This document shows positions 1-64,000 of a DNA stretch of 64,000 bases, piece after piece. The notes beneath the pieces were generated by a model. It was not told the origin of the DNA. It saw nothing but the letters and a program-made list of their open reading frames with translations, and ran no database searches. Positions within the stretch are counted from its first letter, which is position 1. Each line of letters opens with the position of its first letter. Source of the DNA: Lachnospiraceae bacterium MA2020 (GTDB taxonomy: Bacteria > Bacillota > Clostridia > Lachnospirales > Lachnospiraceae); NCBI GenBank assembly GCA_000746015.1, contig JQKK01000004.1, positions 186,001-250,000 of the forward strand, read 5' to 3'. A program made the translations under genes and the position numbers.

Positions 1-972
1 AAGCTTTTTGATGGACTTGAAGAGGCTAGACTTGCAGGTAAGGCTTTTGGTTCAACAAAGTCAGGTATTGCGCCATTCTATTCAGATAAGTATGCTAAGA
101 TCGGCTGGCAGATCAATGAGTTCTACCAGAGCGATGATGTGATCAAGGAAAAGATCGAGAGAGTATGTGAGATCAAGAACTGTCTCCTTAAGGATCTTTA
201 TCATGTTGATCCGCTTGATGTAAATGAGATATTTGAGTATATCGTTAAGTGGAGAGAAGAGATCAAGCCATTTATTGGCAATGTTTCTCTTTACCTTAAG
301 AAGGCCATCGAGGAGAATAAGACAATTCTTCTTGAGGGACAGCTTGGTACAATGAAGGATCCTGATTTTGGTATCTATCCAATGGTTACTTCATCTTCAC
401 CACTTGCAGCTTATGGTGCGATTGGTGCAGGTATCCCACCTTATGAGATCAAGCAGATCATCGCTGTAACAAAGGCTTATTCATCAGCAGTTGGAGGCGG
501 AGACTTTGTTTCGGAAGTATTTGGCGAGACAGCTGAGATCCTTAGAAATCACGGCGGAGACGGCGGTGAGTACGGTGCTACAACAGGAAGACCAAGAAGA
601 GTTGGCTGGTATGACTGCGTAGCTTCTAAGTATGGTATCCGTATGCAGGGTGCAACTGATGTTGCGTTTACTGTAGTTGATGACCTTGGATATCTTGACG
701 AGATACCTGTTTGCGTAGCTTATGAAAAAGACGGAGAGCAGACAAAAGAGTTCCCGGTATACCATGAGCTCGCTGGATGCAAGCCTGTATATGTAAATAT
801 GCCGGGGTGGAAGTGCGACATCAGAGGAATAAGAAATTACGAGGAGCTTCCTGAGAAGTGTAAAGATTATATCGAGTTTATTGAGAAGAATCTTGGATAT
901 CCTATCACTATGATATCGAATGGACCTGCTCGTGAAGACATTATCTATCGCGAGAGTCCGCTCAAGAAATAA
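1..972 (+). CDS. purA: Adenylosuccinate synthetase, C-terminal part (5' end outside window)
   Basis: The frame is open from base 1, so the gene begins before the window; 323 residues are visible of a family length near 425. The enzyme joins IMP and aspartate using GTP, the first committed step to AMP. Family signatures are GSTKSGIAPFYSDKYAKIGW near the start and DPDFGIYPMVTSSSPLAAYG about 100 residues on (compare DFGTYPYVTSSN in other PurA). The N-terminal GTP-binding part is not visible. A ribosome site and a lipoprotein gene follow 22 bases downstream with no obvious terminator between. The family call is firm. Confidence 0.93.
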   Translation, partial: KLFDGLEEARLAGKAFGSTKSGIAPFYSDKYAKIGWQINEFYQSDDVIKEKIERVCEIKNCLLKDLYHVDPLDVNEIFEYIVKWREEIKPFIGNVSLYLKKAIEENKTILLEGQLGTMKDPDFGIYPMVTSSSPLAAYGAIGAGIPPYEIKQIIAVTKAYSSAVGGGDFVSEVFGETAEILRNHGGDGGEYGATTGRPRRVGWYDCVASKYGIRMQGATDVAFTVVDDLGYLDEIPVCVAYEKDGEQTKEFPVYHELAGCKPVYVNMPGWKCDIRGIRNYEELPEKCKDYIEFIEKNLGYPITMISNGPAREDIIYRESPLKK

Positions 973-994
973 GTTTATAAAGAGAGGTTTTATA

Positions 995-2134
995 ATGAAA
1001 AGACTTAGCGTATTATTGCTTTTAGCAATGACAGGTATGTTCATGCTTACTGCCTGTGGTAAAGAAAAAAAGAAGCCTGAGGCTCCTGTAGCTACTGAGG
1101 CTGATGATTCATCTATAGTTATCGGTGGAGATGATACTTCATCTGAAGCTGTTGAGTCAACTGAAGAGGCAGTAGAAGAGGAAGTTGAAGAGGCTCCGGA
1201 AGGAATGTATGCATCAGAGACAACCGGTGAGTGGATCGATATTTCACTTAAGGATCAGAGACCTATCGCTGTTATGATCGATGATGAGAAGAAGGCTCTT
1301 CCTCACTATGGTGTTTCAGACGTAGACGTACTCTACGAGATGGTAAACAGCACACAGAACGAAGGCGTTACGCGCTTCATGGCTATCATCAAGGATTGGG
1401 GCAAGATCACACAGCTTGGCTCTATCAGAAGTACAAGACCTACAAACCTTCAGATCTTCCCTGAGTGGAATGCAGTACTCTGTCATGATGGTGGTCCTTT
1501 CTGGAATGACAACTTCTACAAGAATAAGTTCGTAGAGCGTTTCAGTGGTACATTCTCTCGTGTAAACAATGGTAAGCCAAGAGAGTTTACAGAGTATGTC
1601 TGCAAGGGCGATCTTGAGAAGAACTTCAAGAATACAGGATATTCAACAACATATAATGAGTATTGGGAAGGCACACCTCATTATCAGTTTGCTTCACACA
1701 CAAAGGATAATGACCTTTCACAGTATTCAAGTGCTGTAGACTGCAAGAAGCTTGTACTTCCTTTCCATCACAACAATCCATATATGGAGTATGATGAGGC
1801 TGAGGGCGTTTACAAGTACTTCCAGTATGGTCAGAAGGAAGTTGATGCAGGCAACGGAAACAAGCAGGTTGCTTTCAAGAACGTACTTCTTCAGAATGCC
1901 AGACTTGAGCAGCTTGATAGCCACGGATATATGATGTACTATCCTACAGAGTCAGGAAGAGAGGGTTACTACATCACTGACGGTAAGGCAATCAAGGTTA
2001 CATGGTCAAAGCTCAGCGATATCACAGCTACACGTTACTATGATGAAAATGGTAACGAGATCAAGATCAATGTTGGTAAGACTTATGTTGGACTCATTTC
2101 TGATAAAGAGTGGGGCAACATTGAAATAAACTGA
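995..2134 (+). CDS. DUF3048 (YerB-type) lipoprotein
   Basis: A 379-residue exported lipoprotein. The N-terminus has a short basic stretch, a hydrophobic core and a lipobox ending LTAC, with Cys21 as the lipidation site. An acidic Ser/Glu-rich linker (about 30-75) leads into a DUF3048 domain with the typical DQRPIAVMIDDEKKALPHYG and GSIRSTRPTNLQIFPEWNAV stretches. The start at 995 is chosen over upstream in-frame codons because AGAGAGG lies 8 bases before it and the signal sequence begins there. The biochemical role of the family is unknown; a cell-envelope role is inferred. The stop overlaps the next start by one base, so the genes are probably translationally coupled. Confidence 0.85.
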   Translation: MKRLSVLLLLAMTGMFMLTACGKEKKKPEAPVATEADDSSIVIGGDDTSSEAVESTEEAVEEEVEEAPEGMYASETTGEWIDISLKDQRPIAVMIDDEKKALPHYGVSDVDVLYEMVNSTQNEGVTRFMAIIKDWGKITQLGSIRSTRPTNLQIFPEWNAVLCHDGGPFWNDNFYKNKFVERFSGTFSRVNNGKPREFTEYVCKGDLEKNFKNTGYSTTYNEYWEGTPHYQFASHTKDNDLSQYSSAVDCKKLVLPFHHNNPYMEYDEAEGVYKYFQYGQKEVDAGNGNKQVAFKNVLLQNARLEQLDSHGYMMYYPTESGREGYYITDGKAIKVTWSKLSDITATRYYDENGNEIKINVGKTYVGLISDKEWGNIEIN

Positions 2135-2421
2135 TGAGCAGTTTTTTTAATAATCTATTTAAGAAATCAAGATCTCTGCCGGGACTCGATGCCAGGTTCT
2201 TTGCAACTGTTGATTGTGACGGCTGCGGAGAATGTGAGCGTCGCTGCCCGACAGGGCATATCAAAATGGTAGAGGGAAGGCCGGTGTGGCCTAAGCCATG
2301 CCTCCTTTGTGCATCATGCGGCAGTGTATGTCCAAATGATGCAATACGTTATGCTACAGAGAAAGATATTGAAGAGTATTGGAGACTTGTTAATGAGTCT
2401 CAGCAAAATAGTGAGGAATGA
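2134..2421 (+). CDS. Small 2[4Fe-4S] ferredoxin-type protein
   Basis: A 95-residue protein with two CxxCxxCxxxC clusters: Cys28, 31, 34, 38 and Cys56, 59, 62, 66. This is the classic arrangement for two 4Fe-4S centres, so it is probably a soluble electron carrier. A basic, Phe-rich N-terminus of about 20 residues precedes the first cluster and the C-terminus is acidic. It overlaps the lipoprotein stop by one base (TGATG) and directly abuts the YigZ gene, suggesting one transcript. The partner enzyme is not evident from the neighbourhood. Confidence 0.85.
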   Translation: MSSFFNNLFKKSRSLPGLDARFFATVDCDGCGECERRCPTGHIKMVEGRPVWPKPCLLCASCGSVCPNDAIRYATEKDIEEYWRLVNESQQNSEE

Positions 2422-3069
2422 ATGATACCATATAAGACACTGTTAGAAGATGAAGTCTATAGTGGCGAATTGGTGGAGAAGAAGTCGCGCTTTATCGCAG
2501 CATTGACTTATGTTGATACGGCAGATAAAGCGGCGGCTTTTCTTGCATCTGAGAAAAAGAAATACTACGATGCCAAGCACCATTGCAGTGCATATATTAT
2601 CAGGGGTGAGGATGGCGCGCCTGATATCGTGCATTCGTCAGACGATGGTGAGCCTTCCGGCACTGCGGGAAGACCTATACTTGATGTCATATCGGGTGCA
2701 GGACTTAAAAATGTTGTGCTTGTTGTTACAAGGTATTTTGGAGGCACGCTGCTAGGCACAGGAGGGCTTGTAAGAGCTTATAGCGGTGCTGCGGCCGATG
2801 CTGTGGCCAATGCAGCTATTGTCGAAATGAGACCTATGCTCAAGTGCGAGGCTGTCTTTGACTATGCAGGTGAGCCGAAGGTAAGGCGTATAATTTCTGA
2901 TGGAGAATACGTACTTGCTGATACTGAGTATACTGATAAGGTAAAGTTCTTTATAAGCACACCTCCGGAAAAAGAGGATGAGCTAAGGGATACATTGGTA
3001 AATACATTAGCCGGAAATGTTACCTTTGAGACGGGTGATATCGAATTTAGTCCGGTAATGATAAAGTGA
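2422..3069 (+). CDS. YigZ/IMPACT family protein
   Basis: A 215-residue cytosolic protein with the UPF0029/IMPACT N-terminal domain. It shows the diagnostic DDGEPSGTAGRPIL (about 74-87) and RYFGGTLLGTGGLVRAY (about 104-120) and a smaller C-terminal ferredoxin-like domain (about 140-210). Bacterial members have no well-proven reaction; the eukaryotic relative IMPACT acts in translation control through GCN2. The start follows the ferredoxin stop immediately, with GAGGAATGA as the ribosome site. Length and motifs match the family. The function is left open. Confidence 0.88.
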   Translation: MIPYKTLLEDEVYSGELVEKKSRFIAALTYVDTADKAAAFLASEKKKYYDAKHHCSAYIIRGEDGAPDIVHSSDDGEPSGTAGRPILDVISGAGLKNVVLVVTRYFGGTLLGTGGLVRAYSGAAADAVANAAIVEMRPMLKCEAVFDYAGEPKVRRIISDGEYVLADTEYTDKVKFFISTPPEKEDELRDTLVNTLAGNVTFETGDIEFSPVMIK

Positions 3070-3087
3070 AAAATATAGGAGCCGGTA

Positions 3088-3495
3088 ATGAAAGAATTTG
3101 AAGAGTACAGCTTCGTTTTTGATATAGATGGGACTATATGTCCGATTAAGAAAAAAGAAGAAAAATATGAGGATTTAGTGCCATATTCAAATGTAGTGGA
3201 TAAGATTCGTTATTACCACGAAAAAGGTGCAAAAATAGTCCTCTTTACATCCAGAAATATGAATTCATACCACGGAAATATCGGTATGATCAATGCTAAT
3301 ACTGCAAAAATACTTCTTGAGTGGCTTGAAAAGTGGGATATCCCTTACGATGAGATAGTCTATGGAAAGCCATGGCCGGGACACAAGGGCTTTTATGTAG
3401 ATGACAGGACAGTCCGCCCGGATGAATTCTTAAATTGCTCAGTAGACGAGCTTGATGAGATATGTGAAAAGTCACATAGTAGTTCATTAGTTTAG
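3088..3495 (+). CDS. HAD-superfamily phosphatase, short form
   Basis: A 135-residue HAD-fold protein. Motif I is FDIDGTICP with Asp12 as nucleophile and Asp14 as acid/base; motif II is LFTSRN; the metal-binding acidic pair is in FYVDDRTVRP near residue 105. There is no separate cap domain. Proteins of this size and motif spacing occur next to capsule and lipopolysaccharide genes and are often called capsule biosynthesis phosphatases, but here the neighbours are housekeeping genes, so the substrate cannot be named. GGAGCCGGTA precedes the start. It is the last gene before a clear terminator. Confidence 0.75.
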   Translation: MKEFEEYSFVFDIDGTICPIKKKEEKYEDLVPYSNVVDKIRYYHEKGAKIVLFTSRNMNSYHGNIGMINANTAKILLEWLEKWDIPYDEIVYGKPWPGHKGFYVDDRTVRPDEFLNCSVDELDEICEKSHSSSLV

Positions 3496-3496
3496 T

Positions 3497-3540
3497 AAAA
3501 AATTGCGTCAGGATATTGAAATCCCGGCGCAATTTTTGTA
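3497..3540 (+). terminator. Intrinsic terminator after the HAD gene
   Basis: The arms AAAAAATTGCG (3497-3507) and CGCAATTTTT (3528-3537) form a stem whose 3' arm is itself T-rich. It lies just after the HAD stop and closes the purA-to-HAD gene run. Confidence 0.75.
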
Positions 3541-3651
3541 TACTAACATAGTCGCTCGTACGACAGTCGATAATTGTACAGTTCTGTACAGTGTTTCCAT
3601 TCAAATTTTGTAGCTTTTAAATTGGGATTTTAATGTATCCAAAAAAGGAGG

Positions 3652-3680
3652 TTGACAAACGAATGTTTTTGAGATAATAT
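3652..3680 (+). promoter_or_regulatory. recA promoter (sigma-A type)
   Basis: TTGACA at 3652-3657, a 17-base spacer and TAATAT at 3675-3680. The predicted start of transcription is near 3687, inside the SOS box. Confidence 0.8.
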
Positions 3681-3685
3681 AATTA

Positions 3686-3699
3686 CGAACTATCGTTCG
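3686..3699. promoter_or_regulatory. LexA (SOS) operator of recA
   Basis: CGAACTATCGTTCG is an inverted repeat that fits the Gram-positive SOS box CGAAC-N4-GTTCG exactly. It sits just after the -10 box, where LexA would block recA transcription until DNA damage. Confidence 0.9.
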
Positions 3700-3755
3700 G
3701 AACACTTGTGCGTGAGCACTATACGATAAATTTAACTGTTGAAAGGATAATAAAA

Positions 3756-4838
3756 ATGGAAGACGATAAGAAGAAAGCCTTAGACGTTGCACTTGCCCAG
3801 ATCGAGAAGCAGTTTGGTAAGGGTGCTGTTATGAAGCTTGGCGACAGCCAGAAAAATATGAATGTAGAGACTGTTCCTACAGGTTCACTCAGCCTTGATA
3901 TAGCCCTTGGGCTTGGCGGTATACCAAAGGGAAGAGTTGTAGAGATATATGGACCTGAGTCATCAGGTAAGACAACTGTTACTCTCCATATGATCGCTGA
4001 AGTGCAGAAGAGAGGCGGAGTTGCCGGATTTATCGATGCTGAGCACGCTCTTGATCCAGTATATGCAAAGAATATTGGTGTTAATATAGATGAGCTTTAT
4101 ATTTCACAGCCGGACTCAGGTGAGCAGGCTCTTGAGATAACAGAGACAATGGTTCGCTCAGGTGCTGTTGATATCGTAGTAGTTGACTCTGTTGCAGCTC
4201 TTGTTCCAAAGGCCGAGATCGACGGCGACATGGGTGATTCTCATGTTGGACTTCAGGCAAGACTTATGTCACAGGCATTGAGAAAGCTTACAGCTGTTAT
4301 AAGCAAGTCAAACTGTATCGTTATCTTTATCAACCAGCTCCGTGAGAAGGTTGGCGTAATGTTTGGTAACCCTGAGACGACTACGGGTGGTCGTGCTCTT
4401 AAGTTCTACTCATCAGTTAGAATGGATGTAAGACGTATCGACAAGATCACACAGGGTGGTGAAGTTGTAGGTAACAGGACTCGTGTAAAGGTCGTTAAGA
4501 ATAAGATCGCACCTCCATTCAAAGAGGCTGAGTTTGATATCATGTTTGGTAAGGGCATCTCCACTGTAGGTGATATCCTTGACCTTGCATCAAATCTTAA
4601 CATCATCAATAAGGCCGGTGCATGGTACTCATATAATGGCGAAAAGATCGGACAGGGACGTGAGAATACTAAGCAGTATCTTACAGAGCACCCGGATCTC
4701 CTTGCAGAAGTTGATCATCAGGTGCGTGTACACTATGGTCTTATCGAGGAAGAAGCAAAGGCTGAAGACAGCGCAGAGAAGCCTGCTTCAAAGAAGGCAT
4801 CAAAATCTGATGATGCAGCAAAGGGTGAAGATAAATAA
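3756..4838 (+). CDS. recA: RecA recombinase
   Basis: A 360-residue RecA that forms ATP-dependent filaments on single-stranded DNA for strand exchange and triggers LexA self-cleavage. Walker [10 protein letters not shown] is at 66-74; [10 protein letters not shown] is the Walker B region; the [20 protein letters not shown] loop (L2) is present. The C-terminal tail (about 325-360) is rich in Lys, Glu and Ala, as is usual. An in-frame ATG lies 48 bases upstream, but the start at 3756 gives the standard N-terminus ([20 protein letters not shown]) and is preceded by GAAAGGA. It is regulated by the SOS box at 3686-3699. recX follows two bases after the stop. Confidence 0.98.
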
Positions 4839-4840
4839 AT

Positions 4841-5455
4841 ATGACGATCACTAAGATTGAGCCATATAAAAAAGGCAAAGTTTTAGTCTATCTGAATGAT
4901 GAGCCATCATTTGTATTATATAGCTATGAGGTTAAGCAGTATCACCTTGCAGAGGATATGGTACTTGATGATGGAGTATATACAAAGATCCTGGATGAAG
5001 TTCTTATTAAAAGAGCCAAGTCCAGGACTCTTCATTTATTGGATAGGCAGGATAGGACAGAGAAGCAGCTCAAAGCAAAGCTTAAGGAGAATAAGTACCC
5101 GGATGATGCAATAGATGCGGCTGTTGAAGCTGCAACCCGCGGCAATTTCCTAAATGATGAGAGGTATGCGTGCCAGTATGTCCGGGACAAGTCTAGGACA
5201 AAGTCCAAGAAAGTGATAGAGATGGAGCTTGCCGGAAGAGGTATATCGAAAGAGCTGATAGCAAAGGCATTTGCTGAGTTTGAAGAAGAGGAAGAAGAAA
5301 ACTCGGATCTCGTTCTTATAGAAAAGCTGATCCGTAAAAAATGTCCTGATATTTCTTTGATCGATATTACGGAAAAACAGAAACTTTTTAGATATTTGGC
5401 AGGCAAAGGTTTTGTTAGTTCTGACATACGCAAAGCGTTGGAGCGCTTGACATAA
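4841..5455 (+). CDS. recX: RecX regulatory protein
   Basis: A 204-residue helical RecX that binds RecA filaments and modulates their growth. It shows the three-repeat RecX layout: LLDRQDRTEKQLKAKL, then NFLNDERYACQYVRDK with a typical LNDERYA core, then RYLAGKGFVSSDIRKAL at the C-terminus. An N-terminal extension of about 55 residues is common in Firmicutes. It starts two bases after recA stops, so it is very likely transcribed from the SOS-controlled recA promoter. Confidence 0.92.
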   Translation: MTITKIEPYKKGKVLVYLNDEPSFVLYSYEVKQYHLAEDMVLDDGVYTKILDEVLIKRAKSRTLHLLDRQDRTEKQLKAKLKENKYPDDAIDAAVEAATRGNFLNDERYACQYVRDKSRTKSKKVIEMELAGRGISKELIAKAFAEFEEEEEENSDLVLIEKLIRKKCPDISLIDITEKQKLFRYLAGKGFVSSDIRKALERLT

Positions 5456-5575
5456 ATAGTCAAATGGGATAAAATTATCTCGTTGTAATGTGAGTTTTTT
5501 CAGCTTTGGTGTATGTCTGTATCACTAAAGTTTTCATAGTACAATGAAAATTTCATAAGGAGGTGCTCCTGTACA

Positions 5576-7120
5576 ATGGGCGGCGTTATTATTACAGTTA
5601 TCATAGCGCTTGTCGTTGCAGTAGTGTCATTTGCGGTAGGAACAAGCCTTCATGAGCAGAAGGTTAGAAAGACTATTGGAGATGCAAATGAGAAAGCTAA
5701 GGAAATCACCGACAAGGCCGCGAAGGCTGCAGAAGATCTGAAAAGGGAGAAACTGCTTGAGGTAAAGGAAGAATCTATCAAGCAGAAGAACGAACTTGAG
5801 AAAGAGACTAAGGAGAGAAGATCTGAGTTGCAGCGTCAGGAAAGACGTGTACTGCAGAAAGAAGAAGCAGTAGATAAGAAGTCTGAGGCTCTTGAGAGGC
5901 GTGAGGCGAGCTGCAATGCCAAGGAGAACGAGTTAAACAAGCAAAGAGAAAAGATTGCTAGGCTTAACGAGGAACGAGTACAGGAACTGGAGAGGATCTC
6001 TGGATTAACCTCTGAACAGGCAAAGGAATATCTTTTAAAAATTGTTGAAGACGATGTAAAGCACGAGTCCGCACTGATGATTAAGGAATATGAGTCACGT
6101 GCAAAAGAAGAAGCGGACAAAAAGGCAAGAGACCTTGTAGTAAATGCAATACAGCGTTGTGCCGCTGATCACGTTGCAGAAACTACTATCTCTGTAGTAC
6201 AGCTTCCTAATGATGAGATGAAGGGAAGAATCATTGGTAGAGAGGGTAGAAATATCCGTACACTCGAGACAATGACAGGTGTTGATCTCATAATCGACGA
6301 TACACCTGAAGCTGTCATCTTGTCAGGCTTTGATCCGATAAGGAGAGAAGTAGCCCGTATCGCTCTCGAAAAGCTTATTGTTGATGGACGTATCCATCCG
6401 GCTAAGATTGAAGAGATGGTTGAGAAGGCAAAGAAAGAAGTTGAAACAATGATTCGCGAGGAAGGTGAGGCTGCAGCCCTTGAGGTTGGCGTGCCAAACA
6501 TTCATCCAGAGCTTATCAAGCTTTTGGGTAGGATGAAATTCCGTACGAGTTATGGACAGAATGCCCTTAAGCATTCAATTGAGGTTGCTGAGCTTTCAGG
6601 ACTTCTTGCATCAGAGATTGGACTTGATGTAAGAATGGCTAAGAGAGCAGGACTTCTCCATGATATTGGTAAAGCAGTTGACCATGAGATGGAGGGTACT
6701 CACATACAGCTTGGCGCAGACCTTTGTCGTAAGTTCAAAGAGTCACCTATTGTTATCAACGCAGTTGAGTCTCATCATGGTGATGTAGAGCCTACTTCAC
6801 TTATTGCTTGCGTAGTACAGGCAGCAGATACAATTTCTGCTTCACGTCCTGGCGCAAGAAGAGAGACATTAGATGCTTATACAAACAGACTTAAACAATT
6901 AGAAGATATCACCAATTCCTTCAAGGGAGTTGATAAATCCTTTGCAATTCAGGCTGGTCGTGAGGTCCGCGTCATGGTAGTACCTGATCAGGTAAATGAT
7001 GCTGAGATGGTTCTTATGGCACATGATATCGCGAAGAAGATTGAGGCTGAAATGGAGTATCCAGGACAGATCAAAGTCAATATTATTCGTGAGAGCAGAG
7101 TTTCTGATTACGCAAAATAA
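5576..7120 (+). CDS. rny: Ribonuclease Y
   Basis: A 514-residue membrane-anchored endoribonuclease that starts mRNA decay in Firmicutes. It has an N-terminal membrane helix (about 3-22), a long charged coiled coil (about 30-195), a KH domain with [15 protein letters not shown] (about 215-230) and an HD domain with [13 protein letters not shown] (about 355-367) carrying the metal-binding His-Asp pair. Length is standard. AAGGAGGTG lies 9 bases before the ATG. A 120-base gap separates it from recX, so it probably has its own promoter, though no convincing -35/-10 pair was found. Confidence 0.97.
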
Positions 7121-7130
7121 GAAAAAAGTT

Positions 7131-7170
7131 GGGCAGATTGTAAATCAAGAATTTACAATCTGTCCTTTTT
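7131..7170. terminator. Bidirectional terminator between rny and the AraC-type gene
   Basis: GGGCAGATTGTAAAT pairs with ATTTACAATCTGTCC and is followed by TTTTT on the + strand; on the minus strand the stem is followed by the complement of GAAAAAAG. It can serve both convergent genes. Confidence 0.85.
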
Positions 7171-7175
7171 CAGTT

Positions 7176-8021
7176 TTAACCATCTATTTTATGTGTGCGT
7201 GCATATTCAGAAGGAGAAACCCCTTTTACTTTATGAAATGCTTTAGAGAAATATAGATTATTTTCAAATCCAACGGATTTTGAAATAGCAGTTACAGACA
7301 GGCTGCTTTCTCGCAGGAGGGCGCAGGCTGTATTTATGCGATAATTTGTCAGGTACTCCTTGGGCGATACTCCTACATGCATTCTAAAAGCTCTGAAAAG
7401 GTGACTACGGCTTATGCCTATGTAGTCAGCAATCTGGTCAACGGATATTTCGTATGAGTAGTTGGATGAAATATAGCTTTTTGCAGCTTTGACGTATGTG
7501 AGATAGCTGTCCTCGCGATTCTGCTTATGAGAAGAGCTCTTTATGAAAAATGCCAAGGCAGTGTATAGTTTACCTGTCATTTCTAGCTGGTTTGCAAGTG
7601 AGTTGCCGCGAGCTTCGTATATATCGAGGATTATCCTGCGAACCTTCATACTGTTTTGTTCGTCGTGGTGCAGGATAGGTGATTCACGGGTAAAGTCAGT
7701 TGCGAGAATGAGAGATGGAGCATCAGAGCCGGAAAAGCCTACCCAGTAATATTCCCATGGATCATCCTCGTCGGCATAATAGGTTATCTGGTCATATGGA
7801 TATACGATGAAAGTGTCGCCTGCAAAAATAGTATATTCATGCCCGCCGACTATATAATGTCCTTTGCCCTTTTCGACGTGGTGGATCAGAAAATGGTCTC
7901 TGACACCTGGTCCCCACGTGTGAAGCGGTTCACACTTCTGGAATCCTACATTGTACACTGAAAGCGAGACCATATCGGTCTCTTTCGTTATGAAGTTTGT
8001 CTTAAATGATTTAATAGCCAT
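7176..8021 (-). CDS. AraC-family transcription regulator
   Basis: Up to 281 residues. The N-terminal half is a cupin-type sugar-sensing domain (HHVEKGKGHYIVGGHEY, then AGDTFIVYPYDQITYYAD) and the C-terminal 100 residues are an AraC double helix-turn-helix (SVDQIADYIGISRSHLFRAF and SVTAISKSVGFENNLYFSKA). MsmR/RafR-type relatives activate alpha-galactoside or related sugar genes, and it is divergent from galK-galT, so control of galactose use is inferred. The start at 8021 has no ribosome site and lies only 6 bases after a TATAAT box; a second ATG at codon 17 (7973) is possible. Confidence 0.88.
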   Translation of the reverse strand: MAIKSFKTNFITKETDMVSLSVYNVGFQKCEPLHTWGPGVRDHFLIHHVEKGKGHYIVGGHEYTIFAGDTFIVYPYDQITYYADEDDPWEYYWVGFSGSDAPSLILATDFTRESPILHHDEQNSMKVRRIILDIYEARGNSLANQLEMTGKLYTALAFFIKSSSHKQNREDSYLTYVKAAKSYISSNYSYEISVDQIADYIGISRSHLFRAFRMHVGVSPKEYLTNYRINTACALLRESSLSVTAISKSVGFENNLYFSKAFHKVKGVSPSEYARTHKIDG

Positions 8022-8027
8022 AGTCTT

Positions 8028-8056
8028 ATTATAGTCGATAATAAATCCTTATGCAA
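8028..8056 (-). promoter_or_regulatory. Promoter of the AraC-type gene
   Basis: On the minus strand, TTGCAT (8056-8051), 17 bases and TATAAT (8033-8028). The -10 box ends only 6 bases before the annotated ATG, so the message would be leaderless or translation starts at a later ATG. Confidence 0.65.
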
Positions 8057-8087
8057 CAAAATTACATATACTCGGAACTAAAGAATA

Positions 8088-8116
8088 TTGAAAGTATGCC
8101 GTTTTTAGAATAACAT
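8088..8116 (+). promoter_or_regulatory. galK-galT promoter
   Basis: TTGAAA (8088-8093), 17 bases and TAACAT (8111-8116). It is back to back with the AraC-type promoter, with 31 bases between the two -35 boxes, where the regulator could bind. Confidence 0.55.
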
Positions 8117-8135
8117 ATCTATCAGAGATTATGAC

Positions 8136-8158
8136 ACATCGGAAAAATATTTCGATGT
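8136..8158. promoter_or_regulatory. Inverted repeat in the galK leader, possible operator
   Basis: ACATCG and CGATGT are separated by 11 AT-rich bases, downstream of the predicted galK start of transcription and 20 bases before the ATG. The layout fits a repressor operator or an RNA hairpin; the binding protein is unknown. Confidence 0.35.
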
Positions 8159-8178
8159 TTTGACGAAAGGATAGAGAT

Positions 8179-9348
8179 ATGATAGAGAAGGTTTTAGAGA
8201 CATTTAAGGAAAAGTTTGGAGCAGATGGAGATATAAGATGCTATTTTGCACCCGGAAGAGTAAATCTGATCGGTGAGCATACAGATTACAATGGTGGACA
8301 CGTTTTTCCATGTGCATTGTCAATGGGCAACTATGCGGTTGCAAGAAAAAGAGAAGATCGTAAGGTTCGTTGGTATAATATGACATATCCTGCTGACGGA
8401 GTTCGTGAGATGGATATTGATACATTTGCGCCAAATGATAATGGTGTATGGTACGACTATCAGGCCGGTGTTATATGGGCATTAAAAGAGAACGGACATG
8501 AGATACCAACAGGATATGACATGGTAATGCTTTCGGATATGCCTGCAGGAAGCGGACTTTCAGCTTCTGCATCTATCGAGGAGATACCGGCTGTTATCTG
8601 TAAAGATCTTTTTGATCTGCCAATTACAATGGTTGACTGTGCAAAGCTTGGACAGTATTCAGAAAACAAGTACAATGGCATGAATTGTGGTATCATGGAT
8701 CAGTTTGCTTCATCAATGGGCAAGAAAGACTGCGCTATTTTCCTTGATACAGCAACACTTGATTTCGATTATGTTCCACTTAACTTAAAGGATGAGAAGA
8801 TCGTAATTACAAACAGCAAAGTGAAGCATCAGCTTGCAGGCAGTGCTTACAATGACAGAAGGCGTGAGAGTGAGACAGCCCTTGCAGATCTTCAGAAGGT
8901 TGTTGATATCAAGACTCTTGGAGACCTTGATGAAGAAGGATTTGAGAAGCATAAGGATGCAATCAAAGATCCAATCTGCCTCAAACGTGCAAAGCATGCT
9001 GTATATGAAAATCAGAGAACTATTCATGCTGTTGATGCGCTTAAGAAAGGTGATCTTACAGAGTTTGGAAAGCTCATGAATGCTTCACACGTATCGTTGA
9101 GAGATGATTATGAAGTATCGTGTCCTGAGCTTGATGTACTTGCTGAGGAAGCATGGAAGATTGACGGAGTGGTCGGCTCACGTATGACTGGTGGCGGCTT
9201 TGGCGGATGCACAGTAAGCATCGTTAAAAATGAAGTTGTCGATAAGTTCCAGGAGACGATCAAGAAAGTTTATAAAGAGCGTACAGGACTTGACTGTGAG
9301 TTTTATATCGCAGATGCAAGTGATGGCGCAAGAAGATTGGACGCGTAA
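8179..9348 (+). CDS. galK: Galactokinase
   Basis: A 389-residue GHMP kinase that phosphorylates galactose to galactose-1-phosphate with ATP. The galactokinase signature GRVNLIGEHTDYNGG is at 26-40, the phosphate-binding loop appears as GSGLSASASIEE (the usual form is GxGLSSSAA), and the C-terminal motif is MTGGGFGGCTVSIV. Length matches the family. GAAAGG precedes the ATG by about 9 bases. galT follows 18 bases downstream, so the two form a Leloir operon; no galE or mutarotase is seen in the window. Confidence 0.95.
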   Translation: MIEKVLETFKEKFGADGDIRCYFAPGRVNLIGEHTDYNGGHVFPCALSMGNYAVARKREDRKVRWYNMTYPADGVREMDIDTFAPNDNGVWYDYQAGVIWALKENGHEIPTGYDMVMLSDMPAGSGLSASASIEEIPAVICKDLFDLPITMVDCAKLGQYSENKYNGMNCGIMDQFASSMGKKDCAIFLDTATLDFDYVPLNLKDEKIVITNSKVKHQLAGSAYNDRRRESETALADLQKVVDIKTLGDLDEEGFEKHKDAIKDPICLKRAKHAVYENQRTIHAVDALKKGDLTEFGKLMNASHVSLRDDYEVSCPELDVLAEEAWKIDGVVGSRMTGGGFGGCTVSIVKNEVVDKFQETIKKVYKERTGLDCEFYIADASDGARRLDA

Positions 9349-9366
9349 GGCAGGTGTGATCATTAA

Positions 9367-10863
9367 ATGTCAAAGATAGAACAGGCTGTTAAAAATTTAG
9401 TAGGATATGGCTTGAACACAGGCCTTATCACATCAGATGATGAGATATATACAACAAATCTTATACTTGAGAGGCTGGCGCTAGACAGCTATGAAGAGCC
9501 GGAAGAGCTTACTACAAGTGACCTTGAAAGTATATTGAAGGATATTTTGGATTATGCTTATAGTAAGGGACTGATTGAGGATAATGGTCCTGTAAGCAGA
9601 GATCTTTTTGATACAAAGATCATGAATTGTCTTGTTGCGAGACCTTCTGAGGTGAGGGCGAAGTTTAGAGAGCTTTATAGCGAAAGCCCAAAGAAAGCAA
9701 CTGACTGGTTTTATAAATTCAGTGAAGATACAGACTATATCCGCAGATACAGAATTAAAAAGGATATGAAATGGAACACTGATACTGATTATGGCCCACT
9801 TGATATTACGATTAATCTGAGTAAGCCGGAAAAAGATCCTAAGGCAATAGCAGCAGCTAAAAATGCTCCGCAGACAGCTTATCCTAAATGTCAGCTTTGC
9901 TGCGAAAATGAGGGATATGCAGGCAGACTTAATCATCCTGCAAGAGAAAACCATAGGATAATTCCTATAACTATTGCAAATCAGGCATTTTATTTTCAGT
10001 ATTCACCGTATGTTTATTACAATGAGCACTGCATAGTGTTCAACAAAGAGCATACGCCAATGAAGATCGACAGAGCGGTATTTGAGAAGCTGTTTGATTT
10101 TATCAGACTGTTTCCTCACTATACAATTGGTTCAAATGCAGACCTGCCTATAGTTGGAGGTTCCATCCTTTCACATGACCATTTCCAGGGCGGTAATTAT
10201 GAATTCCCAATGGCAAGGTCTGCATATACGAGGAAGTTTGAAGTTGAAGGCTTTGAAGATGTTGAATGCGGAGTCATCAAGTGGCCTCTGAGCGTCATAA
10301 GATTAAGAAGCACTGATGCAACAAGGCTTATAGAGCTTTCTACAAGGATACTCGGCAAGTGGAGAGCATATACTGATGAAAGCGCGTTTATATATGCTGA
10401 AACAGACGGCGAGCCACACAATACTATCACTCCTATAGCTCGTATGAGAGGTGATAAGTATGAGATAGATCTGACACTTAGAAACAATATCACTACACCG
10501 GAGTGCCCGCTTGGTCTTTATCATCCGCATAATGAGCTTCACCACATCAAGAAGGAAAATATCGGCCTTATAGAGGTAATGGGACTTGCAGTACTTCCTT
10601 CAAGGCTTAAAGGTGAGATGGGTAAGCTTAAAGATGCGATACTTGGCGGCAAAGATATCAGATCTATTGAGGATATTGCCAAGCATGCTGACTGGGTTGA
10701 TGAATTTTTGCCGAAGTATCAGGAAGTGACAGAAGGAAATATTGATGATATCCTTCAGAAAGAAATCGGAATGGTATTTTGCCGAGTGCTTGAGGATGCC
10801 GGGGTTTATAAGCAGACACCGGGAAGTCAGGAAGCACTAAAGAGATTTACAGATACTATATAA
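9367..10863 (+). CDS. galT: UTP/UDP-glucose--hexose-1-phosphate uridylyltransferase, class II
   Basis: A 498-residue class II GalT, the Firmicutes form that is longer than the E. coli enzyme (about 350). It exchanges galactose-1-phosphate for glucose-1-phosphate on UDP-glucose. Recognisable stretches are TDYGPLDITINLSKPEKDP, CQLCCENEGYAGRLNHPARE, PIVGGSILSHDHFQGG and CPLGLYHPHNELHHIKKENI. The His residues of SHDHFQGG lie in the expected active-site region. It is the second gene of the galK operon and is followed by a strong terminator. Confidence 0.96.
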   Translation: MSKIEQAVKNLVGYGLNTGLITSDDEIYTTNLILERLALDSYEEPEELTTSDLESILKDILDYAYSKGLIEDNGPVSRDLFDTKIMNCLVARPSEVRAKFRELYSESPKKATDWFYKFSEDTDYIRRYRIKKDMKWNTDTDYGPLDITINLSKPEKDPKAIAAAKNAPQTAYPKCQLCCENEGYAGRLNHPARENHRIIPITIANQAFYFQYSPYVYYNEHCIVFNKEHTPMKIDRAVFEKLFDFIRLFPHYTIGSNADLPIVGGSILSHDHFQGGNYEFPMARSAYTRKFEVEGFEDVECGVIKWPLSVIRLRSTDATRLIELSTRILGKWRAYTDESAFIYAETDGEPHNTITPIARMRGDKYEIDLTLRNNITTPECPLGLYHPHNELHHIKKENIGLIEVMGLAVLPSRLKGEMGKLKDAILGGKDIRSIEDIAKHADWVDEFLPKYQEVTEGNIDDILQKEIGMVFCRVLEDAGVYKQTPGSQEALKRFTDTI

Positions 10864-10874
10864 TTATAAATGAG

Positions 10875-10918
10875 ATACCTTGAATATTCGCTAGTGATAT
10901 TCAAGGTATTTTTTTTTG
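10875..10918 (+). terminator. Terminator after galT
   Basis: ATACCTTGAATAT pairs with ATATTCAAGGTAT across a short loop and is followed by nine T residues. Confidence 0.92.
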
Positions 10919-10942
10919 ACTTTTTATGATATCATATATAAG
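10915..10942 (+). promoter_or_regulatory. Possible promoter of the methyltransferase gene
   Basis: TTTGAC (10915-10920) with TATAAG (10937-10942) at a 16-base spacing, directly after the galT terminator. The -10 box lies in a TATA-rich run, so its exact register is uncertain. Confidence 0.4.
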
Positions 10943-10983
10943 TTAAGCTTCTAGGATTAACCTATAGAAGGCAGAAAGGGATT

Positions 10984-12039
10984 ATGTGTACAATGGGTAA
11001 CAATTGTGATAGTAAATATGGAAAAAGTCTTGATGATATTTTGAGTATTAAAAGCTCATTTATTTCATCAAATGATGAGCTTGTAAAAGAAAGGGAGATG
11101 CAGGCAGATATACTTAAGTCTCAGAAAAAGCGTGAAACATGTAAGATCTGTGGCAGCGTTTTGCCATCAGAGCATCTTTTCTTTACAAGAGATATACCAT
11201 ATTTTGAGTGCAGCAAATGTGGTCATATAAACAGTGGCTATGACGATACTGAGGATTTTGCTGCAAAGCTTTACATAGAGCAACCTTATGGAAGTACATA
11301 TCATGAGGCAAGTCGTGAAACATATGAGACACGACTCAAAAATATCTATACTCCAAAAGCAGAGTTCATGGTGGAAACGCTTAAGAAAGAAGGGCTTGAG
11401 TGTGAGGATATTCACCTTCTTGATGATGGTGCGGGATCAGGATATTTTGTGGAGGCAGCTTCCAGACTTGGATGTGATGCGAAGGGAATAGAAGTTTCAT
11501 CAACTCAGGTTAGATTTGGCAACGAGATGTCTGGTAAAGAAAATCTTACAGCTGTAAGCGGTGCAGAGGCAACCCAGTTTGTTAAAGACACAAAGTGCAA
11601 TGTTATATCATTTATTGGAGTGCTTGAGCATATTACTAATCTTAAAGATGTGATAGATGCTGTAAGAGAAAATGAGAATATCAAATATGTATATTGTTCA
11701 GTACCTATGTTTTCGTTCAGCGTGATATTTGAGGATGTCTTCAGAGGCTGCTTTAATCGTCAGCTGGGCGGAGGTCATACGCATCTTTATACGGACAGTT
11801 CGCTTGCATATATGGCTGATATGATGGGCTTTGAAAAGTGTGCAAGCTGGAAGTTTGGCTCAGATATGATGGATCTTTACAGAATGCTTTCAGTAGAGCT
11901 TGAGAAGAATGGAAATAAAGGATTAAACGGAGTTCTTCATGATAAATTCCTTCCATTGCTCAACGATATGCAGCTGCTTGTAGACAAGAGTGAATTTGCA
12001 TCAGAGATCCACATGGTGCTCAAGAGGAAAGACTCATGA
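10984..12039 (+). CDS. Zinc-ribbon class I SAM-dependent methyltransferase
   Basis: 351 residues. The N-terminus holds a Cys4 zinc ribbon (CKIC at 53-56 and CSKC at 76-79), as in sugar C-methyltransferases and related enzymes, followed by a Rossmann methyltransferase domain with SAM motif LLDDGAGSGYF (145-155), an acidic strand end KGIEVSS and SFIGVLEHI. The substrate is not evident; a sugar, lipid or surface glycan is plausible given the acyltransferase that overlaps its stop by 4 bases. AGAAAGGG supports the start at 10984; an ATG at 10993 is an alternative. Confidence 0.75.
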   Translation: MCTMGNNCDSKYGKSLDDILSIKSSFISSNDELVKEREMQADILKSQKKRETCKICGSVLPSEHLFFTRDIPYFECSKCGHINSGYDDTEDFAAKLYIEQPYGSTYHEASRETYETRLKNIYTPKAEFMVETLKKEGLECEDIHLLDDGAGSGYFVEAASRLGCDAKGIEVSSTQVRFGNEMSGKENLTAVSGAEATQFVKDTKCNVISFIGVLEHITNLKDVIDAVRENENIKYVYCSVPMFSFSVIFEDVFRGCFNRQLGGGHTHLYTDSSLAYMADMMGFEKCASWKFGSDMMDLYRMLSVELEKNGNKGLNGVLHDKFLPLLNDMQLLVDKSEFASEIHMVLKRKDS

Positions 12040-13034
12040 GTGTAAGAAAAGACAAAGACTATGGGCTTAGCGTAGCCAGGCTTGTAGCAACATTGTTTAT
12101 TATTACATGTCATATCATGCAGGTTGAGAAGATGACGCTCGCACTTTGGTTCAACGTAGGAGTGCAGATGTTTCTTTATATGTCGGGATATCTCTATGGC
12201 AGATATCGCGAGATCGATGCGGCAAGTTTCATGTATGCAAGATTAAAGAGGCTGTTGATTGGTTTTTATGTATTCTCAATACCGTTTAGCGCAATACTTT
12301 TGATCACGAAGGTTTATCCTATAGGATGGGTAGATATTGTACACTTCCTTACGTTTTCAAATTTCAACTTTGCAGATGGTATAGGACATCTTTGGTTTGT
12401 GCCGTGTATAATCGTTTGCTACATGATGCTTACTTTGCTTATAAGCATACTAAATAAAATGGATGCTATTAGATCAGATGCAGGTTATATTGCTGCATCT
12501 ATTGCGCTAATGCTTGGAGTAGAGTTCATTTTTCAGCTTCTTATCCGTAATGAGATGATGAAGTCCCCTTGGATAAATTGCTTTGTTCTTGGAGTTGTGC
12601 TTCGAAGGATCGCAGACGGTGACAGGAAAATAAAAGACTACATAGGCTATGTGATATTGTTTGGCTGCATAGTAATGAATGCAGCGCAGATCGTTATGAC
12701 TTACGTCCTTGGCCTGGAATTTGAAAGCTATAAGTTATTTTTGTTTGACAGAATATGTGATTATGCTCATATGCTGCTCGGAATTGTTCTTGTAGAGCTT
12801 ATCAGACGTATTTTTGCGGAGATAAAAAATAATGATGTAAAGTCTTTTCTAGATACCACAGACAGGGTTTCATACAGTGTTTATCTTGTGCATTTTGTTT
12901 TTATAAAAGGAGCATTTTCACTTTTGAAAGTGATCAGTCCAAAAGCACTTGCGGTCGTAGCAATATATATATCAGCAATACTTATCGGAATAGTGATAGA
13001 TGCAATAACGAATCAGATTCAAAAGAAGTTTTAA
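12036..13034 (+). CDS. Acyltransferase-3 family membrane protein
   Basis: 332 residues with about ten hydrophobic segments, the pattern of integral membrane O-acyltransferases that decorate sugars or lipids with acetyl or succinyl groups. The N-terminal region has the family His (FIITCHIM) and an early Arg-rich loop (YARLKRLLIGFYVF); GHLWFVPCIIVCYMMLTLL and SVYLVHFVFIKGAF are also typical. It starts inside the methyltransferase stop (ATGA overlap), so the two probably modify the same unknown molecule. Confidence 0.75.
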   Translation: MSVRKDKDYGLSVARLVATLFIITCHIMQVEKMTLALWFNVGVQMFLYMSGYLYGRYREIDAASFMYARLKRLLIGFYVFSIPFSAILLITKVYPIGWVDIVHFLTFSNFNFADGIGHLWFVPCIIVCYMMLTLLISILNKMDAIRSDAGYIAASIALMLGVEFIFQLLIRNEMMKSPWINCFVLGVVLRRIADGDRKIKDYIGYVILFGCIVMNAAQIVMTYVLGLEFESYKLFLFDRICDYAHMLLGIVLVELIRRIFAEIKNNDVKSFLDTTDRVSYSVYLVHFVFIKGAFSLLKVISPKALAVVAIYISAILIGIVIDAITNQIQKKF

Positions 13035-13063
13035 TAGACAAAATAACAATTTGTGTCTATAAT
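13035..13063 (+). promoter_or_regulatory. thiM promoter
   Basis: TAGACA (13035-13040), 17 bases and TATAAT (13058-13063). The predicted leader before the GTG at 13128 is about 58 bases, too short for a TPP riboswitch. Confidence 0.6.
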
Positions 13064-13127
13064 TGATAAAGATTATTTAAGAATAGTCAAATTCTATATT
13101 TTTAGTAGATATTTTGGAGGACTTAAA

Positions 13128-13907
13128 GTGAGAGTAGAATTACTTGATAGCATAAGGACAACAAGACCGCAGGTACATTGCATTACAAATCCGGTGACAA
13201 TAAATTACGTCGCAAATATGACAATGGGACTTGGCGCAGCTTTTGTAGGAAGTGATGCACCTGAAGAGGCAGCTGATATAGCTTCAAAGTCAAAGGCGCT
13301 CATGCTTAATATCGGTATGCCAAATGATTCTATGGCAAATTCTATGATAGTAGCAGGAAGAAAGGCTAATGAGCTTGGTATGCCTGTAGTATTTGATCCG
13401 GATGGTGCGGGTTCATCATATTTTAGACGTGAGATAGTAAACGAGATACTTAATAATATTTCTGTAACATGTATCAGAGGAACAGCTGAGGATCTTGCTG
13501 CGCTTATGGACTGGCAGCTTGAGCCTAATACTGTTCTTTCATTTGATGATCTGCAGGTTATAGCTGATAAGTATCAGACTACAGTAGTAATGACCGGCAG
13601 AGAAGATCTGATCGTGCATAGAGCAAGTCAGGCACGTATCATGAATGATATTCCGTTTATGCGCAGGATGGCAGGCAATGGCGCAGCTCTTTGTGCAGTA
13701 ATTGCAGCATTTTTGGCTGTTGGTGATATTACAGATCCGTTTGATGCGGTTGTTACAGCCGTAGCGGCATTTGATGTAGCAGGTCAGAGATCAGAGCAAA
13801 AATATGCAAGTGTTGGCTCAGCATCCTTCGCTTATGGTATAATAGATGAAATAAGTGAGATCACAGCAGATGTACTGAGTAAAGAGGCTAAGCTTCAGAT
13901 CAGGTAA
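13128..13907 (+). CDS. thiM: Hydroxyethylthiazole kinase
   Basis: A 259-residue ribokinase-fold enzyme that phosphorylates 4-methyl-5-(2-hydroxyethyl)thiazole for thiamine salvage. Signatures are VHCITNPVTINYVANMTMGLGA near the N-terminus, MLNIGMPND, VFDPDGAGSS and a glycine-rich C-terminal motif. The GTG at 13128 is preferred because GGAGG sits 7 bases before it; an upstream in-frame GTG has no ribosome site. Odd point: the usual GTGC anion-hole motif reads GNGA here, so the family Cys is Ala. No other thiamine gene is nearby. It is followed by a CorC-type gene after 23 bases. Confidence 0.88.
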   Translation: MRVELLDSIRTTRPQVHCITNPVTINYVANMTMGLGAAFVGSDAPEEAADIASKSKALMLNIGMPNDSMANSMIVAGRKANELGMPVVFDPDGAGSSYFRREIVNEILNNISVTCIRGTAEDLAALMDWQLEPNTVLSFDDLQVIADKYQTTVVMTGREDLIVHRASQARIMNDIPFMRRMAGNGAALCAVIAAFLAVGDITDPFDAVVTAVAAFDVAGQRSEQKYASVGSASFAYGIIDEISEITADVLSKEAKLQIR

Positions 13908-13930
13908 GGTTGAAAGGGGAGATTTAAGAG

Positions 13931-15199
13931 TTGGATGATGTGACCGGTTGGATCGCGTTAGCTGTGTTAATATTACTGTCATCGTTTTTTTCTGCAACGG
14001 AGACAGCATTGACTACTGTAAATAAGATAAAAATCCGTTCTTTGGCTGAGAATGGAAATAAACGTGCCCAGACGCTTATGAAGGTGCATGAGCAATGGCC
14101 CAAAATGCTTTCGACTATCCTTGTTGGAAACAATATCGTCAATATTGCAGCTTCGTCACTTGCTACAATATTGGCGATGAAGATAAATCTGGCTGTCGGA
14201 ATTATGACGGGAATAATGACCATCACAGTTCTGATCTTTGGTGAAATAACACCCAAAAATATAGCTACAGCTTTTTCTGAACCCATTTCACTTGGAGTTG
14301 CAGGTTTTATATGGGCTATGATGTTTGTTTTCACACCTATTGTCTGGGTTATCAATAATGTTTCGGCATTGCTTGTTAAGATTTTAAGGATAGATCTTTC
14401 TAAAGCAGATAATTCCATGTCTGAAGAAGAGCTCAGAACCATTGTTGATGTGAGCCATGAGGACGGCGTTATAGAGTCAGATGAGCGTACTATGATAAAT
14501 AACGTGTTTGACTTTGGTGACAGCCGTGTACGAGATATCATGACGCCAAGAATTGATGTTACTGAGATAGAAATCAATTCTACGTTTGAGGAGATTGCTG
14601 AGATATTTGCACGTGACCGTTTTACAAGACTTCCGGTATATGCCGAGGATACAGACAATATTGTCGGGGTACTCAATATGAAGGATGTATTTTTGGCACA
14701 GAAGGATGGCTTTAAGGTTCGAGAGCACATGAGAGAGGGCTTTTACACATATGAGCTTCGCAAGACATCAGACCTGCTTATGGACATGAGGAAGAGCTCT
14801 GTGACAATGGCTATCGTGCTTAACGAATATGGGGCAGCGGTCGGTATCGTAACCATCGAAGACTTGATAGAAGAAATTGTTGGTGAGATACGTGATGAAT
14901 ATGATGAGGATGAGATGGATCTTATCCACAATATAAGTAAGACAGAGTATGATGTTGACGGAAGTGTCAAGCTTGATGATTTTAACGACGCACTTGGTAC
15001 GAAGCTTGATTCCGAGGACTATGATACTGTGGGCGGATATATGATCGAGCTTTTGGATCATGTACCGGAAGTTGGTGACAGCGCGGAGACGGAGCAAGGT
15101 ATTAAGTTTGAAGTTCTTTCAGCATCAAAGAAACGTGTCGGAAGGATATATGTGAAGTTTCCGGAAAATTTTTTTGAGGAAGAAAAAACTGAAAAATAA
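13931..15199 (+). CDS. CNNM/CorC-HlyC family membrane protein with CBS pair
   Basis: 422 residues. An N-terminal CNNM (DUF21) membrane domain (about 1-190, several hydrophobic helices, FGEITPKNIATA) is followed by two CBS domains (about 200-320, starting RVRDIMTPRIDVTEIE, later LNEYGAAVGIVTIEDLIEEI) and a C-terminal CorC_HlyC domain (about 340-415, DTVGGYMIELLDHVPEVGD). Family members are linked to magnesium or cobalt efflux and are often annotated hemolysin-like. The start is probably TTG at 13931, with AAAGGGGAG about 9 bases upstream. It may be cotranscribed with thiM. Confidence 0.87.
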   Translation: MDDVTGWIALAVLILLSSFFSATETALTTVNKIKIRSLAENGNKRAQTLMKVHEQWPKMLSTILVGNNIVNIAASSLATILAMKINLAVGIMTGIMTITVLIFGEITPKNIATAFSEPISLGVAGFIWAMMFVFTPIVWVINNVSALLVKILRIDLSKADNSMSEEELRTIVDVSHEDGVIESDERTMINNVFDFGDSRVRDIMTPRIDVTEIEINSTFEEIAEIFARDRFTRLPVYAEDTDNIVGVLNMKDVFLAQKDGFKVREHMREGFYTYELRKTSDLLMDMRKSSVTMAIVLNEYGAAVGIVTIEDLIEEIVGEIRDEYDEDEMDLIHNISKTEYDVDGSVKLDDFNDALGTKLDSEDYDTVGGYMIELLDHVPEVGDSAETEQGIKFEVLSASKKRVGRIYVKFPENFFEEEKTEK

Positions 15200-15217
15200 T
15201 TATATTTCTTATGGTCA

Positions 15218-15249
15218 AAGGGGGCTTTTTATAAGCCCTCTGTTTTTTT
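15218..15249 (+). terminator. Terminator closing the housekeeping block
   Basis: AGGGGGCTT pairs with AAGCCCTCT across a short loop, followed by GTTTTTTT. It separates the CorC-type gene from the polysaccharide locus. Confidence 0.88.
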
Positions 15250-15298
15250 ACCTTCGAAAATGCAATTATTTCTAAATAAAATTGTAAACATTTCGTTA

Positions 15299-15327
15299 TT
15301 GAATTTGGAAATGATAGGTGATATAGT
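15299..15327 (+). promoter_or_regulatory. Promoter at the head of the exopolysaccharide locus
   Basis: TTGAAT (15299-15304), 17 bases and TATAGT (15322-15327). The leader of about 75 bases contains an inverted repeat, ATACAAAA/TTTTGTAT (15354-15375), that could be an operator or hairpin. No other promoter of this quality was noticed in the + strand genes that follow to 40.7 kb. Confidence 0.55.
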
Positions 15328-15406
15328 ATACATGTTTTTATGTATTAAAATCAATACAAAAACGGTATTTTGTATACAAAAATCTAAATGCTTACAGAAA
15401 TAAGGG

Positions 15407-15883
15407 GTGATTAAAATTTCTAAGAAGATTAAAATAGCATTCATTGCTTCATCTGGGGGACATCTGGAAGAAATTGAAAGACTTAAGCGTGTGGAAAAAA
15501 AGTATGACTCTTTTTTAGTTACAGAAGCAGGAGAGTTTTCAAAGACTAATTTCTGTAAGAAGAAATACTATTTATCGCAGATGAATAGAAGGCAACTTGC
15601 GTTTTTACCGAAGTTTTTTGCTCTTTTTATCAGATCATTTGCAATTCTATTGAGGGAAAAGCCTGATTTTATTGTTACGACAGGTGCGCTTATAGTTTAT
15701 CCATTCTGTATATGGGCAAAGCTGATGGGTATTAAAATTGTATATGTGGAGTCTTTTGCTCGAGTTAAAAGACCATCCCTTACGGGAAGATTGCTTTACA
15801 ATTTTTCAGATTTGTTTATAGTGCAGTGGGAAGATATGCTTAAGCTGTATCCTAAGTCAGTGTTAGGAGGTGGCATCTTTTGA
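15407..15883 (+). CDS. PssD/Cps14F-like glycosyltransferase subunit
   Basis: About 158 residues. It matches the N-terminal half of a split GT-B glycosyltransferase (PssD, Alg14-like): IAFIASSGGHLEEI at the N-terminus, VTTGALIVYPFCIWAKLMG and IVYVESFARVKRPSLTGRLLY. Alg14-like subunits anchor the catalytic partner, here the next gene, at the membrane. The start is uncertain: the in-frame GTG at 15407 overlaps an excellent ribosome site (AAGGGGTGAT), so translation may begin at a rare ATT codon a few codons later. It is the first gene of the exopolysaccharide locus. Confidence 0.82.
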   Translation: MIKISKKIKIAFIASSGGHLEEIERLKRVEKKYDSFLVTEAGEFSKTNFCKKKYYLSQMNRRQLAFLPKFFALFIRSFAILLREKPDFIVTTGALIVYPFCIWAKLMGIKIVYVESFARVKRPSLTGRLLYNFSDLFIVQWEDMLKLYPKSVLGGGIF

Positions 15884-16356
15884 TTTTTGTTACTTTGGGT
15901 ACTCAAAAATTTCAGATGAACAGGCTTATTAGGGCGGTAGATAAGCTTGCTTCTGAAACAGAGGAAGATTTTTTTATTCAGTCAGGTCATTCGACCTATA
16001 AACCAGAACACTGTGTGTGCCAGTCGTTTCTGTCAAAAGAAGAGTATAGGGATAAGATAGAGAGTTGCAGAATGCTTATTACACATGCTGGGGTGGGTAC
16101 TATCATAGAGGGTATCACCGCAGGTAAGCCTGTAATAGTTGTGCCTCGTCTGGCTGCTATGAAAGAGCATGTAGACGATCACCAGAAACAGATAGCAGAG
16201 GCATTTGGAAATAAAAAGTGTGTTCTGAACTGCGAGGATTTAGATAACCTGGGAAATTATCTAAAGAAGGCAGCAAGTTTTAAATTTGAACCATATGAGG
16301 TTAAGGGTGGAAATATTGAAGAGATCATATTAGATTTCATAGATATTTTTGATTAA
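15880..16356 (+). CDS. PssE/Cps14G-like glycosyltransferase catalytic subunit
   Basis: 158 residues, like the C-terminal half of a GT28-type enzyme (Alg13-like). It begins MIFVTLGTQKFQMNRLIRAV, typical of PssE, and has THAGVGTIIEGITAGKPVIVVPR, the UDP-sugar binding region. It most likely adds the second sugar to the lipid-linked primer together with the preceding subunit. It starts with TTG at 15880, overlapping the partner stop by four bases, with AGGAGGTGG 7 bases upstream, which argues for tight coupling of the two subunits. Confidence 0.85.
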   Translation: MIFVTLGTQKFQMNRLIRAVDKLASETEEDFFIQSGHSTYKPEHCVCQSFLSKEEYRDKIESCRMLITHAGVGTIIEGITAGKPVIVVPRLAAMKEHVDDHQKQIAEAFGNKKCVLNCEDLDNLGNYLKKAASFKFEPYEVKGGNIEEIILDFIDIFD

Positions 16357-16382
16357 ATAATTACGTCATACGTGGAGGCAGT

Positions 16383-17786
16383 ATGAACAGAAAAAATTTT
16401 GGGGCGAATACTAATGTTTTTCAGATTTTAATAGACATAGTATTTCTATTTATCGCATATGCAATAAGCATTGCTCTTTTCAAAGGACCTATATCAGGTT
16501 ATTTTTTTGAAAGGACAATTGCTGCTTTAGTCATTTTTGCTATTACCTTCGTCGTTGCGAGCAAGGAAGCAAGATTATATGACTATACATTTTTCTTTTA
16601 TTTTGACAGACATCTAAAACTTTTAACAAGATCTTTTGGAATTGCGCTTATGGCTTCAGCGGTCAGCATTCTGTTTTTAATTAATCCAAATGATAGATTG
16701 AGGGATTTTTTCATTCTTTTTCTTGTGGTCTCATACATTGTTATGATTATCAATGTTATTGTAAGCAGACTTTTACAGGTGGTAGTTTCCGGATATAATT
16801 CGCCAAGGGTCGCTTTCGTAGGTGTATTTGAAGATTTTGAAAAATTCCATTATTTTTTGAATAAGACTAGTATGAGGATGGAAGAAGTAGGTTATATCAA
16901 CTTTCCGGGAAGAACCTCAAAAGGTATATCAAATGTTTTGGGAAATGTCGATGATATTGAAAATATTATCAGAGAGCATGAGATAGACCAGATCTACTTC
17001 TTTAAGTATAAAAACGAAACGGAGAATTCAATTCAAAAATATATTGATATATGTCTTGAAATGGGTATTACCGTAAGAGTTATACTTGAGTCTCATAGTA
17101 GTAAAAAGATAAGCACATTTGTTAGCTCTATAGGAATTTATCCTATGATAACATACCATACCATAGCACTTAATGGATATGAGCAGCTTATCAAGAGGAT
17201 CATTGACATAGTGGCAAGCTTTATTGGAATTATCATTACGTCTCCAATAATGCTTATCACAGCTTTAGCTATCAAGATCGATTCACCCGGCCCGGTTTTC
17301 TTTGTGCAGAAGAGGGTTGGAATGAATGGTCGTGTATTTAACATGTACAAATTCCGCAGTATGTGTGTTGAAGCTGAGTCACAGAAAGAATACTTGATGG
17401 CTGTAAACGGTATGGAAGATACAGTCATGTTTAAGATGAAAGACGATCCAAGAGTTACAAGGGTTGGAAAGTTCATCAGAAAGGTAAGTATTGACGAGCT
17501 CCCACAGCTTTTCAATGTTCTTATCGGAAGCATGAGTCTTGTTGGTACAAGACCACCGACGATCGATGAGGTCGAAAAATATGAGCGAAACCAGTGGAGA
17601 CGTATCAGCATCAAGCCTGGTATCACAGGTCTTTGGCAGGTAAGCGGAAGAAGTGATATCACTGATTTTGAAGATGTAGTAGAGCTTGATGTTAAATATA
17701 TTGATAACTGGTCTTTAATGTATGATATTCAAATACTTTTGCGAACTGTACTGGTCATATTCAGTAAAAACAGTGGCGCATATTGA
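16383..17786 (+). CDS. Polyprenyl glycosylphosphotransferase (exopolysaccharide initiating enzyme)
   Basis: 467 residues. Four or five membrane helices (about 10-125), a nucleotide-binding-like middle domain (about 135-250) and a C-terminal bacterial sugar transferase domain (about 265-467): RIIDIVASFIGIIITSPIML, DSPGPVFFVQKRVGMNGRVF, MYKFRSM, DELPQLFNVLIGSMSLVGTR, KPGITGLWQVSGRS. It transfers a sugar-1-phosphate from UDP-sugar to undecaprenyl phosphate, starting each repeat unit at the inner face of the membrane. Length and domain order match WbaP/CpsE-type enzymes; the sugar cannot be told. The PqqD-like gene follows at once. Confidence 0.93.
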   Translation: MNRKNFGANTNVFQILIDIVFLFIAYAISIALFKGPISGYFFERTIAALVIFAITFVVASKEARLYDYTFFFYFDRHLKLLTRSFGIALMASAVSILFLINPNDRLRDFFILFLVVSYIVMIINVIVSRLLQVVVSGYNSPRVAFVGVFEDFEKFHYFLNKTSMRMEEVGYINFPGRTSKGISNVLGNVDDIENIIREHEIDQIYFFKYKNETENSIQKYIDICLEMGITVRVILESHSSKKISTFVSSIGIYPMITYHTIALNGYEQLIKRIIDIVASFIGIIITSPIMLITALAIKIDSPGPVFFVQKRVGMNGRVFNMYKFRSMCVEAESQKEYLMAVNGMEDTVMFKMKDDPRVTRVGKFIRKVSIDELPQLFNVLIGSMSLVGTRPPTIDEVEKYERNQWRRISIKPGITGLWQVSGRSDITDFEDVVELDVKYIDNWSLMYDIQILLRTVLVIFSKNSGAY

Positions 17787-17824
17787 TATATGAGTTTTTG
17801 TTTGGGGTTTGGAGGATTGTAAAA

Positions 17825-18091
17825 ATGGATTTGAATTCAGTTATTAAATTAAAAAGGGATATTAGTGTTACAGACCTTTCAGGTGAAAAGGTCATGATAG
17901 ATTTTGAGACCGGTAAGTATTATATGCTTAAAGGTGTAGGTAACGATATCTGGGATATGATTCAGACCGAGATATCTGTAGGAGATATTGTTGAGAAGCT
18001 TCTTGAAGAATATGATGTTACAAGAGAAGTATGTACTGCATCTGTAATCGATTTTCTTTCAAAGCTTAAAGAAAGGGAGTTTATAGCCTAA
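17825..18091 (+). CDS. PqqD-like RiPP leader-binding protein (lasso B1 type)
   Basis: 88 residues matching the PqqD / RiPP recognition element fold: KRDISVTDLSGEKVMIDFETGKYYMLKGVGNDIWDMI, then a helical tail VEKLLEEYDVTREVCTASVIDFLSKL. Such proteins bind the leader of a RiPP precursor and present it to the protease and cyclase. The start at 17825 is chosen because GGAGG lies about 9 bases before it and the size fits. It sits between the exopolysaccharide primer enzyme and a GT14 gene, 23 kb from the rest of a lasso-peptide gene set (40.8-50.6 kb) that otherwise lacks a B1 protein, so it is the probable partner. Confidence 0.8.
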   Translation: MDLNSVIKLKRDISVTDLSGEKVMIDFETGKYYMLKGVGNDIWDMIQTEISVGDIVEKLLEEYDVTREVCTASVIDFLSKLKEREFIA

Positions 18092-18154
18092 AGAGAGGTT
18101 TGAAAAAGAGAGAAGTATATACGGGATTATACTGATAAATAATGGAAGGATCAC

Positions 18155-19078
18155 ATGAGAATAGCATTTTTGAATTTGTGTCATACTGATCCTAAGGTAG
18201 TTGCCAGATGTGCAAAGAGGCTCTGTGCAGATGCTGACTTCGACATGTATATACATGTTGATGCCAAGCAGGATATAGAGCCTTTTATTGCGGCAACAAA
18301 TGGGATTGAAAGGGTCTATTATACGACAAATAGGCATAAAGTTTACTGGGGCGGATATAATGCAATACATGCATGTTATGAGTTGATTAAGGAAGCTTTG
18401 AAAAGTGACAGGCATTATGACTATTTTGTAATGATGCAAAATCTTGATTATCCTATAAAGACAAATTCTGAAATTAAAGCCTTTTTTGAGAATAATAATG
18501 GTAAAGAATTTGTTCGTGGCTGTCCTATAGCAGGGACAAAGGATTGGGAGTTTTCGAGAAAATATAAACTCTTTTACATGAAAGATAATAATTATGGTAA
18601 GGCATCTAATAAAAATCCGATAAAGCTGATGATTACTGCTTTAACAGGTTTGTTAAGCATTTCAACTATTGGATTTGAAGGTACTATCAAAGAGTATGAT
18701 GGAGACTATAATATTTATTATGGGTGTGCTCAGTGGGCTGTGACACGTGAGTGTGCAGAGTTTTTAGTTGAGTTTGAGAAAACACATCCAAAGTTTAATA
18801 AAAGAATGAAGATTATGCAGTTTCCTGATGAAGAGTATTTTCATACAGCCATTCATAATTCAAAGTTTAAAACACGCTGTATAAGATATGATGAGCCGGA
18901 GGCTCGCTGGCTTGTGAACTGGAGGAATCTTACTTATTTTGAGTTTCCGAAAGAAGTAACGGTCATGACAGAAAAAGACTATGACAATCTGATCGAGCAG
19001 CCGGATTTGTTTTGTCGAAAGGTAAGGACAGGAGAGTCTGATAAGCTGCTGGAGATGTTGGATAAAGGTGCAAATTAA
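18155..19078 (+). CDS. GT14 core-2/I-branching-like glycosyltransferase
   Basis: 307 residues. It resembles the beta-1,6-N-acetylglucosaminyltransferase (core-2/I-branching, GT14) family: IAFLNLCHTDPKVVARC at the N-terminus, DMYIHVDAKQDIEPF, VYWGGYNAIHACYELIKEAL, MMQNLDYPIKTNSEI, YYGCAQWAVTRECAEFLV and FPDEEYFHTAIHNSKFK. The acceptor and sugar in bacteria vary, so only an exopolysaccharide side-branch or backbone role is inferred. GGAAGGA lies about 6 bases before the start. Confidence 0.85.
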   Translation: MRIAFLNLCHTDPKVVARCAKRLCADADFDMYIHVDAKQDIEPFIAATNGIERVYYTTNRHKVYWGGYNAIHACYELIKEALKSDRHYDYFVMMQNLDYPIKTNSEIKAFFENNNGKEFVRGCPIAGTKDWEFSRKYKLFYMKDNNYGKASNKNPIKLMITALTGLLSISTIGFEGTIKEYDGDYNIYYGCAQWAVTRECAEFLVEFEKTHPKFNKRMKIMQFPDEEYFHTAIHNSKFKTRCIRYDEPEARWLVNWRNLTYFEFPKEVTVMTEKDYDNLIEQPDLFCRKVRTGESDKLLEMLDKGAN

Positions 19079-19103
19079 ATATAGATATTGAGGAAAGAAT
19101 AGA

Positions 19104-20132
19104 ATGCCGTTGAATGTTATTAATGCTTATAAAAGATTAAGACATTGTTTGAGTTTATATAAAAAATATTATTCGCTACATAAAAATCATATTTTTATAA
19201 TTGGGGAGCCTAGACATGGAAATATTGGAGATAGTGCAATTGTAGATGCGCAAAAAAAGTTTATTTACAATGCATTTGGCGGCTTTTGTAAGATTTCTGA
19301 TGTATTTATGGATGATTATAAATATGATTATGATATGTGGGATAAACTTATTCAAGATAAGGATATAATATGTTTGCCGGGCGGTGGTAATCTTGGAGAC
19401 ATTTGGTATGAGGAAGAGATTTTTAGGGAGGAAATAATTAGTCGTTTTCCGAATAATCGTATCATAGTATTCCCACAATCCATGATGTTTCACTCTGAGG
19501 ATAAATTAAAGAAAGCGCGTAGTGTTTATAATAATCACAAGCATTTGACTATTGTAGCAAGAGATAAGATTACCTATGAGAATATGAAATCTGCCTTTAA
19601 TGAGTGCAATGTTTTGTTTACTCCGGATATTGTTCTTTCTAGAGACAATTTATTTGAGATTTATGCAGGAAATCATAGAAGTAATATTGGACTTTGCTTA
19701 CGGGATGATCTTGAGCGTAATCTCAGTGCTGATTCTACTAGTGAAATTTTGGATTATCTTAATATAAAAGGTTATGTTTACGATAAGTTTGATATGGTAG
19801 AGCCTGTTTCTATTACTATAGAAAATAGAGATGAATTAATTGAAAACAAGTTTAAGCAAATTTCAAGTTATCGTCTTATCATTACGGATAGACTTCATGC
19901 CATGGTATTTAGTGCTTTAACAGGTACTCCCTGTATTGTGTTTGCTAATAATCATCATAAAGTTAGCGGATGCTATGAATGGATTAGTTCTCTAAAGCAT
20001 ATACGTTTGGTGAAGTCAACAGATGAGGCATTGTCTCTTATTGATAGGCTTTATGATGGCCATGAATCTGTAAAGCCGGTTAATCTTAAGGATAAGTATA
20101 AGCCGCTTGTTGAAGCTTTAGTGAAATCATGA
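19104..20132 (+). CDS. Polysaccharide pyruvyl transferase family protein
   Basis: 342 residues with the family pattern: GEPRHGNIGDSAIVDAQKKF near the N-terminus, CLPGGGNLGDIWYEEEIFR, IVFPQSMMF, VARDKITYENMK, FTPDIVLS, ITDRLHAMVFSALTGTPCIV. Characterised members transfer a pyruvyl ketal from phosphoenolpyruvate to a sugar of an exopolysaccharide. A second family member lies at 25988. GAGGAAAG precedes the ATG. Confidence 0.85.
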   Translation: MPLNVINAYKRLRHCLSLYKKYYSLHKNHIFIIGEPRHGNIGDSAIVDAQKKFIYNAFGGFCKISDVFMDDYKYDYDMWDKLIQDKDIICLPGGGNLGDIWYEEEIFREEIISRFPNNRIIVFPQSMMFHSEDKLKKARSVYNNHKHLTIVARDKITYENMKSAFNECNVLFTPDIVLSRDNLFEIYAGNHRSNIGLCLRDDLERNLSADSTSEILDYLNIKGYVYDKFDMVEPVSITIENRDELIENKFKQISSYRLIITDRLHAMVFSALTGTPCIVFANNHHKVSGCYEWISSLKHIRLVKSTDEALSLIDRLYDGHESVKPVNLKDKYKPLVEALVKS

Positions 20133-20165
20133 AGATGAATTCTTATCTATTTTTTGAGAGGAAGT

Positions 20166-21401
20166 ATGAAGAATAAGATTATAATTGAACTACCAGAGGT
20201 TAGTGGGAATAGAATTACTTGTAGTTATAAGGTCGAAGGTGAGTGGAGTAAGGTATTTAAGCGTGGGAAGGAGTTTTTTGCCGAATATAGCATAGATGTA
20301 TCTCGTGTTCCGCAAAGCATTGCGGTCATACCATTTATTGCTAATTTGCTTCCGATGGCATGGGTTTTTGATGCAGAAATAATAGTTTCGGCAATAGATA
20401 AAGATTTTTATGAAAGCATAGCTGATTTCAAAAAAGGATATCAGAATATGTATCCAATGGTTGAGTTTGGTGGCAAGCTTAATGTATCAGAAATTGTTGC
20501 TAATAATATAGTTGATCAGAATGGGTCAGTTGCATTCTTCTCAGGTGGAGTGGATGCTTTTAATACGATGACATGTCATTTGGATGAAAAGCCAACACTT
20601 ATAACTGTATGGGGAGCAGATGTTAAAATTGATGATTTAGATGGTTGGAATAAAGTTGAAAAGCATATTTCTGATACGTGCTGTGAGTTTGATATAGATT
20701 ATGTGACTGTCAAATCTTCATTCAGAGAGTTTTTGGATGAATGGAAGATGACAGAGCAGGTTTTGAATAGCGGAGATGGTTGGTGGCATGGTTTCCAACA
20801 TGGATTGGGTATAATTTCGCATGCAGCTCCAATTATGTATATGCTAAAAAAGAAAACTATATATTTCGCATCAAGCTTTACTGCTGCAGATAAGGGAAAA
20901 GTAACGTGTGCTTCAGATCCAACGATAGACAATTATATTCATTTTTGTGGCTCTAATGTAATACATGATGGATATGAATTTACTCGTCAGGATAAGGTTC
21001 ATAATCTTACTCAGTTTGTAAATAAAACAGGAAAGAATATTTCTTTACGTGTATGTTGAGAATCAACAGGCGGTTCAAATTGTTGTAATTGTGAAAAATG
21101 TTGGAGAACTATTTTGGCTATATATTCAGAGGGATATGATCCTAAGAAATTTGGTTTTAATTATAAAGATTTCAATGATGTATTAAAGCGAATATATAGA
21201 AGTCGTGAGCTTCTGAGATATCATAGAGAATCGAGATATGTTCCAATACAAGAGTCGCTTAGAAATAATTATACATTAGATAGCGTAGAAAAGAATCTTA
21301 AATGGTTTTACAAAATTGAACCAAACAGAATTGGTGATATTTCTTTTTATGAAAGAATAATGCGAAAAATCAAACGAACGCTTGAACATAGGAGCAGATA
21401 A
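20166..21401 (+). pseudogene. PP-loop (QueC-like) exopolysaccharide-locus protein with an in-frame TGA
   Basis: One reading frame of 412 codons is broken only by TGA at 21057-21059 (codon 298). The N-terminal part has a PP-loop-like SGGVD at 126-130, as in adenine-nucleotide alpha-hydrolases. The stop falls in LRVC-stop-ESTGGSNCCNCEKC; the cysteines after it continue a zinc-like CxxCxxC pattern, and by recollection relatives often have Trp after RVC, so TGG to TGA is the simplest reading. The downstream part has no good start of its own. Options are a nonsense pseudogene, a sequencing error or stop readthrough. The N-terminal piece (297 residues) could still be made. The function in the locus is unknown. 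Confidence 0.7.
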
Positions 21402-21413
21402 AATAGGTAGGTT

Positions 21414-22424
21414 ATGATTGATTCAATAAAAGAAAAAACACATAATTATAAGATTTCGGTCATTGTTCCAATTTACAAAGTCGAAGATTATCTTGAAAGA
21501 TGCGTAGACTCAATAATTAACCAATCTTATAAGAATCTTGAAATTATTTTGGTTGATGATGGTTCGCCAGATAATTGCTCAGAGATTTGTGACAGATATG
21601 CCAAGTTGGATTCTAGAATTAAGGTAATACATCAGAAAAATGGTGGTCTTTCGTGTGCAAGAAATTCAGGCTTAAGAATTGCGACAGGTGATTTTATTTC
21701 ACTTGTGGATTCGGATGATTACATTAATAGTAATATGTACGCTGATTTGATCGAGCAGATTATAGTTCACAAAGCAGATATTGCAATGTGTGATTGTGAG
21801 TACGTATATGAGAAAGATACCTTAGTCAAGGTCAACGAAAAGCCCGATTCATTAGAAGTCAGTGTTCTAGATGGTAAAAAGGCCCAGTATATGGCTTTTC
21901 GAGATGATATTAGCAGAATAGTTTTTAATGTTGCATGGAATAAGTTATATAGAAAAGAGCTATTTCAGAATATATCATATCCGGAAGGACGTATTCATGA
22001 AGATGAGGCAAGAACACACCAACTTATGTATAATGCTTCAAAAATTGTATATCTCAAATATCCTTATTATTATTACTTTCAAAGAAAAGATAGTATAGTA
22101 GGGATGAGAATTTCTAAGAAAAACTTACAGTTACTTGAAGCGTATGCGGATAAATTAAAGTTTTATAGGGAAAAGAAAGAAAACAAGCTTTGGAAAATGG
22201 AGGTTTCTCATTCTATGCACATGGTTTGTTATCAGCAGAAGTTGTTTGATGATGAGAAAATGAGTATAGATATCATACGAGAAGCTCAGGGAAAGATATT
22301 ATTGAAAGAAATAAAAAGATACGAGAGTATATCTGATCTTTCGATTGCATTAAAGTTTGAAATTATTTTATTTGTGCTTTTTCCAAAAATGTATTATAAG
22401 GTTTGGAAAATGAGAAAAGGTTGA
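21414..22424 (+). CDS. Family 2 glycosyltransferase
   Basis: 336 residues. The GT-A fold is shown by ISVIVPIYKVEDYLERCVDS, IILVDDGSPDNCSEICDRYA, NGGLSCARNSGLRIATGDF and the metal-binding DxD-like LVDSDDYI. The second half (NVAWNKLYRKELF, HEDEARTHQLMY, YYYYFQRKDSIVG) is common to capsule GT2 enzymes. It is the first of three adjacent GT2 genes that each add one sugar to the repeat unit; donor and linkage are unknown. Confidence 0.9.
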   Translation: MIDSIKEKTHNYKISVIVPIYKVEDYLERCVDSIINQSYKNLEIILVDDGSPDNCSEICDRYAKLDSRIKVIHQKNGGLSCARNSGLRIATGDFISLVDSDDYINSNMYADLIEQIIVHKADIAMCDCEYVYEKDTLVKVNEKPDSLEVSVLDGKKAQYMAFRDDISRIVFNVAWNKLYRKELFQNISYPEGRIHEDEARTHQLMYNASKIVYLKYPYYYYFQRKDSIVGMRISKKNLQLLEAYADKLKFYREKKENKLWKMEVSHSMHMVCYQQKLFDDEKMSIDIIREAQGKILLKEIKRYESISDLSIALKFEIILFVLFPKMYYKVWKMRKG

Positions 22425-22430
22425 TATTTA

Positions 22431-23420
22431 ATGAATGATTTGGTAAGCGTAATTGTTCCAATATACAATGCAGAAAAATACTTGTGTAAATGTATTGAAA
22501 GTTTGCTATCACAAACTTATACAAATCTTGAAATCATATTAATAAATGATGGTTCAACTGATGGTACTGACAAAATTTGTTGCAGTTATGCAAATAATGA
22601 TAGCCGAATAATATATATCAACAAAGAGAATTCCGGACAATCTGATACGCGTAATTATGGAATAGATTTATCAAAGGGCAAGTACCTTTTTTTTATGGAC
22701 AGCGATGATTATATTGATTCTGGTTACATAGAGTATTCTTTGAATCAGATGAATACTAATATTGCTGACTTGTCAATTTGTAATTATTATCATGTGTATT
22801 CTGGAAGTGAAGTGCGTGAGGAGCGTGAATTTTCTGCTGGAATATATGATCTATCATCATCTGAAGATAAATATAACTTTATTGTAAATGTTTTTTTACC
22901 ATATAAATGTGGATTTGAAGTATGGAATAGATTATATAATGCAGAAATAATTAGAAAAAATAATATTAGATTTCCAATCTTTAAGCCTGTTGTTGCAGAA
23001 GATGCTTGCTTTAACCTTTATTATATTATGTACTCTAATAAAATAGCAGTTTCAAATGAGCGATTTTATTATTATGTTCATAATGAAGGATCAACAATGG
23101 ATCAGAATAAGGGCATACAGTTGGATAGGTATAATGAAGTAAGCAAAAAAGTATACGACCATGTTGAAAAATCAATGGGCTTGGACTACATAAAAGATTA
23201 TTACGTTTATATTCATGTTTTACTTATTTATCATGAAATTATGAATTGTGGATTAGGTGAATCGAAAGAGTATATATGTAGAATAAATAACAGAGAATAC
23301 TTTAGAAAGATAATGAGATTTGGCGTCAAGAGTTTTTTTGTTTCGTTGAAAAGCATGGGAATGATGAGAGGAATTAAGTATACTCTTTTAGGAATTATTT
23401 ATAAGATGTGGATATCGTAA
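22431..23420 (+). CDS. Family 2 glycosyltransferase
   Basis: 329 residues with the GT2 pattern VSVIVPIYNAEKYLCKCIES, ILINDGSTDGTDKICCSYA, FMDSDDYID (metal site) and the EDACFNLYY stretch of the second half. It differs from its neighbours in the central region (NSGQSDTRNYGIDLSKGKYL), so it is a distinct transferase, not a recent copy. It begins 6 bases after the preceding GT2 and overlaps the region before the next. Confidence 0.9.
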   Translation: MNDLVSVIVPIYNAEKYLCKCIESLLSQTYTNLEIILINDGSTDGTDKICCSYANNDSRIIYINKENSGQSDTRNYGIDLSKGKYLFFMDSDDYIDSGYIEYSLNQMNTNIADLSICNYYHVYSGSEVREEREFSAGIYDLSSSEDKYNFIVNVFLPYKCGFEVWNRLYNAEIIRKNNIRFPIFKPVVAEDACFNLYYIMYSNKIAVSNERFYYYVHNEGSTMDQNKGIQLDRYNEVSKKVYDHVEKSMGLDYIKDYYVYIHVLLIYHEIMNCGLGESKEYICRINNREYFRKIMRFGVKSFFVSLKSMGMMRGIKYTLLGIIYKMWIS

Positions 23421-23434
23421 GTGAGGATATGTTG

Positions 23435-24403
23435 ATGAAAAAGAATCACCTTGTTAGTGTAATTGTACCAATATATATGGTTCAGGATTATCTTGAAAAA
23501 TGTGTGCAAAGTATCAGAAATCAAACTTATAGTAATTTAGAGATAATACTTGTTGATGATGGCTCAAAAGATGCTTGCGGAAAAATTTGTGATCGGATAT
23601 CAGAAGAAGATTCTAGAGTTGTAGTTATTCATAAACAAAATGGTGGATTATCTGATGCGAGAAATGCGGGAATAGAAATTGCTAAGGGTGATTATTTTGT
23701 ATTTATTGATTCAGATGATTATATACATCCGCAAATGATAGAGTTGCTTATGAAGCCTATAGAGGAAAATCGGGCTGATGTGAGCGTTTGTAATTTTATA
23801 GATGTTGATGATAAAGATGCTATAGAGTTTTCAGAAATTACGAATCCTGCAATAAAGATTTTAAGTAGTCATGAGGATAAAACGGAGTACTATCTTTGTG
23901 AACGCTTTGTTCGTTTTACAGTTGCGTGGAATAAAGCTTATCCAAGAAAATTCTTTGACGATATTAGATATCCGAAAGGAAAGATTCACGAGGACGAGTT
24001 TACTACATATAAGCTTCTCGATAAAGCTGAGAAAGTTGCATATATTGATGAACCATTGTATTACTATGTGCAGCGCGGAAGTAGTATCATGGGCGAGGGA
24101 TTTAATGAAAAATCTTTATACAGGTTGGAAGCAATGGATGAGAGAATCCGTATTTATGCTGCTCGTGGTGATTATGATTGGGCTGAGAAAGTTCATTTTT
24201 TGTATAGACTTATGTATGTGCAGTACGCAGGTCAGATAATAAAGGATAAAGAATATGATTATAGTATTTTAAGACCATATTTTAGAATATATAGGGAACT
24301 GACATTTAAAAATGTTTTCAATTTTCCTATTTCATTTAAGAAAAAATTGGGATACATAAGTATGGCACTCTTTCAAAAATTATATATTAGTACTCATATT
24401 TAA
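23435..24403 (+). CDS. Family 2 glycosyltransferase
   Basis: About 322 residues: VSVIVPIYMVQDYLEKCVQS, ILVDDGSKDACGKICDRIS, NGGLSDARNAGIEIAKGDYF, FIDSDDYIH, then HEDEFTTYKLLDKAEKVAYI. The ATG at 23435 is preferred because GAGGA lies 7 bases upstream, inside a short overlap with the preceding gene; an in-frame GTG at 23408 is possible. It is most similar in layout to the 21414 gene (YPKGKIHEDEFTTYKLL against YPEGRIHEDEARTHQLM). Sugar specificity is unknown. Confidence 0.9.
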   Translation: MKKNHLVSVIVPIYMVQDYLEKCVQSIRNQTYSNLEIILVDDGSKDACGKICDRISEEDSRVVVIHKQNGGLSDARNAGIEIAKGDYFVFIDSDDYIHPQMIELLMKPIEENRADVSVCNFIDVDDKDAIEFSEITNPAIKILSSHEDKTEYYLCERFVRFTVAWNKAYPRKFFDDIRYPKGKIHEDEFTTYKLLDKAEKVAYIDEPLYYYVQRGSSIMGEGFNEKSLYRLEAMDERIRIYAARGDYDWAEKVHFLYRLMYVQYAGQIIKDKEYDYSILRPYFRIYRELTFKNVFNFPISFKKKLGYISMALFQKLYISTHI

Positions 24404-24434
24404 CATATAGAATAACTTGAAGATAGGATAGACA

Positions 24435-25970
24435 ATGGGAAGTAAAAAGAAAATAGCAATAAATATGGTAGCACAGTTTGTGTCATTTGTTGTCAATTTG
24501 GCGGTGAATTTCGTGCTTGCTCCATTTATTACTAAGAGTGTGGGTAAAGAAGTATACGGATTTGTAAATCTTGCCTTTCAAATGACAGGTTATATTACTA
24601 TCGTAACTAGCGCATTGAATGCGATGCTAGGCAGATTTATTACTATCAATATTGGAAAAAAGGATTATGAAACTGCAAGATCGTATTTTTCATCTGCTAT
24701 GGTAGCTAATATGTTTATGTCAGCAGTATGCTTCTTTCCTGTAACTCTTGCGATATTATATCTGAATAATTGGCTAAATGTACCAGCGGGAAATCTTATA
24801 GATATCCAATTGTTGTGGGCTTTTGTGTTTGTTGACTTTTTTATCGGATTAATTACGAATGGTTATGCGGTTTCGACTTACGCAGCAAATAGATTGGATT
24901 TGCCAGCTAAAAGAGGTATGGTATCTGTTATAGCAAGAGCACTTATTCTTTTTGGTTTGTTTGCATGTTGTCCTTCAAAAGTTTGGTATGTAGGTTTTAC
25001 TAAGGCGTTGACAGGGTTATATGTTGTTATAACCAATATTAATTTTACTAAGAAGTTAACACCTGAACTATATTTTCAGAAGAAACTTGTTCGTATATCT
25101 GCAATTGTATCCCTTGTTAAGACTGGCATTTGGAATTCTGTTCAGCAGCTGTCAGCTATTTTGATAAATGGGTGTGATACACTTATTACAAACCTTTATA
25201 TTGATGCGGCTTCAATGACTCTTATGAGTTTTGCAAAGACAATTCCTAATTATTTGTTGAGTATAATTGGTATTGTATGTAACTCTTTCGGTCCGCAAAT
25301 GACATTAATATATGCAGAAGGAGATATGAACAAATTTGTCAAATATGTTAAGAGTGCTATTAAGGTATGTGGATTTATATGTTCTATACCTATTATAGGT
25401 TTTATAGTATTTGGAACGGATTTCTTTTCGCTGTGGTTATCAGCTTTTAATGGTGGAGAGATACGTACTATACAAATCCTTTCTGTAATGATATTGGCGC
25501 AGACAGTATTTGATGTTTATATTTATCCTCTTTATACGGTCAATCAAATTACGGCTAGATTGAAGATACCTGTTTTTGTATCGTTAGGTATAGGTGTTTT
25601 GAATATCGTAGGTTCAATATGGTTTTGCACACATTCTGATTTGGGCATTTATGCTATTCAGATAGTAAGCTCAATTCTGTTGACAGCGAGAGTGTTCTTT
25701 TTTGCGCCAATGTACGCAGCTTATATATTGGGGCAGAAGTGGTGGGTTTTTTATGCTCCGCTATTAAGAGGAACTGCATCTTCAGTAGTTGTATTAATTG
25801 TATTTTATGGTATTTCTTATATTGTAGATATTAATTCATGGGTTATGTTAGCTGTGGTTGCTGTAATATGTGGCATAATAGGATATTTAATTAATTATAT
25901 CATTGTGCTTGATTCAGAAGAAAGAACCATGGTTAAGCAGATGTTGATGAAAAAAATAAAAAAAGCTTGA
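24435..25970 (+). CDS. Wzx-type oligosaccharide flippase
   Basis: 511 residues with 12-14 hydrophobic segments, starting INMVAQFVSFVVNLAVNFVL and ending in a short basic tail. The N-terminal pattern (FITKSVGKEVYGFVNLAFQM) is that of polysaccharide transporters of the MOP superfamily. It would turn the lipid-linked repeat unit to the outer face of the membrane for polymerisation by the Wzy-like protein at 37111. The start has GATAGGATAG upstream. The family call is firm; the substrate is inferred from context. Confidence 0.9.
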   Translation: MGSKKKIAINMVAQFVSFVVNLAVNFVLAPFITKSVGKEVYGFVNLAFQMTGYITIVTSALNAMLGRFITINIGKKDYETARSYFSSAMVANMFMSAVCFFPVTLAILYLNNWLNVPAGNLIDIQLLWAFVFVDFFIGLITNGYAVSTYAANRLDLPAKRGMVSVIARALILFGLFACCPSKVWYVGFTKALTGLYVVITNINFTKKLTPELYFQKKLVRISAIVSLVKTGIWNSVQQLSAILINGCDTLITNLYIDAASMTLMSFAKTIPNYLLSIIGIVCNSFGPQMTLIYAEGDMNKFVKYVKSAIKVCGFICSIPIIGFIVFGTDFFSLWLSAFNGGEIRTIQILSVMILAQTVFDVYIYPLYTVNQITARLKIPVFVSLGIGVLNIVGSIWFCTHSDLGIYAIQIVSSILLTARVFFFAPMYAAYILGQKWWVFYAPLLRGTASSVVVLIVFYGISYIVDINSWVMLAVVAVICGIIGYLINYIIVLDSEERTMVKQMLMKKIKKA

Positions 25971-25987
25971 AAGATAAGGAGATAGAT

Positions 25988-27127
25988 TTGAAGGTTGGAA
26001 TTATGTCAATGCAAAGGATAATCAATTATGGTTCTTTTTTGCAATCTTATAGTTTGAAGAAAAATTTAGAAAAAATGGGTGCAGATGTTTGCATGGTTGA
26101 TTATCGTGTTGGCAAGCCTTTAGTCTTTAATAATGATCAAAAAATACCTAAAAAAGCGAGTTTATTTGCAAAATTGAAAAACAAGATTGAAAATAGGCTT
26201 TTTTTTCCGAGAAAAATCAGTAAGAAAACAATGGATAGGTATTTTCAAGCGGAGTATGGTATAAAAAAAGATTTTGAAAACAATATCATGCCGATGCTGG
26301 GAATAACTGACAAAATGAACTATTCACCGGAACTTGATTTATTGGTAATTGGCAGCGATGAAGTATTTAATTGTCTTCAGCCTAATCCTGCAGTAGGATA
26401 CTCGAAAGAATTATTTGGGGATGGTAATAATTCAAAAAAATTGATTTCTTATGCGGCATCATTTGGAAATACTATGAAAGAAGGTCTGATTAAGCATGGT
26501 ATATATGATGAAGTGAAAGAAATGCTCAATAAATTTGATGGTGTGTCTGTACGTGATAAGAATTCGTTGAGACTTGTAGAAGATATGGATTGCAATGATA
26601 TTAATAAAAATGTTGATCCGGTTTTCTTATATGATTATGAGGAAGAGAGTAATATTGAGGTACCGATATCAGATTATATTGTTGTTTATGCATATAGCTG
26701 TAGGATAACCAGGGAGGAATCTGCTGCTATAATCAGATTTGCCAAAAAGCATAATAAAAAAATAATATGCATAGAGGGATTTCAATGTTATCTTAAAAAC
26801 TATGTTGAACTTAATCCTTTTGAGGTTTTGGCTTATTTCAAGAAGGCTGATTATATAATTACTGATACTTTCCATGGTTCGGTCTTCTCAATTAAATATA
26901 ATAGACAGTTCGTTTCACTTGTACGAGGAGGAACTGAAGGAGCCTATGGAAATAGCGCAAAATTGGTTGATCTACTCGAAACATTTGGACTTAAAGATAG
27001 AGAATTGACTAATTTGGATGATATGGAAAAGAAGCTGACCGGTTCTATTGATTATGATAGAGTTAATACAAGAATTATGGAGGAACGTCAGAAATCAATA
27101 GATTATTTGAAAAAGTATATGGGTTAA
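25988..27127 (+). CDS. Polysaccharide pyruvyl transferase family protein
   Basis: About 379 residues. The N-terminal KVGIMSMQRIINYGSFLQSYSLKKNL, LLVIGSDEVFNC, SYAASFGNTM, VSVRDKNSLRLVE, VDPVFLYD and ITDTFHGSVFSIKYNRQFV are typical of the subgroup encoded beside FrhB-like proteins. The TTG at 25988 fits best, with AAGGAG 6 bases upstream; an earlier TTG at 25967 overlaps the flippase gene. Its direct neighbour is the iron-sulphur protein at 27131, a pairing seen often in surface-polysaccharide loci. Pyruvyl transfer is inferred. Confidence 0.85.
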   Translation: MKVGIMSMQRIINYGSFLQSYSLKKNLEKMGADVCMVDYRVGKPLVFNNDQKIPKKASLFAKLKNKIENRLFFPRKISKKTMDRYFQAEYGIKKDFENNIMPMLGITDKMNYSPELDLLVIGSDEVFNCLQPNPAVGYSKELFGDGNNSKKLISYAASFGNTMKEGLIKHGIYDEVKEMLNKFDGVSVRDKNSLRLVEDMDCNDINKNVDPVFLYDYEEESNIEVPISDYIVVYAYSCRITREESAAIIRFAKKHNKKIICIEGFQCYLKNYVELNPFEVLAYFKKADYIITDTFHGSVFSIKYNRQFVSLVRGGTEGAYGNSAKLVDLLETFGLKDRELTNLDDMEKKLTGSIDYDRVNTRIMEERQKSIDYLKKYMG

Positions 27128-27130
27128 TAT

Positions 27131-28267
27131 ATGAAATTATGTGAGAAAGAAAAATGTACAGGGTGTAGAGCGTGTGAAAATTCGTGTCCAAAAGATGCGA
27201 TAAAGATGGTTTTTACAGATGAACTGAAAACAGTTCCGCATATTGATTCGAGCAAATGTGCAGAATGTGGATTATGCAAAAAATCATGTCCTGTACTGAA
27301 TGAATCAAAATTTGTTGAACCAATTTCATGCTTGGCTGCCTGGACGTTAGATAGTCATGATAAAGAGACTTGTGCATCAGGTGGTATTGCAACAGCTCTG
27401 TATCGCAGCGTTTTGAAACATGGAGGGGTAGTCTATGGCTGCGACTATGATAATGAACTTAAGCCTATAATAAGACGTTCGGAAAATGTTAACGACCTGG
27501 AAAAATTTAAGACTTCAAAATATGTGCAAAGTTCTACAGAAAGAACATATATTGAAGTGAAAAAGGATTTAACTAGTGGATGTACAGTTTTATATGTCGG
27601 TACACCTTGTCAAATTGATGGGTTGAATCATTTTTTGAATAAGAAATATGAAAACTTATTTACTGTAGATATTATATGTCATGGAGTGTCGCCTTATAGA
27701 TATCTACAAGATTATATATTATCTCTTGGATTAAAGAAGAATGTTACATATGCTACATTTAGAGGAAAAAATGATTATTGTTTAAGCCTGTATGAGAAAA
27801 ACGATCTTTTTTGGGTTCGGGCTTCTGAAGATGACTATTATCTGAATTCTTTTTTGAAAGGAATAACTTTTAGAGATAATTGTTATAATTGTAGGTATGC
27901 TGGAAAAGAGAGAATATCTGATCTTACAATTGGTGATTTTTGGGGAATAAATAGAAAAAAACTAAAAAAAGCATATGATGGCAAAGTGTCTGTAATTCTT
28001 GTAAATTCTGAGGCAGGAAGAAAACTCTTAGATATGTCTGAGGATATGCTATATACAGAGGAACGTTTGTTGGATGAAGCGTTACGGTATAATGAACAGC
28101 TTAATCATCCTATGGCAGTTCATAGTGATAGGTGTGCTTTTTTGAAAAACTTGAACAAAGGAGTTTATAGAGCACTTAAATCAACAAAAACGGGTAGGAT
28201 GATTAGCAAAAGAAGAATTAAAAATGCATTAAAAAGGGTCATTTTATATAAAAATATAGCTAGATGA
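27131..28267 (+). CDS. FrhB-like (coenzyme F420 hydrogenase beta-type) iron-sulphur protein
   Basis: 378 residues. The N-terminus has two ferredoxin clusters, CTGCRACENSCP and CAECGLCKKSCP, followed by an FrhB-type flavin-binding region: ASGGIATALYRSVLKHGGVVYG, VGTPCQIDGLNHFL, VDIICHGVSPYRYL and CYNCRYAGKERISDLTIGDFWG. Relatives reduce cofactors or sugar-linked intermediates; the reaction in polysaccharide loci is not established. It starts 3 bases after the pyruvyltransferase-family gene, suggesting the two act together. Confidence 0.85.
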   Translation: MKLCEKEKCTGCRACENSCPKDAIKMVFTDELKTVPHIDSSKCAECGLCKKSCPVLNESKFVEPISCLAAWTLDSHDKETCASGGIATALYRSVLKHGGVVYGCDYDNELKPIIRRSENVNDLEKFKTSKYVQSSTERTYIEVKKDLTSGCTVLYVGTPCQIDGLNHFLNKKYENLFTVDIICHGVSPYRYLQDYILSLGLKKNVTYATFRGKNDYCLSLYEKNDLFWVRASEDDYYLNSFLKGITFRDNCYNCRYAGKERISDLTIGDFWGINRKKLKKAYDGKVSVILVNSEAGRKLLDMSEDMLYTEERLLDEALRYNEQLNHPMAVHSDRCAFLKNLNKGVYRALKSTKTGRMISKRRIKNALKRVILYKNIAR

Positions 28268-28350
28268 CATATAGTGTAGGATATTAGTATAGGTTGTATT
28301 CACAGCGGAATGCTCCGTTTCGTATAGGTATGAAGTATAAAAGGTGTGAT

Positions 28351-29343
28351 ATGAGTGAACAAATTACAGTTATTATTCCGGTATATCAAGCTGAGAGTTT
28401 TTTGGATAGATGTCTGAAAAGTATAGTTAATCAGGAATATAGGAACTTAAGAGTATTATTGGTTGAGGATTGCTCAAAAGATAATTCACGTGAAATATGT
28501 AAAAAATGGGTTGAAAAAGATTCCAGATTTGAGCTTATTGCATTGGATAAGAATGGCGGTGCGGCAAATGCCAGAAATATGGGTCTTGATAATGCTAGTT
28601 TTGATGAAGGATATATAGCTTTTGTTGATGCTGATGATTATCTTCATCCATCGTATTTTACATATTTATATGATTTGTTGAAGAAAAATGATGCTGATTT
28701 TTCCTGGTGTGGAGTACATAATACATTCGAAACTGAAAAAATGGAATTTGCAGATTTATCATCAACAGATAATGAATATACGATCTCTGGCAAAGACCTT
28801 TTGACAAGAGAGGATCTTCGAATAATGTATAGTATGGTCTGGGGCAAACTTTTCAGGAGTAAGTTATGGAAAGATATTCGCTTTGATACGAAGTATTCAT
28901 ATTACGAAGATGGAGGAACGACTTTTAAGGTTATATATAATGCTAGTTTAGTAGCAATTTCACAAAGACCGCTATACAACTATTTTTATTCAGTCGATTC
29001 TGCAACAAGGAGTTCAGTTAATGAGACAAAGCTTAGGGATGGAATCGAGACAGAATTAGATAAAATAAGATTTTATACAAGTAAGAATGAAGCAGAGTTG
29101 CTTGAGATGGCGTATGTAGCATATCTTAATACACTATTGAAGTGTTGCAGAGAGGTAAAGAAAAATCTAAATAATGATTCTTTATATAGAGAATTCTTTT
29201 ATAAGTATAAGGCAAATTATATGCGTTGCGTAAAGAATACTTCTTTACCGATTTCACAAAGAATGAAGTATCTTATATATAGAATATGTCCAGGAGTCCA
29301 GGAGTATTATATTAAGCTAAAAATGAAGGTAAAGGGTTATTAA
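28351..29343 (+). CDS. Family 2 glycosyltransferase
   Basis: 330 residues. ITVIIPVYQAESFLDRCLKS, VLLVEDCSKDNSREICKKW, NGGAANARNMGLDNASF, FVDADDYLHPSYF (metal site), and MVWGKLFRSKLWKDIRFDTK mark a capsule-type GT2. The ATG at 28351 is chosen because the usual GT2 N-terminus begins there, with AAGGTG just upstream; 57 extra in-frame bases exist before it. The donor and acceptor are unknown. Confidence 0.9.
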   Translation: MSEQITVIIPVYQAESFLDRCLKSIVNQEYRNLRVLLVEDCSKDNSREICKKWVEKDSRFELIALDKNGGAANARNMGLDNASFDEGYIAFVDADDYLHPSYFTYLYDLLKKNDADFSWCGVHNTFETEKMEFADLSSTDNEYTISGKDLLTREDLRIMYSMVWGKLFRSKLWKDIRFDTKYSYYEDGGTTFKVIYNASLVAISQRPLYNYFYSVDSATRSSVNETKLRDGIETELDKIRFYTSKNEAELLEMAYVAYLNTLLKCCREVKKNLNNDSLYREFFYKYKANYMRCVKNTSLPISQRMKYLIYRICPGVQEYYIKLKMKVKGY

Positions 29344-29344
29344 G

Positions 29345-30298
29345 ATGTCAGCCAAAATTACAATTATTGTTCCTGTATATAAAGTTGAAAAGTATTTGGA
29401 TAAATGCATTCAAAGTATTCAAAACCAGTCATTTACTGATTTTGAATTATTGCTTATTGATGATGGTTCACCGGACTCAAGCGGTGAAATATGTGATAGG
29501 TATGCTAATAATGATGCTAGAATCAAAGTTTTTCATCGGAAAAATCAGGGTATAGCAAAGGTAAGAAGTTTTGGTATAAGTCAGGTTAATACAGATTATG
29601 TATGCTTTGTTGATTCTGATGATTATATCTTAAAAGACTACTTAAAATGTCTTTATAATGCAGTAACACAGACAAATGCTAAAATTGCAATGTGCAGACA
29701 TATTAATTTTCAGGATGGAGAAAGAGAGCCGAACTCTTCTGATTTCAAAGATAATAATGGCAAAGTATATGTTAAGCATGATGGAATTGATGAATATATA
29801 TCTGACCTAGAAAATACGGAAAAATATGTTTGCGTATGGAACAAAATATATCATAAATCTATATGGGAAAATATTGATTTTCCTGAGGGTAAGATATATG
29901 AAGACATGTATGTTTGGTATAAGCTATTAGATAAAGCGAATGATGTTGCGTTCATAGATGATGTATTGTACATCAGAAGATTGAATGAAGGTTCAATCAC
30001 TCATCAGCCGTATTCGTTGGAACAATGGTATATGGTAGATTCGAAAATTGATCAGTTGAAATATTTTAGAGAGAAAAATAAACAGCGTCTTGTGGAAATA
30101 TCGTATGATTCTATTATGCACTTTTTTTGGGAAAATATTAATCAAATGAAAGAAAATAACATCAATGATAGCGATGTTATTAATACACATAGGAATGAGA
30201 TTAAAAAACTTCTGATATATTTGAAACCAACGGATACATACTCTATTAGCAAGATAATCAAGCAGTATTATATTGCTTATTTAAAAAAGATTGCTTAA
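29345..30298 (+). CDS. Family 2 glycosyltransferase
   Basis: 317 residues with ITIIVPVYKVEKYLDKCIQS, LLLIDDGSPDSSGEICDRYA, NQGIAKVRSFGISQVNTDYV, CFVDSDDYI and EDMYVWYKLLDKANDVAFI. It starts one base after the preceding GT2 stop, so the two are probably translated together. It is the last gene before the duplicated cpsD segment. Confidence 0.9.
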   Translation: MSAKITIIVPVYKVEKYLDKCIQSIQNQSFTDFELLLIDDGSPDSSGEICDRYANNDARIKVFHRKNQGIAKVRSFGISQVNTDYVCFVDSDDYILKDYLKCLYNAVTQTNAKIAMCRHINFQDGEREPNSSDFKDNNGKVYVKHDGIDEYISDLENTEKYVCVWNKIYHKSIWENIDFPEGKIYEDMYVWYKLLDKANDVAFIDDVLYIRRLNEGSITHQPYSLEQWYMVDSKIDQLKYFREKNKQRLVEISYDSIMHFFWENINQMKENNINDSDVINTHRNEIKKLLIYLKPTDTYSISKIIKQYYIAYLKKIA

Positions 30299-30478
30299 AA
30301 ATATTTGAAAGATAACTTCGGTCGAAAAATAAAGGTGATTTTCTCTAATACCGAATGCAAGCCCGGTAAAGACAGTATTTCTTATTTTTAATTTTTTTTC
30401 GGAGAATGCTTTTGTGATGAATTGTTTCATTCATAAGACTCTGCTTAAGTTTTTGATTGGAGATTGATGTTGTATTTA

Positions 30479-30706
30479 TGAATAAGCTTAAAAGATAAGG
30501 AGAGCATGAGTATGGAGGAAAAAATTGAACTATATTCCGTTGACAACAGCATTTTGAATGATGCTATTGATAGAGTAGTAGTTAAACTGCATGGATTAAA
30601 CAAGAAATCAGGATCAAAGATATTTTTGCTGTCCGGTGCAAGTGTAAATGCCGGAACAGCAGCTGTCGCGATAAACATTGCAATATCATTTGCTGCAGCA
30701 GGATGG
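30479..30706 (+). repeat. Direct repeat, left copy (5' end of cpsD plus leader)
   Basis: 228 bases match 31907-32132 with only one small indel (an extra AG next to the ribosome site) and scattered substitutions. Both copies begin TGAATAAGCTTAAAAG and end GCAGCAGGATGG. The two copies bracket an acyltransferase gene. Confidence 0.85.
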
Positions 30707-30709
30707 TAA
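30512..30709 (+). pseudogene. Truncated cpsD copy (N-terminal fragment)
   Basis: About 65 residues that closely match the N-terminus of the CpsD-like protein at 31938 (EKIELYSVDNSILNDAIDRV against EIIELYSVDNSILNDAIDRV) and then stop at AAAGW-stop, where the full gene goes on AAAGWKTAFVDCDFRK. Only the first quarter of the kinase domain remains and the P-loop region reads SVNAGTAA, without a lysine. An ATG at 30506 is also in frame. It is a broken leftover of a duplication or exchange, although a short peptide could still be made because its ribosome site is intact. Confidence 0.8.
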
Positions 30710-30747
30710 AATTCGCAACCAACTGTTTATCGTTCATGGAGGAAAGG

Positions 30748-31749
30748 ATGTCTGCGAAGTATATTAGTAAATATAGATCAGTAATTATGGGGTTAGCAAT
30801 CTTAATGATTATGTTTTTTCATACGGATATTCGTTACCCAGTAATTATTGATGTAATTAAAAATTATAATGATTTTGGTGTGAATTTATTTTATGCTATA
30901 TCAGGTTTTTCAATGTGTTTTGCTTGGAAGAAAGATCCAAATACGCTAATATTTTTAAGAAATAGGTTCCTAAGGATTGCTATAACACTTCTTCCTATTT
31001 CTATAGTATGGAATTTGCTGAGCTATATCACACATGAAATTACCACAATTGAAGCTGTTTGCAAAATCCTTACTATACAGTTTTGGATCGATGGCAATCT
31101 CCTACAATGGTTTGTTAGTGGCATACTTGTTTTTTACTTTATTACACCTTTTTGGATGAAGTTATATTGTTATTATCCAAAGATTTGTTTTATTTTAACC
31201 GTAATTATTTGTACTTTTTGCCTTATACAGCCATTCCATTTTTTAAATTATATAAAAATTTTTGTTCAGAGAGTTCCAACTTATTTTATTGGATTGTATC
31301 TTGGTAAACATGTGATTAATCAGAAAGATGATAAGAATATACATATTTTTTATACATGGATCTTTCTTATATTGGGCATTATAGGATTTGCTCTTATAGG
31401 ATTTGATTCAAGGAATTATATTTGGAAATATAAGTTGTATATAGTTCTGACGTTTCCTGCATTGATGCTAATCTCATATATATGTAAAGTGGTTAAAGTA
31501 AAAGAATCCGGTACAGTTTTATCTATATTTGGAGCAATGACACTTGAAATATATCTTATACAGGAAAAGATATTAAAAATATCATATCTCTTATTGAATA
31601 AGATAGGAATAACTCTTGACCCATATAATATAGTCATAAATGTAATTGTAATATGTTTAACCATAATATCAGCATTTTTCTATAATAAAATAACTTCTTA
31701 CACATACAAGAAGATCAGACAAAAATTTGAGGTAACTTCAAAAAGATAA
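30748..31749 (+). CDS. Acyltransferase-3 family membrane protein
   Basis: 333 residues with about ten membrane helices. The family His is in LMIMFFHTDIRYPV; the conserved loop FLRNRFLRIAITLLP and the GDGN-like IDGNLLQWFVSGILVFYFITP follow. It probably adds acetyl or another acyl group to a sugar of the repeat unit. The ATG at 30748 is preferred because GGAGG lies 5 bases upstream. It is sandwiched between a broken and a full copy of the cpsD 5' end and looks like a cassette. Its relative at 39676 shares the same layout. Confidence 0.82.
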   Translation: MSAKYISKYRSVIMGLAILMIMFFHTDIRYPVIIDVIKNYNDFGVNLFYAISGFSMCFAWKKDPNTLIFLRNRFLRIAITLLPISIVWNLLSYITHEITTIEAVCKILTIQFWIDGNLLQWFVSGILVFYFITPFWMKLYCYYPKICFILTVIICTFCLIQPFHFLNYIKIFVQRVPTYFIGLYLGKHVINQKDDKNIHIFYTWIFLILGIIGFALIGFDSRNYIWKYKLYIVLTFPALMLISYICKVVKVKESGTVLSIFGAMTLEIYLIQEKILKISYLLLNKIGITLDPYNIVINVIVICLTIISAFFYNKITSYTYKKIRQKFEVTSKR

Positions 31750-31906
31750 ATATATTAAGTGAAGCAGCCTTATGAAAGGAATGTTTGGGTTTGCGGGCAT
31801 TGGAGATAAGGCAGATTGCCGATGGATAGGACTTCATGTAAGCCTCGATTAGAGAAAGCTGACAAAGTTGATGTAACTTTTGATTTGTGCGAATTGCGCG
31901 AATTTT

Positions 31907-32132
31907 TGAATAAGCTTAAAAGATAAGGAGCATGAGTATGGAGGAAATAATTGAACTATATTCTGTTGATAACAGTATTTTGAATGATGCTATTGATAGA
32001 GTAGTAGTTAAACTGCATGGATTAAAAAAAAGATCAGGATCCAAGATTTTTTTATTGTCTGGTGCCAGTGTAAATGTTGGAATAACAACTGTTGCTATGA
32101 ATATGGCTATTTCGCTTGCTGCAGCAGGATGG
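31907..32132 (+). repeat. Direct repeat, right copy (leader and 5' end of cpsD)
   Basis: The partner of 30479-30706. Between the acyltransferase stop and this copy (31750-31906) there is no recognised gene; a 26-codon frame at 31772-31852 has no known relative and may be a remnant. Confidence 0.85.
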
Positions 32133-32666
32133 AAAACAGCTTTTGTAGATTGTGATTTTAGAAAAGATCAGCAGTATAAAAGAATAGAAGTAACAGGAAA
32201 ATCTTCTTTGGCAAGTTTTCTTTCCGGAGAAATATCTGAGATAGATAAAGCTATTTGTTCAACTAATAAGGATAATCTTGATTACATCGCTGCAGGTAAG
32301 GAAAACAATAATCCGGTTCGCCTTCTTGGAAATGCCAAGATGGGGCAGCTTATTGCCAGACTTAAGGATAAATATGATTATGTGATCATAGATACACCAT
32401 CTGTAAGCATTGCTAATGATGCGGAGCTGATGATGCCTTATGTTGATAACTACATGTTAGTAGTAGGTATGCAGTCCACAACCAAGAAGCAGCTTGTAAA
32501 ATCCAGATTACAGCTTTCTGATTATGAGGATAAATTCATAGGCGTGATTGCAAATAAGATGGGGCTTATGCAATATAGATTTGATGTTGGTGATTATAAT
32601 TATTTTTCAAGTCAAAAACTTCTTGATAAGCAGCATAAGGCAATATATAGGAAGAAAGGCAGATAA
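31938..32666 (+). CDS. CpsD/CapB-type BY-kinase homologue with degenerate P-loop
   Basis: 242 residues with the layout of a bacterial tyrosine autokinase that partners CpsC in chain-length control. Walker A-prime FVDCDFRKDQ (69-78) and Walker B YVIIDTPS (148-155) are present, and the C-terminus has a tyrosine group (Tyr213, 220, 222, 237). However the P-loop reads GASVNVGITT (42-51) where the family has an EGKST/EGKTT-type end, so the catalytic lysine is Ile49. ATP hydrolysis is doubtful; it may act as a regulatory pseudokinase. The ATG at 31938 gives a 7-base spacing to AAGGAG; an ATG at 31932 is too close. Confidence 0.8.
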   Translation: MEEIIELYSVDNSILNDAIDRVVVKLHGLKKRSGSKIFLLSGASVNVGITTVAMNMAISLAAAGWKTAFVDCDFRKDQQYKRIEVTGKSSLASFLSGEISEIDKAICSTNKDNLDYIAAGKENNNPVRLLGNAKMGQLIARLKDKYDYVIIDTPSVSIANDAELMMPYVDNYMLVVGMQSTTKKQLVKSRLQLSDYEDKFIGVIANKMGLMQYRFDVGDYNYFSSQKLLDKQHKAIYRKKGR

Positions 32667-32672
32667 CTATTT

Positions 32673-33893
32673 ATGAATCGGATTATGAAAAAGATATTAC
32701 TGGCTTTAGTAAGTCTTACTATTGTTTTTGCAAATGTTAATTTGGTAGCATATGCAACAGAAGGAGTAAATGATTCAGAAACCTCGGAAGCTGTTAGTAA
32801 TACAGATAATGGTACTTCTTTAGATAATGGGAATTCTGCAGACGATGAAGAAGCCGAAGACGATGAGGATGACGACGAAGATGATGAGGATGAGATTGAC
32901 GTGGACGACGAAGATGACGAGGATGATGAACCAGAGGATAATAGTTTAATTTCCGAAAATGTACAACCTGATACTTCAACCACAGCTTCTGAACAGAATA
33001 CAAGTACTAATCTTGGTCAGTCAGATTTAAATGAACCTTTAGATAATGCAGTACCTATCATTTATCATTATGAAGTGGAAGGTGATGGAAAGATTGTTCC
33101 GGGTGAGTCGTTTAAGCTTAAATTCACAGTTTACAATCCTGCCGTAGTATCTAAGGTAGGCAATATCATGATAACAGTTAATGATTCACAAAATCTTATA
33201 TATCCTGACTATGGTAATACTAATTCTTTATATATTGGTTATCTTGAGCCACTTTCCTATAGAGATGGAGAGATTAGCCTTGTTGCTTCACAGAATATTA
33301 CAGATAAGGATTTGAAAGTAAACGTAGTGTTGTCTTACACAGATAATTATCGTACTGAGAATTTACATCAGCTGTTGGTGCTACTTCCTGTACTAAAGGA
33401 AGGAAAACTTCATGTTGAGAAGGTTGATTTTCCTACTGCAATGCGTGTTGGAACAAATAATAGGCTAAGCTTGACGTATAGAAATAATGGACTTTCAACA
33501 ATAAATGATGTTGTTTTACATATTAAAGGTGAGGGTATAAAAAATAAGGATATTGCGTTTGGAAGCGTTGGTAGTGGTACAAGTATTACATCAGATGCTT
33601 ATTTTGAAATCTTAAATGAAGGCAGTCATAATATTTTAGTTAATTTTACTTATTTCGATAATACCGGAAAAAACTATGAAACAGAGCAGCAAACATATAG
33701 CGTAGAAGCATTAAATAGTGATGATTCTGTAAGCTCAGATATAACAAAAAAAGAAATGCATAGGACTTTGATTAATAGGTATGTTACATATGGTATGTTG
33801 CTGATAAGTTTCTTAGTTTTATTTATGTATTATCTGAATAAGAATCGTGCTTGGCGGGTAAATAGGTCTAAGAAAAAGGGTGATAATAAATGA
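32673..33893 (+). CDS. Membrane-anchored surface protein with acidic tract
   Basis: 406 residues, no named family recognised. A signal peptide (about 1-28, probable cut after AYA) is followed by a Ser/Asn-rich stretch, an almost pure Asp/Glu tract (about 57-93), two beta-rich domains that look like CARDB/S-layer-associated repeats (about 125-235 and 240-350: VPGESFKLKFTVYNPAVVSK, RVGTNNRLSLTYRNNGLST) and a C-terminal membrane helix (about 370-392) with a basic cytosolic tail. It lies between cpsD and cpsC homologues, so a role in polymer export or cation-dependent retention is inferred only from position. Confidence 0.6.
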   Translation: MNRIMKKILLALVSLTIVFANVNLVAYATEGVNDSETSEAVSNTDNGTSLDNGNSADDEEAEDDEDDDEDDEDEIDVDDEDDEDDEPEDNSLISENVQPDTSTTASEQNTSTNLGQSDLNEPLDNAVPIIYHYEVEGDGKIVPGESFKLKFTVYNPAVVSKVGNIMITVNDSQNLIYPDYGNTNSLYIGYLEPLSYRDGEISLVASQNITDKDLKVNVVLSYTDNYRTENLHQLLVLLPVLKEGKLHVEKVDFPTAMRVGTNNRLSLTYRNNGLSTINDVVLHIKGEGIKNKDIAFGSVGSGTSITSDAYFEILNEGSHNILVNFTYFDNTGKNYETEQQTYSVEALNSDDSVSSDITKKEMHRTLINRYVTYGMLLISFLVLFMYYLNKNRAWRVNRSKKKGDNK

Positions 33894-34579
33894 GATATAC
33901 AAAAATAATAGGAATAGAAGATATAGTAATTAGCTTGATTGCAGTAAAAAATAAAATTTTTGAATGTATCATCTCGGGTGTTGTGTTTTTTGTAATTGGT
34001 ATCCTCTTGACTCTTAATAGTGGAATAGATAATTTTTATTCTGCTGCAACTACATTATATTGTTCAGTAAATGATTCTGCAGAATCTGTAGATACAGCCA
34101 AGTTGATTTCATCATATTCTTCTTTGGTAAAGAGTCAGAAGGTGGCGGAACGGGCTGTTTCTGAGTTGGGAAATACTTCACTTACATATAGAAGTATTCA
34201 GAATATGGTTTCCTATTATACATCTCCATCAGGTGTTAATCTTACTATAAGTGCATCATCTTCAAATGGAGAAGAAGCTGTTGCTGTAGCCAATGCGGTG
34301 ACGGATGCCTTTATTGAAGAGATGCGGAATTTAACTCAGACTGATAATATTCAGGTTTTGAATTTAGCTGAAAAGTCTAATCTGTCAAGAAATGGTCTTG
34401 TGAATGTATGGAAAAAGAGAATTGCATTTTTCATGGTGGGCTGTATTTTAATGGCTGCATTTGTTTTTGCAATGGAACTTTTTTCAGATAAGATTAGAAT
34501 AGTAGAGCAATGTATGGTAACTGATGATGATAAGGTATTAGGTATAATACCGGAAATAGATGAAATCAATGAAAAATAA
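33890..34579 (+). CDS. CpsC/Wzz-like chain-length regulator
   Basis: 229 residues with two membrane helices (about 25-45 and 172-194) around an outer segment, the topology of Wzz/CpsC proteins that activate CpsD and set polymer length. Supporting stretches are ANAVTDAFIEEM and IRIVEQC near the second helix; the outer loop (about 125 residues) is typical in size. The start overlaps the stop of the acidic-tract protein (ATGA), and the usual order cpsC-cpsD is reversed here. Confidence 0.75.
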   Translation: MRYTKIIGIEDIVISLIAVKNKIFECIISGVVFFVIGILLTLNSGIDNFYSAATTLYCSVNDSAESVDTAKLISSYSSLVKSQKVAERAVSELGNTSLTYRSIQNMVSYYTSPSGVNLTISASSSNGEEAVAVANAVTDAFIEEMRNLTQTDNIQVLNLAEKSNLSRNGLVNVWKKRIAFFMVGCILMAAFVFAMELFSDKIRIVEQCMVTDDDKVLGIIPEIDEINEK

Positions 34580-35558
34580 ATTATTATCCATTATTATTCC
34601 TTCCTATAATGTTGAAAAATATATTGGCGATTGCTTAAATTCTATCATACCTTTGATGTCAGATGATATTGAAGTATTGGTAATAAATGATGGAAGTAAG
34701 GACAATACAGCTGAAATTGTAAATAGTTTTATATCAAAAGATGATAGAATTCGGCTTATTAATGTTCAAAATGGAGGGGTATCTAAAGCTCGAAACACAG
34801 GTATTGAGTATTCATGTGGCGAATATTTAATGTTTCTGGATGCTGATGATTGTCTATTGGAAGAAGCATTCAATCTGATCAGAGAAAATATAAATAGTAG
34901 AAAATATGATTTTACGGCGTTTTCAAGAACTATTCTAGAGGAAGATGGTCGTAGATGGAACCAGTTATTTAATAAAAACGGAATAGATGTAACTGAAAAA
35001 AAACTAGTTGATGGATTTATGTTTGCTGATTCATTACTAAATGAATGTTGGGGCAAATTATATAAAAAAGACATTATTAACATTCATAATATAAGGTTTA
35101 AGGTAGATATTCCTATCGGTGAAGATGTAATGTTTGTAATGGAATATTACTCTCATTGTGATAACGTACATATTTATAATATTCCTCTTGTGTTATATAG
35201 ACAGCATGGCGAGAGTACAATGCGGAAATATAATATCTCTGATAGGATTGCTTATACTGAAGGATTATTTGAATACGCAAAAAAATATGTTCCTTCCACA
35301 ATGTCATCTCAGATACACTATTATAATTTCAAGATATTGACTAATTTGTGCAGAGAATATTCGAGAAAAAGAGTTAATAAGGAAGCAATTAGGATAGTTT
35401 ATCATTCATATATGACAGCTGAAATACTATCAAAGCTTTCGTTGAAGTCGATTCCAAACTACAAAAAACCTGAATACGTATTAATGAAATACAAATTTTT
35501 AAGTGTTTCAGCTGTATATTATTATTTTAAAGAAATAATATCTGATTATAGTAAATGA
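34560..35558 (+). CDS. Family 2 glycosyltransferase
   Basis: 332 residues: LLSIIIPSYNVEKYIGDCLN, VLVINDGSKDNTAEIVNSF, NGGVSKARNTGIEYSCGEY, MFLDADDCLLEEAF, then GEDVMFVMEYYSHC. The start overlaps the cpsC-like gene by 20 bases; an ATG at 34569 is an alternative. It contributes one glycosidic bond of unknown type. Confidence 0.88.
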   Translation: MKSMKNKLLSIIIPSYNVEKYIGDCLNSIIPLMSDDIEVLVINDGSKDNTAEIVNSFISKDDRIRLINVQNGGVSKARNTGIEYSCGEYLMFLDADDCLLEEAFNLIRENINSRKYDFTAFSRTILEEDGRRWNQLFNKNGIDVTEKKLVDGFMFADSLLNECWGKLYKKDIINIHNIRFKVDIPIGEDVMFVMEYYSHCDNVHIYNIPLVLYRQHGESTMRKYNISDRIAYTEGLFEYAKKYVPSTMSSQIHYYNFKILTNLCREYSRKRVNKEAIRIVYHSYMTAEILSKLSLKSIPNYKKPEYVLMKYKFLSVSAVYYYFKEIISDYSK

Positions 35559-35595
35559 AAAATTTGCGTCTGTACTATATAAAGAAAGGAGAAGC

Positions 35596-37101
35596 ATGAA
35601 TAAACATATAAAAAAAATATCATTTATAGTTATAGGTTTAGCTTTAAGTTTGATTGTTTTCATTAGTATTGCATTTGGACAAAAATCAAATGATAAAAAT
35701 AATGATTCCAAATCAGCTGAGGATATTAGTTTTGCTAATGTTGATATTGATCTTGGTAGTGGCTATAACATAGGTAATACTTTAGATTCATGTGACTGGA
35801 CTTATTTTGGGTCTAAGAATACATTAGGATTTCAGGCTGCTTTAGTATATAGTACGTATCCATGGTCAACATGGGATGCCTCGGATTATATTTCTTTTGA
35901 TAATGATGGGAATGCTATGATTACATGGGATTTGAATTCGTTGAAATCTAATTTAGACTTAAATGCAAAAAGTTTCTATATTCAGATTGTTAACCATGAT
36001 TCTTCCTATGAAGGAACCAATGTTACTTGCGATGTTAAGGACATTACTATAAAGGGGGATGATAGTAAATTAAAGAATATTGTTAACGCAAAAAATACAA
36101 TGAGAAAACTTACAATAGAAAATTCTGTAAGTGAATTTATTTGTGTTGATATGACTTCATCAGGATTAAAGACATCTGATCTGAAAGATAAAGTTTTGAG
36201 CGTAAAACTCAAGCTTTCTGATTATTATGTTAATATATCTGAAAATAATGCTAAACTCGAAGAATCATGGGGGAATCCTCAAATATCTGAAAATATGATA
36301 AAGGCACTAAAGAAAGAAGGATTTGATACCATACGTGTCCCGGTTACTTATTTTAATCATATTTCATCGGACGGCACAATAGAAGCTGAGTTTTTAGATA
36401 GAGTAGAGCAGGTAGTAGATTGGGTTATTGAAAATGATATGTATTGTATTATTGATGTTCATCATGATACAGGTAATCAGGGGTGGATTAAGTCTTCTGC
36501 TGTGAATTATGAAAAAAACAAAGATACTGTTTATAGTATTTTTGTTCAAATAGCAAATAAGTTTAAAAATAAGAATGATAAGTTAATACTGGAAGGATTG
36601 AATGAAGCTGTAAATGAAAAAACTAAATGGTACAATATACCATTAGCTGATATGAAAGTGATGAATCAGTGGAATCAGCTTTTTGTTGATGCGGTAAGAA
36701 GCACAGGTGGTAATAATACTAATAGATATTTGTTAGTAAATACATATGCTGCACTTCCAAGTAAAGAATGTATGTCCGCATTTAAGATGCCTTCAGATAA
36801 TACTGATAATAGGATACTTGTGGGAATACATTGTTATTTTAATGCCGATAACATGGATAATAATTTCAGTATAGTAAAAAAATATTCAAAAAAATATCCT
36901 CTTGTTATTGGTGAGTGGAGATTTGGAAACGATGCACCGTATGATAAATCACTTGTAGAAAAGTTTTTATCATATGTGAAGGAAATTGGTATTCCTCAAA
37001 TTATCTGGGATGATGGCGGTAATTCGGGAAAGGAACTTTATAATCGTAAAACATTAGAGAGTAATTATCCTGATGTATCTAATGCTATTGTGGGAAAGTG
37101 A
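35596..37101 (+). CDS. GH5-family endoglucanase with internal insertion
   Basis: 501 residues. An N-terminal membrane/signal helix (about 8-28) is followed by a GH5 cellulase domain in two parts. GYNIGNTLDSCDW (56-68) is the usual first strand; it should run straight into ESWGNPQISENMIKALKKEG (223-242), but about 155 residues of beta-rich sequence are inserted (about 66-222). Catalytic residues fit Glu337 (GLNEA) as acid/base and Glu440 (VIGEWRFG) as nucleophile; HH at 289-290 is typical. AAAGGAGAAG is a strong ribosome site. In this locus it probably trims or edits the polymer, comparable in logic to glycosidases of other secretion systems. Confidence 0.85.
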   Translation: MNKHIKKISFIVIGLALSLIVFISIAFGQKSNDKNNDSKSAEDISFANVDIDLGSGYNIGNTLDSCDWTYFGSKNTLGFQAALVYSTYPWSTWDASDYISFDNDGNAMITWDLNSLKSNLDLNAKSFYIQIVNHDSSYEGTNVTCDVKDITIKGDDSKLKNIVNAKNTMRKLTIENSVSEFICVDMTSSGLKTSDLKDKVLSVKLKLSDYYVNISENNAKLEESWGNPQISENMIKALKKEGFDTIRVPVTYFNHISSDGTIEAEFLDRVEQVVDWVIENDMYCIIDVHHDTGNQGWIKSSAVNYEKNKDTVYSIFVQIANKFKNKNDKLILEGLNEAVNEKTKWYNIPLADMKVMNQWNQLFVDAVRSTGGNNTNRYLLVNTYAALPSKECMSAFKMPSDNTDNRILVGIHCYFNADNMDNNFSIVKKYSKKYPLVIGEWRFGNDAPYDKSLVEKFLSYVKEIGIPQIIWDDGGNSGKELYNRKTLESNYPDVSNAIVGK

Positions 37102-37110
37102 TTATTATAT

Positions 37111-38325
37111 ATGTCTAATAATATAATTGAATGCATACGAAAAAAAGATATTGAATATAAGAATAATGTATTCTATCTTGCATTAATAACAATGGTCTTG
37201 AAGGGGCTTATTGCATACTCTGAATTAATACCATATAGCATAAAGAAACCATTAGTACTTGTTGGCAATTTAGCATTTTTATTCTTTTTAATGTTGAAGA
37301 TTGTTTTTTTACAAAAATATACAATAAAGCAATGCATAGTGGTTTCAATGTTTGGTTTGATGACCTTCTATACAGATAGAGTAACCAGTACGTTTGTTTT
37401 TTTGCCTGACTTTTTATTTATAATAGCAACTCAGGATGTTGATTTTAAGAAAATTATTAGGAAGACTTATAGGGTTGAAGCTGTTATATTATTATTTCAT
37501 GTTTTTGTCTATGCATTTTGCTGGGTATTTTGTAGAAATATTATAAATTTTTCTGTTCGTATTGAAGCAGATGGAAGTTATACATATAGGCATCAGTTTC
37601 TACTGGCACATGCAAACTCTGCGTCGATGCTTGTTTTGTGGACAATACTAGGGTATTTATATGCTGAGTATGAAAACCTGACTAGGAAAAAAATTATTTG
37701 TGCATGGGGAATATATGTTTTGGTTCATATTTTTACGGATTCAAACTCAGGATTGATAATTTTGACAGTTACATCGACTATTTTATTAATTAAGAAAACT
37801 ATAGGAGATTCTATAGATAATTTTATAACATTTTTATCTAAGTATACCTTTATTTTTCTGGCTGTAATCTCTAATATATTGATGGTCATATATACAAAAT
37901 GTACTGGCATTTTTAAGCAGATATGGTCGACAATTAATATTTTTTTCACAGGAAGATTACTGTATGGTGCGTATGCATATGATAAGCATGGATTTACTTT
38001 ATTGGGAAGGTTGATTCCAAATAAGAAAGACTATTGGCAAGGAATGTGGATAGATGTTATTCCTTGTGACAATGCATATATGTGGTTTTCAGTTTGCTAT
38101 GGTGTAGTTTATGTTTTTGCTATAGCGTATATTATGTGGGAATATTCTAAATATATAAAATTCGAAGAAAAGGTACTGATAATTGCATATTCACTTTATA
38201 CATTAATGGAATTATATGTTACATCTATGTTCTATGCTTTTCCGTTGATCATGATTGCAAGATATTTATGGGTATCTCATGAAAAAAAGAGTGATGGGAA
38301 TCAATACTGCAGTGAAAAGACATGA
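37111..38325 (+). CDS. Wzy-like polysaccharide polymerase
   Basis: 404 residues with 10-11 hydrophobic helices and a larger outer loop near the C-terminal third (GRLIPNKKDYWQGMWIDVIPCDNAYMW). HANSASMLVLWTILGYL and TDSNSGLIILTV resemble O-antigen ligase/polymerase motifs. Wzy proteins are poorly conserved, so the call rests on topology, the single candidate in the locus and the presence of Wzx and Wzz-like partners. It starts 9 bases after the GH5 stop. Confidence 0.75.
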   Translation: MSNNIIECIRKKDIEYKNNVFYLALITMVLKGLIAYSELIPYSIKKPLVLVGNLAFLFFLMLKIVFLQKYTIKQCIVVSMFGLMTFYTDRVTSTFVFLPDFLFIIATQDVDFKKIIRKTYRVEAVILLFHVFVYAFCWVFCRNIINFSVRIEADGSYTYRHQFLLAHANSASMLVLWTILGYLYAEYENLTRKKIICAWGIYVLVHIFTDSNSGLIILTVTSTILLIKKTIGDSIDNFITFLSKYTFIFLAVISNILMVIYTKCTGIFKQIWSTINIFFTGRLLYGAYAYDKHGFTLLGRLIPNKKDYWQGMWIDVIPCDNAYMWFSVCYGVVYVFAIAYIMWEYSKYIKFEEKVLIIAYSLYTLMELYVTSMFYAFPLIMIARYLWVSHEKKSDGNQYCSEKT

Positions 38326-38384
38326 TTGACGTGAAAGGATTAACGTATTGTTTGTGTCAGGTAGTAATTTTGAAGGAGAGTATC

Positions 38385-39662
38385 GTGAAAAAGATTTATG
38401 AGAAAAAATATGAAATCTTATTTTGGATTATAACTACAGCCATTTGGATTGCACTTTATTGGAGGCAGTGTGTTATAGATAATCTTAACGACTTTTTTTG
38501 TCATAATGTATTTGCAAAGCTTGTTGTTGAGGGCAAACTTGTTTTAGTTTATCCTGTTTACCATATTCTTGTTGGAGTATTAGCAAAGCTTACTGGAATG
38601 TCAGAAACACAGGCCAGTGTTTTTGTGTTAACTTTTGCGCAGATTCTATCAGTTATTGTAGTGGTAGAAATTTTAAAAGCATTGTCAGATAAATGGAAGA
38701 ATAATATAGAGCTTCTGATAGCTTCATTTATGCTTAATGTAGTACAACCTATCTTTTCTTATGGATATAAGCCTGGTGCATCTTCAGGCAATGGATTATT
38801 TTCGCCAACTCTTACAATGGTTAAACCATTTGCTTTATTATCAATTTTGCTTTTTTATAAGATGTATAGAGATAAAGAGTATACATTTAAGAATCAGACA
38901 GTTTTCTTAGTCAGTTTGTTATTTACATGTTTTATCAAACCTATGTTTACGATGGCATTTATACCGGCTGTGGGTATTTTATTATTTATTGAATCAATTG
39001 AAAACGTTATAAATAGTAAAGTTAGCATTGGAAATGAAGCGGTAAGTTTTATAATTCGCGTTATTCCGCTATTTTTAACTGGAATAATACTTATTGCACA
39101 GTTTATATTTACTGCCAATTATGATGTACCTGTTGATGTCATTCCTGATGGGGTCAAATTGAGTTCTGATAAGGAGTCTCATATTCGTATTGGGTATATG
39201 CGTTCTTGGCGTCTGGCTGTAAAAAATGTATATGTCAGTTTACTCTTAACATATCTGTTTCCGTTAGTTGTTTTGTTTGTAGTGCTATTTTATCGTAATA
39301 TCAAAAAAATTATGGTATTGGATAGCCAAAAACGTATTTTTAGCCCTTTTATAAAAATGACTATAGCATATGGTGTTATTTCATTTATATATATGGCTTT
39401 TCTATATCAGGAAGGACGTGAGATTGATATGAATTTCAGAAATTCCTGGGTTGTTACTTTTAACATGGTTTATATACTTGCTTTCATGTATCTTATTGAA
39501 CTAATGAAAGCTACAATGTCAAATATAAGTTTAAATGATGGAAATGAAACTACATTTTTAACCTGGATTAAGACAAATTCCACGTTTTGTTTGCCAATTA
39601 TTACATGGGGAATTCATATGCTGTTTGGAGCAGCTTTGATATTTAAGTATATTGTTGGATAA
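38385..39662 (+). CDS. Multi-spanning membrane protein of unknown function
   Basis: About 425 residues with roughly ten hydrophobic segments and no recognised family. It has features seen in some membrane sugar transferases (an early WRQCVIDNLNDFFCHNVFAK loop, a GASSGNGLFSPTLTMVKPF stretch), but no clear catalytic motif. The GTG at 38385 is favoured by GAAGGAGAG a few bases upstream; an ATG at 38322 that overlaps the wzy stop would add 21 residues. Position between wzy and an acyltransferase implies a role in polymer assembly or modification. Confidence 0.6.
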   Translation: MKKIYEKKYEILFWIITTAIWIALYWRQCVIDNLNDFFCHNVFAKLVVEGKLVLVYPVYHILVGVLAKLTGMSETQASVFVLTFAQILSVIVVVEILKALSDKWKNNIELLIASFMLNVVQPIFSYGYKPGASSGNGLFSPTLTMVKPFALLSILLFYKMYRDKEYTFKNQTVFLVSLLFTCFIKPMFTMAFIPAVGILLFIESIENVINSKVSIGNEAVSFIIRVIPLFLTGIILIAQFIFTANYDVPVDVIPDGVKLSSDKESHIRIGYMRSWRLAVKNVYVSLLLTYLFPLVVLFVVLFYRNIKKIMVLDSQKRIFSPFIKMTIAYGVISFIYMAFLYQEGREIDMNFRNSWVVTFNMVYILAFMYLIELMKATMSNISLNDGNETTFLTWIKTNSTFCLPIITWGIHMLFGAALIFKYIVG

Positions 39663-39675
39663 AGGGTGATAAATA

Positions 39676-40704
39676 ATGAATTTTAATAAGATGCTCCAGT
39701 TTAGAAGAATGTGGATGGCAATAGCGATTATATTAATTGTGTTCTATCATACATGGTATGATTCTAATATTTCAATTATTGATATAATTCGTAAAAGTGG
39801 TTACTGTGGAGTGGATATATTTTTGTTCGCATCAGGCATTGGATGTTATTTTTCGTATAATGCTAATAATGATACTCTTCAGTTTCTAAAAAGACGTTTT
39901 ATTAAGTTAATGCCAACATATTGGGTATATATTATTGTATGGCTTATTTATAATAAATCCTTAAAATTTGAAGCTATAATAGGCAATATTTTTGCAATCC
40001 AAGCTTTTTCAAATAGGAGTTCAAATGAAGGATATATAGCTTTTAATTGGTATATAAGTGCTATATGGATTATGTATTTGCTTACACCATTATTTTATAA
40101 AATAATAGCTTCAGCAAAAAATAAAATAGCTTCAGTTTTTTTAATTGTTCCATTGTTAATATGTACAATTCCATTTTGGAATGATGATCAGCTTTTAATA
40201 ATGGTTACACGTATTCCAATCTTTTACTTTGGAATGTGGTTTGCAAATTACTATAATAAAAATGATAGTTGCTTTAATTGGATGACATATTGCGTTTATG
40301 CATTTGCTGCTGCGTTGGGAGGCATAGTATTCTTATATTCGCTAAAGCATTTTAATAATGTAATATGGGATAATGGGTTTGCATGGTATCCTTTTTTATT
40401 GATTACGCCATTTGTATGTATGGCTATTTCGAGAATTTCGGCGATGATTTTCGAATTCAAGAGTATGAATGTAATAATTAATTTTATTATGGGTACAGTT
40501 GGAAATAGTACTTTTGAAATCTATTTGACACATATTTTGATTATAGATTTATTTTTTAGATTAGAAAATAACGGTAGTCTAAAATTATTTCCATATTGGA
40601 TAATTAATATGTTTGTTATAGTTTCTATAATTTTAAGTGTATTAGTTTTGAGATATATAACAAAAATAGTTATGAAATCCATAATTTGTATAAAAGAAAA
40701 ATAG
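39676..40704 (+). CDS. Acyltransferase-3 family membrane protein
   Basis: 342 residues with about ten helices. The family His is in IILIVFYHTWYDSN, then YCGVDIFLFASGIGCYFSYN, FLKRRFIKLMPTYW, AFNWYISAIWIMYLLTPLF and STFEIYLTHILIIDLFF. It likely acylates a repeat-unit sugar. AAAGGGTGAT is the ribosome site. It is the last gene of the compact exopolysaccharide run before the lasso-type block. Confidence 0.85.
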   Translation: MNFNKMLQFRRMWMAIAIILIVFYHTWYDSNISIIDIIRKSGYCGVDIFLFASGIGCYFSYNANNDTLQFLKRRFIKLMPTYWVYIIVWLIYNKSLKFEAIIGNIFAIQAFSNRSSNEGYIAFNWYISAIWIMYLLTPLFYKIIASAKNKIASVFLIVPLLICTIPFWNDDQLLIMVTRIPIFYFGMWFANYYNKNDSCFNWMTYCVYAFAAALGGIVFLYSLKHFNNVIWDNGFAWYPFLLITPFVCMAISRISAMIFEFKSMNVIINFIMGTVGNSTFEIYLTHILIIDLFFRLENNGSLKLFPYWIINMFVIVSIILSVLVLRYITKIVMKSIICIKEK

Positions 40705-40768
40705 AAATCTTTATTGGAAATATTGTAAAAACATTTTTTGATAAGAATATTTAATTAGTAGATTTTAT

Positions 40769-41197
40769 ATGAATATTAGATCTTTTTTGTTTGAGAATAA
40801 TGAAAAGTTTATAACACTTAAGGCCTATATTTATTCTTTTTATTATAGGTTTATTGTAAAGCATACTTCAACAAAGAAGCTGCAATACAGGATGGGTAGA
40901 AGAGATGAAGAATCTACCTTTGATGAGCCTGATGATAAGATAGCAATTTCAAAAATCTATGCTTTTCATGTGAATAGGATTACAGAAAGGCTTCCATGGG
41001 AACAAAAGTGTTTTGTGAGAGCATTGACACTTAGAAAGATTCTTATGGAGAAAAAGATATCCTGTACGATATACATGGGGGTACAGAAAGAAGATGGGAA
41101 AATGAAAGCTCATGCATGGCTTCGCAGCGGCAAGGTATACCTTAGCGGAGGAAACGGTGCAGGGTTTGTTACAGTAGCAAAATTTGCTACACTATGA
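40769..41197 (+). CDS. Lasso-peptide B2-type leader peptidase (transglutaminase-like)
   Basis: 142 residues, the size of stand-alone lasso B2 proteins. It carries the cysteine-protease pattern with Cys81 in CFVRALTLRKILMEK and His115 in AHAWLRSGKVYLSGG. B2 proteins cut the leader off the precursor after the B1 protein has bound it. No B1 gene is adjacent; the PqqD-like gene at 17825 is the only candidate in the window. The ribosome site is weak (AATTAGTAGA). The next gene follows closely, with its start 19 bases after this stop. Confidence 0.85.
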   Translation: MNIRSFLFENNEKFITLKAYIYSFYYRFIVKHTSTKKLQYRMGRRDEESTFDEPDDKIAISKIYAFHVNRITERLPWEQKCFVRALTLRKILMEKKISCTIYMGVQKEDGKMKAHAWLRSGKVYLSGGNGAGFVTVAKFATL

Positions 41198-41216
41198 GGC
41201 TAGAGGGAATAAAATA

Positions 41217-42485
41217 ATGACTACTAAATGTATGGATGATCTGTTCTTCTTATGTAGAAGTCATATGTATCCAGGACTTGAAGAACAAAGAAAATGCAGT
41301 GATGAGATTGAACTTGACGCGCTTGAGGAAGCAATAGCTAAAAATAATCTGACAGAATTTTTATATGAGCCGTTGAAAGAAATATATGAGAGAAATAATT
41401 GTCACGATGAAAAAACCACAAGTGGTTTTAATGCATTTGTAAGACATAGAGTTATTACTGAAATGGGAAAGTATCAGGCAATAAGAATAGTCAATGCGGA
41501 GGCTAAAAAAAGAGGTATTGATCTGATATTTTTTAAAGGCCTGATACTTGCTGATTTATATCCTCAGTTTGCAGAGAGAGTTAGTTCTGACAGTGATATA
41601 TTGGTAAGCGATGAGCAGAAGGATGCAGCTGAGAAACTCCTTTGTGATTGTGGCTACGAAAAGGTGACAGCTTCGTGTAAGACTCATGTACAGGTTTATG
41701 ATAATAAAGCGTATGCACATGTTATCGAGCTTCACACGAGACTTTGGGAGGACTATGAGGGTCCTAAGATTGATATATTAAAGAGTTTAAATTTGTCCTC
41801 CGAAGAGTCTAATATAATTGTTAAGGCCTGTGGCATTGAGGTAAAAACACTAGGTGTAGAGGAGCATCTTTTATATCAGTTTTTTCACATTATAAAACAC
41901 TTTAGCCTGGATGGAATCGGAATCAGATATTTGATAGATATTACATTGTTTGTAAACAGATATTATCAGGATATAGATTTTGATTTGTTTTGGAAGCATG
42001 TTGATATACTAGGGTATACAAAATTTGTTGAGGCTTTCTTTAAGATATGTATTGATGAATTGAATATGACCAATAAGGTTTTCTATGGACATGAGTATAC
42101 GTTAAGAGATAGTACAGAGAATCTTAAAATTGATCTTTTAAACGTAGGAAACACTGCAGATAAAGAAGCGGGATGGCAGATTATGGGAGCTATGGAAGCA
42201 TATTTTACCGGGGATGCTGCTGTTCCTGATTCAAAGATAAAAAGGCAGATAAGCATGATATTCCCACCTGTTGATGCATTGCCCAAAGTGTATGATTATG
42301 CGATTAAATATCCGGTTCTTTTGCCTGTAGCATGGATCCATAGAGGCTGTAAGTTCTTGATAAAACGACAGTTTCATAAAGAAGAATTTTATGGTGTCAG
42401 AGAAAAGATTGATGTTGCAGAGCGTAGGATGAATCTTATCGAGGAGATGGGATTAGCTGTTGATATAGAAAAAGATGAACACTAG
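41217..42485 (+). CDS. Nucleotidyltransferase-family protein of lasso clusters
   Basis: 422 residues. The active-site pattern is FFKGLILADLYPQ followed by RVSSDSDILV, with the paired acidic residues of minimal nucleotidyltransferases (NTP_transf_5 family); ELHTRLW and GIRYLIDITLFV follow. Relatives sit in kinase-containing lasso-peptide clusters, where their substrate is unproven. The ATG at 41217 has AGAGGGA upstream. Its stop lies inside the stem of a bidirectional terminator, so this two-gene unit (B2 plus nucleotidyltransferase) ends here. Confidence 0.8.
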   Translation: MTTKCMDDLFFLCRSHMYPGLEEQRKCSDEIELDALEEAIAKNNLTEFLYEPLKEIYERNNCHDEKTTSGFNAFVRHRVITEMGKYQAIRIVNAEAKKRGIDLIFFKGLILADLYPQFAERVSSDSDILVSDEQKDAAEKLLCDCGYEKVTASCKTHVQVYDNKAYAHVIELHTRLWEDYEGPKIDILKSLNLSSEESNIIVKACGIEVKTLGVEEHLLYQFFHIIKHFSLDGIGIRYLIDITLFVNRYYQDIDFDLFWKHVDILGYTKFVEAFFKICIDELNMTNKVFYGHEYTLRDSTENLKIDLLNVGNTADKEAGWQIMGAMEAYFTGDAAVPDSKIKRQISMIFPPVDALPKVYDYAIKYPVLLPVAWIHRGCKFLIKRQFHKEEFYGVREKIDVAERRMNLIEEMGLAVDIEKDEH

Positions 42486-42506
42486 GTGTGGTGTTCATCT
42501 TTTTTT
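42470..42506. terminator. Bidirectional terminator at the end of the nucleotidyltransferase gene
   Basis: AAAAGATGAACAC pairs with GTGTTCATCTTTT, followed by TTT; the upstream A-run gives the T-tract for the opposite strand, where a GT2 gene ends at 42516. The stop codon is in the stem-loop. Confidence 0.88.
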
Positions 42507-42515
42507 GTTCATTGT

Positions 42516-43502
42516 TCATTTTATTTTATAGTATATTGGGAGAAGGAATCCAGCAAGTTTATATGTGAAGCTGTTCATTGATTTCATAAACATAGAATGT
42601 TTTCCAGTATATTCTCTGAGGTATTTTCCTTTCTTCCATTCTGGGAATGTACTTATCAGCTTTTCCCAGTTTTTCGGAAGAGCAACGGAGCGATCATGCG
42701 CATCAGGAATTCTTGTCATGCGACTAAAGGAGCTGCAAAGAAGAATTCTCGTATAAAGGAATTCAAGCGCATCACGATAATCATTTAGAAATCCGTTTGT
42801 CTCATAAAAAGAATAGACATCATCAAGAATATCTAATATCTGTAAGGTCTTTAGTGTCTGATAATTATTCGTGGAAATTGAACGCTGTACGTAATGATAA
42901 AATGGCTGTTCAACATACGATAATTTGTTGATAAATGGTATGATTTTTACACAAAAGCTAACATCTTCATAGATAAGTCCACTTGGAAACATAACTCCAG
43001 TTGATTTTAACCATGAATAGTTATATATTTTGTTCCAAACTACATTTCGTCCATTCATTATGAGATCATTTTTGTCGGTAATTTGGTCAACGATTTCTGT
43101 ATCTTCAAAGTCATCAAAAGTGTGGTGTAGATTACATTCAACAACATCAGCTACAGTTTCGAGAGCTTTGTTATACATTGTTTCAAACATATCAGCGTCA
43201 ACGAAATCGTCAGAATCTACAAAACCGACAAATTCTCCTCTTACATGAGGAAAGGCAAAATTTCTTGCATCTGACATTCCACCATTGGGCTTATCCAGAA
43301 CAATAACTCGACTGTCCTTAGCTGCAAACTGTTTAGCAATAGAAAGTGAACCATCTGTAGAACCATCATTAACCGCAAAAATCTCAATTTCTTTGAGAGT
43401 CTGCCCTATTAGAGATTCTAAACATTTAGAAAGATACTTTTCCGTATTATAGATTGGAACGATGACACTTACTTTTACATTACTAGATTCATTTAAACTC
43501 AA
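42516..43502 (-). CDS. Family 2 glycosyltransferase (opposite strand)
   Basis: 328 residues with VSVIVPIYNTEKYLSKCLES, IFAVNDGSTDGSLSIAKQFA, NGGMSDARNFAFPHVRGEF, GFVDSDDFVD and EDVSFCVKIIPFI. It is the only minus-strand sugar gene in the locus, convergent with the nucleotidyltransferase gene and divergent from the exporter gene. It may belong to a separately controlled unit; whether it acts on polymer or peptide is unknown. Confidence 0.9.
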   Translation of the reverse strand: MSLNESSNVKVSVIVPIYNTEKYLSKCLESLIGQTLKEIEIFAVNDGSTDGSLSIAKQFAAKDSRVIVLDKPNGGMSDARNFAFPHVRGEFVGFVDSDDFVDADMFETMYNKALETVADVVECNLHHTFDDFEDTEIVDQITDKNDLIMNGRNVVWNKIYNYSWLKSTGVMFPSGLIYEDVSFCVKIIPFINKLSYVEQPFYHYVQRSISTNNYQTLKTLQILDILDDVYSFYETNGFLNDYRDALEFLYTRILLCSSFSRMTRIPDAHDRSVALPKNWEKLISTFPEWKKGKYLREYTGKHSMFMKSMNSFTYKLAGFLLPIYYKIK

Positions 43503-43692
43503 AATTTATCTCCCTATCATTGGTAATACAAATTACAGTTGTATTTTTAACAGTAATCATTTATTATAAATAATGTTTGTGATTTAATACAATAAATGAT
43601 TTTACCATGAATTAAAGAAAAATAAAAGTATGATTTAGGGTAATATATGACTTGTAAAATTTCAAGTAAGAAGTTGGGATGTGAGGAAGAAG

Positions 43693-45378
43693 ATGAGATT
43701 TAAAAGATACTTGAATAAATACAGGGAAGATAAGGCTAGAGGAAGAAATTATTTTAACTGGTTGATGCATTATACGAAACCGTATATGTGGAAAATCATA
43801 CTTCTGATGATCATTAGTATAGCAATGACTTATGTTTCAATTGGTTATGCTGTAGCATCACAGAAATTGATCGATATGGCGGGGAAAGGTCATATCACAA
43901 AAACAGCAATTGCTCTCTTTATGGGACTGATGGTTTCGATGCTTATCATCAATACAGCAATTGAGCTTGCTAATGTGATGGTAAACGAAAAATATACTTT
44001 CGGTATTCGTAAGCAGGTATATGACAAGCTTTTAAGGTCGGAATGGCTTGGCACGCAGCAATTTCATACAGGTGATATGATGACCAGAATGACAAGCGAT
44101 GCCGGTAATGTAGCGAATGGTATGGTTAATGTCATTCCGGAAATAATAGTGCTTCTGATACAGCTTGTAATGGTGTTTATAACCTTATATATCAATTCAC
44201 CTTTTTTGGCAATATTTGCTCTTTTTCTTACACCTTTTGGAATGGTAATTGCCTTTTTGATAGGCCGAAAGCTTAAAAAGTTGCAGATCAAGGTACAGGA
44301 GACAGAAACAGCATATCGCTCTTTTATACAGGAGAGTCTTGCTAATATTCTTATAGTAAAGGCTTTTTCAAATGAAGACAGGTTTTCTGAGCAACTTGCA
44401 GATCTTCGAGAGAATAGATTTTTTTGGGTGTGGAAGAAAAGTAAATTATCATCACTTTCAAATCTGGTATTAAATGGAACATTTCAGGTTGGATATGTTT
44501 TTGCGTTTGTATATGCGGCAGGTCAGATTGCAAATGGCGAGATAACATTTGGTACGATGACTCTCTTTCTTACATTGTTTAGTAGGATTCAGGCTCCGAT
44601 AGCAAGCCTTGCAAATCAGCTTCCAGGAGTGGTTTCTGTGTTTTCTGCTGCAAGCAGGATTATGGATATACAGGATATTTCTGATGAAAAACGCGAGCTG
44701 CCTGTCAATATGGAAGGCTCAGTAGGTGTACGTGTATCTGATGTTTCTTTTGCTTATGGAAAGAAGAATGTTCTTGAAAATGTGTCATTTAATATTGAGC
44801 CTGGTGACTTCGCAGCTATAATCGGACAATCAGGTATAGGTAAAACAACACTTATAAGAGGGCTTTTGAATTTTATCAGTTCTCAGAGCGGAAATATAGA
44901 ATATTATGACAAACATGGTCATAAGGCACATGCAAGTGCTTCCGTAAGAGAGTTTATATCTTATGTGCCACAGGGTAATACATTGTTTTCAGGAACTATA
45001 AGAGATAATGTACTTATGGGTAAGCCTGATGCAACGGAAGCGGAAATATGGGAGGCACTTGATATGGCGGTTTGCCGAGATTTTCTGGAAAAGCTTCCTG
45101 ATGGTATAGACACTGTTATCGGAGAAAAGGGTGTCGGTATATCAGAAGGTCAGGCACAAAGAATTGCTATTGCCAGAGCTCTTATAAGAAAATCACCATT
45201 TCTTATCCTTGATGAGGCTACATCAGCACTCGATGAAAAGACAGAGGCAGAGTTCTTGAAAAAATTTGATGAAATCAGTCCGCGTCCTACCTGTCTTTTG
45301 ATTACGCATCGATCAAGTATACTTAAATACTGTAATAAAGAGCTTATCATAGACAACGGATGTGTAACAGTGCATTGA
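43693..45378 (+). CDS. ABC exporter (fused membrane and ATPase domains), probable lasso exporter
   Basis: About 561 residues. Six membrane helices (about 30-310) precede an ATP-binding domain with Walker A GQSGIGKTT (378-386), signature GISEGQAQR in place of LSGGQ, Walker B FLILDEATSAL and the switch His in ITHRSS. It is a homodimeric half-transporter of the peptide/lipid exporter type, without a peptidase domain. Its place among lasso genes suggests export of the mature peptide and self-protection; polysaccharide-related export is an alternative. The ATG at 43693 has GAGGA 5 bases upstream. Confidence 0.85.
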   Translation: MRFKRYLNKYREDKARGRNYFNWLMHYTKPYMWKIILLMIISIAMTYVSIGYAVASQKLIDMAGKGHITKTAIALFMGLMVSMLIINTAIELANVMVNEKYTFGIRKQVYDKLLRSEWLGTQQFHTGDMMTRMTSDAGNVANGMVNVIPEIIVLLIQLVMVFITLYINSPFLAIFALFLTPFGMVIAFLIGRKLKKLQIKVQETETAYRSFIQESLANILIVKAFSNEDRFSEQLADLRENRFFWVWKKSKLSSLSNLVLNGTFQVGYVFAFVYAAGQIANGEITFGTMTLFLTLFSRIQAPIASLANQLPGVVSVFSAASRIMDIQDISDEKRELPVNMEGSVGVRVSDVSFAYGKKNVLENVSFNIEPGDFAAIIGQSGIGKTTLIRGLLNFISSQSGNIEYYDKHGHKAHASASVREFISYVPQGNTLFSGTIRDNVLMGKPDATEAEIWEALDMAVCRDFLEKLPDGIDTVIGEKGVGISEGQAQRIAIARALIRKSPFLILDEATSALDEKTEAEFLKKFDEISPRPTCLLITHRSSILKYCNKELIIDNGCVTVH

Positions 45379-45391
45379 TATAAATGTGTTA

Positions 45392-45420
45392 TTGTGATAC
45401 GATGTTGTACGTTGTACAAA
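45392..45420 (+). promoter_or_regulatory. Possible promoter before the 45448 glycosyltransferase
   Basis: TTGTGA (45392-45397), 17 bases and TACAAA (45415-45420). It is a moderate match in AT-rich sequence. Confidence 0.3.
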
Positions 45421-45447
45421 TAATTAAAGTTAGAGGGCTATAAAATA

Positions 45448-46554
45448 GTGGGTTTAAAAAAGAAGATTAGTATAATTATTCCGGCTTATAATATTGAAAA
45501 TTATATTGGTAAGTGTATTGATAGTATTCTGGCGCAGGATGTTGATAAGTCTCAGATTGAGGTGATAATCGTTGATGATGGCTCAACTGACAAAACCGGA
45601 GCAATCATTGACGATTATGCGTCAAAGTATGATATCATTAAGCCATTGCACAAGCCTAACGGTGGAGTATCTGCGGCGAGAAATTATGGTATAGCATCGG
45701 CTAGCGGCGAATACATATTCTTCTTTGATGGTGATGACTATCAGGAGAAAGAAACGTGCAGAGAGCTTACTGAGATTGCAGATAAAGGTGGTTATGATGC
45801 TGTAATCTACGGTTATCACAGAGTAGAAAACGGTAATGTGTATGAGACAACCCTTCCAAGATTTGATAAGACTGTTTATACGGGAGATTCTATAATAAAA
45901 GAAGTTGTTCCTGCGTTCATTGGTCTTTCGAACGAAGATGTTAACAATTGGATAGCAGGAAAGCCAGATTCACTTTATGTTGAAAATCCTGCTCTTTGGC
46001 GTATACTTTGTAAGAGAAGTGTGATTGTTGATAATAATCTTAAGTTTGATACAACTTTGAAGGTCGGTGAGGATACCTGTTTCATTTCTGAGTATCTTAG
46101 CTGCTGTAAGAATGTGTTTGTTCAGCAAAAATGTTATTATTATCTGGTTACTCGTTCTACTTCTGCAATATTCAGGTATGAAAGAGAGCCGCTTTCAAAG
46201 CTTGATGGTAAGATCCGTCTAAATGATGCAAGAGAAAGGCTTGTAGACAGGATCAAAAAGAGAACCGGTTTCGACGTTACTGATACCTTTAATGGAACGA
46301 TTGTCATGTCTGTTGTAGAGATGGCGTTCCTTCTTTCTAAATCTAACAAAGATGTGTCTTTGCGTAAAAGATATGATGGCTATAAGAATTTTGCGGAAGA
46401 TAAAAGAGTCAAGAATATGATATCTGATTTTGAAATAGGCGGTGGCTCGATTGTAAAGAGGATACCATTTGTTTTCTTGAAAAAAGGTTGGTTTGGTCTT
46501 TTGTTTATGGCTACGACAATGCTGCATGTCGTGCACTATGAGTTTAAGCGCTGA
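45448..46554 (+). CDS. Family 2 glycosyltransferase
   Basis: 368 residues: ISIIIPAYNIENYIGKCIDS, VIIVDDGSTDKTGAIIDDYA, NGGVSAARNYGIASASGEY, FFFDGDDYQEKET as metal site, GEDTCFISEYLSCC. It is longer than the other GT2 enzymes because of an extra segment near 140-175 (VVPAFIGLSNEDVNNWIAGK) that belongs to a capsule-type subgroup. The start is GTG with AGAGGG upstream. It lies between the exporter and a second, DPM-like transferase. Confidence 0.88.
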   Translation: MGLKKKISIIIPAYNIENYIGKCIDSILAQDVDKSQIEVIIVDDGSTDKTGAIIDDYASKYDIIKPLHKPNGGVSAARNYGIASASGEYIFFFDGDDYQEKETCRELTEIADKGGYDAVIYGYHRVENGNVYETTLPRFDKTVYTGDSIIKEVVPAFIGLSNEDVNNWIAGKPDSLYVENPALWRILCKRSVIVDNNLKFDTTLKVGEDTCFISEYLSCCKNVFVQQKCYYYLVTRSTSAIFRYEREPLSKLDGKIRLNDARERLVDRIKKRTGFDVTDTFNGTIVMSVVEMAFLLSKSNKDVSLRKRYDGYKNFAEDKRVKNMISDFEIGGGSIVKRIPFVFLKKGWFGLLFMATTMLHVVHYEFKR

Positions 46555-46569
46555 TCAAGGAGTTTTTTG

Positions 46570-47511
46570 GTGATGGATAAGATTTCTATTATTGTGCCTT
46601 GCTATAATGAGCAGGAGAGTTTACCTCTGTTTTATGAGGAGTTTAACAGGGCTACAGCATCCATGAAGGATGAAGTGGAGTTTGAGCTTATTTTCGTTGA
46701 CGACGGTTCTAAGGATGCGACTATGGAAGAAGTATATAAGCTTAAAAATCTGGATAGTCGAGTTTTTTATGTTTCTTTTTCCAGAAATTTTGGAAAAGAG
46801 GCAGCTATCTATGCAGGTCTTAAAAGCGCTACAGGTGACTATGTGGCTTTGATGGATGCCGACCTTCAGGATCCGCCAGCGCTTCTTCCGGAGATGTATA
46901 GTTATGTTAAAAACGGAGAATATGATTCTGTAGCTACAAGACGTGTTACAAGAAAAGGAGAGCCTCCTATAAGATCATTCTTTGCAAGGATGTTTTATAA
47001 GATAATGAACAATATATCCCAGACAGATATGGTTGACGGCGCTCGTGATTATCGTCTTATGAGCAGAAAATTTGTAGATGCGCTTCTTGATATGTCTGAA
47101 TACAATAGATTTTCAAAGGGACTATTTGGTTGGGTAGGATTTAAGACCAAATGGCTTGAATTTGAAAATGTTGAAAGGATTGCGGGAGAGACCAAATGGT
47201 CTTTTTGGGGACTTTTCAGATACAGTCTTGAAGGAATTGTTGCATTTTCAACATTTCCATTGACCATTTCATCTTTCTTTGGAATAATAGGTTTCATTTT
47301 ATCTGTGTTGTTTATGACATATATTGTTATTAAGAGACTTATACTTGGAGATCCTGTTGCGGGATGGGCTTCTACAGTGACAATTGTTTTGATGATTGGA
47401 AGTATACAGCTTCTTTGTATTGGAATTCTGGGTATGTATCTTTCCAAGACCTATCTTGAGACAAAGAAGAGACCTATATATATAGTATCAAAAACAAATA
47501 TAGATGATTAA
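46570..47511 (+). CDS. DPM1/GtrB-like polyprenyl-phosphate glycosyltransferase
   Basis: About 313 residues. A GT2 domain (ISIIVPCYNEQESLPLFYEE, FVDDGSKDATMEEVY, MDADLQDPPALLPEMY, RRVTRKGEPPIRSFFARMFY, DGARDYRLMSRKFVDALLDM) is followed by two membrane helices (about 230-255 and 265-290), the layout of GtrB/YkcC enzymes that load a sugar onto undecaprenyl phosphate. The product would be a lipid-linked donor used outside the cell, so a GT-C partner is expected; the 38385 membrane protein is one possible candidate. The start may be GTG 46570 or ATG 46573; AAGGAG precedes both. Confidence 0.88.
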   Translation: MMDKISIIVPCYNEQESLPLFYEEFNRATASMKDEVEFELIFVDDGSKDATMEEVYKLKNLDSRVFYVSFSRNFGKEAAIYAGLKSATGDYVALMDADLQDPPALLPEMYSYVKNGEYDSVATRRVTRKGEPPIRSFFARMFYKIMNNISQTDMVDGARDYRLMSRKFVDALLDMSEYNRFSKGLFGWVGFKTKWLEFENVERIAGETKWSFWGLFRYSLEGIVAFSTFPLTISSFFGIIGFILSVLFMTYIVIKRLILGDPVAGWASTVTIVLMIGSIQLLCIGILGMYLSKTYLETKKRPIYIVSKTNIDD

Positions 47512-47518
47512 GAAATTA

Positions 47519-47552
47519 AATGCTGCAACAATTTATTATTGTATGCAGCATT
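47519..47552 (+). terminator. Strong hairpin between the DPM-like gene and the peptide kinase gene
   Basis: AATGCTGCA-ACAAT pairs with ATTGT-A-TGCAGCATT across a 5-base loop. The T-tract after it is weak (ATTTATG), so it may be a terminator, an RNA-stability element or an attenuator. Confidence 0.5.
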
Positions 47553-47598
47553 ATTTATGTATAAGGTGTTGAATTTTGAATTGAAAGGTAATGATGAA

Positions 47599-48492
47599 AT
47601 GGGAAAATATTATTATAAAATATATGGTCTTACACTTGCTTCAGACTACGAGTTTCCTCAGTTTGTTTCAATTGATGCAGTGGAGGATGCTGATATTGAA
47701 ATCGAGTATGGGGGGATAAGCGAAGAGATCAATAGCCAGATTTCAAAAGGAGTATATGGTGGCTTAAAGAAGAATGAAATTTGGTTTGATAATCATGTTG
47801 GAGTATTTTGGATACATGATTCAAAAAAGATTAATTTTATAGAAAGTGGAGCTTCTATCGATGATGCAGCACAGTATTTGCCAGGAATGTGTTTTGCTAT
47901 TCTATTATGGTATAGGCAGATGATCATGCTGCATGGTGCTTGTTTAAGGCTTAATGGAAAAACAATTATAGTAGCTGGCAATAGTGGGTCTGGTAAGTCT
48001 ACTATCACAACAGAGCTCATAAAGAAGGGCGCTTTACTTATGGCTGATGATGTGACAGGCATAGGAGTGGATAATGGTACTTATATATCATATCCTGCAT
48101 TTCCATTTCAGAAGCTTTGCACAGATCAGGTTGAGAAAAATTGTATTGATACAACAGGATTAAGGCAGATAAGGTATGATCTGAATAAATTCGAGATACC
48201 AAGAGTGGATTCTTTCTGGGATAAACCGGAAAAAGCAGATATACTATTTAGAATCGAAGTGTCTGATGTAGAGAGTCTGACGACAGAAGAAGTTATTGGA
48301 GCAGAAAAGATAAAGATGATAACGGATTCGATTTTCATCAAGTGGCTTTTTGTGGGAGATTTTAAGCTTGAACCTAATGATCTGATGCGTTGTATTGGTT
48401 TAGCAAATCAAATTAAAATTCATAAGATATGTCGTAATAAAGAAAAAAATACAATTAATGAAATACTGGATTATATTATGAACAATGTATGA
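47599..48492 (+). CDS. HPr-kinase-like lasso-peptide kinase
   Basis: 297 residues. The C-terminal half has an HPr kinase/phosphorylase-type P-loop, GNSGSGKST (127-135), and MADDVTGIG, where the acidic pair lies in the position of the kinase catalytic Asp. The N-terminal region (YKIYGLTLASDYEFPQF) is the usual one in kinases of paeninodin-type lasso clusters, not the HPr sensor domain of HprK. Such kinases phosphorylate a Ser at the precursor C-terminus. The ATG at 47599 has AAAGGT 8 bases upstream. The cyclase gene follows 15 bases later. Confidence 0.82.
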   Translation: MGKYYYKIYGLTLASDYEFPQFVSIDAVEDADIEIEYGGISEEINSQISKGVYGGLKKNEIWFDNHVGVFWIHDSKKINFIESGASIDDAAQYLPGMCFAILLWYRQMIMLHGACLRLNGKTIIVAGNSGSGKSTITTELIKKGALLMADDVTGIGVDNGTYISYPAFPFQKLCTDQVEKNCIDTTGLRQIRYDLNKFEIPRVDSFWDKPEKADILFRIEVSDVESLTTEEVIGAEKIKMITDSIFIKWLFVGDFKLEPNDLMRCIGLANQIKIHKICRNKEKNTINEILDYIMNNV

Positions 48493-48507
48493 GTGAGGAA
48501 TTAGAAG

Positions 48508-50421
48508 ATGTCAGCAATTTGGGGTTGTATAGATTTTTCAGGATCTATATTGGATAGCGGCCTTCCGGACATTATGACGGAATGTACTAAGTTATATAAA
48601 ATAGATCGTACAGAACATTTAATTGAAAATAATGTATATATGGCGTGCGGCTTACAATATATAACTAAAGAGTCAAGATATGAAAAATTACCTTGTATAA
48701 AAGATGGTTTATACTTCTCAGCAGATTGTATCATTGATAATAGACAGGAACTTATTGATAGTTTAGGGATAGATACAGATGCAGCAGACGGAGAGGTGCT
48801 TTTTTCGGCTTGGCAGAAGTGGGGAGAAGACTTTGGCAACTATGTTATTGGTCTGTTTTCTTTTGCTGTATATGACAGGAAGAAAAGTCAGTTTTATTTA
48901 TATACTGACCATACTTCTTCAAGATGTATTCATTACTTTGTTAAGGGTAGTAAGGTTTATTTTGCAACACTTACAAAGTGTATTACAGATGCAGCAGGTG
49001 GGATAGACATTAGTGAAAAATGGCTTACTGCATGCATGTCGACGAATTTTCCATCAATGCTATTATATGAAGGACTTTCACCATTTGAAAATGTATTTAT
49101 ACTTCCATATGGCTGTGGAGTAAAGATTGAATATATTGATAATAGCATAGTTGTAGAAAAAAAGCGCTATTGGGATCCATTAAATACTGTTACGCAGATC
49201 AAAAAATTTGATGATAATAATTGCAGGAAAATGTTTCGGGAAGTACACAATAAATGTGTACAGGATGCGATTCGCACTGATGGCAATATTGGAATCTTGC
49301 TTAGCAGCGGATTAGATTCATCGGCTATTGGATGTACGGCTGCAAGGATGCTTAATCTTAAAAAGAAGGACCTATACAGTTATACATCTATCCCTTTGAA
49401 AGAGTTTGATGGTAATAGTGATAACAAGCAGAAGTTTTGGATAGATGATGAGTCTGAAGGTGTTAAATGCATTTGTAATCATTATAAAAATATCAAACCC
49501 AAGTTTTTGGAATGCAGAGGAAAAAGTGTGCTTTCGTATGTGGAAGAGTTTGTGAAGTATCTTGAATTTCCAGGAAAAGCATTGGTAAATCATGTTTGGA
49601 TGAAAGATGCATATGAAATGGCGAGAGAAGATGGCTGTAGAATCGTAATGTATGGCAGTTATGGAAATATGTCAATCTCATATGGATCATTATTTGAAAA
49701 TACATGGCTGATGATCAAATGTGGTGATATCATTGGGGCTGTTAAACAGATATTTAGACTGGCTGAAAAAGAACACTTGAGCAAAAAGAATCTTCTTAAA
49801 ATGTTTGTTAAAAAGCTGTTTAACAATGTGGATTATACAGATGATTCACATATTGATGACGAGCTTTTTAAATCTAAGCTTGTTGAAAAGTATAATATTA
49901 GAAAAGAGTGGGAAAATAGATTAAAAAGAGAAGGTATTGAAAAAATGACATTATCTCAAAGAAGAAATGCTCTTGTTTCAGGTTTATTATTTCAGCTTGT
50001 CGGATTATATGAGACTAAGGATGGACTTTATAATGGTATATTGATAAGAGATCCATCTAAGGATAAAAGGATGATCGAATTGTGTCTTAGACTCCCTTTT
50101 AAATGTTTTGCCTGGAATGGAGTGGAAAGGAGACTTGTAAGAGATTATCTGGATGATGTTGTTCCTGATGAGATAAGGCTTATAAATAGAAATAGAGGTA
50201 GACAAAGTGGAGATGCTGTAATTAGGTATGATATGTATGGTCTTCCTAATGGAGAAAAAACATGGGATGTTCTAATAGGCAGGATGAAATCCTATTTCAA
50301 TATTGATAAGTCAATAGAGTTATTAAAATCTAAAACAGATGCTGCAAACTTGATAAATAAGGCTAAAATTATGTCTTGTAATTATTTTTTGAAGGAATTT
50401 GGAAAAGACGACCTTGTTTAG
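48508..50421 (+). CDS. Asparagine-synthase-like lasso-peptide cyclase
   Basis: 637 residues. It has an N-terminal glutamine-amidotransferase-like domain that begins MSAIWG instead of MC, so the glutaminase nucleophile Cys2 is absent, and a C-terminal asparagine-synthase domain with PP-loop LLSSGLDSSAIG (about 264-275). Lasso cyclases use ATP to activate an Asp or Glu side chain and join it to the new N-terminus. Size and the lost Cys fit this role better than true asparagine synthase. It ends just before a bidirectional terminator shared with the precursor gene. Confidence 0.88.
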   Translation: MSAIWGCIDFSGSILDSGLPDIMTECTKLYKIDRTEHLIENNVYMACGLQYITKESRYEKLPCIKDGLYFSADCIIDNRQELIDSLGIDTDAADGEVLFSAWQKWGEDFGNYVIGLFSFAVYDRKKSQFYLYTDHTSSRCIHYFVKGSKVYFATLTKCITDAAGGIDISEKWLTACMSTNFPSMLLYEGLSPFENVFILPYGCGVKIEYIDNSIVVEKKRYWDPLNTVTQIKKFDDNNCRKMFREVHNKCVQDAIRTDGNIGILLSSGLDSSAIGCTAARMLNLKKKDLYSYTSIPLKEFDGNSDNKQKFWIDDESEGVKCICNHYKNIKPKFLECRGKSVLSYVEEFVKYLEFPGKALVNHVWMKDAYEMAREDGCRIVMYGSYGNMSISYGSLFENTWLMIKCGDIIGAVKQIFRLAEKEHLSKKNLLKMFVKKLFNNVDYTDDSHIDDELFKSKLVEKYNIRKEWENRLKREGIEKMTLSQRRNALVSGLLFQLVGLYETKDGLYNGILIRDPSKDKRMIELCLRLPFKCFAWNGVERRLVRDYLDDVVPDEIRLINRNRGRQSGDAVIRYDMYGLPNGEKTWDVLIGRMKSYFNIDKSIELLKSKTDAANLINKAKIMSCNYFLKEFGKDDLV

Positions 50422-50434
50422 ATATATAATAGCG

Positions 50435-50472
50435 TAAAAAAAGAGAGCTGGTAGATTTGCCAGCTCTCTTTC
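50435..50472. terminator. Bidirectional terminator between cyclase and precursor genes
   Basis: AAAGAGAGCTGG pairs with CCAGCTCTCTTT. The 7-T run is on the minus strand (after the precursor gene); on the + strand the tail CTTTCT is weaker. Confidence 0.88.
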
Positions 50473-50491
50473 TAAAATAAGTGAATAATAA

Positions 50492-50641
50492 TTAACCACT
50501 AACTATAACTGTACCTGCCCACCATGATTTTCCTTCATCTGGTGTAATCCACTCACCATCCCAATTCATGGTCTTCTGTCCGCCGCCTGCAGTCTCGTTG
50601 ATGTTAAGCTCTTCGATAGCTGGTGTATTCCATGACTTCAT
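50492..50641 (-). CDS. Lasso-type RiPP precursor peptide
   Basis: 49 residues. GGAGGAAAA lies 4 bases before the ATG at 50641, which fixes the start; an upstream in-frame ATG lies next to that site. The N-terminal part MKSWNTPAIEELNINETA looks like a lasso leader: Trp4, Pro7, Ile9/Leu12 as the B1-binding face and Thr17 near the cut. The rest, about 31 residues, starts with Gly19-Gly20-Gly21 and has Asp28, which would be ring position 8 or 9 if Gly21 or Gly20 is residue 1. The tail is rich in Trp (27, 31, 40, 41) and ends VIVSG, with Ser48 as a possible kinase target. It is convergent with the cyclase gene. Confidence 0.8.
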   Translation of the reverse strand: MKSWNTPAIEELNINETAGGGQKTMNWDGEWITPDEGKSWWAGTVIVSG

Positions 50642-50724
50642 AGTATTTTCCTCCATACATTCTAGTGTTAAGCTTTTACAGCCTACGGATTGTATGATAT
50701 CAGATGCAAAATCAGCAGTAAAGA

Positions 50725-50746
50725 AATCTAACATAATTGTTAGATT
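50725..50746. promoter_or_regulatory. Perfect inverted repeat upstream of the precursor gene
   Basis: AATCTAACA-TAAT-TGTTAGATT, 9-base arms with a 4-base spacer, 84 bases before the precursor ATG. It may be an operator or leader hairpin. No clear -35/-10 pair could be assigned in the 240 bases between the precursor and acyltransferase genes. Confidence 0.55.
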
Positions 50747-50882
50747 GTATTGAAATCTGGTATAGCATTGATATTTATTGTATTTTTTGATAACATTTAA
50801 TGATTGTTGAAAAAATGATCGCGGTAGGAGCCCGATATCGTTTTAAACTAAGATTATTTTAGGATTCGAAAAGGAGACATTG

Positions 50883-51971
50883 ATGAAAAAACGAGAATAT
50901 AATTATGAATGGCTTAGGGTATGTGCTATGCTTGCCGTTATCATGATTCATGTAAGTGCACATTGGGTATCAGGTTTTTCAGCAGCAGTCCGTGATGGAG
51001 CAAAAGCTGGTGAATTGATAAATCCGTTATCCGCTTGTATCTATAATTCGATATGCAGATTTGCCGTTCCTTGCTTTTTGATGATTTCTGGAGCTTTTAT
51101 TATTGATAATGATAAAAATGCGGACTATGTTACATTTTATAAAAAGTCGTTTATGAAAATAGGAATCACAACTATAATTTTCAGTATCTTGTATTGCTTA
51201 AAAAAGGTTACAGAAGCTTGTATAGGTGGATATCTTGGGGCTAAAGCAATCTGGGCAATAGTTATAGATGCAATTAGTGGAGTTCCATATTATCATATGT
51301 GGTATTTGTATATGCTTATCGGTGTTTATATGTTAGCACCGTTTGTGATTATTATCAAAAATGCAATCACTTATAAACATTTTCGAATCGCTGCAATAGT
51401 ATTTTTGGTTTATTCGATAGTATCTGCCTGGACTAATCATGGAGGAAGTGTAAGTTGGGATATAGGCAATTCAGTATATTACTTTGGGTATTTTATGATA
51501 GGATATGTTCTGCGAAAAGAGGCTAAGAAGGATACTTTGCGTGGAATATGTTTAATTGCCATAGGTATACTGGTTGAGATAATTATAGCTTTTGTGGAAT
51601 ATCATTTTCAGATAGTTAATGGTATAGCTGAAGCTAAATTGAACTTTCAAATAGTTAGTCCGTTATCTCCACAGGTCGCATTGGCATCAGTATTGATCTT
51701 TGCGGGCGTTAGTCGTATAGAATTAAATGAAAATAAATTAATTGCAGTAATAGCTAAAATGTCATTTGTTATTTATATTATTCATGGTGGTGTTTGGGGC
51801 ATGGTTAGGATGATAGTTGGTAAGCTGAAAGATGATTCATATCTATTTCATGATTCAAATATTGCAGCAATACCTATTTTTGTAATTATTGTTTTTGTGA
51901 TTTCATTCGTTCTTGCGATTATATATGAAAAATTTTATGCAGTTATTTTGAAATGTGTAGGAAAAAAATGA
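50883..51971 (+). CDS. Acyltransferase-3 family membrane protein
   Basis: 362 residues with about ten helices: EWLRVCAMLAVIMIHVSAHW carries the family His, then SICRFAVPCFLMISGAFII, YHMWYLYMLIGVYMLAPFV and MSFVIYIIHGGVWGMV. This is the WecH-like acetyltransferase subgroup. AAGGAG lies 6 bases before the ATG at 50883. It is divergent from the precursor gene and followed by a weak terminator. A role in acylating polysaccharide or the peptide is possible but unproven. Confidence 0.85.
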   Translation: MKKREYNYEWLRVCAMLAVIMIHVSAHWVSGFSAAVRDGAKAGELINPLSACIYNSICRFAVPCFLMISGAFIIDNDKNADYVTFYKKSFMKIGITTIIFSILYCLKKVTEACIGGYLGAKAIWAIVIDAISGVPYYHMWYLYMLIGVYMLAPFVIIIKNAITYKHFRIAAIVFLVYSIVSAWTNHGGSVSWDIGNSVYYFGYFMIGYVLRKEAKKDTLRGICLIAIGILVEIIIAFVEYHFQIVNGIAEAKLNFQIVSPLSPQVALASVLIFAGVSRIELNENKLIAVIAKMSFVIYIIHGGVWGMVRMIVGKLKDDSYLFHDSNIAAIPIFVIIVFVISFVLAIIYEKFYAVILKCVGKK

Positions 51972-52022
51972 TGCCTTACGCTATATTTTGTAAATTTGCA
52001 GTTACAATAGCACCAACAGAAC

Positions 52023-52060
52023 AATGCCGAGGAGACAAGTATCACCTACGGCATTTGTGT
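52023..52060 (+). terminator. Probable terminator after the acyltransferase
   Basis: AATGCCG pairs with CGGCATT over a 19-base interior that can pair further, followed by TGTGTTTT. Confidence 0.5.
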
Positions 52061-52094
52061 TTTATGGAAAAGTAAACGATTTTGATGTATGACC

Positions 52095-52388
52095 CTATTT
52101 TTTCATTTTTTGCTCATTTATGACTTCCTCGATACTGGTGTATACCGGCTCTGTAAACAGATTATTTATTTCATTGACTACGCCCAGCTCCATTGTAAGC
52201 TTTATGAATGATTCTAAGGATATCTGTCCGGTTTTTTCAAATTTACGGAGAGTAGCGTAGCTTACATTGCTTCTTCCTGCTAATCGTTGCTGCGTTATCT
52301 TTTTTCTTTTTCTTATAGCTTTTATCCTTGATGCCAGTCTTTTTGCAACATCAGAAGGAGTATCCCATAAGTAATTCAGCTCGTCCAT
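52095..52388 (-). CDS. XRE-family transcription regulator
   Basis: 97 residues with a central helix-turn-helix (IRKRKKITQQRLAGRSNVSYATLRKFEKTGQISLESF in pieces; about 28-68) of the Cro/CI type and short flanks. The ATG at 52388 is chosen over an upstream TTG because GGAGG lies 8 bases before it. Two matched palindromes lie in its upstream region, one across the -10 box, which points to self-repression. It sits downstream of the sensor kinase gene on the same strand. Confidence 0.88.
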   Translation of the reverse strand: MDELNYLWDTPSDVAKRLASRIKAIRKRKKITQQRLAGRSNVSYATLRKFEKTGQISLESFIKLTMELGVVNEINNLFTEPVYTSIEEVINEQKMKK

Positions 52389-52403
52389 ATCGATTGCCTC
52401 CAA

Positions 52404-52421
52404 TTGCTACTATAATAGCAT
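52404..52421. promoter_or_regulatory. Operator-like palindrome 1 (XRE promoter)
   Basis: TTGCTACTATAATAGCAT differs from palindrome 2 at two positions and covers the -10 box of the XRE promoter. Confidence 0.65.
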
Positions 52422-52440
52422 ATTTGGCTGAAATCGGCAA
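52412..52440 (-). promoter_or_regulatory. XRE gene promoter
   Basis: On the minus strand: TTGCCG (52440-52435), 17 bases and TATTAT (52417-52412). The leader before GGAGG is very short. Confidence 0.6.
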
Positions 52441-52444
52441 TGAA

Positions 52445-52462
52445 TTGCTATTATAATAGCAA
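52445..52462. promoter_or_regulatory. Operator-like palindrome 2 (perfect, 18 bases)
   Basis: TTGCTATTATAATAGCAA is its own reverse complement. It overlaps the stop codon of the sensor kinase and lies 41 bases, about four helix turns, from palindrome 1. Confidence 0.7.
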
Positions 52463-53233
52463 CTCTACATAAAAACAGCTGCCCTTTATTCCGTCGGAGT
52501 ACGCAGAAATCTGACCGTTGTGCTTTTCGATGATACTTTTACATATGGAAAGACCTAGCCCTGCTCCACTTGTGCTGCTGGGAGTACGGCTGTTGGATGC
52601 CATGTAAGTACGTTTAAAAATATTGGGCAGGTCTTTAGCAAGTATCGGCTCCCCATTATTTTCTATGGATATCTTTAGCGTGTCACCGGTGCATTTTGCA
52701 CTGAGGATGATGCTGTCCCCTGATGAAGTATGTGCAAGAGCGTTCCTTAAGATATTGTCGAGCAGACGTTTCATATAGATGACATCTATATTGATATCGA
52801 CATTGCAGTCTTCGGCGATATTTAGCTTCATATTACGGTCGGAAAAGCGGTCGTCTGCCTCACACATATAGAAGAAATCTTCCAGAAAAGCTCCGGCAGG
52901 TACAATTTCAAAATGAAACATATCTGATGAAGTATCGAGCTTGGTCAAAAGAAAGATCTCTTCGATCATGTATTCAAGCATCTCCGTGCGTGCAGCAAGT
53001 AGCGGAAGAGTCGCTTTTATATCCGCCTCTGTAATGTGGTCGAGAGACTGCAGATATTCGATCGCATTGTGTATAGCAGTGATAGGAGAGCGGAGATCGT
53101 GAGAAATATTTGCATAGATCTCATCGCGCTCGCGGATGATCTCGGACTGCTTTTGATTAGCATCGTAGAGCGCACGGGAAAGATTCTCTACCATGAGATT
53201 TGGCGCTTCAAAGTTCTTTTTTGTTTTTATCAT
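52451..53233 (-). CDS. Sensor histidine kinase without membrane segment
   Basis: 260 residues. The dimerisation box is ANISHDLRSPITAI with His45, followed by the N box LLDNILRNALAHTSS, and the G box SGAGLGLSICKSII. There is no hydrophobic helix and only 44 residues before the phosphorylated His, so it is a cytosolic kinase that must sense an internal signal or bind another receptor. Its start overlaps the response regulator gene by four bases. Confidence 0.92.
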   Translation of the reverse strand: MIKTKKNFEAPNLMVENLSRALYDANQKQSEIIRERDEIYANISHDLRSPITAIHNAIEYLQSLDHITEADIKATLPLLAARTEMLEYMIEEIFLLTKLDTSSDMFHFEIVPAGAFLEDFFYMCEADDRFSDRNMKLNIAEDCNVDINIDVIYMKRLLDNILRNALAHTSSGDSIILSAKCTGDTLKISIENNGEPILAKDLPNIFKRTYMASNSRTPSSTSGAGLGLSICKSIIEKHNGQISAYSDGIKGSCFYVELLL

Positions 53234-53907
53234 AGCGTGAATTTGTATCCCTTTCCATATACGGTTTCGATGCAGTTTTCAAGTCCTTTATATCTTTCGA
53301 GCTTTTTTCTGAGTCGGCTCGTAGTGACCATTATGGTCTTGCGCTCATCTTCCTGGTAGGTATTCCACATTGAGTGACCAATTTCCTGAAAAGTGATGGT
53401 TTCTCTGGGATGCGATGCAAAGAGCAGCAGGAGATCATATTCTCTGTTTGAAATGTTTATCTCTTCTGACTGATCATAAAAAGCCTTATGCTGCATCTTG
53501 TCTATAGAGAGAGGTGGAAACGATAATATATTTGACCTGGATACAGGCGCAGTTTTACGAAGCTGAACCTTTATGCGCGCGGACAGCTCTTTTAAACTAT
53601 ATGGCTTGATCATATAGTCGTCAGCACCGGACAATAAGCCGTTAATCTTGTCGTCCTCACTGTCTTTGCCTGTAAGGAATATCACAGGAGCGGAGCTTTT
53701 TTTGCGGATAAGCGGCAGAGCGCTCATACCATCGAGCTTCGGCATCATTATATCTAGTATTATACAGTCAACGTTTTTAGTGTCGAGCGCTTCAATTGCT
53801 TCAATAGCATTTTCAAAAATAAGTACATCATAACCTTCGTTTTGAAAGTACTTTTGATTGATGGTAAGAACTTCATAATCATCATCAATAAGCATTAAAG
53901 TTTTCAT
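53230..53907 (-). CDS. OmpR-family response regulator
   Basis: 225 residues. The receiver domain has the acidic pocket LMLIDDD (4-10), phosphoacceptor Asp52 in IILDIMMPKLDG, Thr in VIFLTGKDS and Lys in DDYMIKPYSLKEL. The C-terminal winged helix has ISNREYDLLLLFASHP and a VTTSRLRKKLE recognition region ending GKGYKFTL. It is the first gene of the minus-strand unit (regulator, kinase, XRE). Targets are unknown; the nearby divergent glnN and the polysaccharide/lasso genes are possible. Confidence 0.95.
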   Translation of the reverse strand: MKTLMLIDDDYEVLTINQKYFQNEGYDVLIFENAIEAIEALDTKNVDCIILDIMMPKLDGMSALPLIRKKSSAPVIFLTGKDSEDDKINGLLSGADDYMIKPYSLKELSARIKVQLRKTAPVSRSNILSFPPLSIDKMQHKAFYDQSEEINISNREYDLLLLFASHPRETITFQEIGHSMWNTYQEDERKTIMVTTSRLRKKLERYKGLENCIETVYGKGYKFTL

Positions 53908-53939
53908 AAAATAATCCTCAAAAATCTATGTATACGAAA

Positions 53940-53968
53940 ATGGTAACACAATAAAAAAGGCATTTCAA
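53940..53968 (-). promoter_or_regulatory. Promoter of the two-component operon
   Basis: On the minus strand: TTGAAA (53968-53963), 17 bases and TACCAT (53945-53940). Its -35 box is 10 bases from that of the glnN promoter. Confidence 0.5.
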
Positions 53969-53978
53969 TAAAAATGTG

Positions 53979-54007
53979 TTGACAAGCTTAAGATTTAAGG
54001 GTATCAT
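53979..54007 (+). promoter_or_regulatory. glnN promoter
   Basis: TTGACA (53979-53984), 17 bases and TATCAT (54002-54007). The transcript should start near 54014, about 12 bases before a strong terminator hairpin. Confidence 0.75.
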
Positions 54008-54025
54008 AAATCCCAACGAAAGCAA

Positions 54026-54074
54026 GGGAGCTTTTGAGAGGCAGTAATACTGCCTTTCAAGGGCTCCTTTTTTT
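54026..54074 (+). terminator. Terminator hairpin in the glnN leader (attenuator)
   Basis: GGGAGC-TTTTGA-GAGGCAGT pairs with ACTGCCTT-TCAAGG-GCTCCT, a 20-pair stem with a 3-base loop and a few G-U pairs, followed by TTTTTTT. No + strand gene lies upstream, so it must act within the glnN leader. Confidence 0.85.
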
Positions 54075-54123
54075 ATACTCAAAAATAATACTCAATAAAT
54101 ATTCGATCATAAGGAGGATGAGT

Positions 54124-56235
54124 ATGAGCGAGGAAACTAAGTATATCCCTGATTATTTTGGTTGTATGGTATTTAATGATTCAGTGATGAGACAGCGCCT
54201 TCCAAAGGACATTTACAAGGCAGTTCACAAGACTATCAAGAAGGGCACACACCTTGAGCTTGATGTCGCTAACACTGTTGCAGCTGTTATGAAGGAGTGG
54301 GCTATTGAAAATGGTGCTACACACTTCACACACTGGTTCCAGCCAATGACAGGTCTTACAGCTGAAAAGCATGACAGCTTCATTTCACCAACAAGCAACG
54401 GACAGGTGATTATGGAGTTCTCAGGTAAGGAGCTTGTAAAGGGAGAGCCGGATGCATCAAGTTTTCCATCAGGCGGACTTAGAGCAACATTTGAGGCAAG
54501 AGGATATACAGCATGGGATCCTAGCTCACCAGCATTCATAAAGGACGGATCACTTTACATCCCTACAGCATTTTGCTCATACGGCGGTGAAGCACTTGAT
54601 AAGAAGACACCTCTTCTTCGTTCAATGGAAGCTCTTAACAGAGAGGCAGTAAAGGTTCTTCACTTACTTGGAAATGCTGCAGTAACAAAGGTTGATACAA
54701 CTATCGGATCTGAGCAGGAGTATTTCCTTATTGATAAGGATCTTTACAAAAAGAGAAAGGACCTCATGCTTTGCGGCAGAACTCTTCTCGGAGCACCTGC
54801 ACCAAAGGGACAGGAGATGGAGGATCACTACTTTGGAGTACTTAAGCCAAAGGTATCAAGCTTCATGCATGATCTTGATGAAGAGCTCTGGAAGCTTGGT
54901 GTACCTGCAAAGACAAAGCACAATGAAGTTGCTCCTGCACAGCATGAGCTTGCACCGGTATTTGAGACAGCTAACGTAGCAGTTGATCACAACCAGCTTA
55001 CAATGGAGATCATGAAGAAAGTTGCTGATAAGCACAATTATGCATGTCTCCTCCACGAGAAGCCATTTGAGGGTATCAACGGAAGTGGTAAGCACAACAA
55101 CTGGTCAATGATTACAGATACAGGTGAAAACCTTCTTGATCCGGGCTCAACACCAGCTGAGAACATGCAGTTCCTTGTATTCCTCATTGCAACTATCGCT
55201 GCAGTTGATGAGTACGCAGACCTCATGAGAATCTCTGTTGCTACAGCAGGAAACGATCACAGACTTGGAGCAAACGAGGCACCGCCAGCAATTATCTCAG
55301 TATTCGTTGGTGACGAGCTTGCAGCAGTACTTAAGTCTATCGAGGAAGGTACTGATTTTGTACAGAGCGAGAAGAAGCAGATGGAGATCGGTGCTCACGT
55401 TCTTCCACACTTCACACAGGATACTACAGATCGTAACCGTACATCACCTTTCGCATTCACTGGAAACAAGTTTGAGTTCCGTATGCCGGGTAGTGCAGTT
55501 TCTGTAGCAAATCCTAACATCGTTCTTAACACAGCTGTTGCAGAGGCACTCAGCAAGATTTATGACAGACTTTCAGGCGTAAGTGAGGAAAATCTTAAGG
55601 ACGAAGTAAACAAGCTTCTTAAGGAGCTCTTAGCTGAGCATAAGAAGGTTCTCTTTAACGGCAACGGCTACACAGATGAGTGGGTAGAGGAAGCTGAAAG
55701 ACGTGGCCTTTTCAATCTCAAGTCACTTCCTGATGCAATGCCAAGATTTATTGAGAAGAAGAACATCGAGCTCTTTGAGAAACACAAGATCTTTACTGAG
55801 ACAGAGATCAGATCAAGATATGAGATCAATCTTGAGAACTATGTAAAGGCTATACACATCGAGTCACTTACACTTCAGGAGATGGTAAGAAAGGACTTCA
55901 CAGCAGGTCTTGTTAAGTACATGAAGGATGTTACATGTGAGGCCCTCAGCAAGAAGAAGTTCTCCGACGCTATGAAGTGCACATACGAGGAGAAGATCCT
56001 TAAGACTCTTGATGATACATCAGAGAAGATTAGCAGCCAGCTTGAAAAGCTTGCCGAAGATACAAAGAAGGCAGAGGGTATCGAGGATATGCTTGAGAGT
56101 GCTAAGTACTATCAGGCAACGATCCTTTCAGATATGGATGAGCTCAGAGCAGCAGTTGATGCAGCTGAAGCTATTATTCCTAACGGATATCTTCCATATC
56201 CTACATACGGCGACTTATTGTTCTCATTAAGGTAA
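54124..56235 (+). CDS. glnN: Glutamine synthetase type III
   Basis: 703 residues, the length of the GSIII family found in Bacteroidetes, cyanobacteria and Clostridia. It makes glutamine from glutamate, ammonia and ATP. Signatures include YIPDYFGCMVFND, THFTHWFQPMTGLTAEKHDS, FPSGGLRATFEARGYTAWDP, GSEQEYFLID, KHNEVAPAQHELAPVFE and INGSGKHNNWSM. The ATG at 54124 has AAGGAGG 6 bases upstream. It is headed by an attenuator-like hairpin and followed by glutamate synthase, giving a complete GS/GOGAT route. Confidence 0.96.
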   Translation: MSEETKYIPDYFGCMVFNDSVMRQRLPKDIYKAVHKTIKKGTHLELDVANTVAAVMKEWAIENGATHFTHWFQPMTGLTAEKHDSFISPTSNGQVIMEFSGKELVKGEPDASSFPSGGLRATFEARGYTAWDPSSPAFIKDGSLYIPTAFCSYGGEALDKKTPLLRSMEALNREAVKVLHLLGNAAVTKVDTTIGSEQEYFLIDKDLYKKRKDLMLCGRTLLGAPAPKGQEMEDHYFGVLKPKVSSFMHDLDEELWKLGVPAKTKHNEVAPAQHELAPVFETANVAVDHNQLTMEIMKKVADKHNYACLLHEKPFEGINGSGKHNNWSMITDTGENLLDPGSTPAENMQFLVFLIATIAAVDEYADLMRISVATAGNDHRLGANEAPPAIISVFVGDELAAVLKSIEEGTDFVQSEKKQMEIGAHVLPHFTQDTTDRNRTSPFAFTGNKFEFRMPGSAVSVANPNIVLNTAVAEALSKIYDRLSGVSEENLKDEVNKLLKELLAEHKKVLFNGNGYTDEWVEEAERRGLFNLKSLPDAMPRFIEKKNIELFEKHKIFTETEIRSRYEINLENYVKAIHIESLTLQEMVRKDFTAGLVKYMKDVTCEALSKKKFSDAMKCTYEEKILKTLDDTSEKISSQLEKLAEDTKKAEGIEDMLESAKYYQATILSDMDELRAAVDAAEAIIPNGYLPYPTYGDLLFSLR

Positions 56236-56262
56236 TTGATACAAAGTTTAATAAACCTTTTA

Positions 56263-56299
56263 AGGCATAGGCAGCTCCCGGGAAAAGCTGTCTATGCCT
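56263..56299 (+). other. Hairpin between glnN and gltB
   Basis: AGGCATAGGCAGCT pairs with AGCTGTCTATGCCT over a 9-base loop. There is no T-tract; it is followed by TATACTCAAA, the same ten bases that follow the glnN leader hairpin (54074-54083). Confidence 0.6.
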
Positions 56300-56333
56300 A
56301 TACTCAAAGGTGGGCAGAAAGGTGAAGAGGAAT

Positions 56334-59300
56334 ATGCAAAATCTCGATAATAACTGGATGAAAGAACATGATGCGTGTGGTATCGGTGCAGTAGTCAACA
56401 TCGATGGTCATGCGGATTACAAGGTACTCGATGATGCTTTACATATCGTAGAAAAGCTTGAGCACAGGGCAGGAAAAGATGCGACCGGCAAAGTCGGAGA
56501 TGGCGTAGGTATTTTAGTGCAGATATGCCATAACTTTTTCAAAAAAGCCGCAAATAAAAGCGGTATCAGTCTTGGAGAAGCAGGAGACTATGGCGTTGGC
56601 ATGTTGTTCCTGCCTGCTGATAAGCTTAAGCGTATGTTTGCAATGCGCATGTTTGAAGTCATTTGTAATAAAGAAGGCTTGAAATTCCTTGGCTGGAGAG
56701 AAGTACCACTTAAGGAAGGAATCCTTGGAAAGCCTGCACGTGACTGTATGCCATGCATCATGCAGTGTTTCATTGAAAGACCGGAAGAGATCAAGAGAGG
56801 CATAGACTTTGACAGACGCCTTTTTGTCGTAAGACGTGAGTTTGAGCAGAGCTCAGAAGATACATATATCTGTTCACTTTCTTCAAGAACTATCGTATAC
56901 AAGGGTATGTTCTTAGTTACTCAGCTCAGAGCCTTCTATGAGGATCTGCAGACAGCTGAGTATGAGACAGCTATTGCAATAGTTCATTCAAGATTTTCTA
57001 CAAATACTACTCCAAGCTGGGAGAGAGCTCATCCATACAGAATGATCGCCCACAATGGAGAGATCAATACTATCCGCGGTAATATCGACAGAATGCTTGC
57101 CCGTGAGGAGACCATGAATTCTTCTGTAATGGAAGATGAGATTGACAAGATTTTCCCTGTTGTCAATAAGACTGGCTCTGACTCTGCAATGCTCGATAAT
57201 ACTCTTGAATTCCTTTATATGAACGGAATGCCGCTTCCACTTGCTATGATGGCAATCATTCCTGAGCCTTGGAAGCACAATGGCTTCATGGAGCAGAATA
57301 AAAAGGATTTCTATCATTACTATGCAACAATGATGGAGCCATGGGATGGTCCTGCAGCTATCATCTTTACAGATGGAAGTCTTGTGGGTGCTACTCTTGA
57401 CAGAAATGGTCTCAGACCTTCAAGATACTACATCACAGATGACAATCGCCTTATCCTTGCATCTGAGGTAGGTGTACTTGATATTGCTCCTGAGCACATC
57501 GTAAAGAAGTCAAGGCTTGAGCCTGGTAAGATGCTCCTCGTTGATACAGAGGCAAAGAGGATAATCTCTGACGAAGAGTGTAAGAACCACTATGCTGACA
57601 GCAAGCCATATGGTGAATGGCTCGACAGTCATCTTCTTCATCTTTCAAAGCTTCACATTCCTAATAAGAAGATACCGGTTCATTCTCAGGAAATGAGAGA
57701 CAGACTTTACAAGGTATTTGGCTATACTTATGAAGATGTGAAGGACGGAATCCTTCCAATGGCAATGAATGCGGTTGAGCCGACACTTTCCATGGGACAT
57801 GATGCACCGCTTGCAGTACTGTCAAAAGAGCATCAGCTTCTTTTCAACTACTTCAAGCAGCTTTTTGCACAGGTTACAAATCCGCCTATCGATTCACTTA
57901 GAGAAAAGATCGTTACAGATACTACTGTTTATATCGGATCTGACGGAGATCTGCTCAATGAAAAGGGCGTAAACTGTCGTGTGCTTGAGGTTAATCACCC
58001 AATCCTTACAGGTGTTGATCTCATGAAGATCAAGTCACTTAACCAGCCTGGATTTAGGGCAGAAGTTGTATCTCTTCTTTATTATAAGAATACTTCACTT
58101 GAGAGAGCACTTGAGCAGCTCAATATCACTATCGACCGACTTGCAGCAAGTGGTGCCAATATCATCATCCTTTCAGACCGTGGAATTGATGAAAACCATT
58201 TGCCAATACCATCACTACTTGCAGTATCTTCTGTTGAGCAGCATCTTGTACGCACAAAGCAGCGTACAGCTGTATCTTTGATACTTGAAAGTGGTGAGCC
58301 AAGAGATGTACACCAGATCGCTACGCTTCTTGGTTTTGGTGCGCGTGCTGTCAATCCATACCTTGCACATGAGTGTATCGCAGAGCTTATCGATATAGGT
58401 ATCCTCGATAAGGATTATCATACAGCAATCGATGATTACAACAAGGCTCTTCTTGGTGGTGTTGTTAAGATCGCAGCTAAGATGGGTATCTCAACTATCC
58501 AGTCTTATCAGTCTGCAAGAATTTTTGAAGCAATCGGACTTAGCAAGTCACTTATAGATAAGTACTTCACCGGTACTGTAAGCCGTGTAGGCGGTATTGG
58601 TATCGAGGAGCTTTCTGAGGCTGTTACACTGAGACACGATCGTGCATTTGATCCTATGGGACTTGGTGTAGATACTACACTTGACAGCACAGGTTTCCAT
58701 TATCTTAGAAGCGGCAAGAACACAGAGGATCATCTTTACAGCCCTGAGACTATCATAGCTCTGCAGCAGGCAGTAAGAATGGGAAGCTATGAGAAGTTCA
58801 AGGAATACACTGCGATGGTTGATGATGAGAAGCGTCCTCACACACTTCGCGGACTTATGGACTTCAATGCAAAGAATCAGCCTATCCCGATCGAAGAGGT
58901 TGAGCCGGTTGAGTCTATCGTAAAGCGTTTTAAGACCGGAGCTATGTCCTATGGTTCTATTTCACAGGAGGCTCATGAGACTCTTGCTATCGCTATGAAC
59001 AGGCTTGGAGGTAAGTCAAATACCGGTGAAGGCGGAGAGCATGTCGACAGATATGGAACAGAGAGAAACAGTGCTATAAAGCAGGTAGCATCAGGCAGAT
59101 TTGGTGTTACAAGTGCTTACCTTAATAGTGCAGTAGAGATCCAGATCAAGATGGCACAGGGCGCAAAGCCGGGAGAGGGCGGACACCTTCCGGGAAAGAA
59201 GGTATACCCTTGGGTTGCTCATACAAGATACTCAACACCGGGTGTATCTTTGATATCACCACCACCTCATCACGATATTTACTCTATCGAGGATCTTGCG

Positions 59301-60854
59301 CAGCTTATCTACGACCTTAAGAATGCCAACAGACGTGCGCGCATCTCTGTAAAGCTTGTGTCTGAGGCTGGTGTAGGTACTATCGCATCAGGTGTTGCAA
59401 AGGCTGGCGCACAGGTTATCCTTGTTTCTGGCTATGACGGAGGTACAGGTGCGGCTCCGGGAAGCAGTATCCACAATGCAGGACTTCCATGGGAGCTTGG
59501 TATTTCTGAGACTCATCAGGCACTTATCGAGAATGGTCTTAGAAACAGAGTTAAGCTTGAGACAGATGGTAAGCTCATGAGCGGAAGAGATGTAGCTATT
59601 GCAGCACTTCTCGGCGCTGAAGAGTTTGGTTTCGCTACAGCTCCACTTGTATGTATGGGCTGTATGATGATGAGAGTATGCTCAAAGGATACATGTCCTG
59701 TAGGTATCGCTACTCAGAATGAGAAGCTTAGAAAGCGCTTTGCAGGTAAGGCTGAGTATGTAATGAACTTCATGCTCTACATTGCAACTGAGCTCAGAGA
59801 AATCATGGCTAAGCTTGGTTTCAGAACTGTTGATGAGATGGTTGGACGTACAGACTGCCTTAAGGTTAAGGAAAGCCTTATCACAGACAGGGCAGAGAAA
59901 GTCGACCTCAGCACAATACTTAATCCTAAGTATGCGCTTGCTAAGGACAATCATTTTGATATCAACCATGTATATGACTTCCATCTTGAGAAGACTCTTG
60001 ATGAGGGAGTTCTCTTAAAGACATTTGCTGATGCACTTGCTGGTAAGAAGGACGCTGTACATGAGACAAGCATCAAGGTAAGCAGTACAGACCGATCATT
60101 TGGTACTATCCTTGGATCTGATATCACAAGAAACTTTGGTGAAAGTCTGGCTGACGATACGTTTGTCGTTAATTGTGAAGGCGGCGGCGGTCAGTCATTT
60201 GGCGCATTTATCCCATCAGGTCTTACACTGAGACTTACAGGTGATGCAAATGACGGATTTGGTAAGGGACTTTCAGGCGGTCATCTGATCGTTGTACCAT
60301 CACCAAAGAGTCCATTCAAGGCAAACGAAAATATCATCATCGGAAATGTGGCACTTTATGGTGCAACATCCGGTAAGGCTTATGTATGCGGTGTTGCAGG
60401 TGAGAGATTCTGTGTAAGAAACTCTGGTGCTGTAGCAGTTGCAGAAGGATGCGGCGATCACGGCCTTGAGTATATGACAGGCGGAAGAGCTGTAATCCTT
60501 GGTAGTACCGGTAAGAATTTTGCTGCCGGCATGAGCGGCGGTATTGCTTATGTTCTCGACAGAGAGCACAGCCTTTACAGACGTGTAAATAAGGATATGG
60601 TAAGTATTTCGGAGCTTTCAGATAAATATGATATTGCTGAGCTCAAGGGAATTTTGAAGGATTATGTTAAGGAGACAAAGTCAGTACTTGCAACAGAAAT
60701 CCTTAATAATTTCGATGAGTATGTTCCTAACTTCAAGAAGATTGTTCCTAACGACTATCAGAAGATGATGGCCGCTATCGGAAGATATGAGGAGCAGGGA
60801 ATTTCACATGAAAACGCAGAACTTGAAGCGTTCAATGAGATAGCAGCGGGTTGA
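56334..60854 (+). CDS. gltB: Glutamate synthase large subunit
   Basis: About 1506 residues. The class II amidotransferase domain begins at Cys15 in HDACGIGAV, exposed after removal of a short propeptide; then the central domain, the FMN-binding synthase domain (SNTGEGGEHVDRYG, SYDGGTGAAPGSS-like GYDGGTGAAPGSS), a 3Fe-4S cluster (CMGCMMMRVCSKDTCPVG) and the C-terminal beta-helix (GGHLIVVPSP, GGIAYVLD). It turns glutamine and 2-oxoglutarate into two glutamates with the GltD subunit. The ATG at 56334 is preferred over in-frame GTG codons at 56310 and 56322. GltD follows with almost no gap. Confidence 0.97.
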   Translation: MQNLDNNWMKEHDACGIGAVVNIDGHADYKVLDDALHIVEKLEHRAGKDATGKVGDGVGILVQICHNFFKKAANKSGISLGEAGDYGVGMLFLPADKLKRMFAMRMFEVICNKEGLKFLGWREVPLKEGILGKPARDCMPCIMQCFIERPEEIKRGIDFDRRLFVVRREFEQSSEDTYICSLSSRTIVYKGMFLVTQLRAFYEDLQTAEYETAIAIVHSRFSTNTTPSWERAHPYRMIAHNGEINTIRGNIDRMLAREETMNSSVMEDEIDKIFPVVNKTGSDSAMLDNTLEFLYMNGMPLPLAMMAIIPEPWKHNGFMEQNKKDFYHYYATMMEPWDGPAAIIFTDGSLVGATLDRNGLRPSRYYITDDNRLILASEVGVLDIAPEHIVKKSRLEPGKMLLVDTEAKRIISDEECKNHYADSKPYGEWLDSHLLHLSKLHIPNKKIPVHSQEMRDRLYKVFGYTYEDVKDGILPMAMNAVEPTLSMGHDAPLAVLSKEHQLLFNYFKQLFAQVTNPPIDSLREKIVTDTTVYIGSDGDLLNEKGVNCRVLEVNHPILTGVDLMKIKSLNQPGFRAEVVSLLYYKNTSLERALEQLNITIDRLAASGANIIILSDRGIDENHLPIPSLLAVSSVEQHLVRTKQRTAVSLILESGEPRDVHQIATLLGFGARAVNPYLAHECIAELIDIGILDKDYHTAIDDYNKALLGGVVKIAAKMGISTIQSYQSARIFEAIGLSKSLIDKYFTGTVSRVGGIGIEELSEAVTLRHDRAFDPMGLGVDTTLDSTGFHYLRSGKNTEDHLYSPETIIALQQAVRMGSYEKFKEYTAMVDDEKRPHTLRGLMDFNAKNQPIPIEEVEPVESIVKRFKTGAMSYGSISQEAHETLAIAMNRLGGKSNTGEGGEHVDRYGTERNSAIKQVASGRFGVTSAYLNSAVEIQIKMAQGAKPGEGGHLPGKKVYPWVAHTRYSTPGVSLISPPPHHDIYSIEDLAQLIYDLKNANRRARISVKLVSEAGVGTIASGVAKAGAQVILVSGYDGGTGAAPGSSIHNAGLPWELGISETHQALIENGLRNRVKLETDGKLMSGRDVAIAALLGAEEFGFATAPLVCMGCMMMRVCSKDTCPVGIATQNEKLRKRFAGKAEYVMNFMLYIATELREIMAKLGFRTVDEMVGRTDCLKVKESLITDRAEKVDLSTILNPKYALAKDNHFDINHVYDFHLEKTLDEGVLLKTFADALAGKKDAVHETSIKVSSTDRSFGTILGSDITRNFGESLADDTFVVNCEGGGGQSFGAFIPSGLTLRLTGDANDGFGKGLSGGHLIVVPSPKSPFKANENIIIGNVALYGATSGKAYVCGVAGERFCVRNSGAVAVAEGCGDHGLEYMTGGRAVILGSTGKNFAAGMSGGIAYVLDREHSLYRRVNKDMVSISELSDKYDIAELKGILKDYVKETKSVLATEILNNFDEYVPNFKKIVPNDYQKMMAAIGRYEEQGISHENAELEAFNEIAAG

Positions 60855-60877
60855 GAAAGGAAAGGTCTGGAATAGTT

Positions 60878-62335
60878 ATGGGAAAGGCAACAGGATTTTT
60901 AGAGTATAACAGGCAGGAGAATCGTGAGATAGCTCCGGCTGAGAGAATAAAGAATTTTAATGAGTTTAGAAAGCCGCTTACAGAGAGTGAGAGAATCGAG
61001 CAGGGCGCAAGATGTATGAACTGCGGCGTACCTATGTGTCAGTCAGCTATGAAGCTTTCCGGCATGGTTACAGGATGCCCGCTTCACAATCTTATCCCTG
61101 AGTGGAATGACCAGGTTTATCATAATCATGTACAGCATGCACTTTCACGTCTCTTAAAGACAAACAATTTTCCGGAGTTTACGGGCAGGGTTTGCCCGGC
61201 ACTCTGCGAGAAAGCTTGCATCTGCGGTATGGATGGCGAGAGTGTTACTACTCATGATAACGAGAGATACATCATTGACTCAGCTTTTGAGCAGGGACTT
61301 ATGCAGCCACGCATCCCTAAGGTGAGAAGCGGCAAGAAGGTTGCTGTAGTTGGGGCAGGCCCTGCAGGACTTGCAGCGGCTGATCAGCTTAACCACAGAG
61401 GTCACAGCGTTACTGTATTTGAGCGTGATGATGAGGTTGGCGGACTTTTAATGTATGGCATACCTAACATGAAGCTTGATAAGTCTGTAGTAAAGCGTCG
61501 CAGGGCTCTCATGGAGAAAGAGGGCGTTGAATTCAGGACAGGCGTAAATGTCGGAGTAGATGTAAAGGCTAAGGAAATCCTTGACAGCTACGATGCGGTA
61601 ATACTTGCTTGCGGTGCTAAGCAGGCACGTGCGCTTGCAGTACCGGATGCTGATAAGACAAAGGGAATTTACTTTGCGGTTGATTTCCTTACATCAACCA
61701 CAAAGAGCCTTGTAAACGGACAGCCGACTGAGGGTGCTTTCATCAGCGCAAAGGATAAGAATGTTGTTATCATCGGTGGCGGTGATACAGGTAATGACTG
61801 TGTAGGTACATGCATCCGTCATGGCGCGAAGAGCGTTACACAGCTTGAGATGATGCCAAAGCCACCTGAGACAAGGCTTCCATCAAATCCATGGCCTGAG
61901 TGGCCAAAGGTCCTCAAGACTGACTACGGCCAGGAAGAGGCTATCGACAGATTTGGCAGCGATCCAAGAATTTATGAGACAACAGTTAAGGAACTTGTCA
62001 CAAAGAAGGGGGCCCTTACAGCCATCAAGACAGTCAAGGTAAAGTTTGAAGGAAGAAAGATGGTTGAGGTTGAAGGTTCGGAGAAGACCATCAAGTGCGA
62101 CCTTCTTTTGATCGCAGCTGGATTCATAGGTGCAGAGAAGTATACCCCTGATGCATTTGCCGCACCATTGTCTGAAAGAAATACAGTACTTACTACTCCT
62201 GATAAGTACAAGACAAAGGTTGATAAGGTATATACAGCAGGTGATATGCATCGCGGACAGTCACTTGTTGTATGGGCTATATGCGAAGGCAGAGAGTGTG
62301 CTGCAGAAGTTGACCATGATCTGATGGGTTATTAA
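60878..62335 (+). CDS. gltD: Glutamate synthase small subunit
   Basis: 485 residues. It begins GKATGFLEYNRQENREIAPA, the usual GltD start, then two 4Fe-4S clusters (CMNCGVPMCQ and GCPLHNLIPEWND; CPALCEKACICGM), an FAD fold GAGPAGLAAADQLNHRGH and an NADPH fold GGGDTGNDCVGTCIRHG. It passes electrons from NADPH to GltB. The ATG at 60878 gives the family N-terminus; an in-frame TTG upstream overlaps gltB. A strong terminator follows. Confidence 0.96.
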   Translation: MGKATGFLEYNRQENREIAPAERIKNFNEFRKPLTESERIEQGARCMNCGVPMCQSAMKLSGMVTGCPLHNLIPEWNDQVYHNHVQHALSRLLKTNNFPEFTGRVCPALCEKACICGMDGESVTTHDNERYIIDSAFEQGLMQPRIPKVRSGKKVAVVGAGPAGLAAADQLNHRGHSVTVFERDDEVGGLLMYGIPNMKLDKSVVKRRRALMEKEGVEFRTGVNVGVDVKAKEILDSYDAVILACGAKQARALAVPDADKTKGIYFAVDFLTSTTKSLVNGQPTEGAFISAKDKNVVIIGGGDTGNDCVGTCIRHGAKSVTQLEMMPKPPETRLPSNPWPEWPKVLKTDYGQEEAIDRFGSDPRIYETTVKELVTKKGALTAIKTVKVKFEGRKMVEVEGSEKTIKCDLLLIAAGFIGAEKYTPDAFAAPLSERNTVLTTPDKYKTKVDKVYTAGDMHRGQSLVVWAICEGRECAAEVDHDLMGY

Positions 62336-62356
62336 AAATAGAATAAGATATACCTA

Positions 62357-62400
62357 AGTAATAGGATACCGTCGTTTGGCGGTATCCTATTACTGGTTTT
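62357..62400 (+). terminator. Terminator after gltD
   Basis: AGTAATAGGATACCG pairs with CGGTATCCTATTACT over an 8-base loop, followed by GGTTTTAT. Confidence 0.88.
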
Positions 62401-62453
62401 ATAGAGATATAAATGATATACTATCTCATTATTGATCGTTGAGGTAAAAATAT

Positions 62454-63110
62454 ATGAATAGAATCGTAGATGCAGTTATTTTTGATCTGGATGGTACTCT
62501 TACAGACACTGAGAAGTATTATCAGGAGGCATGGCCAAAGGCTTTGGGAAAGTTTGGCTATGAGCTGACAAAGGAAATGGCCTTGGAGCTCCGTTCGCTT
62601 GGACGTCCGTTTGCTCCGGAGAAGTTTAAGGAATGGTTTGGCGAAGATTTTGATTATCATGAGGTGAGAGAGTACAGGAAGTCACTGGTTGAGGCTCTTA
62701 TCGCGGAAAACGGCATTCCTCTGAAGCCCGGCGCAAAGGAGATACTTCACTGGATGAGAGAAAATGGCATCCTGACAGCCCTTGCTACTGCAAATGAATA
62801 CAGTCGGGCTGAGAGATATCTTAAGAAGATCGATATGTTTGATGGATTTGACAGGATCATATGCTCTGATATGGTAAAGTATGGCAAACCGGCACCGGAT
62901 ATCTATAGCTACGCATGTGAGCAGCTTGGACTTAGTCCGGAGAGGACATTTGCAGTTGAAGACTCACCAAACGGAGTTACCAGTGCATATAAAGCAGGCT
63001 GCAAGGTCATAATGGTTCCTGATCTCACAGAGCCGGATGATGAGCTCAAAAGTATGCTTTATGCAAAAGTAGACAAGTTGCTGGATATAAAAAGCTTCTT
63101 TACTGAATGA
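62454..63110 (+). CDS. HAD-superfamily phosphatase, beta-phosphoglucomutase-like
   Basis: 218 residues. Motif I VIFDLDGTLTDTE gives the nucleophile and acid/base Asp; a four-helix cap (about 17-80) is followed by LATANEYSRAERYL (motif II), GKPAPDIYSYACEQLG (motif III Lys) and AVEDSPNGVTSAYKAGC (motif IV). It probably acts on a small sugar phosphate. It has its own upstream region after the gltD terminator; GAGGTAAAAATAT precedes the ATG. Confidence 0.88.
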   Translation: MNRIVDAVIFDLDGTLTDTEKYYQEAWPKALGKFGYELTKEMALELRSLGRPFAPEKFKEWFGEDFDYHEVREYRKSLVEALIAENGIPLKPGAKEILHWMRENGILTALATANEYSRAERYLKKIDMFDGFDRIICSDMVKYGKPAPDIYSYACEQLGLSPERTFAVEDSPNGVTSAYKAGCKVIMVPDLTEPDDELKSMLYAKVDKLLDIKSFFTE

Positions 63111-63221
63111 TGATGTACATTATACACAAAGAAAAAGCGATTTGAGTTATTATAAAATACATATATACCAAATTAAAATTGATTTTAAAGACAACTTATC
63201 TGTAAAAATGCTGCATAAATC

Positions 63222-63250
63222 TTGTTTTAAACCACCCAAAGCGTTATAGT
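63222..63250 (+). promoter_or_regulatory. Promoter of the sugar-binding lipoprotein gene
   Basis: TTGTTT (63222-63227), 17 bases and TATAGT (63245-63250). The 211-base gap before the gene holds nothing else recognised. Confidence 0.5.
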
Positions 63251-63321
63251 TGTATCATATTAAGTGCATATTGACTGTGTGAGTTTGGGAATGTGCACAA
63301 TTATTGATGGGAGGGTAACAT

Positions 63322-64000
63322 ATGAACAAATTTATCAGAAAGATGATGGCAGTTTCATTGAGTGTGGCAATGACAGCATCTCTTACAGCCTGTGGAGCAT
63401 CAGGCGGCAAGGCAGGCGGAACTACTGAGAAACCTGAAGGCGAATCACCTGCAGCGGATTCTTCATCAGGAGAATCAGGAGCAGCAGTAGCAGACAGTGA
63501 TATCAAGATCGGTGTTTCTATCTGGAGCTCTACTGACGTGCTTGGTTCACAGTGTAAGCTGATACTCGATGAGGCAGCAAAGTCTTTAGGTGTGCAGGTA
63601 CAGTATGTTGACCAGGGACACGTTTCAGAGAAGGTTACAGCATCAGTTGAGCAGCTTTGTGCTGCAGGATGTCAGGGTATCGTTATCTGTAACTCAGCAG
63701 ATACAGAGATGACATCAGCAATCAAGACATGTAATGATAACAAAGTTTATCTTGCACAGTTCTTCCGTATTATAAGCGAAGAGAACAGCGCAGATATCTA
63801 TAAGATGGCAACAGATTCAGAGTACTTTGTAGGTGCAGTTCACGAGAACGAGCCTGAAAACGGTGAGAAACTCGTAAACATCCTTCTCGATAAGGGATGC
63901 CGTGATATCGGTCTTATCGGATGGGAGCAGGGCGATGCTACATGGCTTGGCAGATGGGAAGGCTACAAGAAGGGTGTAGAAACTTGGAATGCAGCTCATC
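63322..64000 (+). CDS. Sugar-type ABC transporter substrate-binding lipoprotein (3' end outside window)
   Basis: 226 complete codons are visible and the frame is still open at the window end. A signal peptide ends in the lipobox LTAC (Cys24), followed by a Gly/Ser/Glu linker and a Peripla_BP_4-type domain starting IKIGVSIWSSTDVLGSQCKL, with CQGIVICNSADTEM and DIGLIGWEQGDATWLGRWEG, as in ribose/galactose-binding proteins. GGGAGG lies 6 bases upstream. Ligand and transporter partners lie outside the window. Confidence 0.88.
   Translation, partial: MNKFIRKMMAVSLSVAMTASLTACGASGGKAGGTTEKPEGESPAADSSSGESGAAVADSDIKIGVSIWSSTDVLGSQCKLILDEAAKSLGVQVQYVDQGHVSEKVTASVEQLCAAGCQGIVICNSADTEMTSAIKTCNDNKVYLAQFFRIISEENSADIYKMATDSEYFVGAVHENEPENGEKLVNILLDKGCRDIGLIGWEQGDATWLGRWEGYKKGVETWNAAH

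Follow-up and report, generated by a model that had tools for sequence, protein, structure and literature searches.

A kinase-type lasso peptide gene set dispersed through an exopolysaccharide locus of Lachnospiraceae bacterium MA2020

Introduction

Why are the genes of one lasso peptide pathway scattered among genes that build an exopolysaccharide (EPS), with the leader-recognition protein B1 far from the leader peptidase B2? The question is raised by a stretch of 64,000 nucleotides from Lachnospiraceae bacterium MA2020 (the window), for which an earlier note had listed seven lasso parts and suggested either that the two pathways share regulation, export or substrate, or that the locus is a recent merger. 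PMC13381572, in the sections covered here, states that the function of paeninodin-type lasso peptides is unknown. The reading favoured below, which we hold to be rather likely, is that of one paeninodin-type lasso pathway that has long been lodged inside the EPS locus in these Lachnospiraceae.

The lasso genes and their setting

Profile searches of the window found all seven parts named by the earlier note: B1, B2, a nucleotidyltransferase, an ABC exporter, an HprK-like kinase, a cyclase and a precursor. They make up one kinase-type (paeninodin-like) set, dispersed through an EPS locus as proposed. The distance of about 23 kb given for B1 and B2, with polysaccharide genes between them, is confirmed at 22.7 kb and 21 ORFs (at least 95 aa), B1 lying near one end and B2 near the other of a single run of EPS genes read in the same direction, and the GT2 genes said to lie inside the lasso block are indeed there, three in number. 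The EPS context is above chance, because 9 of the genome's 42 GT2 matches sit within 0.69% of its sequence. The features are the following:

15219..15241, +, terminator-like hairpin preceding the EPS gene run (scan: 5 such sites found regionally, 6.2 expected, weak alone)
16383..17786, +, EPS initiating sugar transferase (PF02397, 238.7 bits)
17825..18091, +, B1, PqqD-like leader-recognition protein (RRE) (NF033536 lasso_PqqD_Bac, 86.7 bits, cut-off 80)
18155..40704, +, the 21 ORFs that separate B1 from B2, EPS-locus genes for glycosyltransferases, pyruvyl transferases, acyltransferases, ParA-like, cellulase-like and membrane proteins (part of them scanned for families, several of those having no Pfam match)
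40769..41197, +, B2, leader peptidase (NF033537, 66.7 bits, cut-off 33)
41184..42485, +, PsmN-type nucleotidyltransferase-like protein, overlapping the end of B2 (PF14907, 116.7 bits, cut-off 31.2; no NCBIfam match in the profile search)
42465..42508, +, terminator-like hairpin of 20 pairs closing the run (scan: 8 sites in the region against 7.0 expected)
42516..43502, -, GT2 glycosyltransferase within the lasso block (profile match)
43681..45378, +, MsbA-like ABC exporter (PF00664, PF00005)
45448..46554, +, GT2 glycosyltransferase (PF00535)
46567..47511, +, GT2 glycosyltransferase with a hydrophobic C-terminal part, as judged by eye (PF00535)
47539..48492, +, HprK-like kinase (PF07475, 37.4 bits, cut-off 33.3)
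48508..50421, +, putative Asn-synthase-like lasso cyclase (NF033535, 179.9 bits against a cut-off of 525; PF00733; SSGLDSS motif)
50492..50641, -, lasso precursor of 49 aa with a WxxP leader (NF033524, PadeA family, 23.5 bits, just short of the cut-off of 27)
52451..53907, -, sensor kinase and response regulator, which the loci of G001, G023, G029 and G030 contain as well

The kinase has the H, K, D and D residues (assigned by eye), and the top NCBIfam model for the cyclase is the lasso cyclase, far under its cut-off. That low score, together with the position of these genes among sugar genes, would fit a different activity, in which the Asn-synthase-like protein and the proteins around it have sugars as their substrates, uronic acid amidation being one example, and no lasso is made. 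This is extremely unlikely, as B1, B2 and a WxxP precursor are present too, the precursor only 71 bp from the Asn-synthase-like gene.

B1 and the uniqueness of the set

B1 starts 38 bp after the initiating transferase gene and passes the lasso RRE cut-off. The closest solved structure is that of PbaB1 (9x90, 56.4 bits), and the 9x90 alignment maps a Lys of the window protein to the position of LppB N33. A Gly at this position is called conserved in paeninodin RREs in the available part of PMC13381572, whereas among 36 lasso B1 proteins the residue is K in 30, R in 2, G in 2, V in 1 and N in 1. At two RRE positions the window B1 has K and S, and so lacks the N and D that mark the RREs of linear polyphosphorylated peptides (LPP).

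The genome encodes a single lasso-type B1, and its sole other PqqD match adjoins OPT-like transporter and HydF-like genes (labels given by eye). Genome searches yielded one B2, one precursor-like match and one additional Asn-synthase-like protein, on C22; a second B1, B2 or precursor of the paeninodin-like type was not found in this genome. The earlier note had regarded a second PqqD-like gene beside another lasso set as fatal to its reading, and a genome-wide search for one found none.

Recurrence of the layout in relatives

Genomes were chosen by B2, and the locus scan used patterns from B2 proteins of the genus, so that relatives are over-represented in the sample. The scan gave 26 loci, from which L031, L032, L035, L036 and L047 were left out as duplicates of G022, G039, G001, G030 and G029, and L054 and L055 as lying outside Bacillota. 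In all, 37 genomes were searched, and 36 remained once G459, identical in its coordinates to G144, was dropped.

The earlier note took adjacency to be the normal state of such lasso genes, and this does not hold here: of the 30 regions (own and relatives) with B1 and B2 on one contig, 22 have a distance above 2 kb between the two, 10 one above 10 kb and only 8 one within 500 bp, and in 10 regions they lie on opposite strands. Six genomes (G022, G039, G216, G443, G452 and G456) have the two genes on separate contigs and give no gap value. B1 lies at most 200 bp downstream of a PF02397 initiating transferase gene in at least 12 of 36 genomes, where about 0.06 would be expected. Both the separation and this adjacency recur across several branches of the B1 tree, and separation is also seen in other genera. 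For genome mining this is a caution, as B1 can sit more than 10 kb from B2.

In the genus, B2 is present in 7 of 48 genomes, and a close orthologue of the branching glycosyltransferase of the locus occurs in 6 of these 7 and in 0 of the 41 others, a co-occurrence that kinship may partly explain and that uses a threshold of 69%, chosen after inspection of the list (the next matches are at 43% and lower). The congener G023 has the plan of the window, with transferase, B1, EPS genes, B2, nucleotidyltransferase, kinase, cyclase and antisense precursor; most of the genes that the two loci share have protein identities of 48 to 80%. The same gene order, which the earlier note had proposed to seek in related Lachnospiraceae, is thus matched in plan by G023, but the exact order of the window is copied in no mapped relative and varies among genomes. 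This lack of an exact copy is what could be said for a recent merger of a lasso cluster with an EPS locus in the MA2020 lineage. Such a merger, one of the options of the earlier note, is disfavoured by the recurrence of separation and transferase adjacency and by the joint occurrence of lasso and EPS genes in the genus, even if kinship may account for part of the latter; with the divergence from G023 and the separation in other genera also against it, we consider it very improbable.

B1 distances correlate with those of B2 and of the initiating transferase; cyclase distances correlate neither with those of B1 (Mantel test) nor with those of B2, which counts against one shared history. Kinase and cyclase are also less conserved than B1 and B2. 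As distances and identities were taken from the best-scoring copy per genome, the kinase and nucleotidyltransferase comparisons may mix in copies from LPP-like cassettes.

An LPP-like cassette in the same loci

Relatives carry LPP-like cassettes in these EPS loci, so that two RiPP types occur in one class of locus. In G023 the cassette comprises a YxxP short ORF, an N/D-type RRE, an HprK-like protein, an NTP transferase, an MsbA-like ABC protein and a signal-peptidase-like protein. The ABC exporter of the window is 75.6% identical to the ABC protein that adjoins this cassette in G023, and the GT2 enzyme at 45448..46554 is 76.2% identical to the product of the gene that follows it; in the window these two flanks are retained, 69 bp apart. 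To judge from these similarities, the cassette is lost from or absent in the window, where its flanks, including the exporter, remain. The archaeal-type signal peptidase model TIGR02228 was tried as a mark of LPP and rejected: it scores above cut-off in 5 of 36 genomes, with only the match of G455 within 3 kb of an RRE. Because it gives the G023 peptidase only 27 bits, the genus was searched with that peptidase itself, which has no match in the MA2020 genome by protein search; the single TIGR02228 match of this genome, on C7, is below cut-off. The leader in the window is of the WxxP type, not YxxP as in LPP.

It could be argued that the B1 protein serves another peptide, such as an LPP-like one, and not the precursor at 50641-50492, given its distance of 22.7 kb from B2, the LPP-like cassettes in the loci of relatives and its Lys in place of the Gly described as conserved (PMC13381572, in part). 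This is highly unlikely for a protein that scores above the lasso RRE cut-off without the LPP-type N and D, and that is the sole one of its kind found in a genome from which the LPP-like peptidase is absent.

A broader alternative treats the lasso genes as passengers. EPS loci would be recombination hot spots where RiPP modules, lasso and LPP-like, land repeatedly and are split by the turnover of EPS genes, so that the lasso pathway is functional and unrelated to the polymer. The differing history of the cyclase, the two RiPP types, the variable gene order and the many gains and losses of paeninodins inferred in Bacilli (PMC13381572, in the part seen) would all suit this explanation. It is a possibility that deserves weight, though we lean against it, since B1 turns up time and again immediately after the initiating transferase gene, with distances that correlate with those of that enzyme.

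The precursor and its core

The precursor gene is preceded by an RBS-like sequence and followed by a hairpin with a T run (seen by eye; absent from the list of the terminator scan). Its product begins with MKSWNTP and so has the WxxP motif, which is the leader motif of paeninodin-like precursors (PMC13381572, in part); a PDB search with the precursor gave nothing useful. It ends in VSG, with Ser penultimate and not C-terminal, and two congener precursors terminate without a nearby Ser. The likely core, from its predicted start, is GGQKTMNWDGEWITPDEGKSWWAGTVIVSG.

The core start was approached with 29 precursors, picked by eye from pattern matches, chance-looking ORFs being left out; the pattern found no precursor in nine genomes whose region contains a cyclase (G155, G392, G430, G441, G444, G445, G446, G450 and G458). 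A Thr stands 13 residues after the leader Trp in the window precursor and in 27 of the 29, and a Tyr in the other 2. Position T+3 is Gly in 23 of 29, a count that is somewhat biased because the search pattern demanded Thr and then Gly or Ala within four residues, and T+2 is variable. An acidic residue is found at T+11 in 19 precursors and, failing that, at T+10 in 8. These counts favour a core starting at Gly1, with Thr at -3 and a ring of 9 or 8. The initial reading, a core after TA with Thr at -2 and a ring of ten, is disfavoured by the T+3 and T+11 statistics. The monoisotopic masses calculated for the lactam are 3273.52 Da with a core of 30 residues and a ring of 9, and 3330.54 Da with a core of 31 residues and a ring of 10; a phosphate would add 79.97 and a hexose 162.05.

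The rules given for lasso precursors in the part of PMC10368454 considered here place Thr at -2 and the ring acceptor at 7-9. Within range, the window precursor has a single acidic residue, at T+11, and the two rules therefore cannot both hold; they are jointly impossible in 12 of 29 precursors, including this one, and the set thus puts two textbook rules to the test. For PbaA, the W-15 numbering (PMC13381572, in part) would favour Thr at -2 if the spacing there is also 13. Ala would stand at -2 in the window precursor under the Gly1 reading, and predicted Ala(-2) leaders are mentioned in the same part of PMC10368454, with reference to Kretsch et al. 2023.

A model for the locus

The co-directional run holds 27 ORFs with a median gap of 12.5 bp. 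Apart from sites inside genes, the scan places terminator-like sites at its two ends only. A single co-directional run in which the scan shows no terminator-like site between genes makes shared regulation of lasso and EPS genes plausible. Export might be shared too, though in G023 the counterpart of the exporter adjoins the LPP-like cassette as well, and so might substrate. Terminator and promoter scans are overall at chance level, and two gaps in the run, of 404 and 182 bp, could hold promoters; co-transcription and co-regulation are what we infer from this layout. One Paenibacillus showed joint induction of a lasso B1 gene and an EPS gene, and the same study saw no product by mass spectrometry (PMC13381572, in the sections covered).

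The favoured model, one long-standing paeninodin-type pathway within the EPS locus, builds on observed gene content, uniqueness in the genome and recurrence of the layout, and its steps are assigned by homology. B1 would bind the WxxP leader and present the precursor, the HprK-like kinase would phosphorylate a Ser near the C-terminus, and the NTP_transf_5 protein would add a sugar to the phosphate. B2 is predicted to remove the leader, the cyclase to join the N-terminal Gly to an Asp, most likely Asp9, and the MsbA-like ABC protein to export the product, probably a phosphate- and sugar-decorated knotted peptide. Leader recognition and cleavage may be switched on along with EPS synthesis, because B1, B2 and the nucleotidyltransferase are co-directional with the EPS genes, B1 coming right after the initiating transferase and B2 standing at the opposite end. 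The lasso peptide and the EPS may therefore be made together, and the recurrent position of the recognition protein behind the EPS-starting enzyme makes for a concrete hypothesis: a peptide made with, and perhaps on, the sugar coat.

Counting against the favoured model are the scores of cyclase and precursor under curated cut-offs, the penultimate Ser and the two congener precursors without a nearby Ser. Against it count further the 404 and 182 bp gaps, the chance-level scans, the non-correlation of the cyclase, and the regions with B1 and B2 adjacent (8/30) or on opposite strands (10/30).

A bolder proposal makes the peptide a part of the exopolysaccharide. From its place behind the initiating transferase, B1 would act as a common recognition hub around which the kinase, cyclase and precursor modules change. 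The lasso tail would receive a phospho-sugar from the kinase together with the NTP_transf_5 protein, and glycosyltransferases of the locus would lengthen it or attach it to the polymer. We consider this doubtful; if true, it would mean a lasso-tipped or lasso-studded coat.

Comparison with known systems

Embedding in a capsular polysaccharide locus is already published for paeninodin-like lasso clusters of Bacilli, such as pba of Paenibacillus alginolyticus (PMC13381572, in the part available). These pba-type clusters have in common with the window discrete B1, B2, macrolactam cyclase, precursor, HprK-like kinase and NTP transferase, a WxxP leader and surrounding polysaccharide genes; the window differs in its Lachnospiraceae origin and in a B1 that lies behind the initiating transferase, 22.7 kb from B2. 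LPP systems, as described in the same sections, have a SipW-like peptidase beside the RRE, and this peptidase is missing from the genome of the window.

The pseudomycoidin (psm) system likewise has a kinase and a nucleotidyltransferase, which modify the lasso tail by phosphate on the C-terminal Ser and then by hexose (PMC9266682 and PMC7533575, both in part). Unlike psm, the window has a penultimate Ser, three GT2 genes within the lasso block and an EPS setting. Lasso clusters of B. fibrisolvens (rumen Butyrivibrio / Lachnospira, PMC7533575) resemble the window in their nucleotidyltransferase, HPr kinase, GT2, EpsH and two-component system, but the covered text of that paper on Butyrivibrio / Lachnospira clusters describes neither B1-B2 separation nor adjacency to an initiating transferase. 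No description of B1 beside an initiating transferase was found in the limited portion of the open-licence PMC literature that was covered. What the present locus adds to these systems is a B1 placed behind the initiating transferase, a less conserved kinase and cyclase around a better conserved B1 and B2, and the loss or absence of an LPP-like cassette.

Lasso Genes and Their Setting in the Window

A kinase-type lasso set extends over 33 kb of the window (G000:C3:186001-250000; G000 is the organism's own genome, other G numbers are genomes of relatives, C denotes a contig, and bare coordinates are window positions). It includes B1, a PqqD-like leader-recognition protein (RRE), and B2, the leader peptidase.

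Lasso genes of the window
17825-18091, + strand: B1, above the curated cut-off of the lasso family
40769-41197, + strand: B2, above the curated cut-off of the lasso family
41184-42485, + strand: nucleotidyltransferase (PF14907)
47539-48492, + strand: HprK-like kinase (PF07475)
48508-50421, + strand: cyclase; the best model is the lasso cyclase, with a score far under the cut-off
50641-50492, minus strand: precursor, slightly under the cut-off of PadeA (paeninodin-type precursors)

The earlier note had described a lasso system split across, and built into, an exopolysaccharide (EPS) locus. This embedding is borne out: the window encodes a real paeninodin-type lasso pathway embedded in EPS genes, an arrangement that returns in relatives. 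Its enzyme steps are predicted from homology, and its tie to the polymer is suggested by gene arrangement only.

The EPS run at 15407-42485 comprises 27 co-directional ORFs separated by a median of 12.5 bp; its two longest gaps measure 404 and 182 bp. The gene order and strand of this run thus place B1 and the B2–nucleotidyltransferase pair near its opposite ends, and we infer that they could share a common transcript. Two terminator-like sites lie at its borders, although overall the terminator scans gave chance-level results, and the remaining sites listed within the run on the same strand are all inside genes.

Terminator-like sites bordering the run
15219-15241, + strand (that of the run): before the run
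42465-42508, + strand (that of the run), 20 pairs: end of the run

A second run contains the ABC exporter, two GT2 genes, the kinase and the cyclase, with the precursor alone on the opposite strand. The precursor has an RBS-like sequence and is followed, before the end of the cyclase gene, by a hairpin and T run seen by eye and absent from the terminator scan listing. At E values up to 1e-10, 9 of the 42 GT2 matches in the genome fall within 25.6 kb of the locus, which is 0.69% of the sequence. The EPS run also encodes a GH5 cellulase domain protein (35596-37101; PF00150, 151.2 bits). A short ORF at about 30507-30710, with a P-loop-like stretch at its end (by eye), precedes an acyltransferase gene (30703) and a ParA-like gene (31932), and may represent a fragment, broken or displaced, of a capsule-type kinase gene.

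PF05402 has two matches in the own genome, B1 and a protein on contig C18 (E 1.3e-6). The latter (G000:C18:63262-63426, locus L002) is flanked by genes for an OPT-like transporter and a HydF-like protein (labels by eye), and no RiPP set was seen in the 3.2 kb inspected around it. B2 and the PadeA-like precursor have one match each, and the Asn-synthase-like proteins are the cyclase and one more on C22. A second PqqD-like gene beside another lasso set, the first of the refuting results named in the earlier note, is therefore absent from the PF05402, B2 and precursor searches, leaving a single lasso set.

Layout in Relatives

Of 48 genus genomes, 7 have a B2 above the cut-off; a family sample of 396 genomes yielded 13 with such a B2, two of which belong to the genus. 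Scanning named genomes by pattern produced 26 loci, 19 labelled Lachnospiraceae or Butyrivibrio. B1 and the initiating transferase (the PF02397 gene) were mapped in 37 genomes (36 distinct ones), and profiles built from the proteins of the window served to annotate 42 regions. Thirty regions, the window included, carry B1 and B2 on the same contig; the gap between them exceeds 2 kb in 22 and 5 kb in 18, is at most 500 bp in 8, and has a median of 7.4 kb and a maximum of 39.5 kb, in the congener G023. In G216, B1 (G216:C27:109198-109500) and B2 (G216:C14:47385-47801) are on separate contigs, whose lengths imply a distance of about 61 kb or more, provided that the assembly is correct. One stretch of G144 holds two B2 genes (G144:C152:22308-22766 and 31845-32324), two cyclases and one lasso-type B1. 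A single ORF, G430:C26:102-1277, matches both RRE and HprK-like profiles, with a weak RRE match in a 391-aa frame as well, and may be an RRE–kinase fusion.

B1 lies within 200 bp of a PF02397 gene in at least 12 of 36 genomes; about 0.06 of 36 would be expected by chance for independent genomes, and these are not independent. In all 12 adjacent cases B1 is on the 3' side; 10 share the strand of the PF02397 gene and 2 are convergent with it. In a FastTree tree of B1, built without support values, these 12 genomes fall by eye into about five groups (window, G022, G023, G039; G029; G446, G449, G450; G443, G444, G452; G084). The long-branched proteins of G335 and G455 are placed within the first of them, and the fine order of the tree is therefore untrustworthy.

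Linkage of Lasso and EPS Genes

Six of the 48 genus genomes encode a close orthologue (at least 69% identity) of the locus's Core-2 branching transferase, and all six are among the seven B2 carriers; in the remaining carrier, G029, the only match, at 38%, is on a different contig. Fisher's test for this co-occurrence gives 5.7e-7 over all 48 genomes and 6.8e-4 when limited to the 22 more complete ones, and kinship may lie behind part of it. Across 18 genomes, B1 distances correlate with those of B2 (r 0.50, p 0.0005) and of the initiating transferase (r 0.49, p 0.001), the correlation of B2 with the latter being weaker (r 0.28, p 0.014), and cyclase distances show no correlation with any of the three. 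For B1, B2 and the initiating transferase the mean pairwise identities are 0.53, 0.47 and 0.49; for the cyclase, kinase and nucleotidyltransferase (the last in 17 genomes) they are 0.29, 0.28 and 0.30. Two cyclase matches accompany one lasso-type B1 in the fetched stretch in 6 of 30 cyclase-bearing genomes, in two of which the stretch end cuts one copy, and G327 has four precursor-like ORFs close to one cyclase. Our reading is that a conserved B1/B2 pair serves faster-changing kinase–cyclase–precursor modules; replacement of just the cyclase would leave the same picture.

Precursor and Ring Size

In 29 precursors from 20 genomes, Trp stands exactly 13 residues ahead of Thr, Tyr replacing it in two from the same genome. 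Position T+3 is Gly in 23 of the 29 and T+2 is variable, while an acidic residue is found at T+11 in 19 and otherwise at T+10 in 8. The penultimate leader residue is described as usually Thr, with some exceptions, and the ring acceptor is placed at residue 7–9 (PMC10368454). In 12 of the 29, including that of the window (50641-50492), T+11 is acidic and T+8 to T+10 are all non-acidic, so that the Thr(-2) rule and an acceptor at 7–9 are mutually incompatible. These sequences would give either a ten-member ring with Thr at -2 or a nine-member ring with Thr at -3. A Gly1–Asp9 ring is favoured here; a Gx7D pattern was also used in a Hungate1000 survey (PMC13289728).

A Second RiPP Cassette in EPS Loci

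In four relatives, the EPS loci with lasso genes also hold a cassette resembling those of linear polyphosphorylated peptides (LPPs, RiPPs with a YxxP leader), with a second RRE, an HprK-like protein, an MsbA-like ABC and a signal-peptidase-like protein. In G023 (fetched locus L019:9745-15821) it includes a second nucleotidyltransferase, GT2, ABC, a second HprK-like protein, a YxxP short ORF, the second RRE and the signal-peptidase-like protein (TIGR02228, 27.2 bits, under cut-off).

Comparable LPP-like sets
G441:C11:99-107 kb
G442:C2:19.7-27.6 kb
G084:C4:18.2-21.6 kb, partial

The YxxP short ORF was found in the cassettes of G023, G441 and G442. All five second RREs (those below 90 bits with the B1 profile) have N and D at the alignment-mapped positions of N33 and D70, the residues named for LPP RREs (PMC13381572); among 36 lasso B1 proteins, N is present in 1 and D in 2. 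The window carries the two genes that flank this cassette in G023, an ABC gene (75.6% identity to its G023 counterpart) and a GT gene (76.2%), with 69 bp between them; the G023 cassette peptidase has no match in the own genome and is present in 4 of 48 genus genomes. The ABC exporter, as a flank of this cassette in G023, is therefore not specific evidence of lasso export.

Comparison with Known Systems

PMC13381572 describes lasso clusters of Bacilli that are embedded in capsular polysaccharide loci, with which paeninodins and LPPs often co-localise. In that study a lasso B1 gene was induced along with an EPS gene, no product was detected in the native strain by mass spectrometry, and the authors left the role open. 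Nucleotidyltransferase, HPr kinase, GT2 and EpsH genes are listed for Butyrivibrio lasso clusters (PMC7533575). Thus, the central surprise of the earlier note, lasso genes in an EPS locus, is already published in outline. PsmK is reported to place phosphate on the C-terminal Ser, and PsmN to add hexose (PMC9266682). Three textbook paeninodin marks fail in the window pathway, namely gene clustering, the terminal Ser and one RRE residue. What is added here is the layout in Lachnospiraceae.
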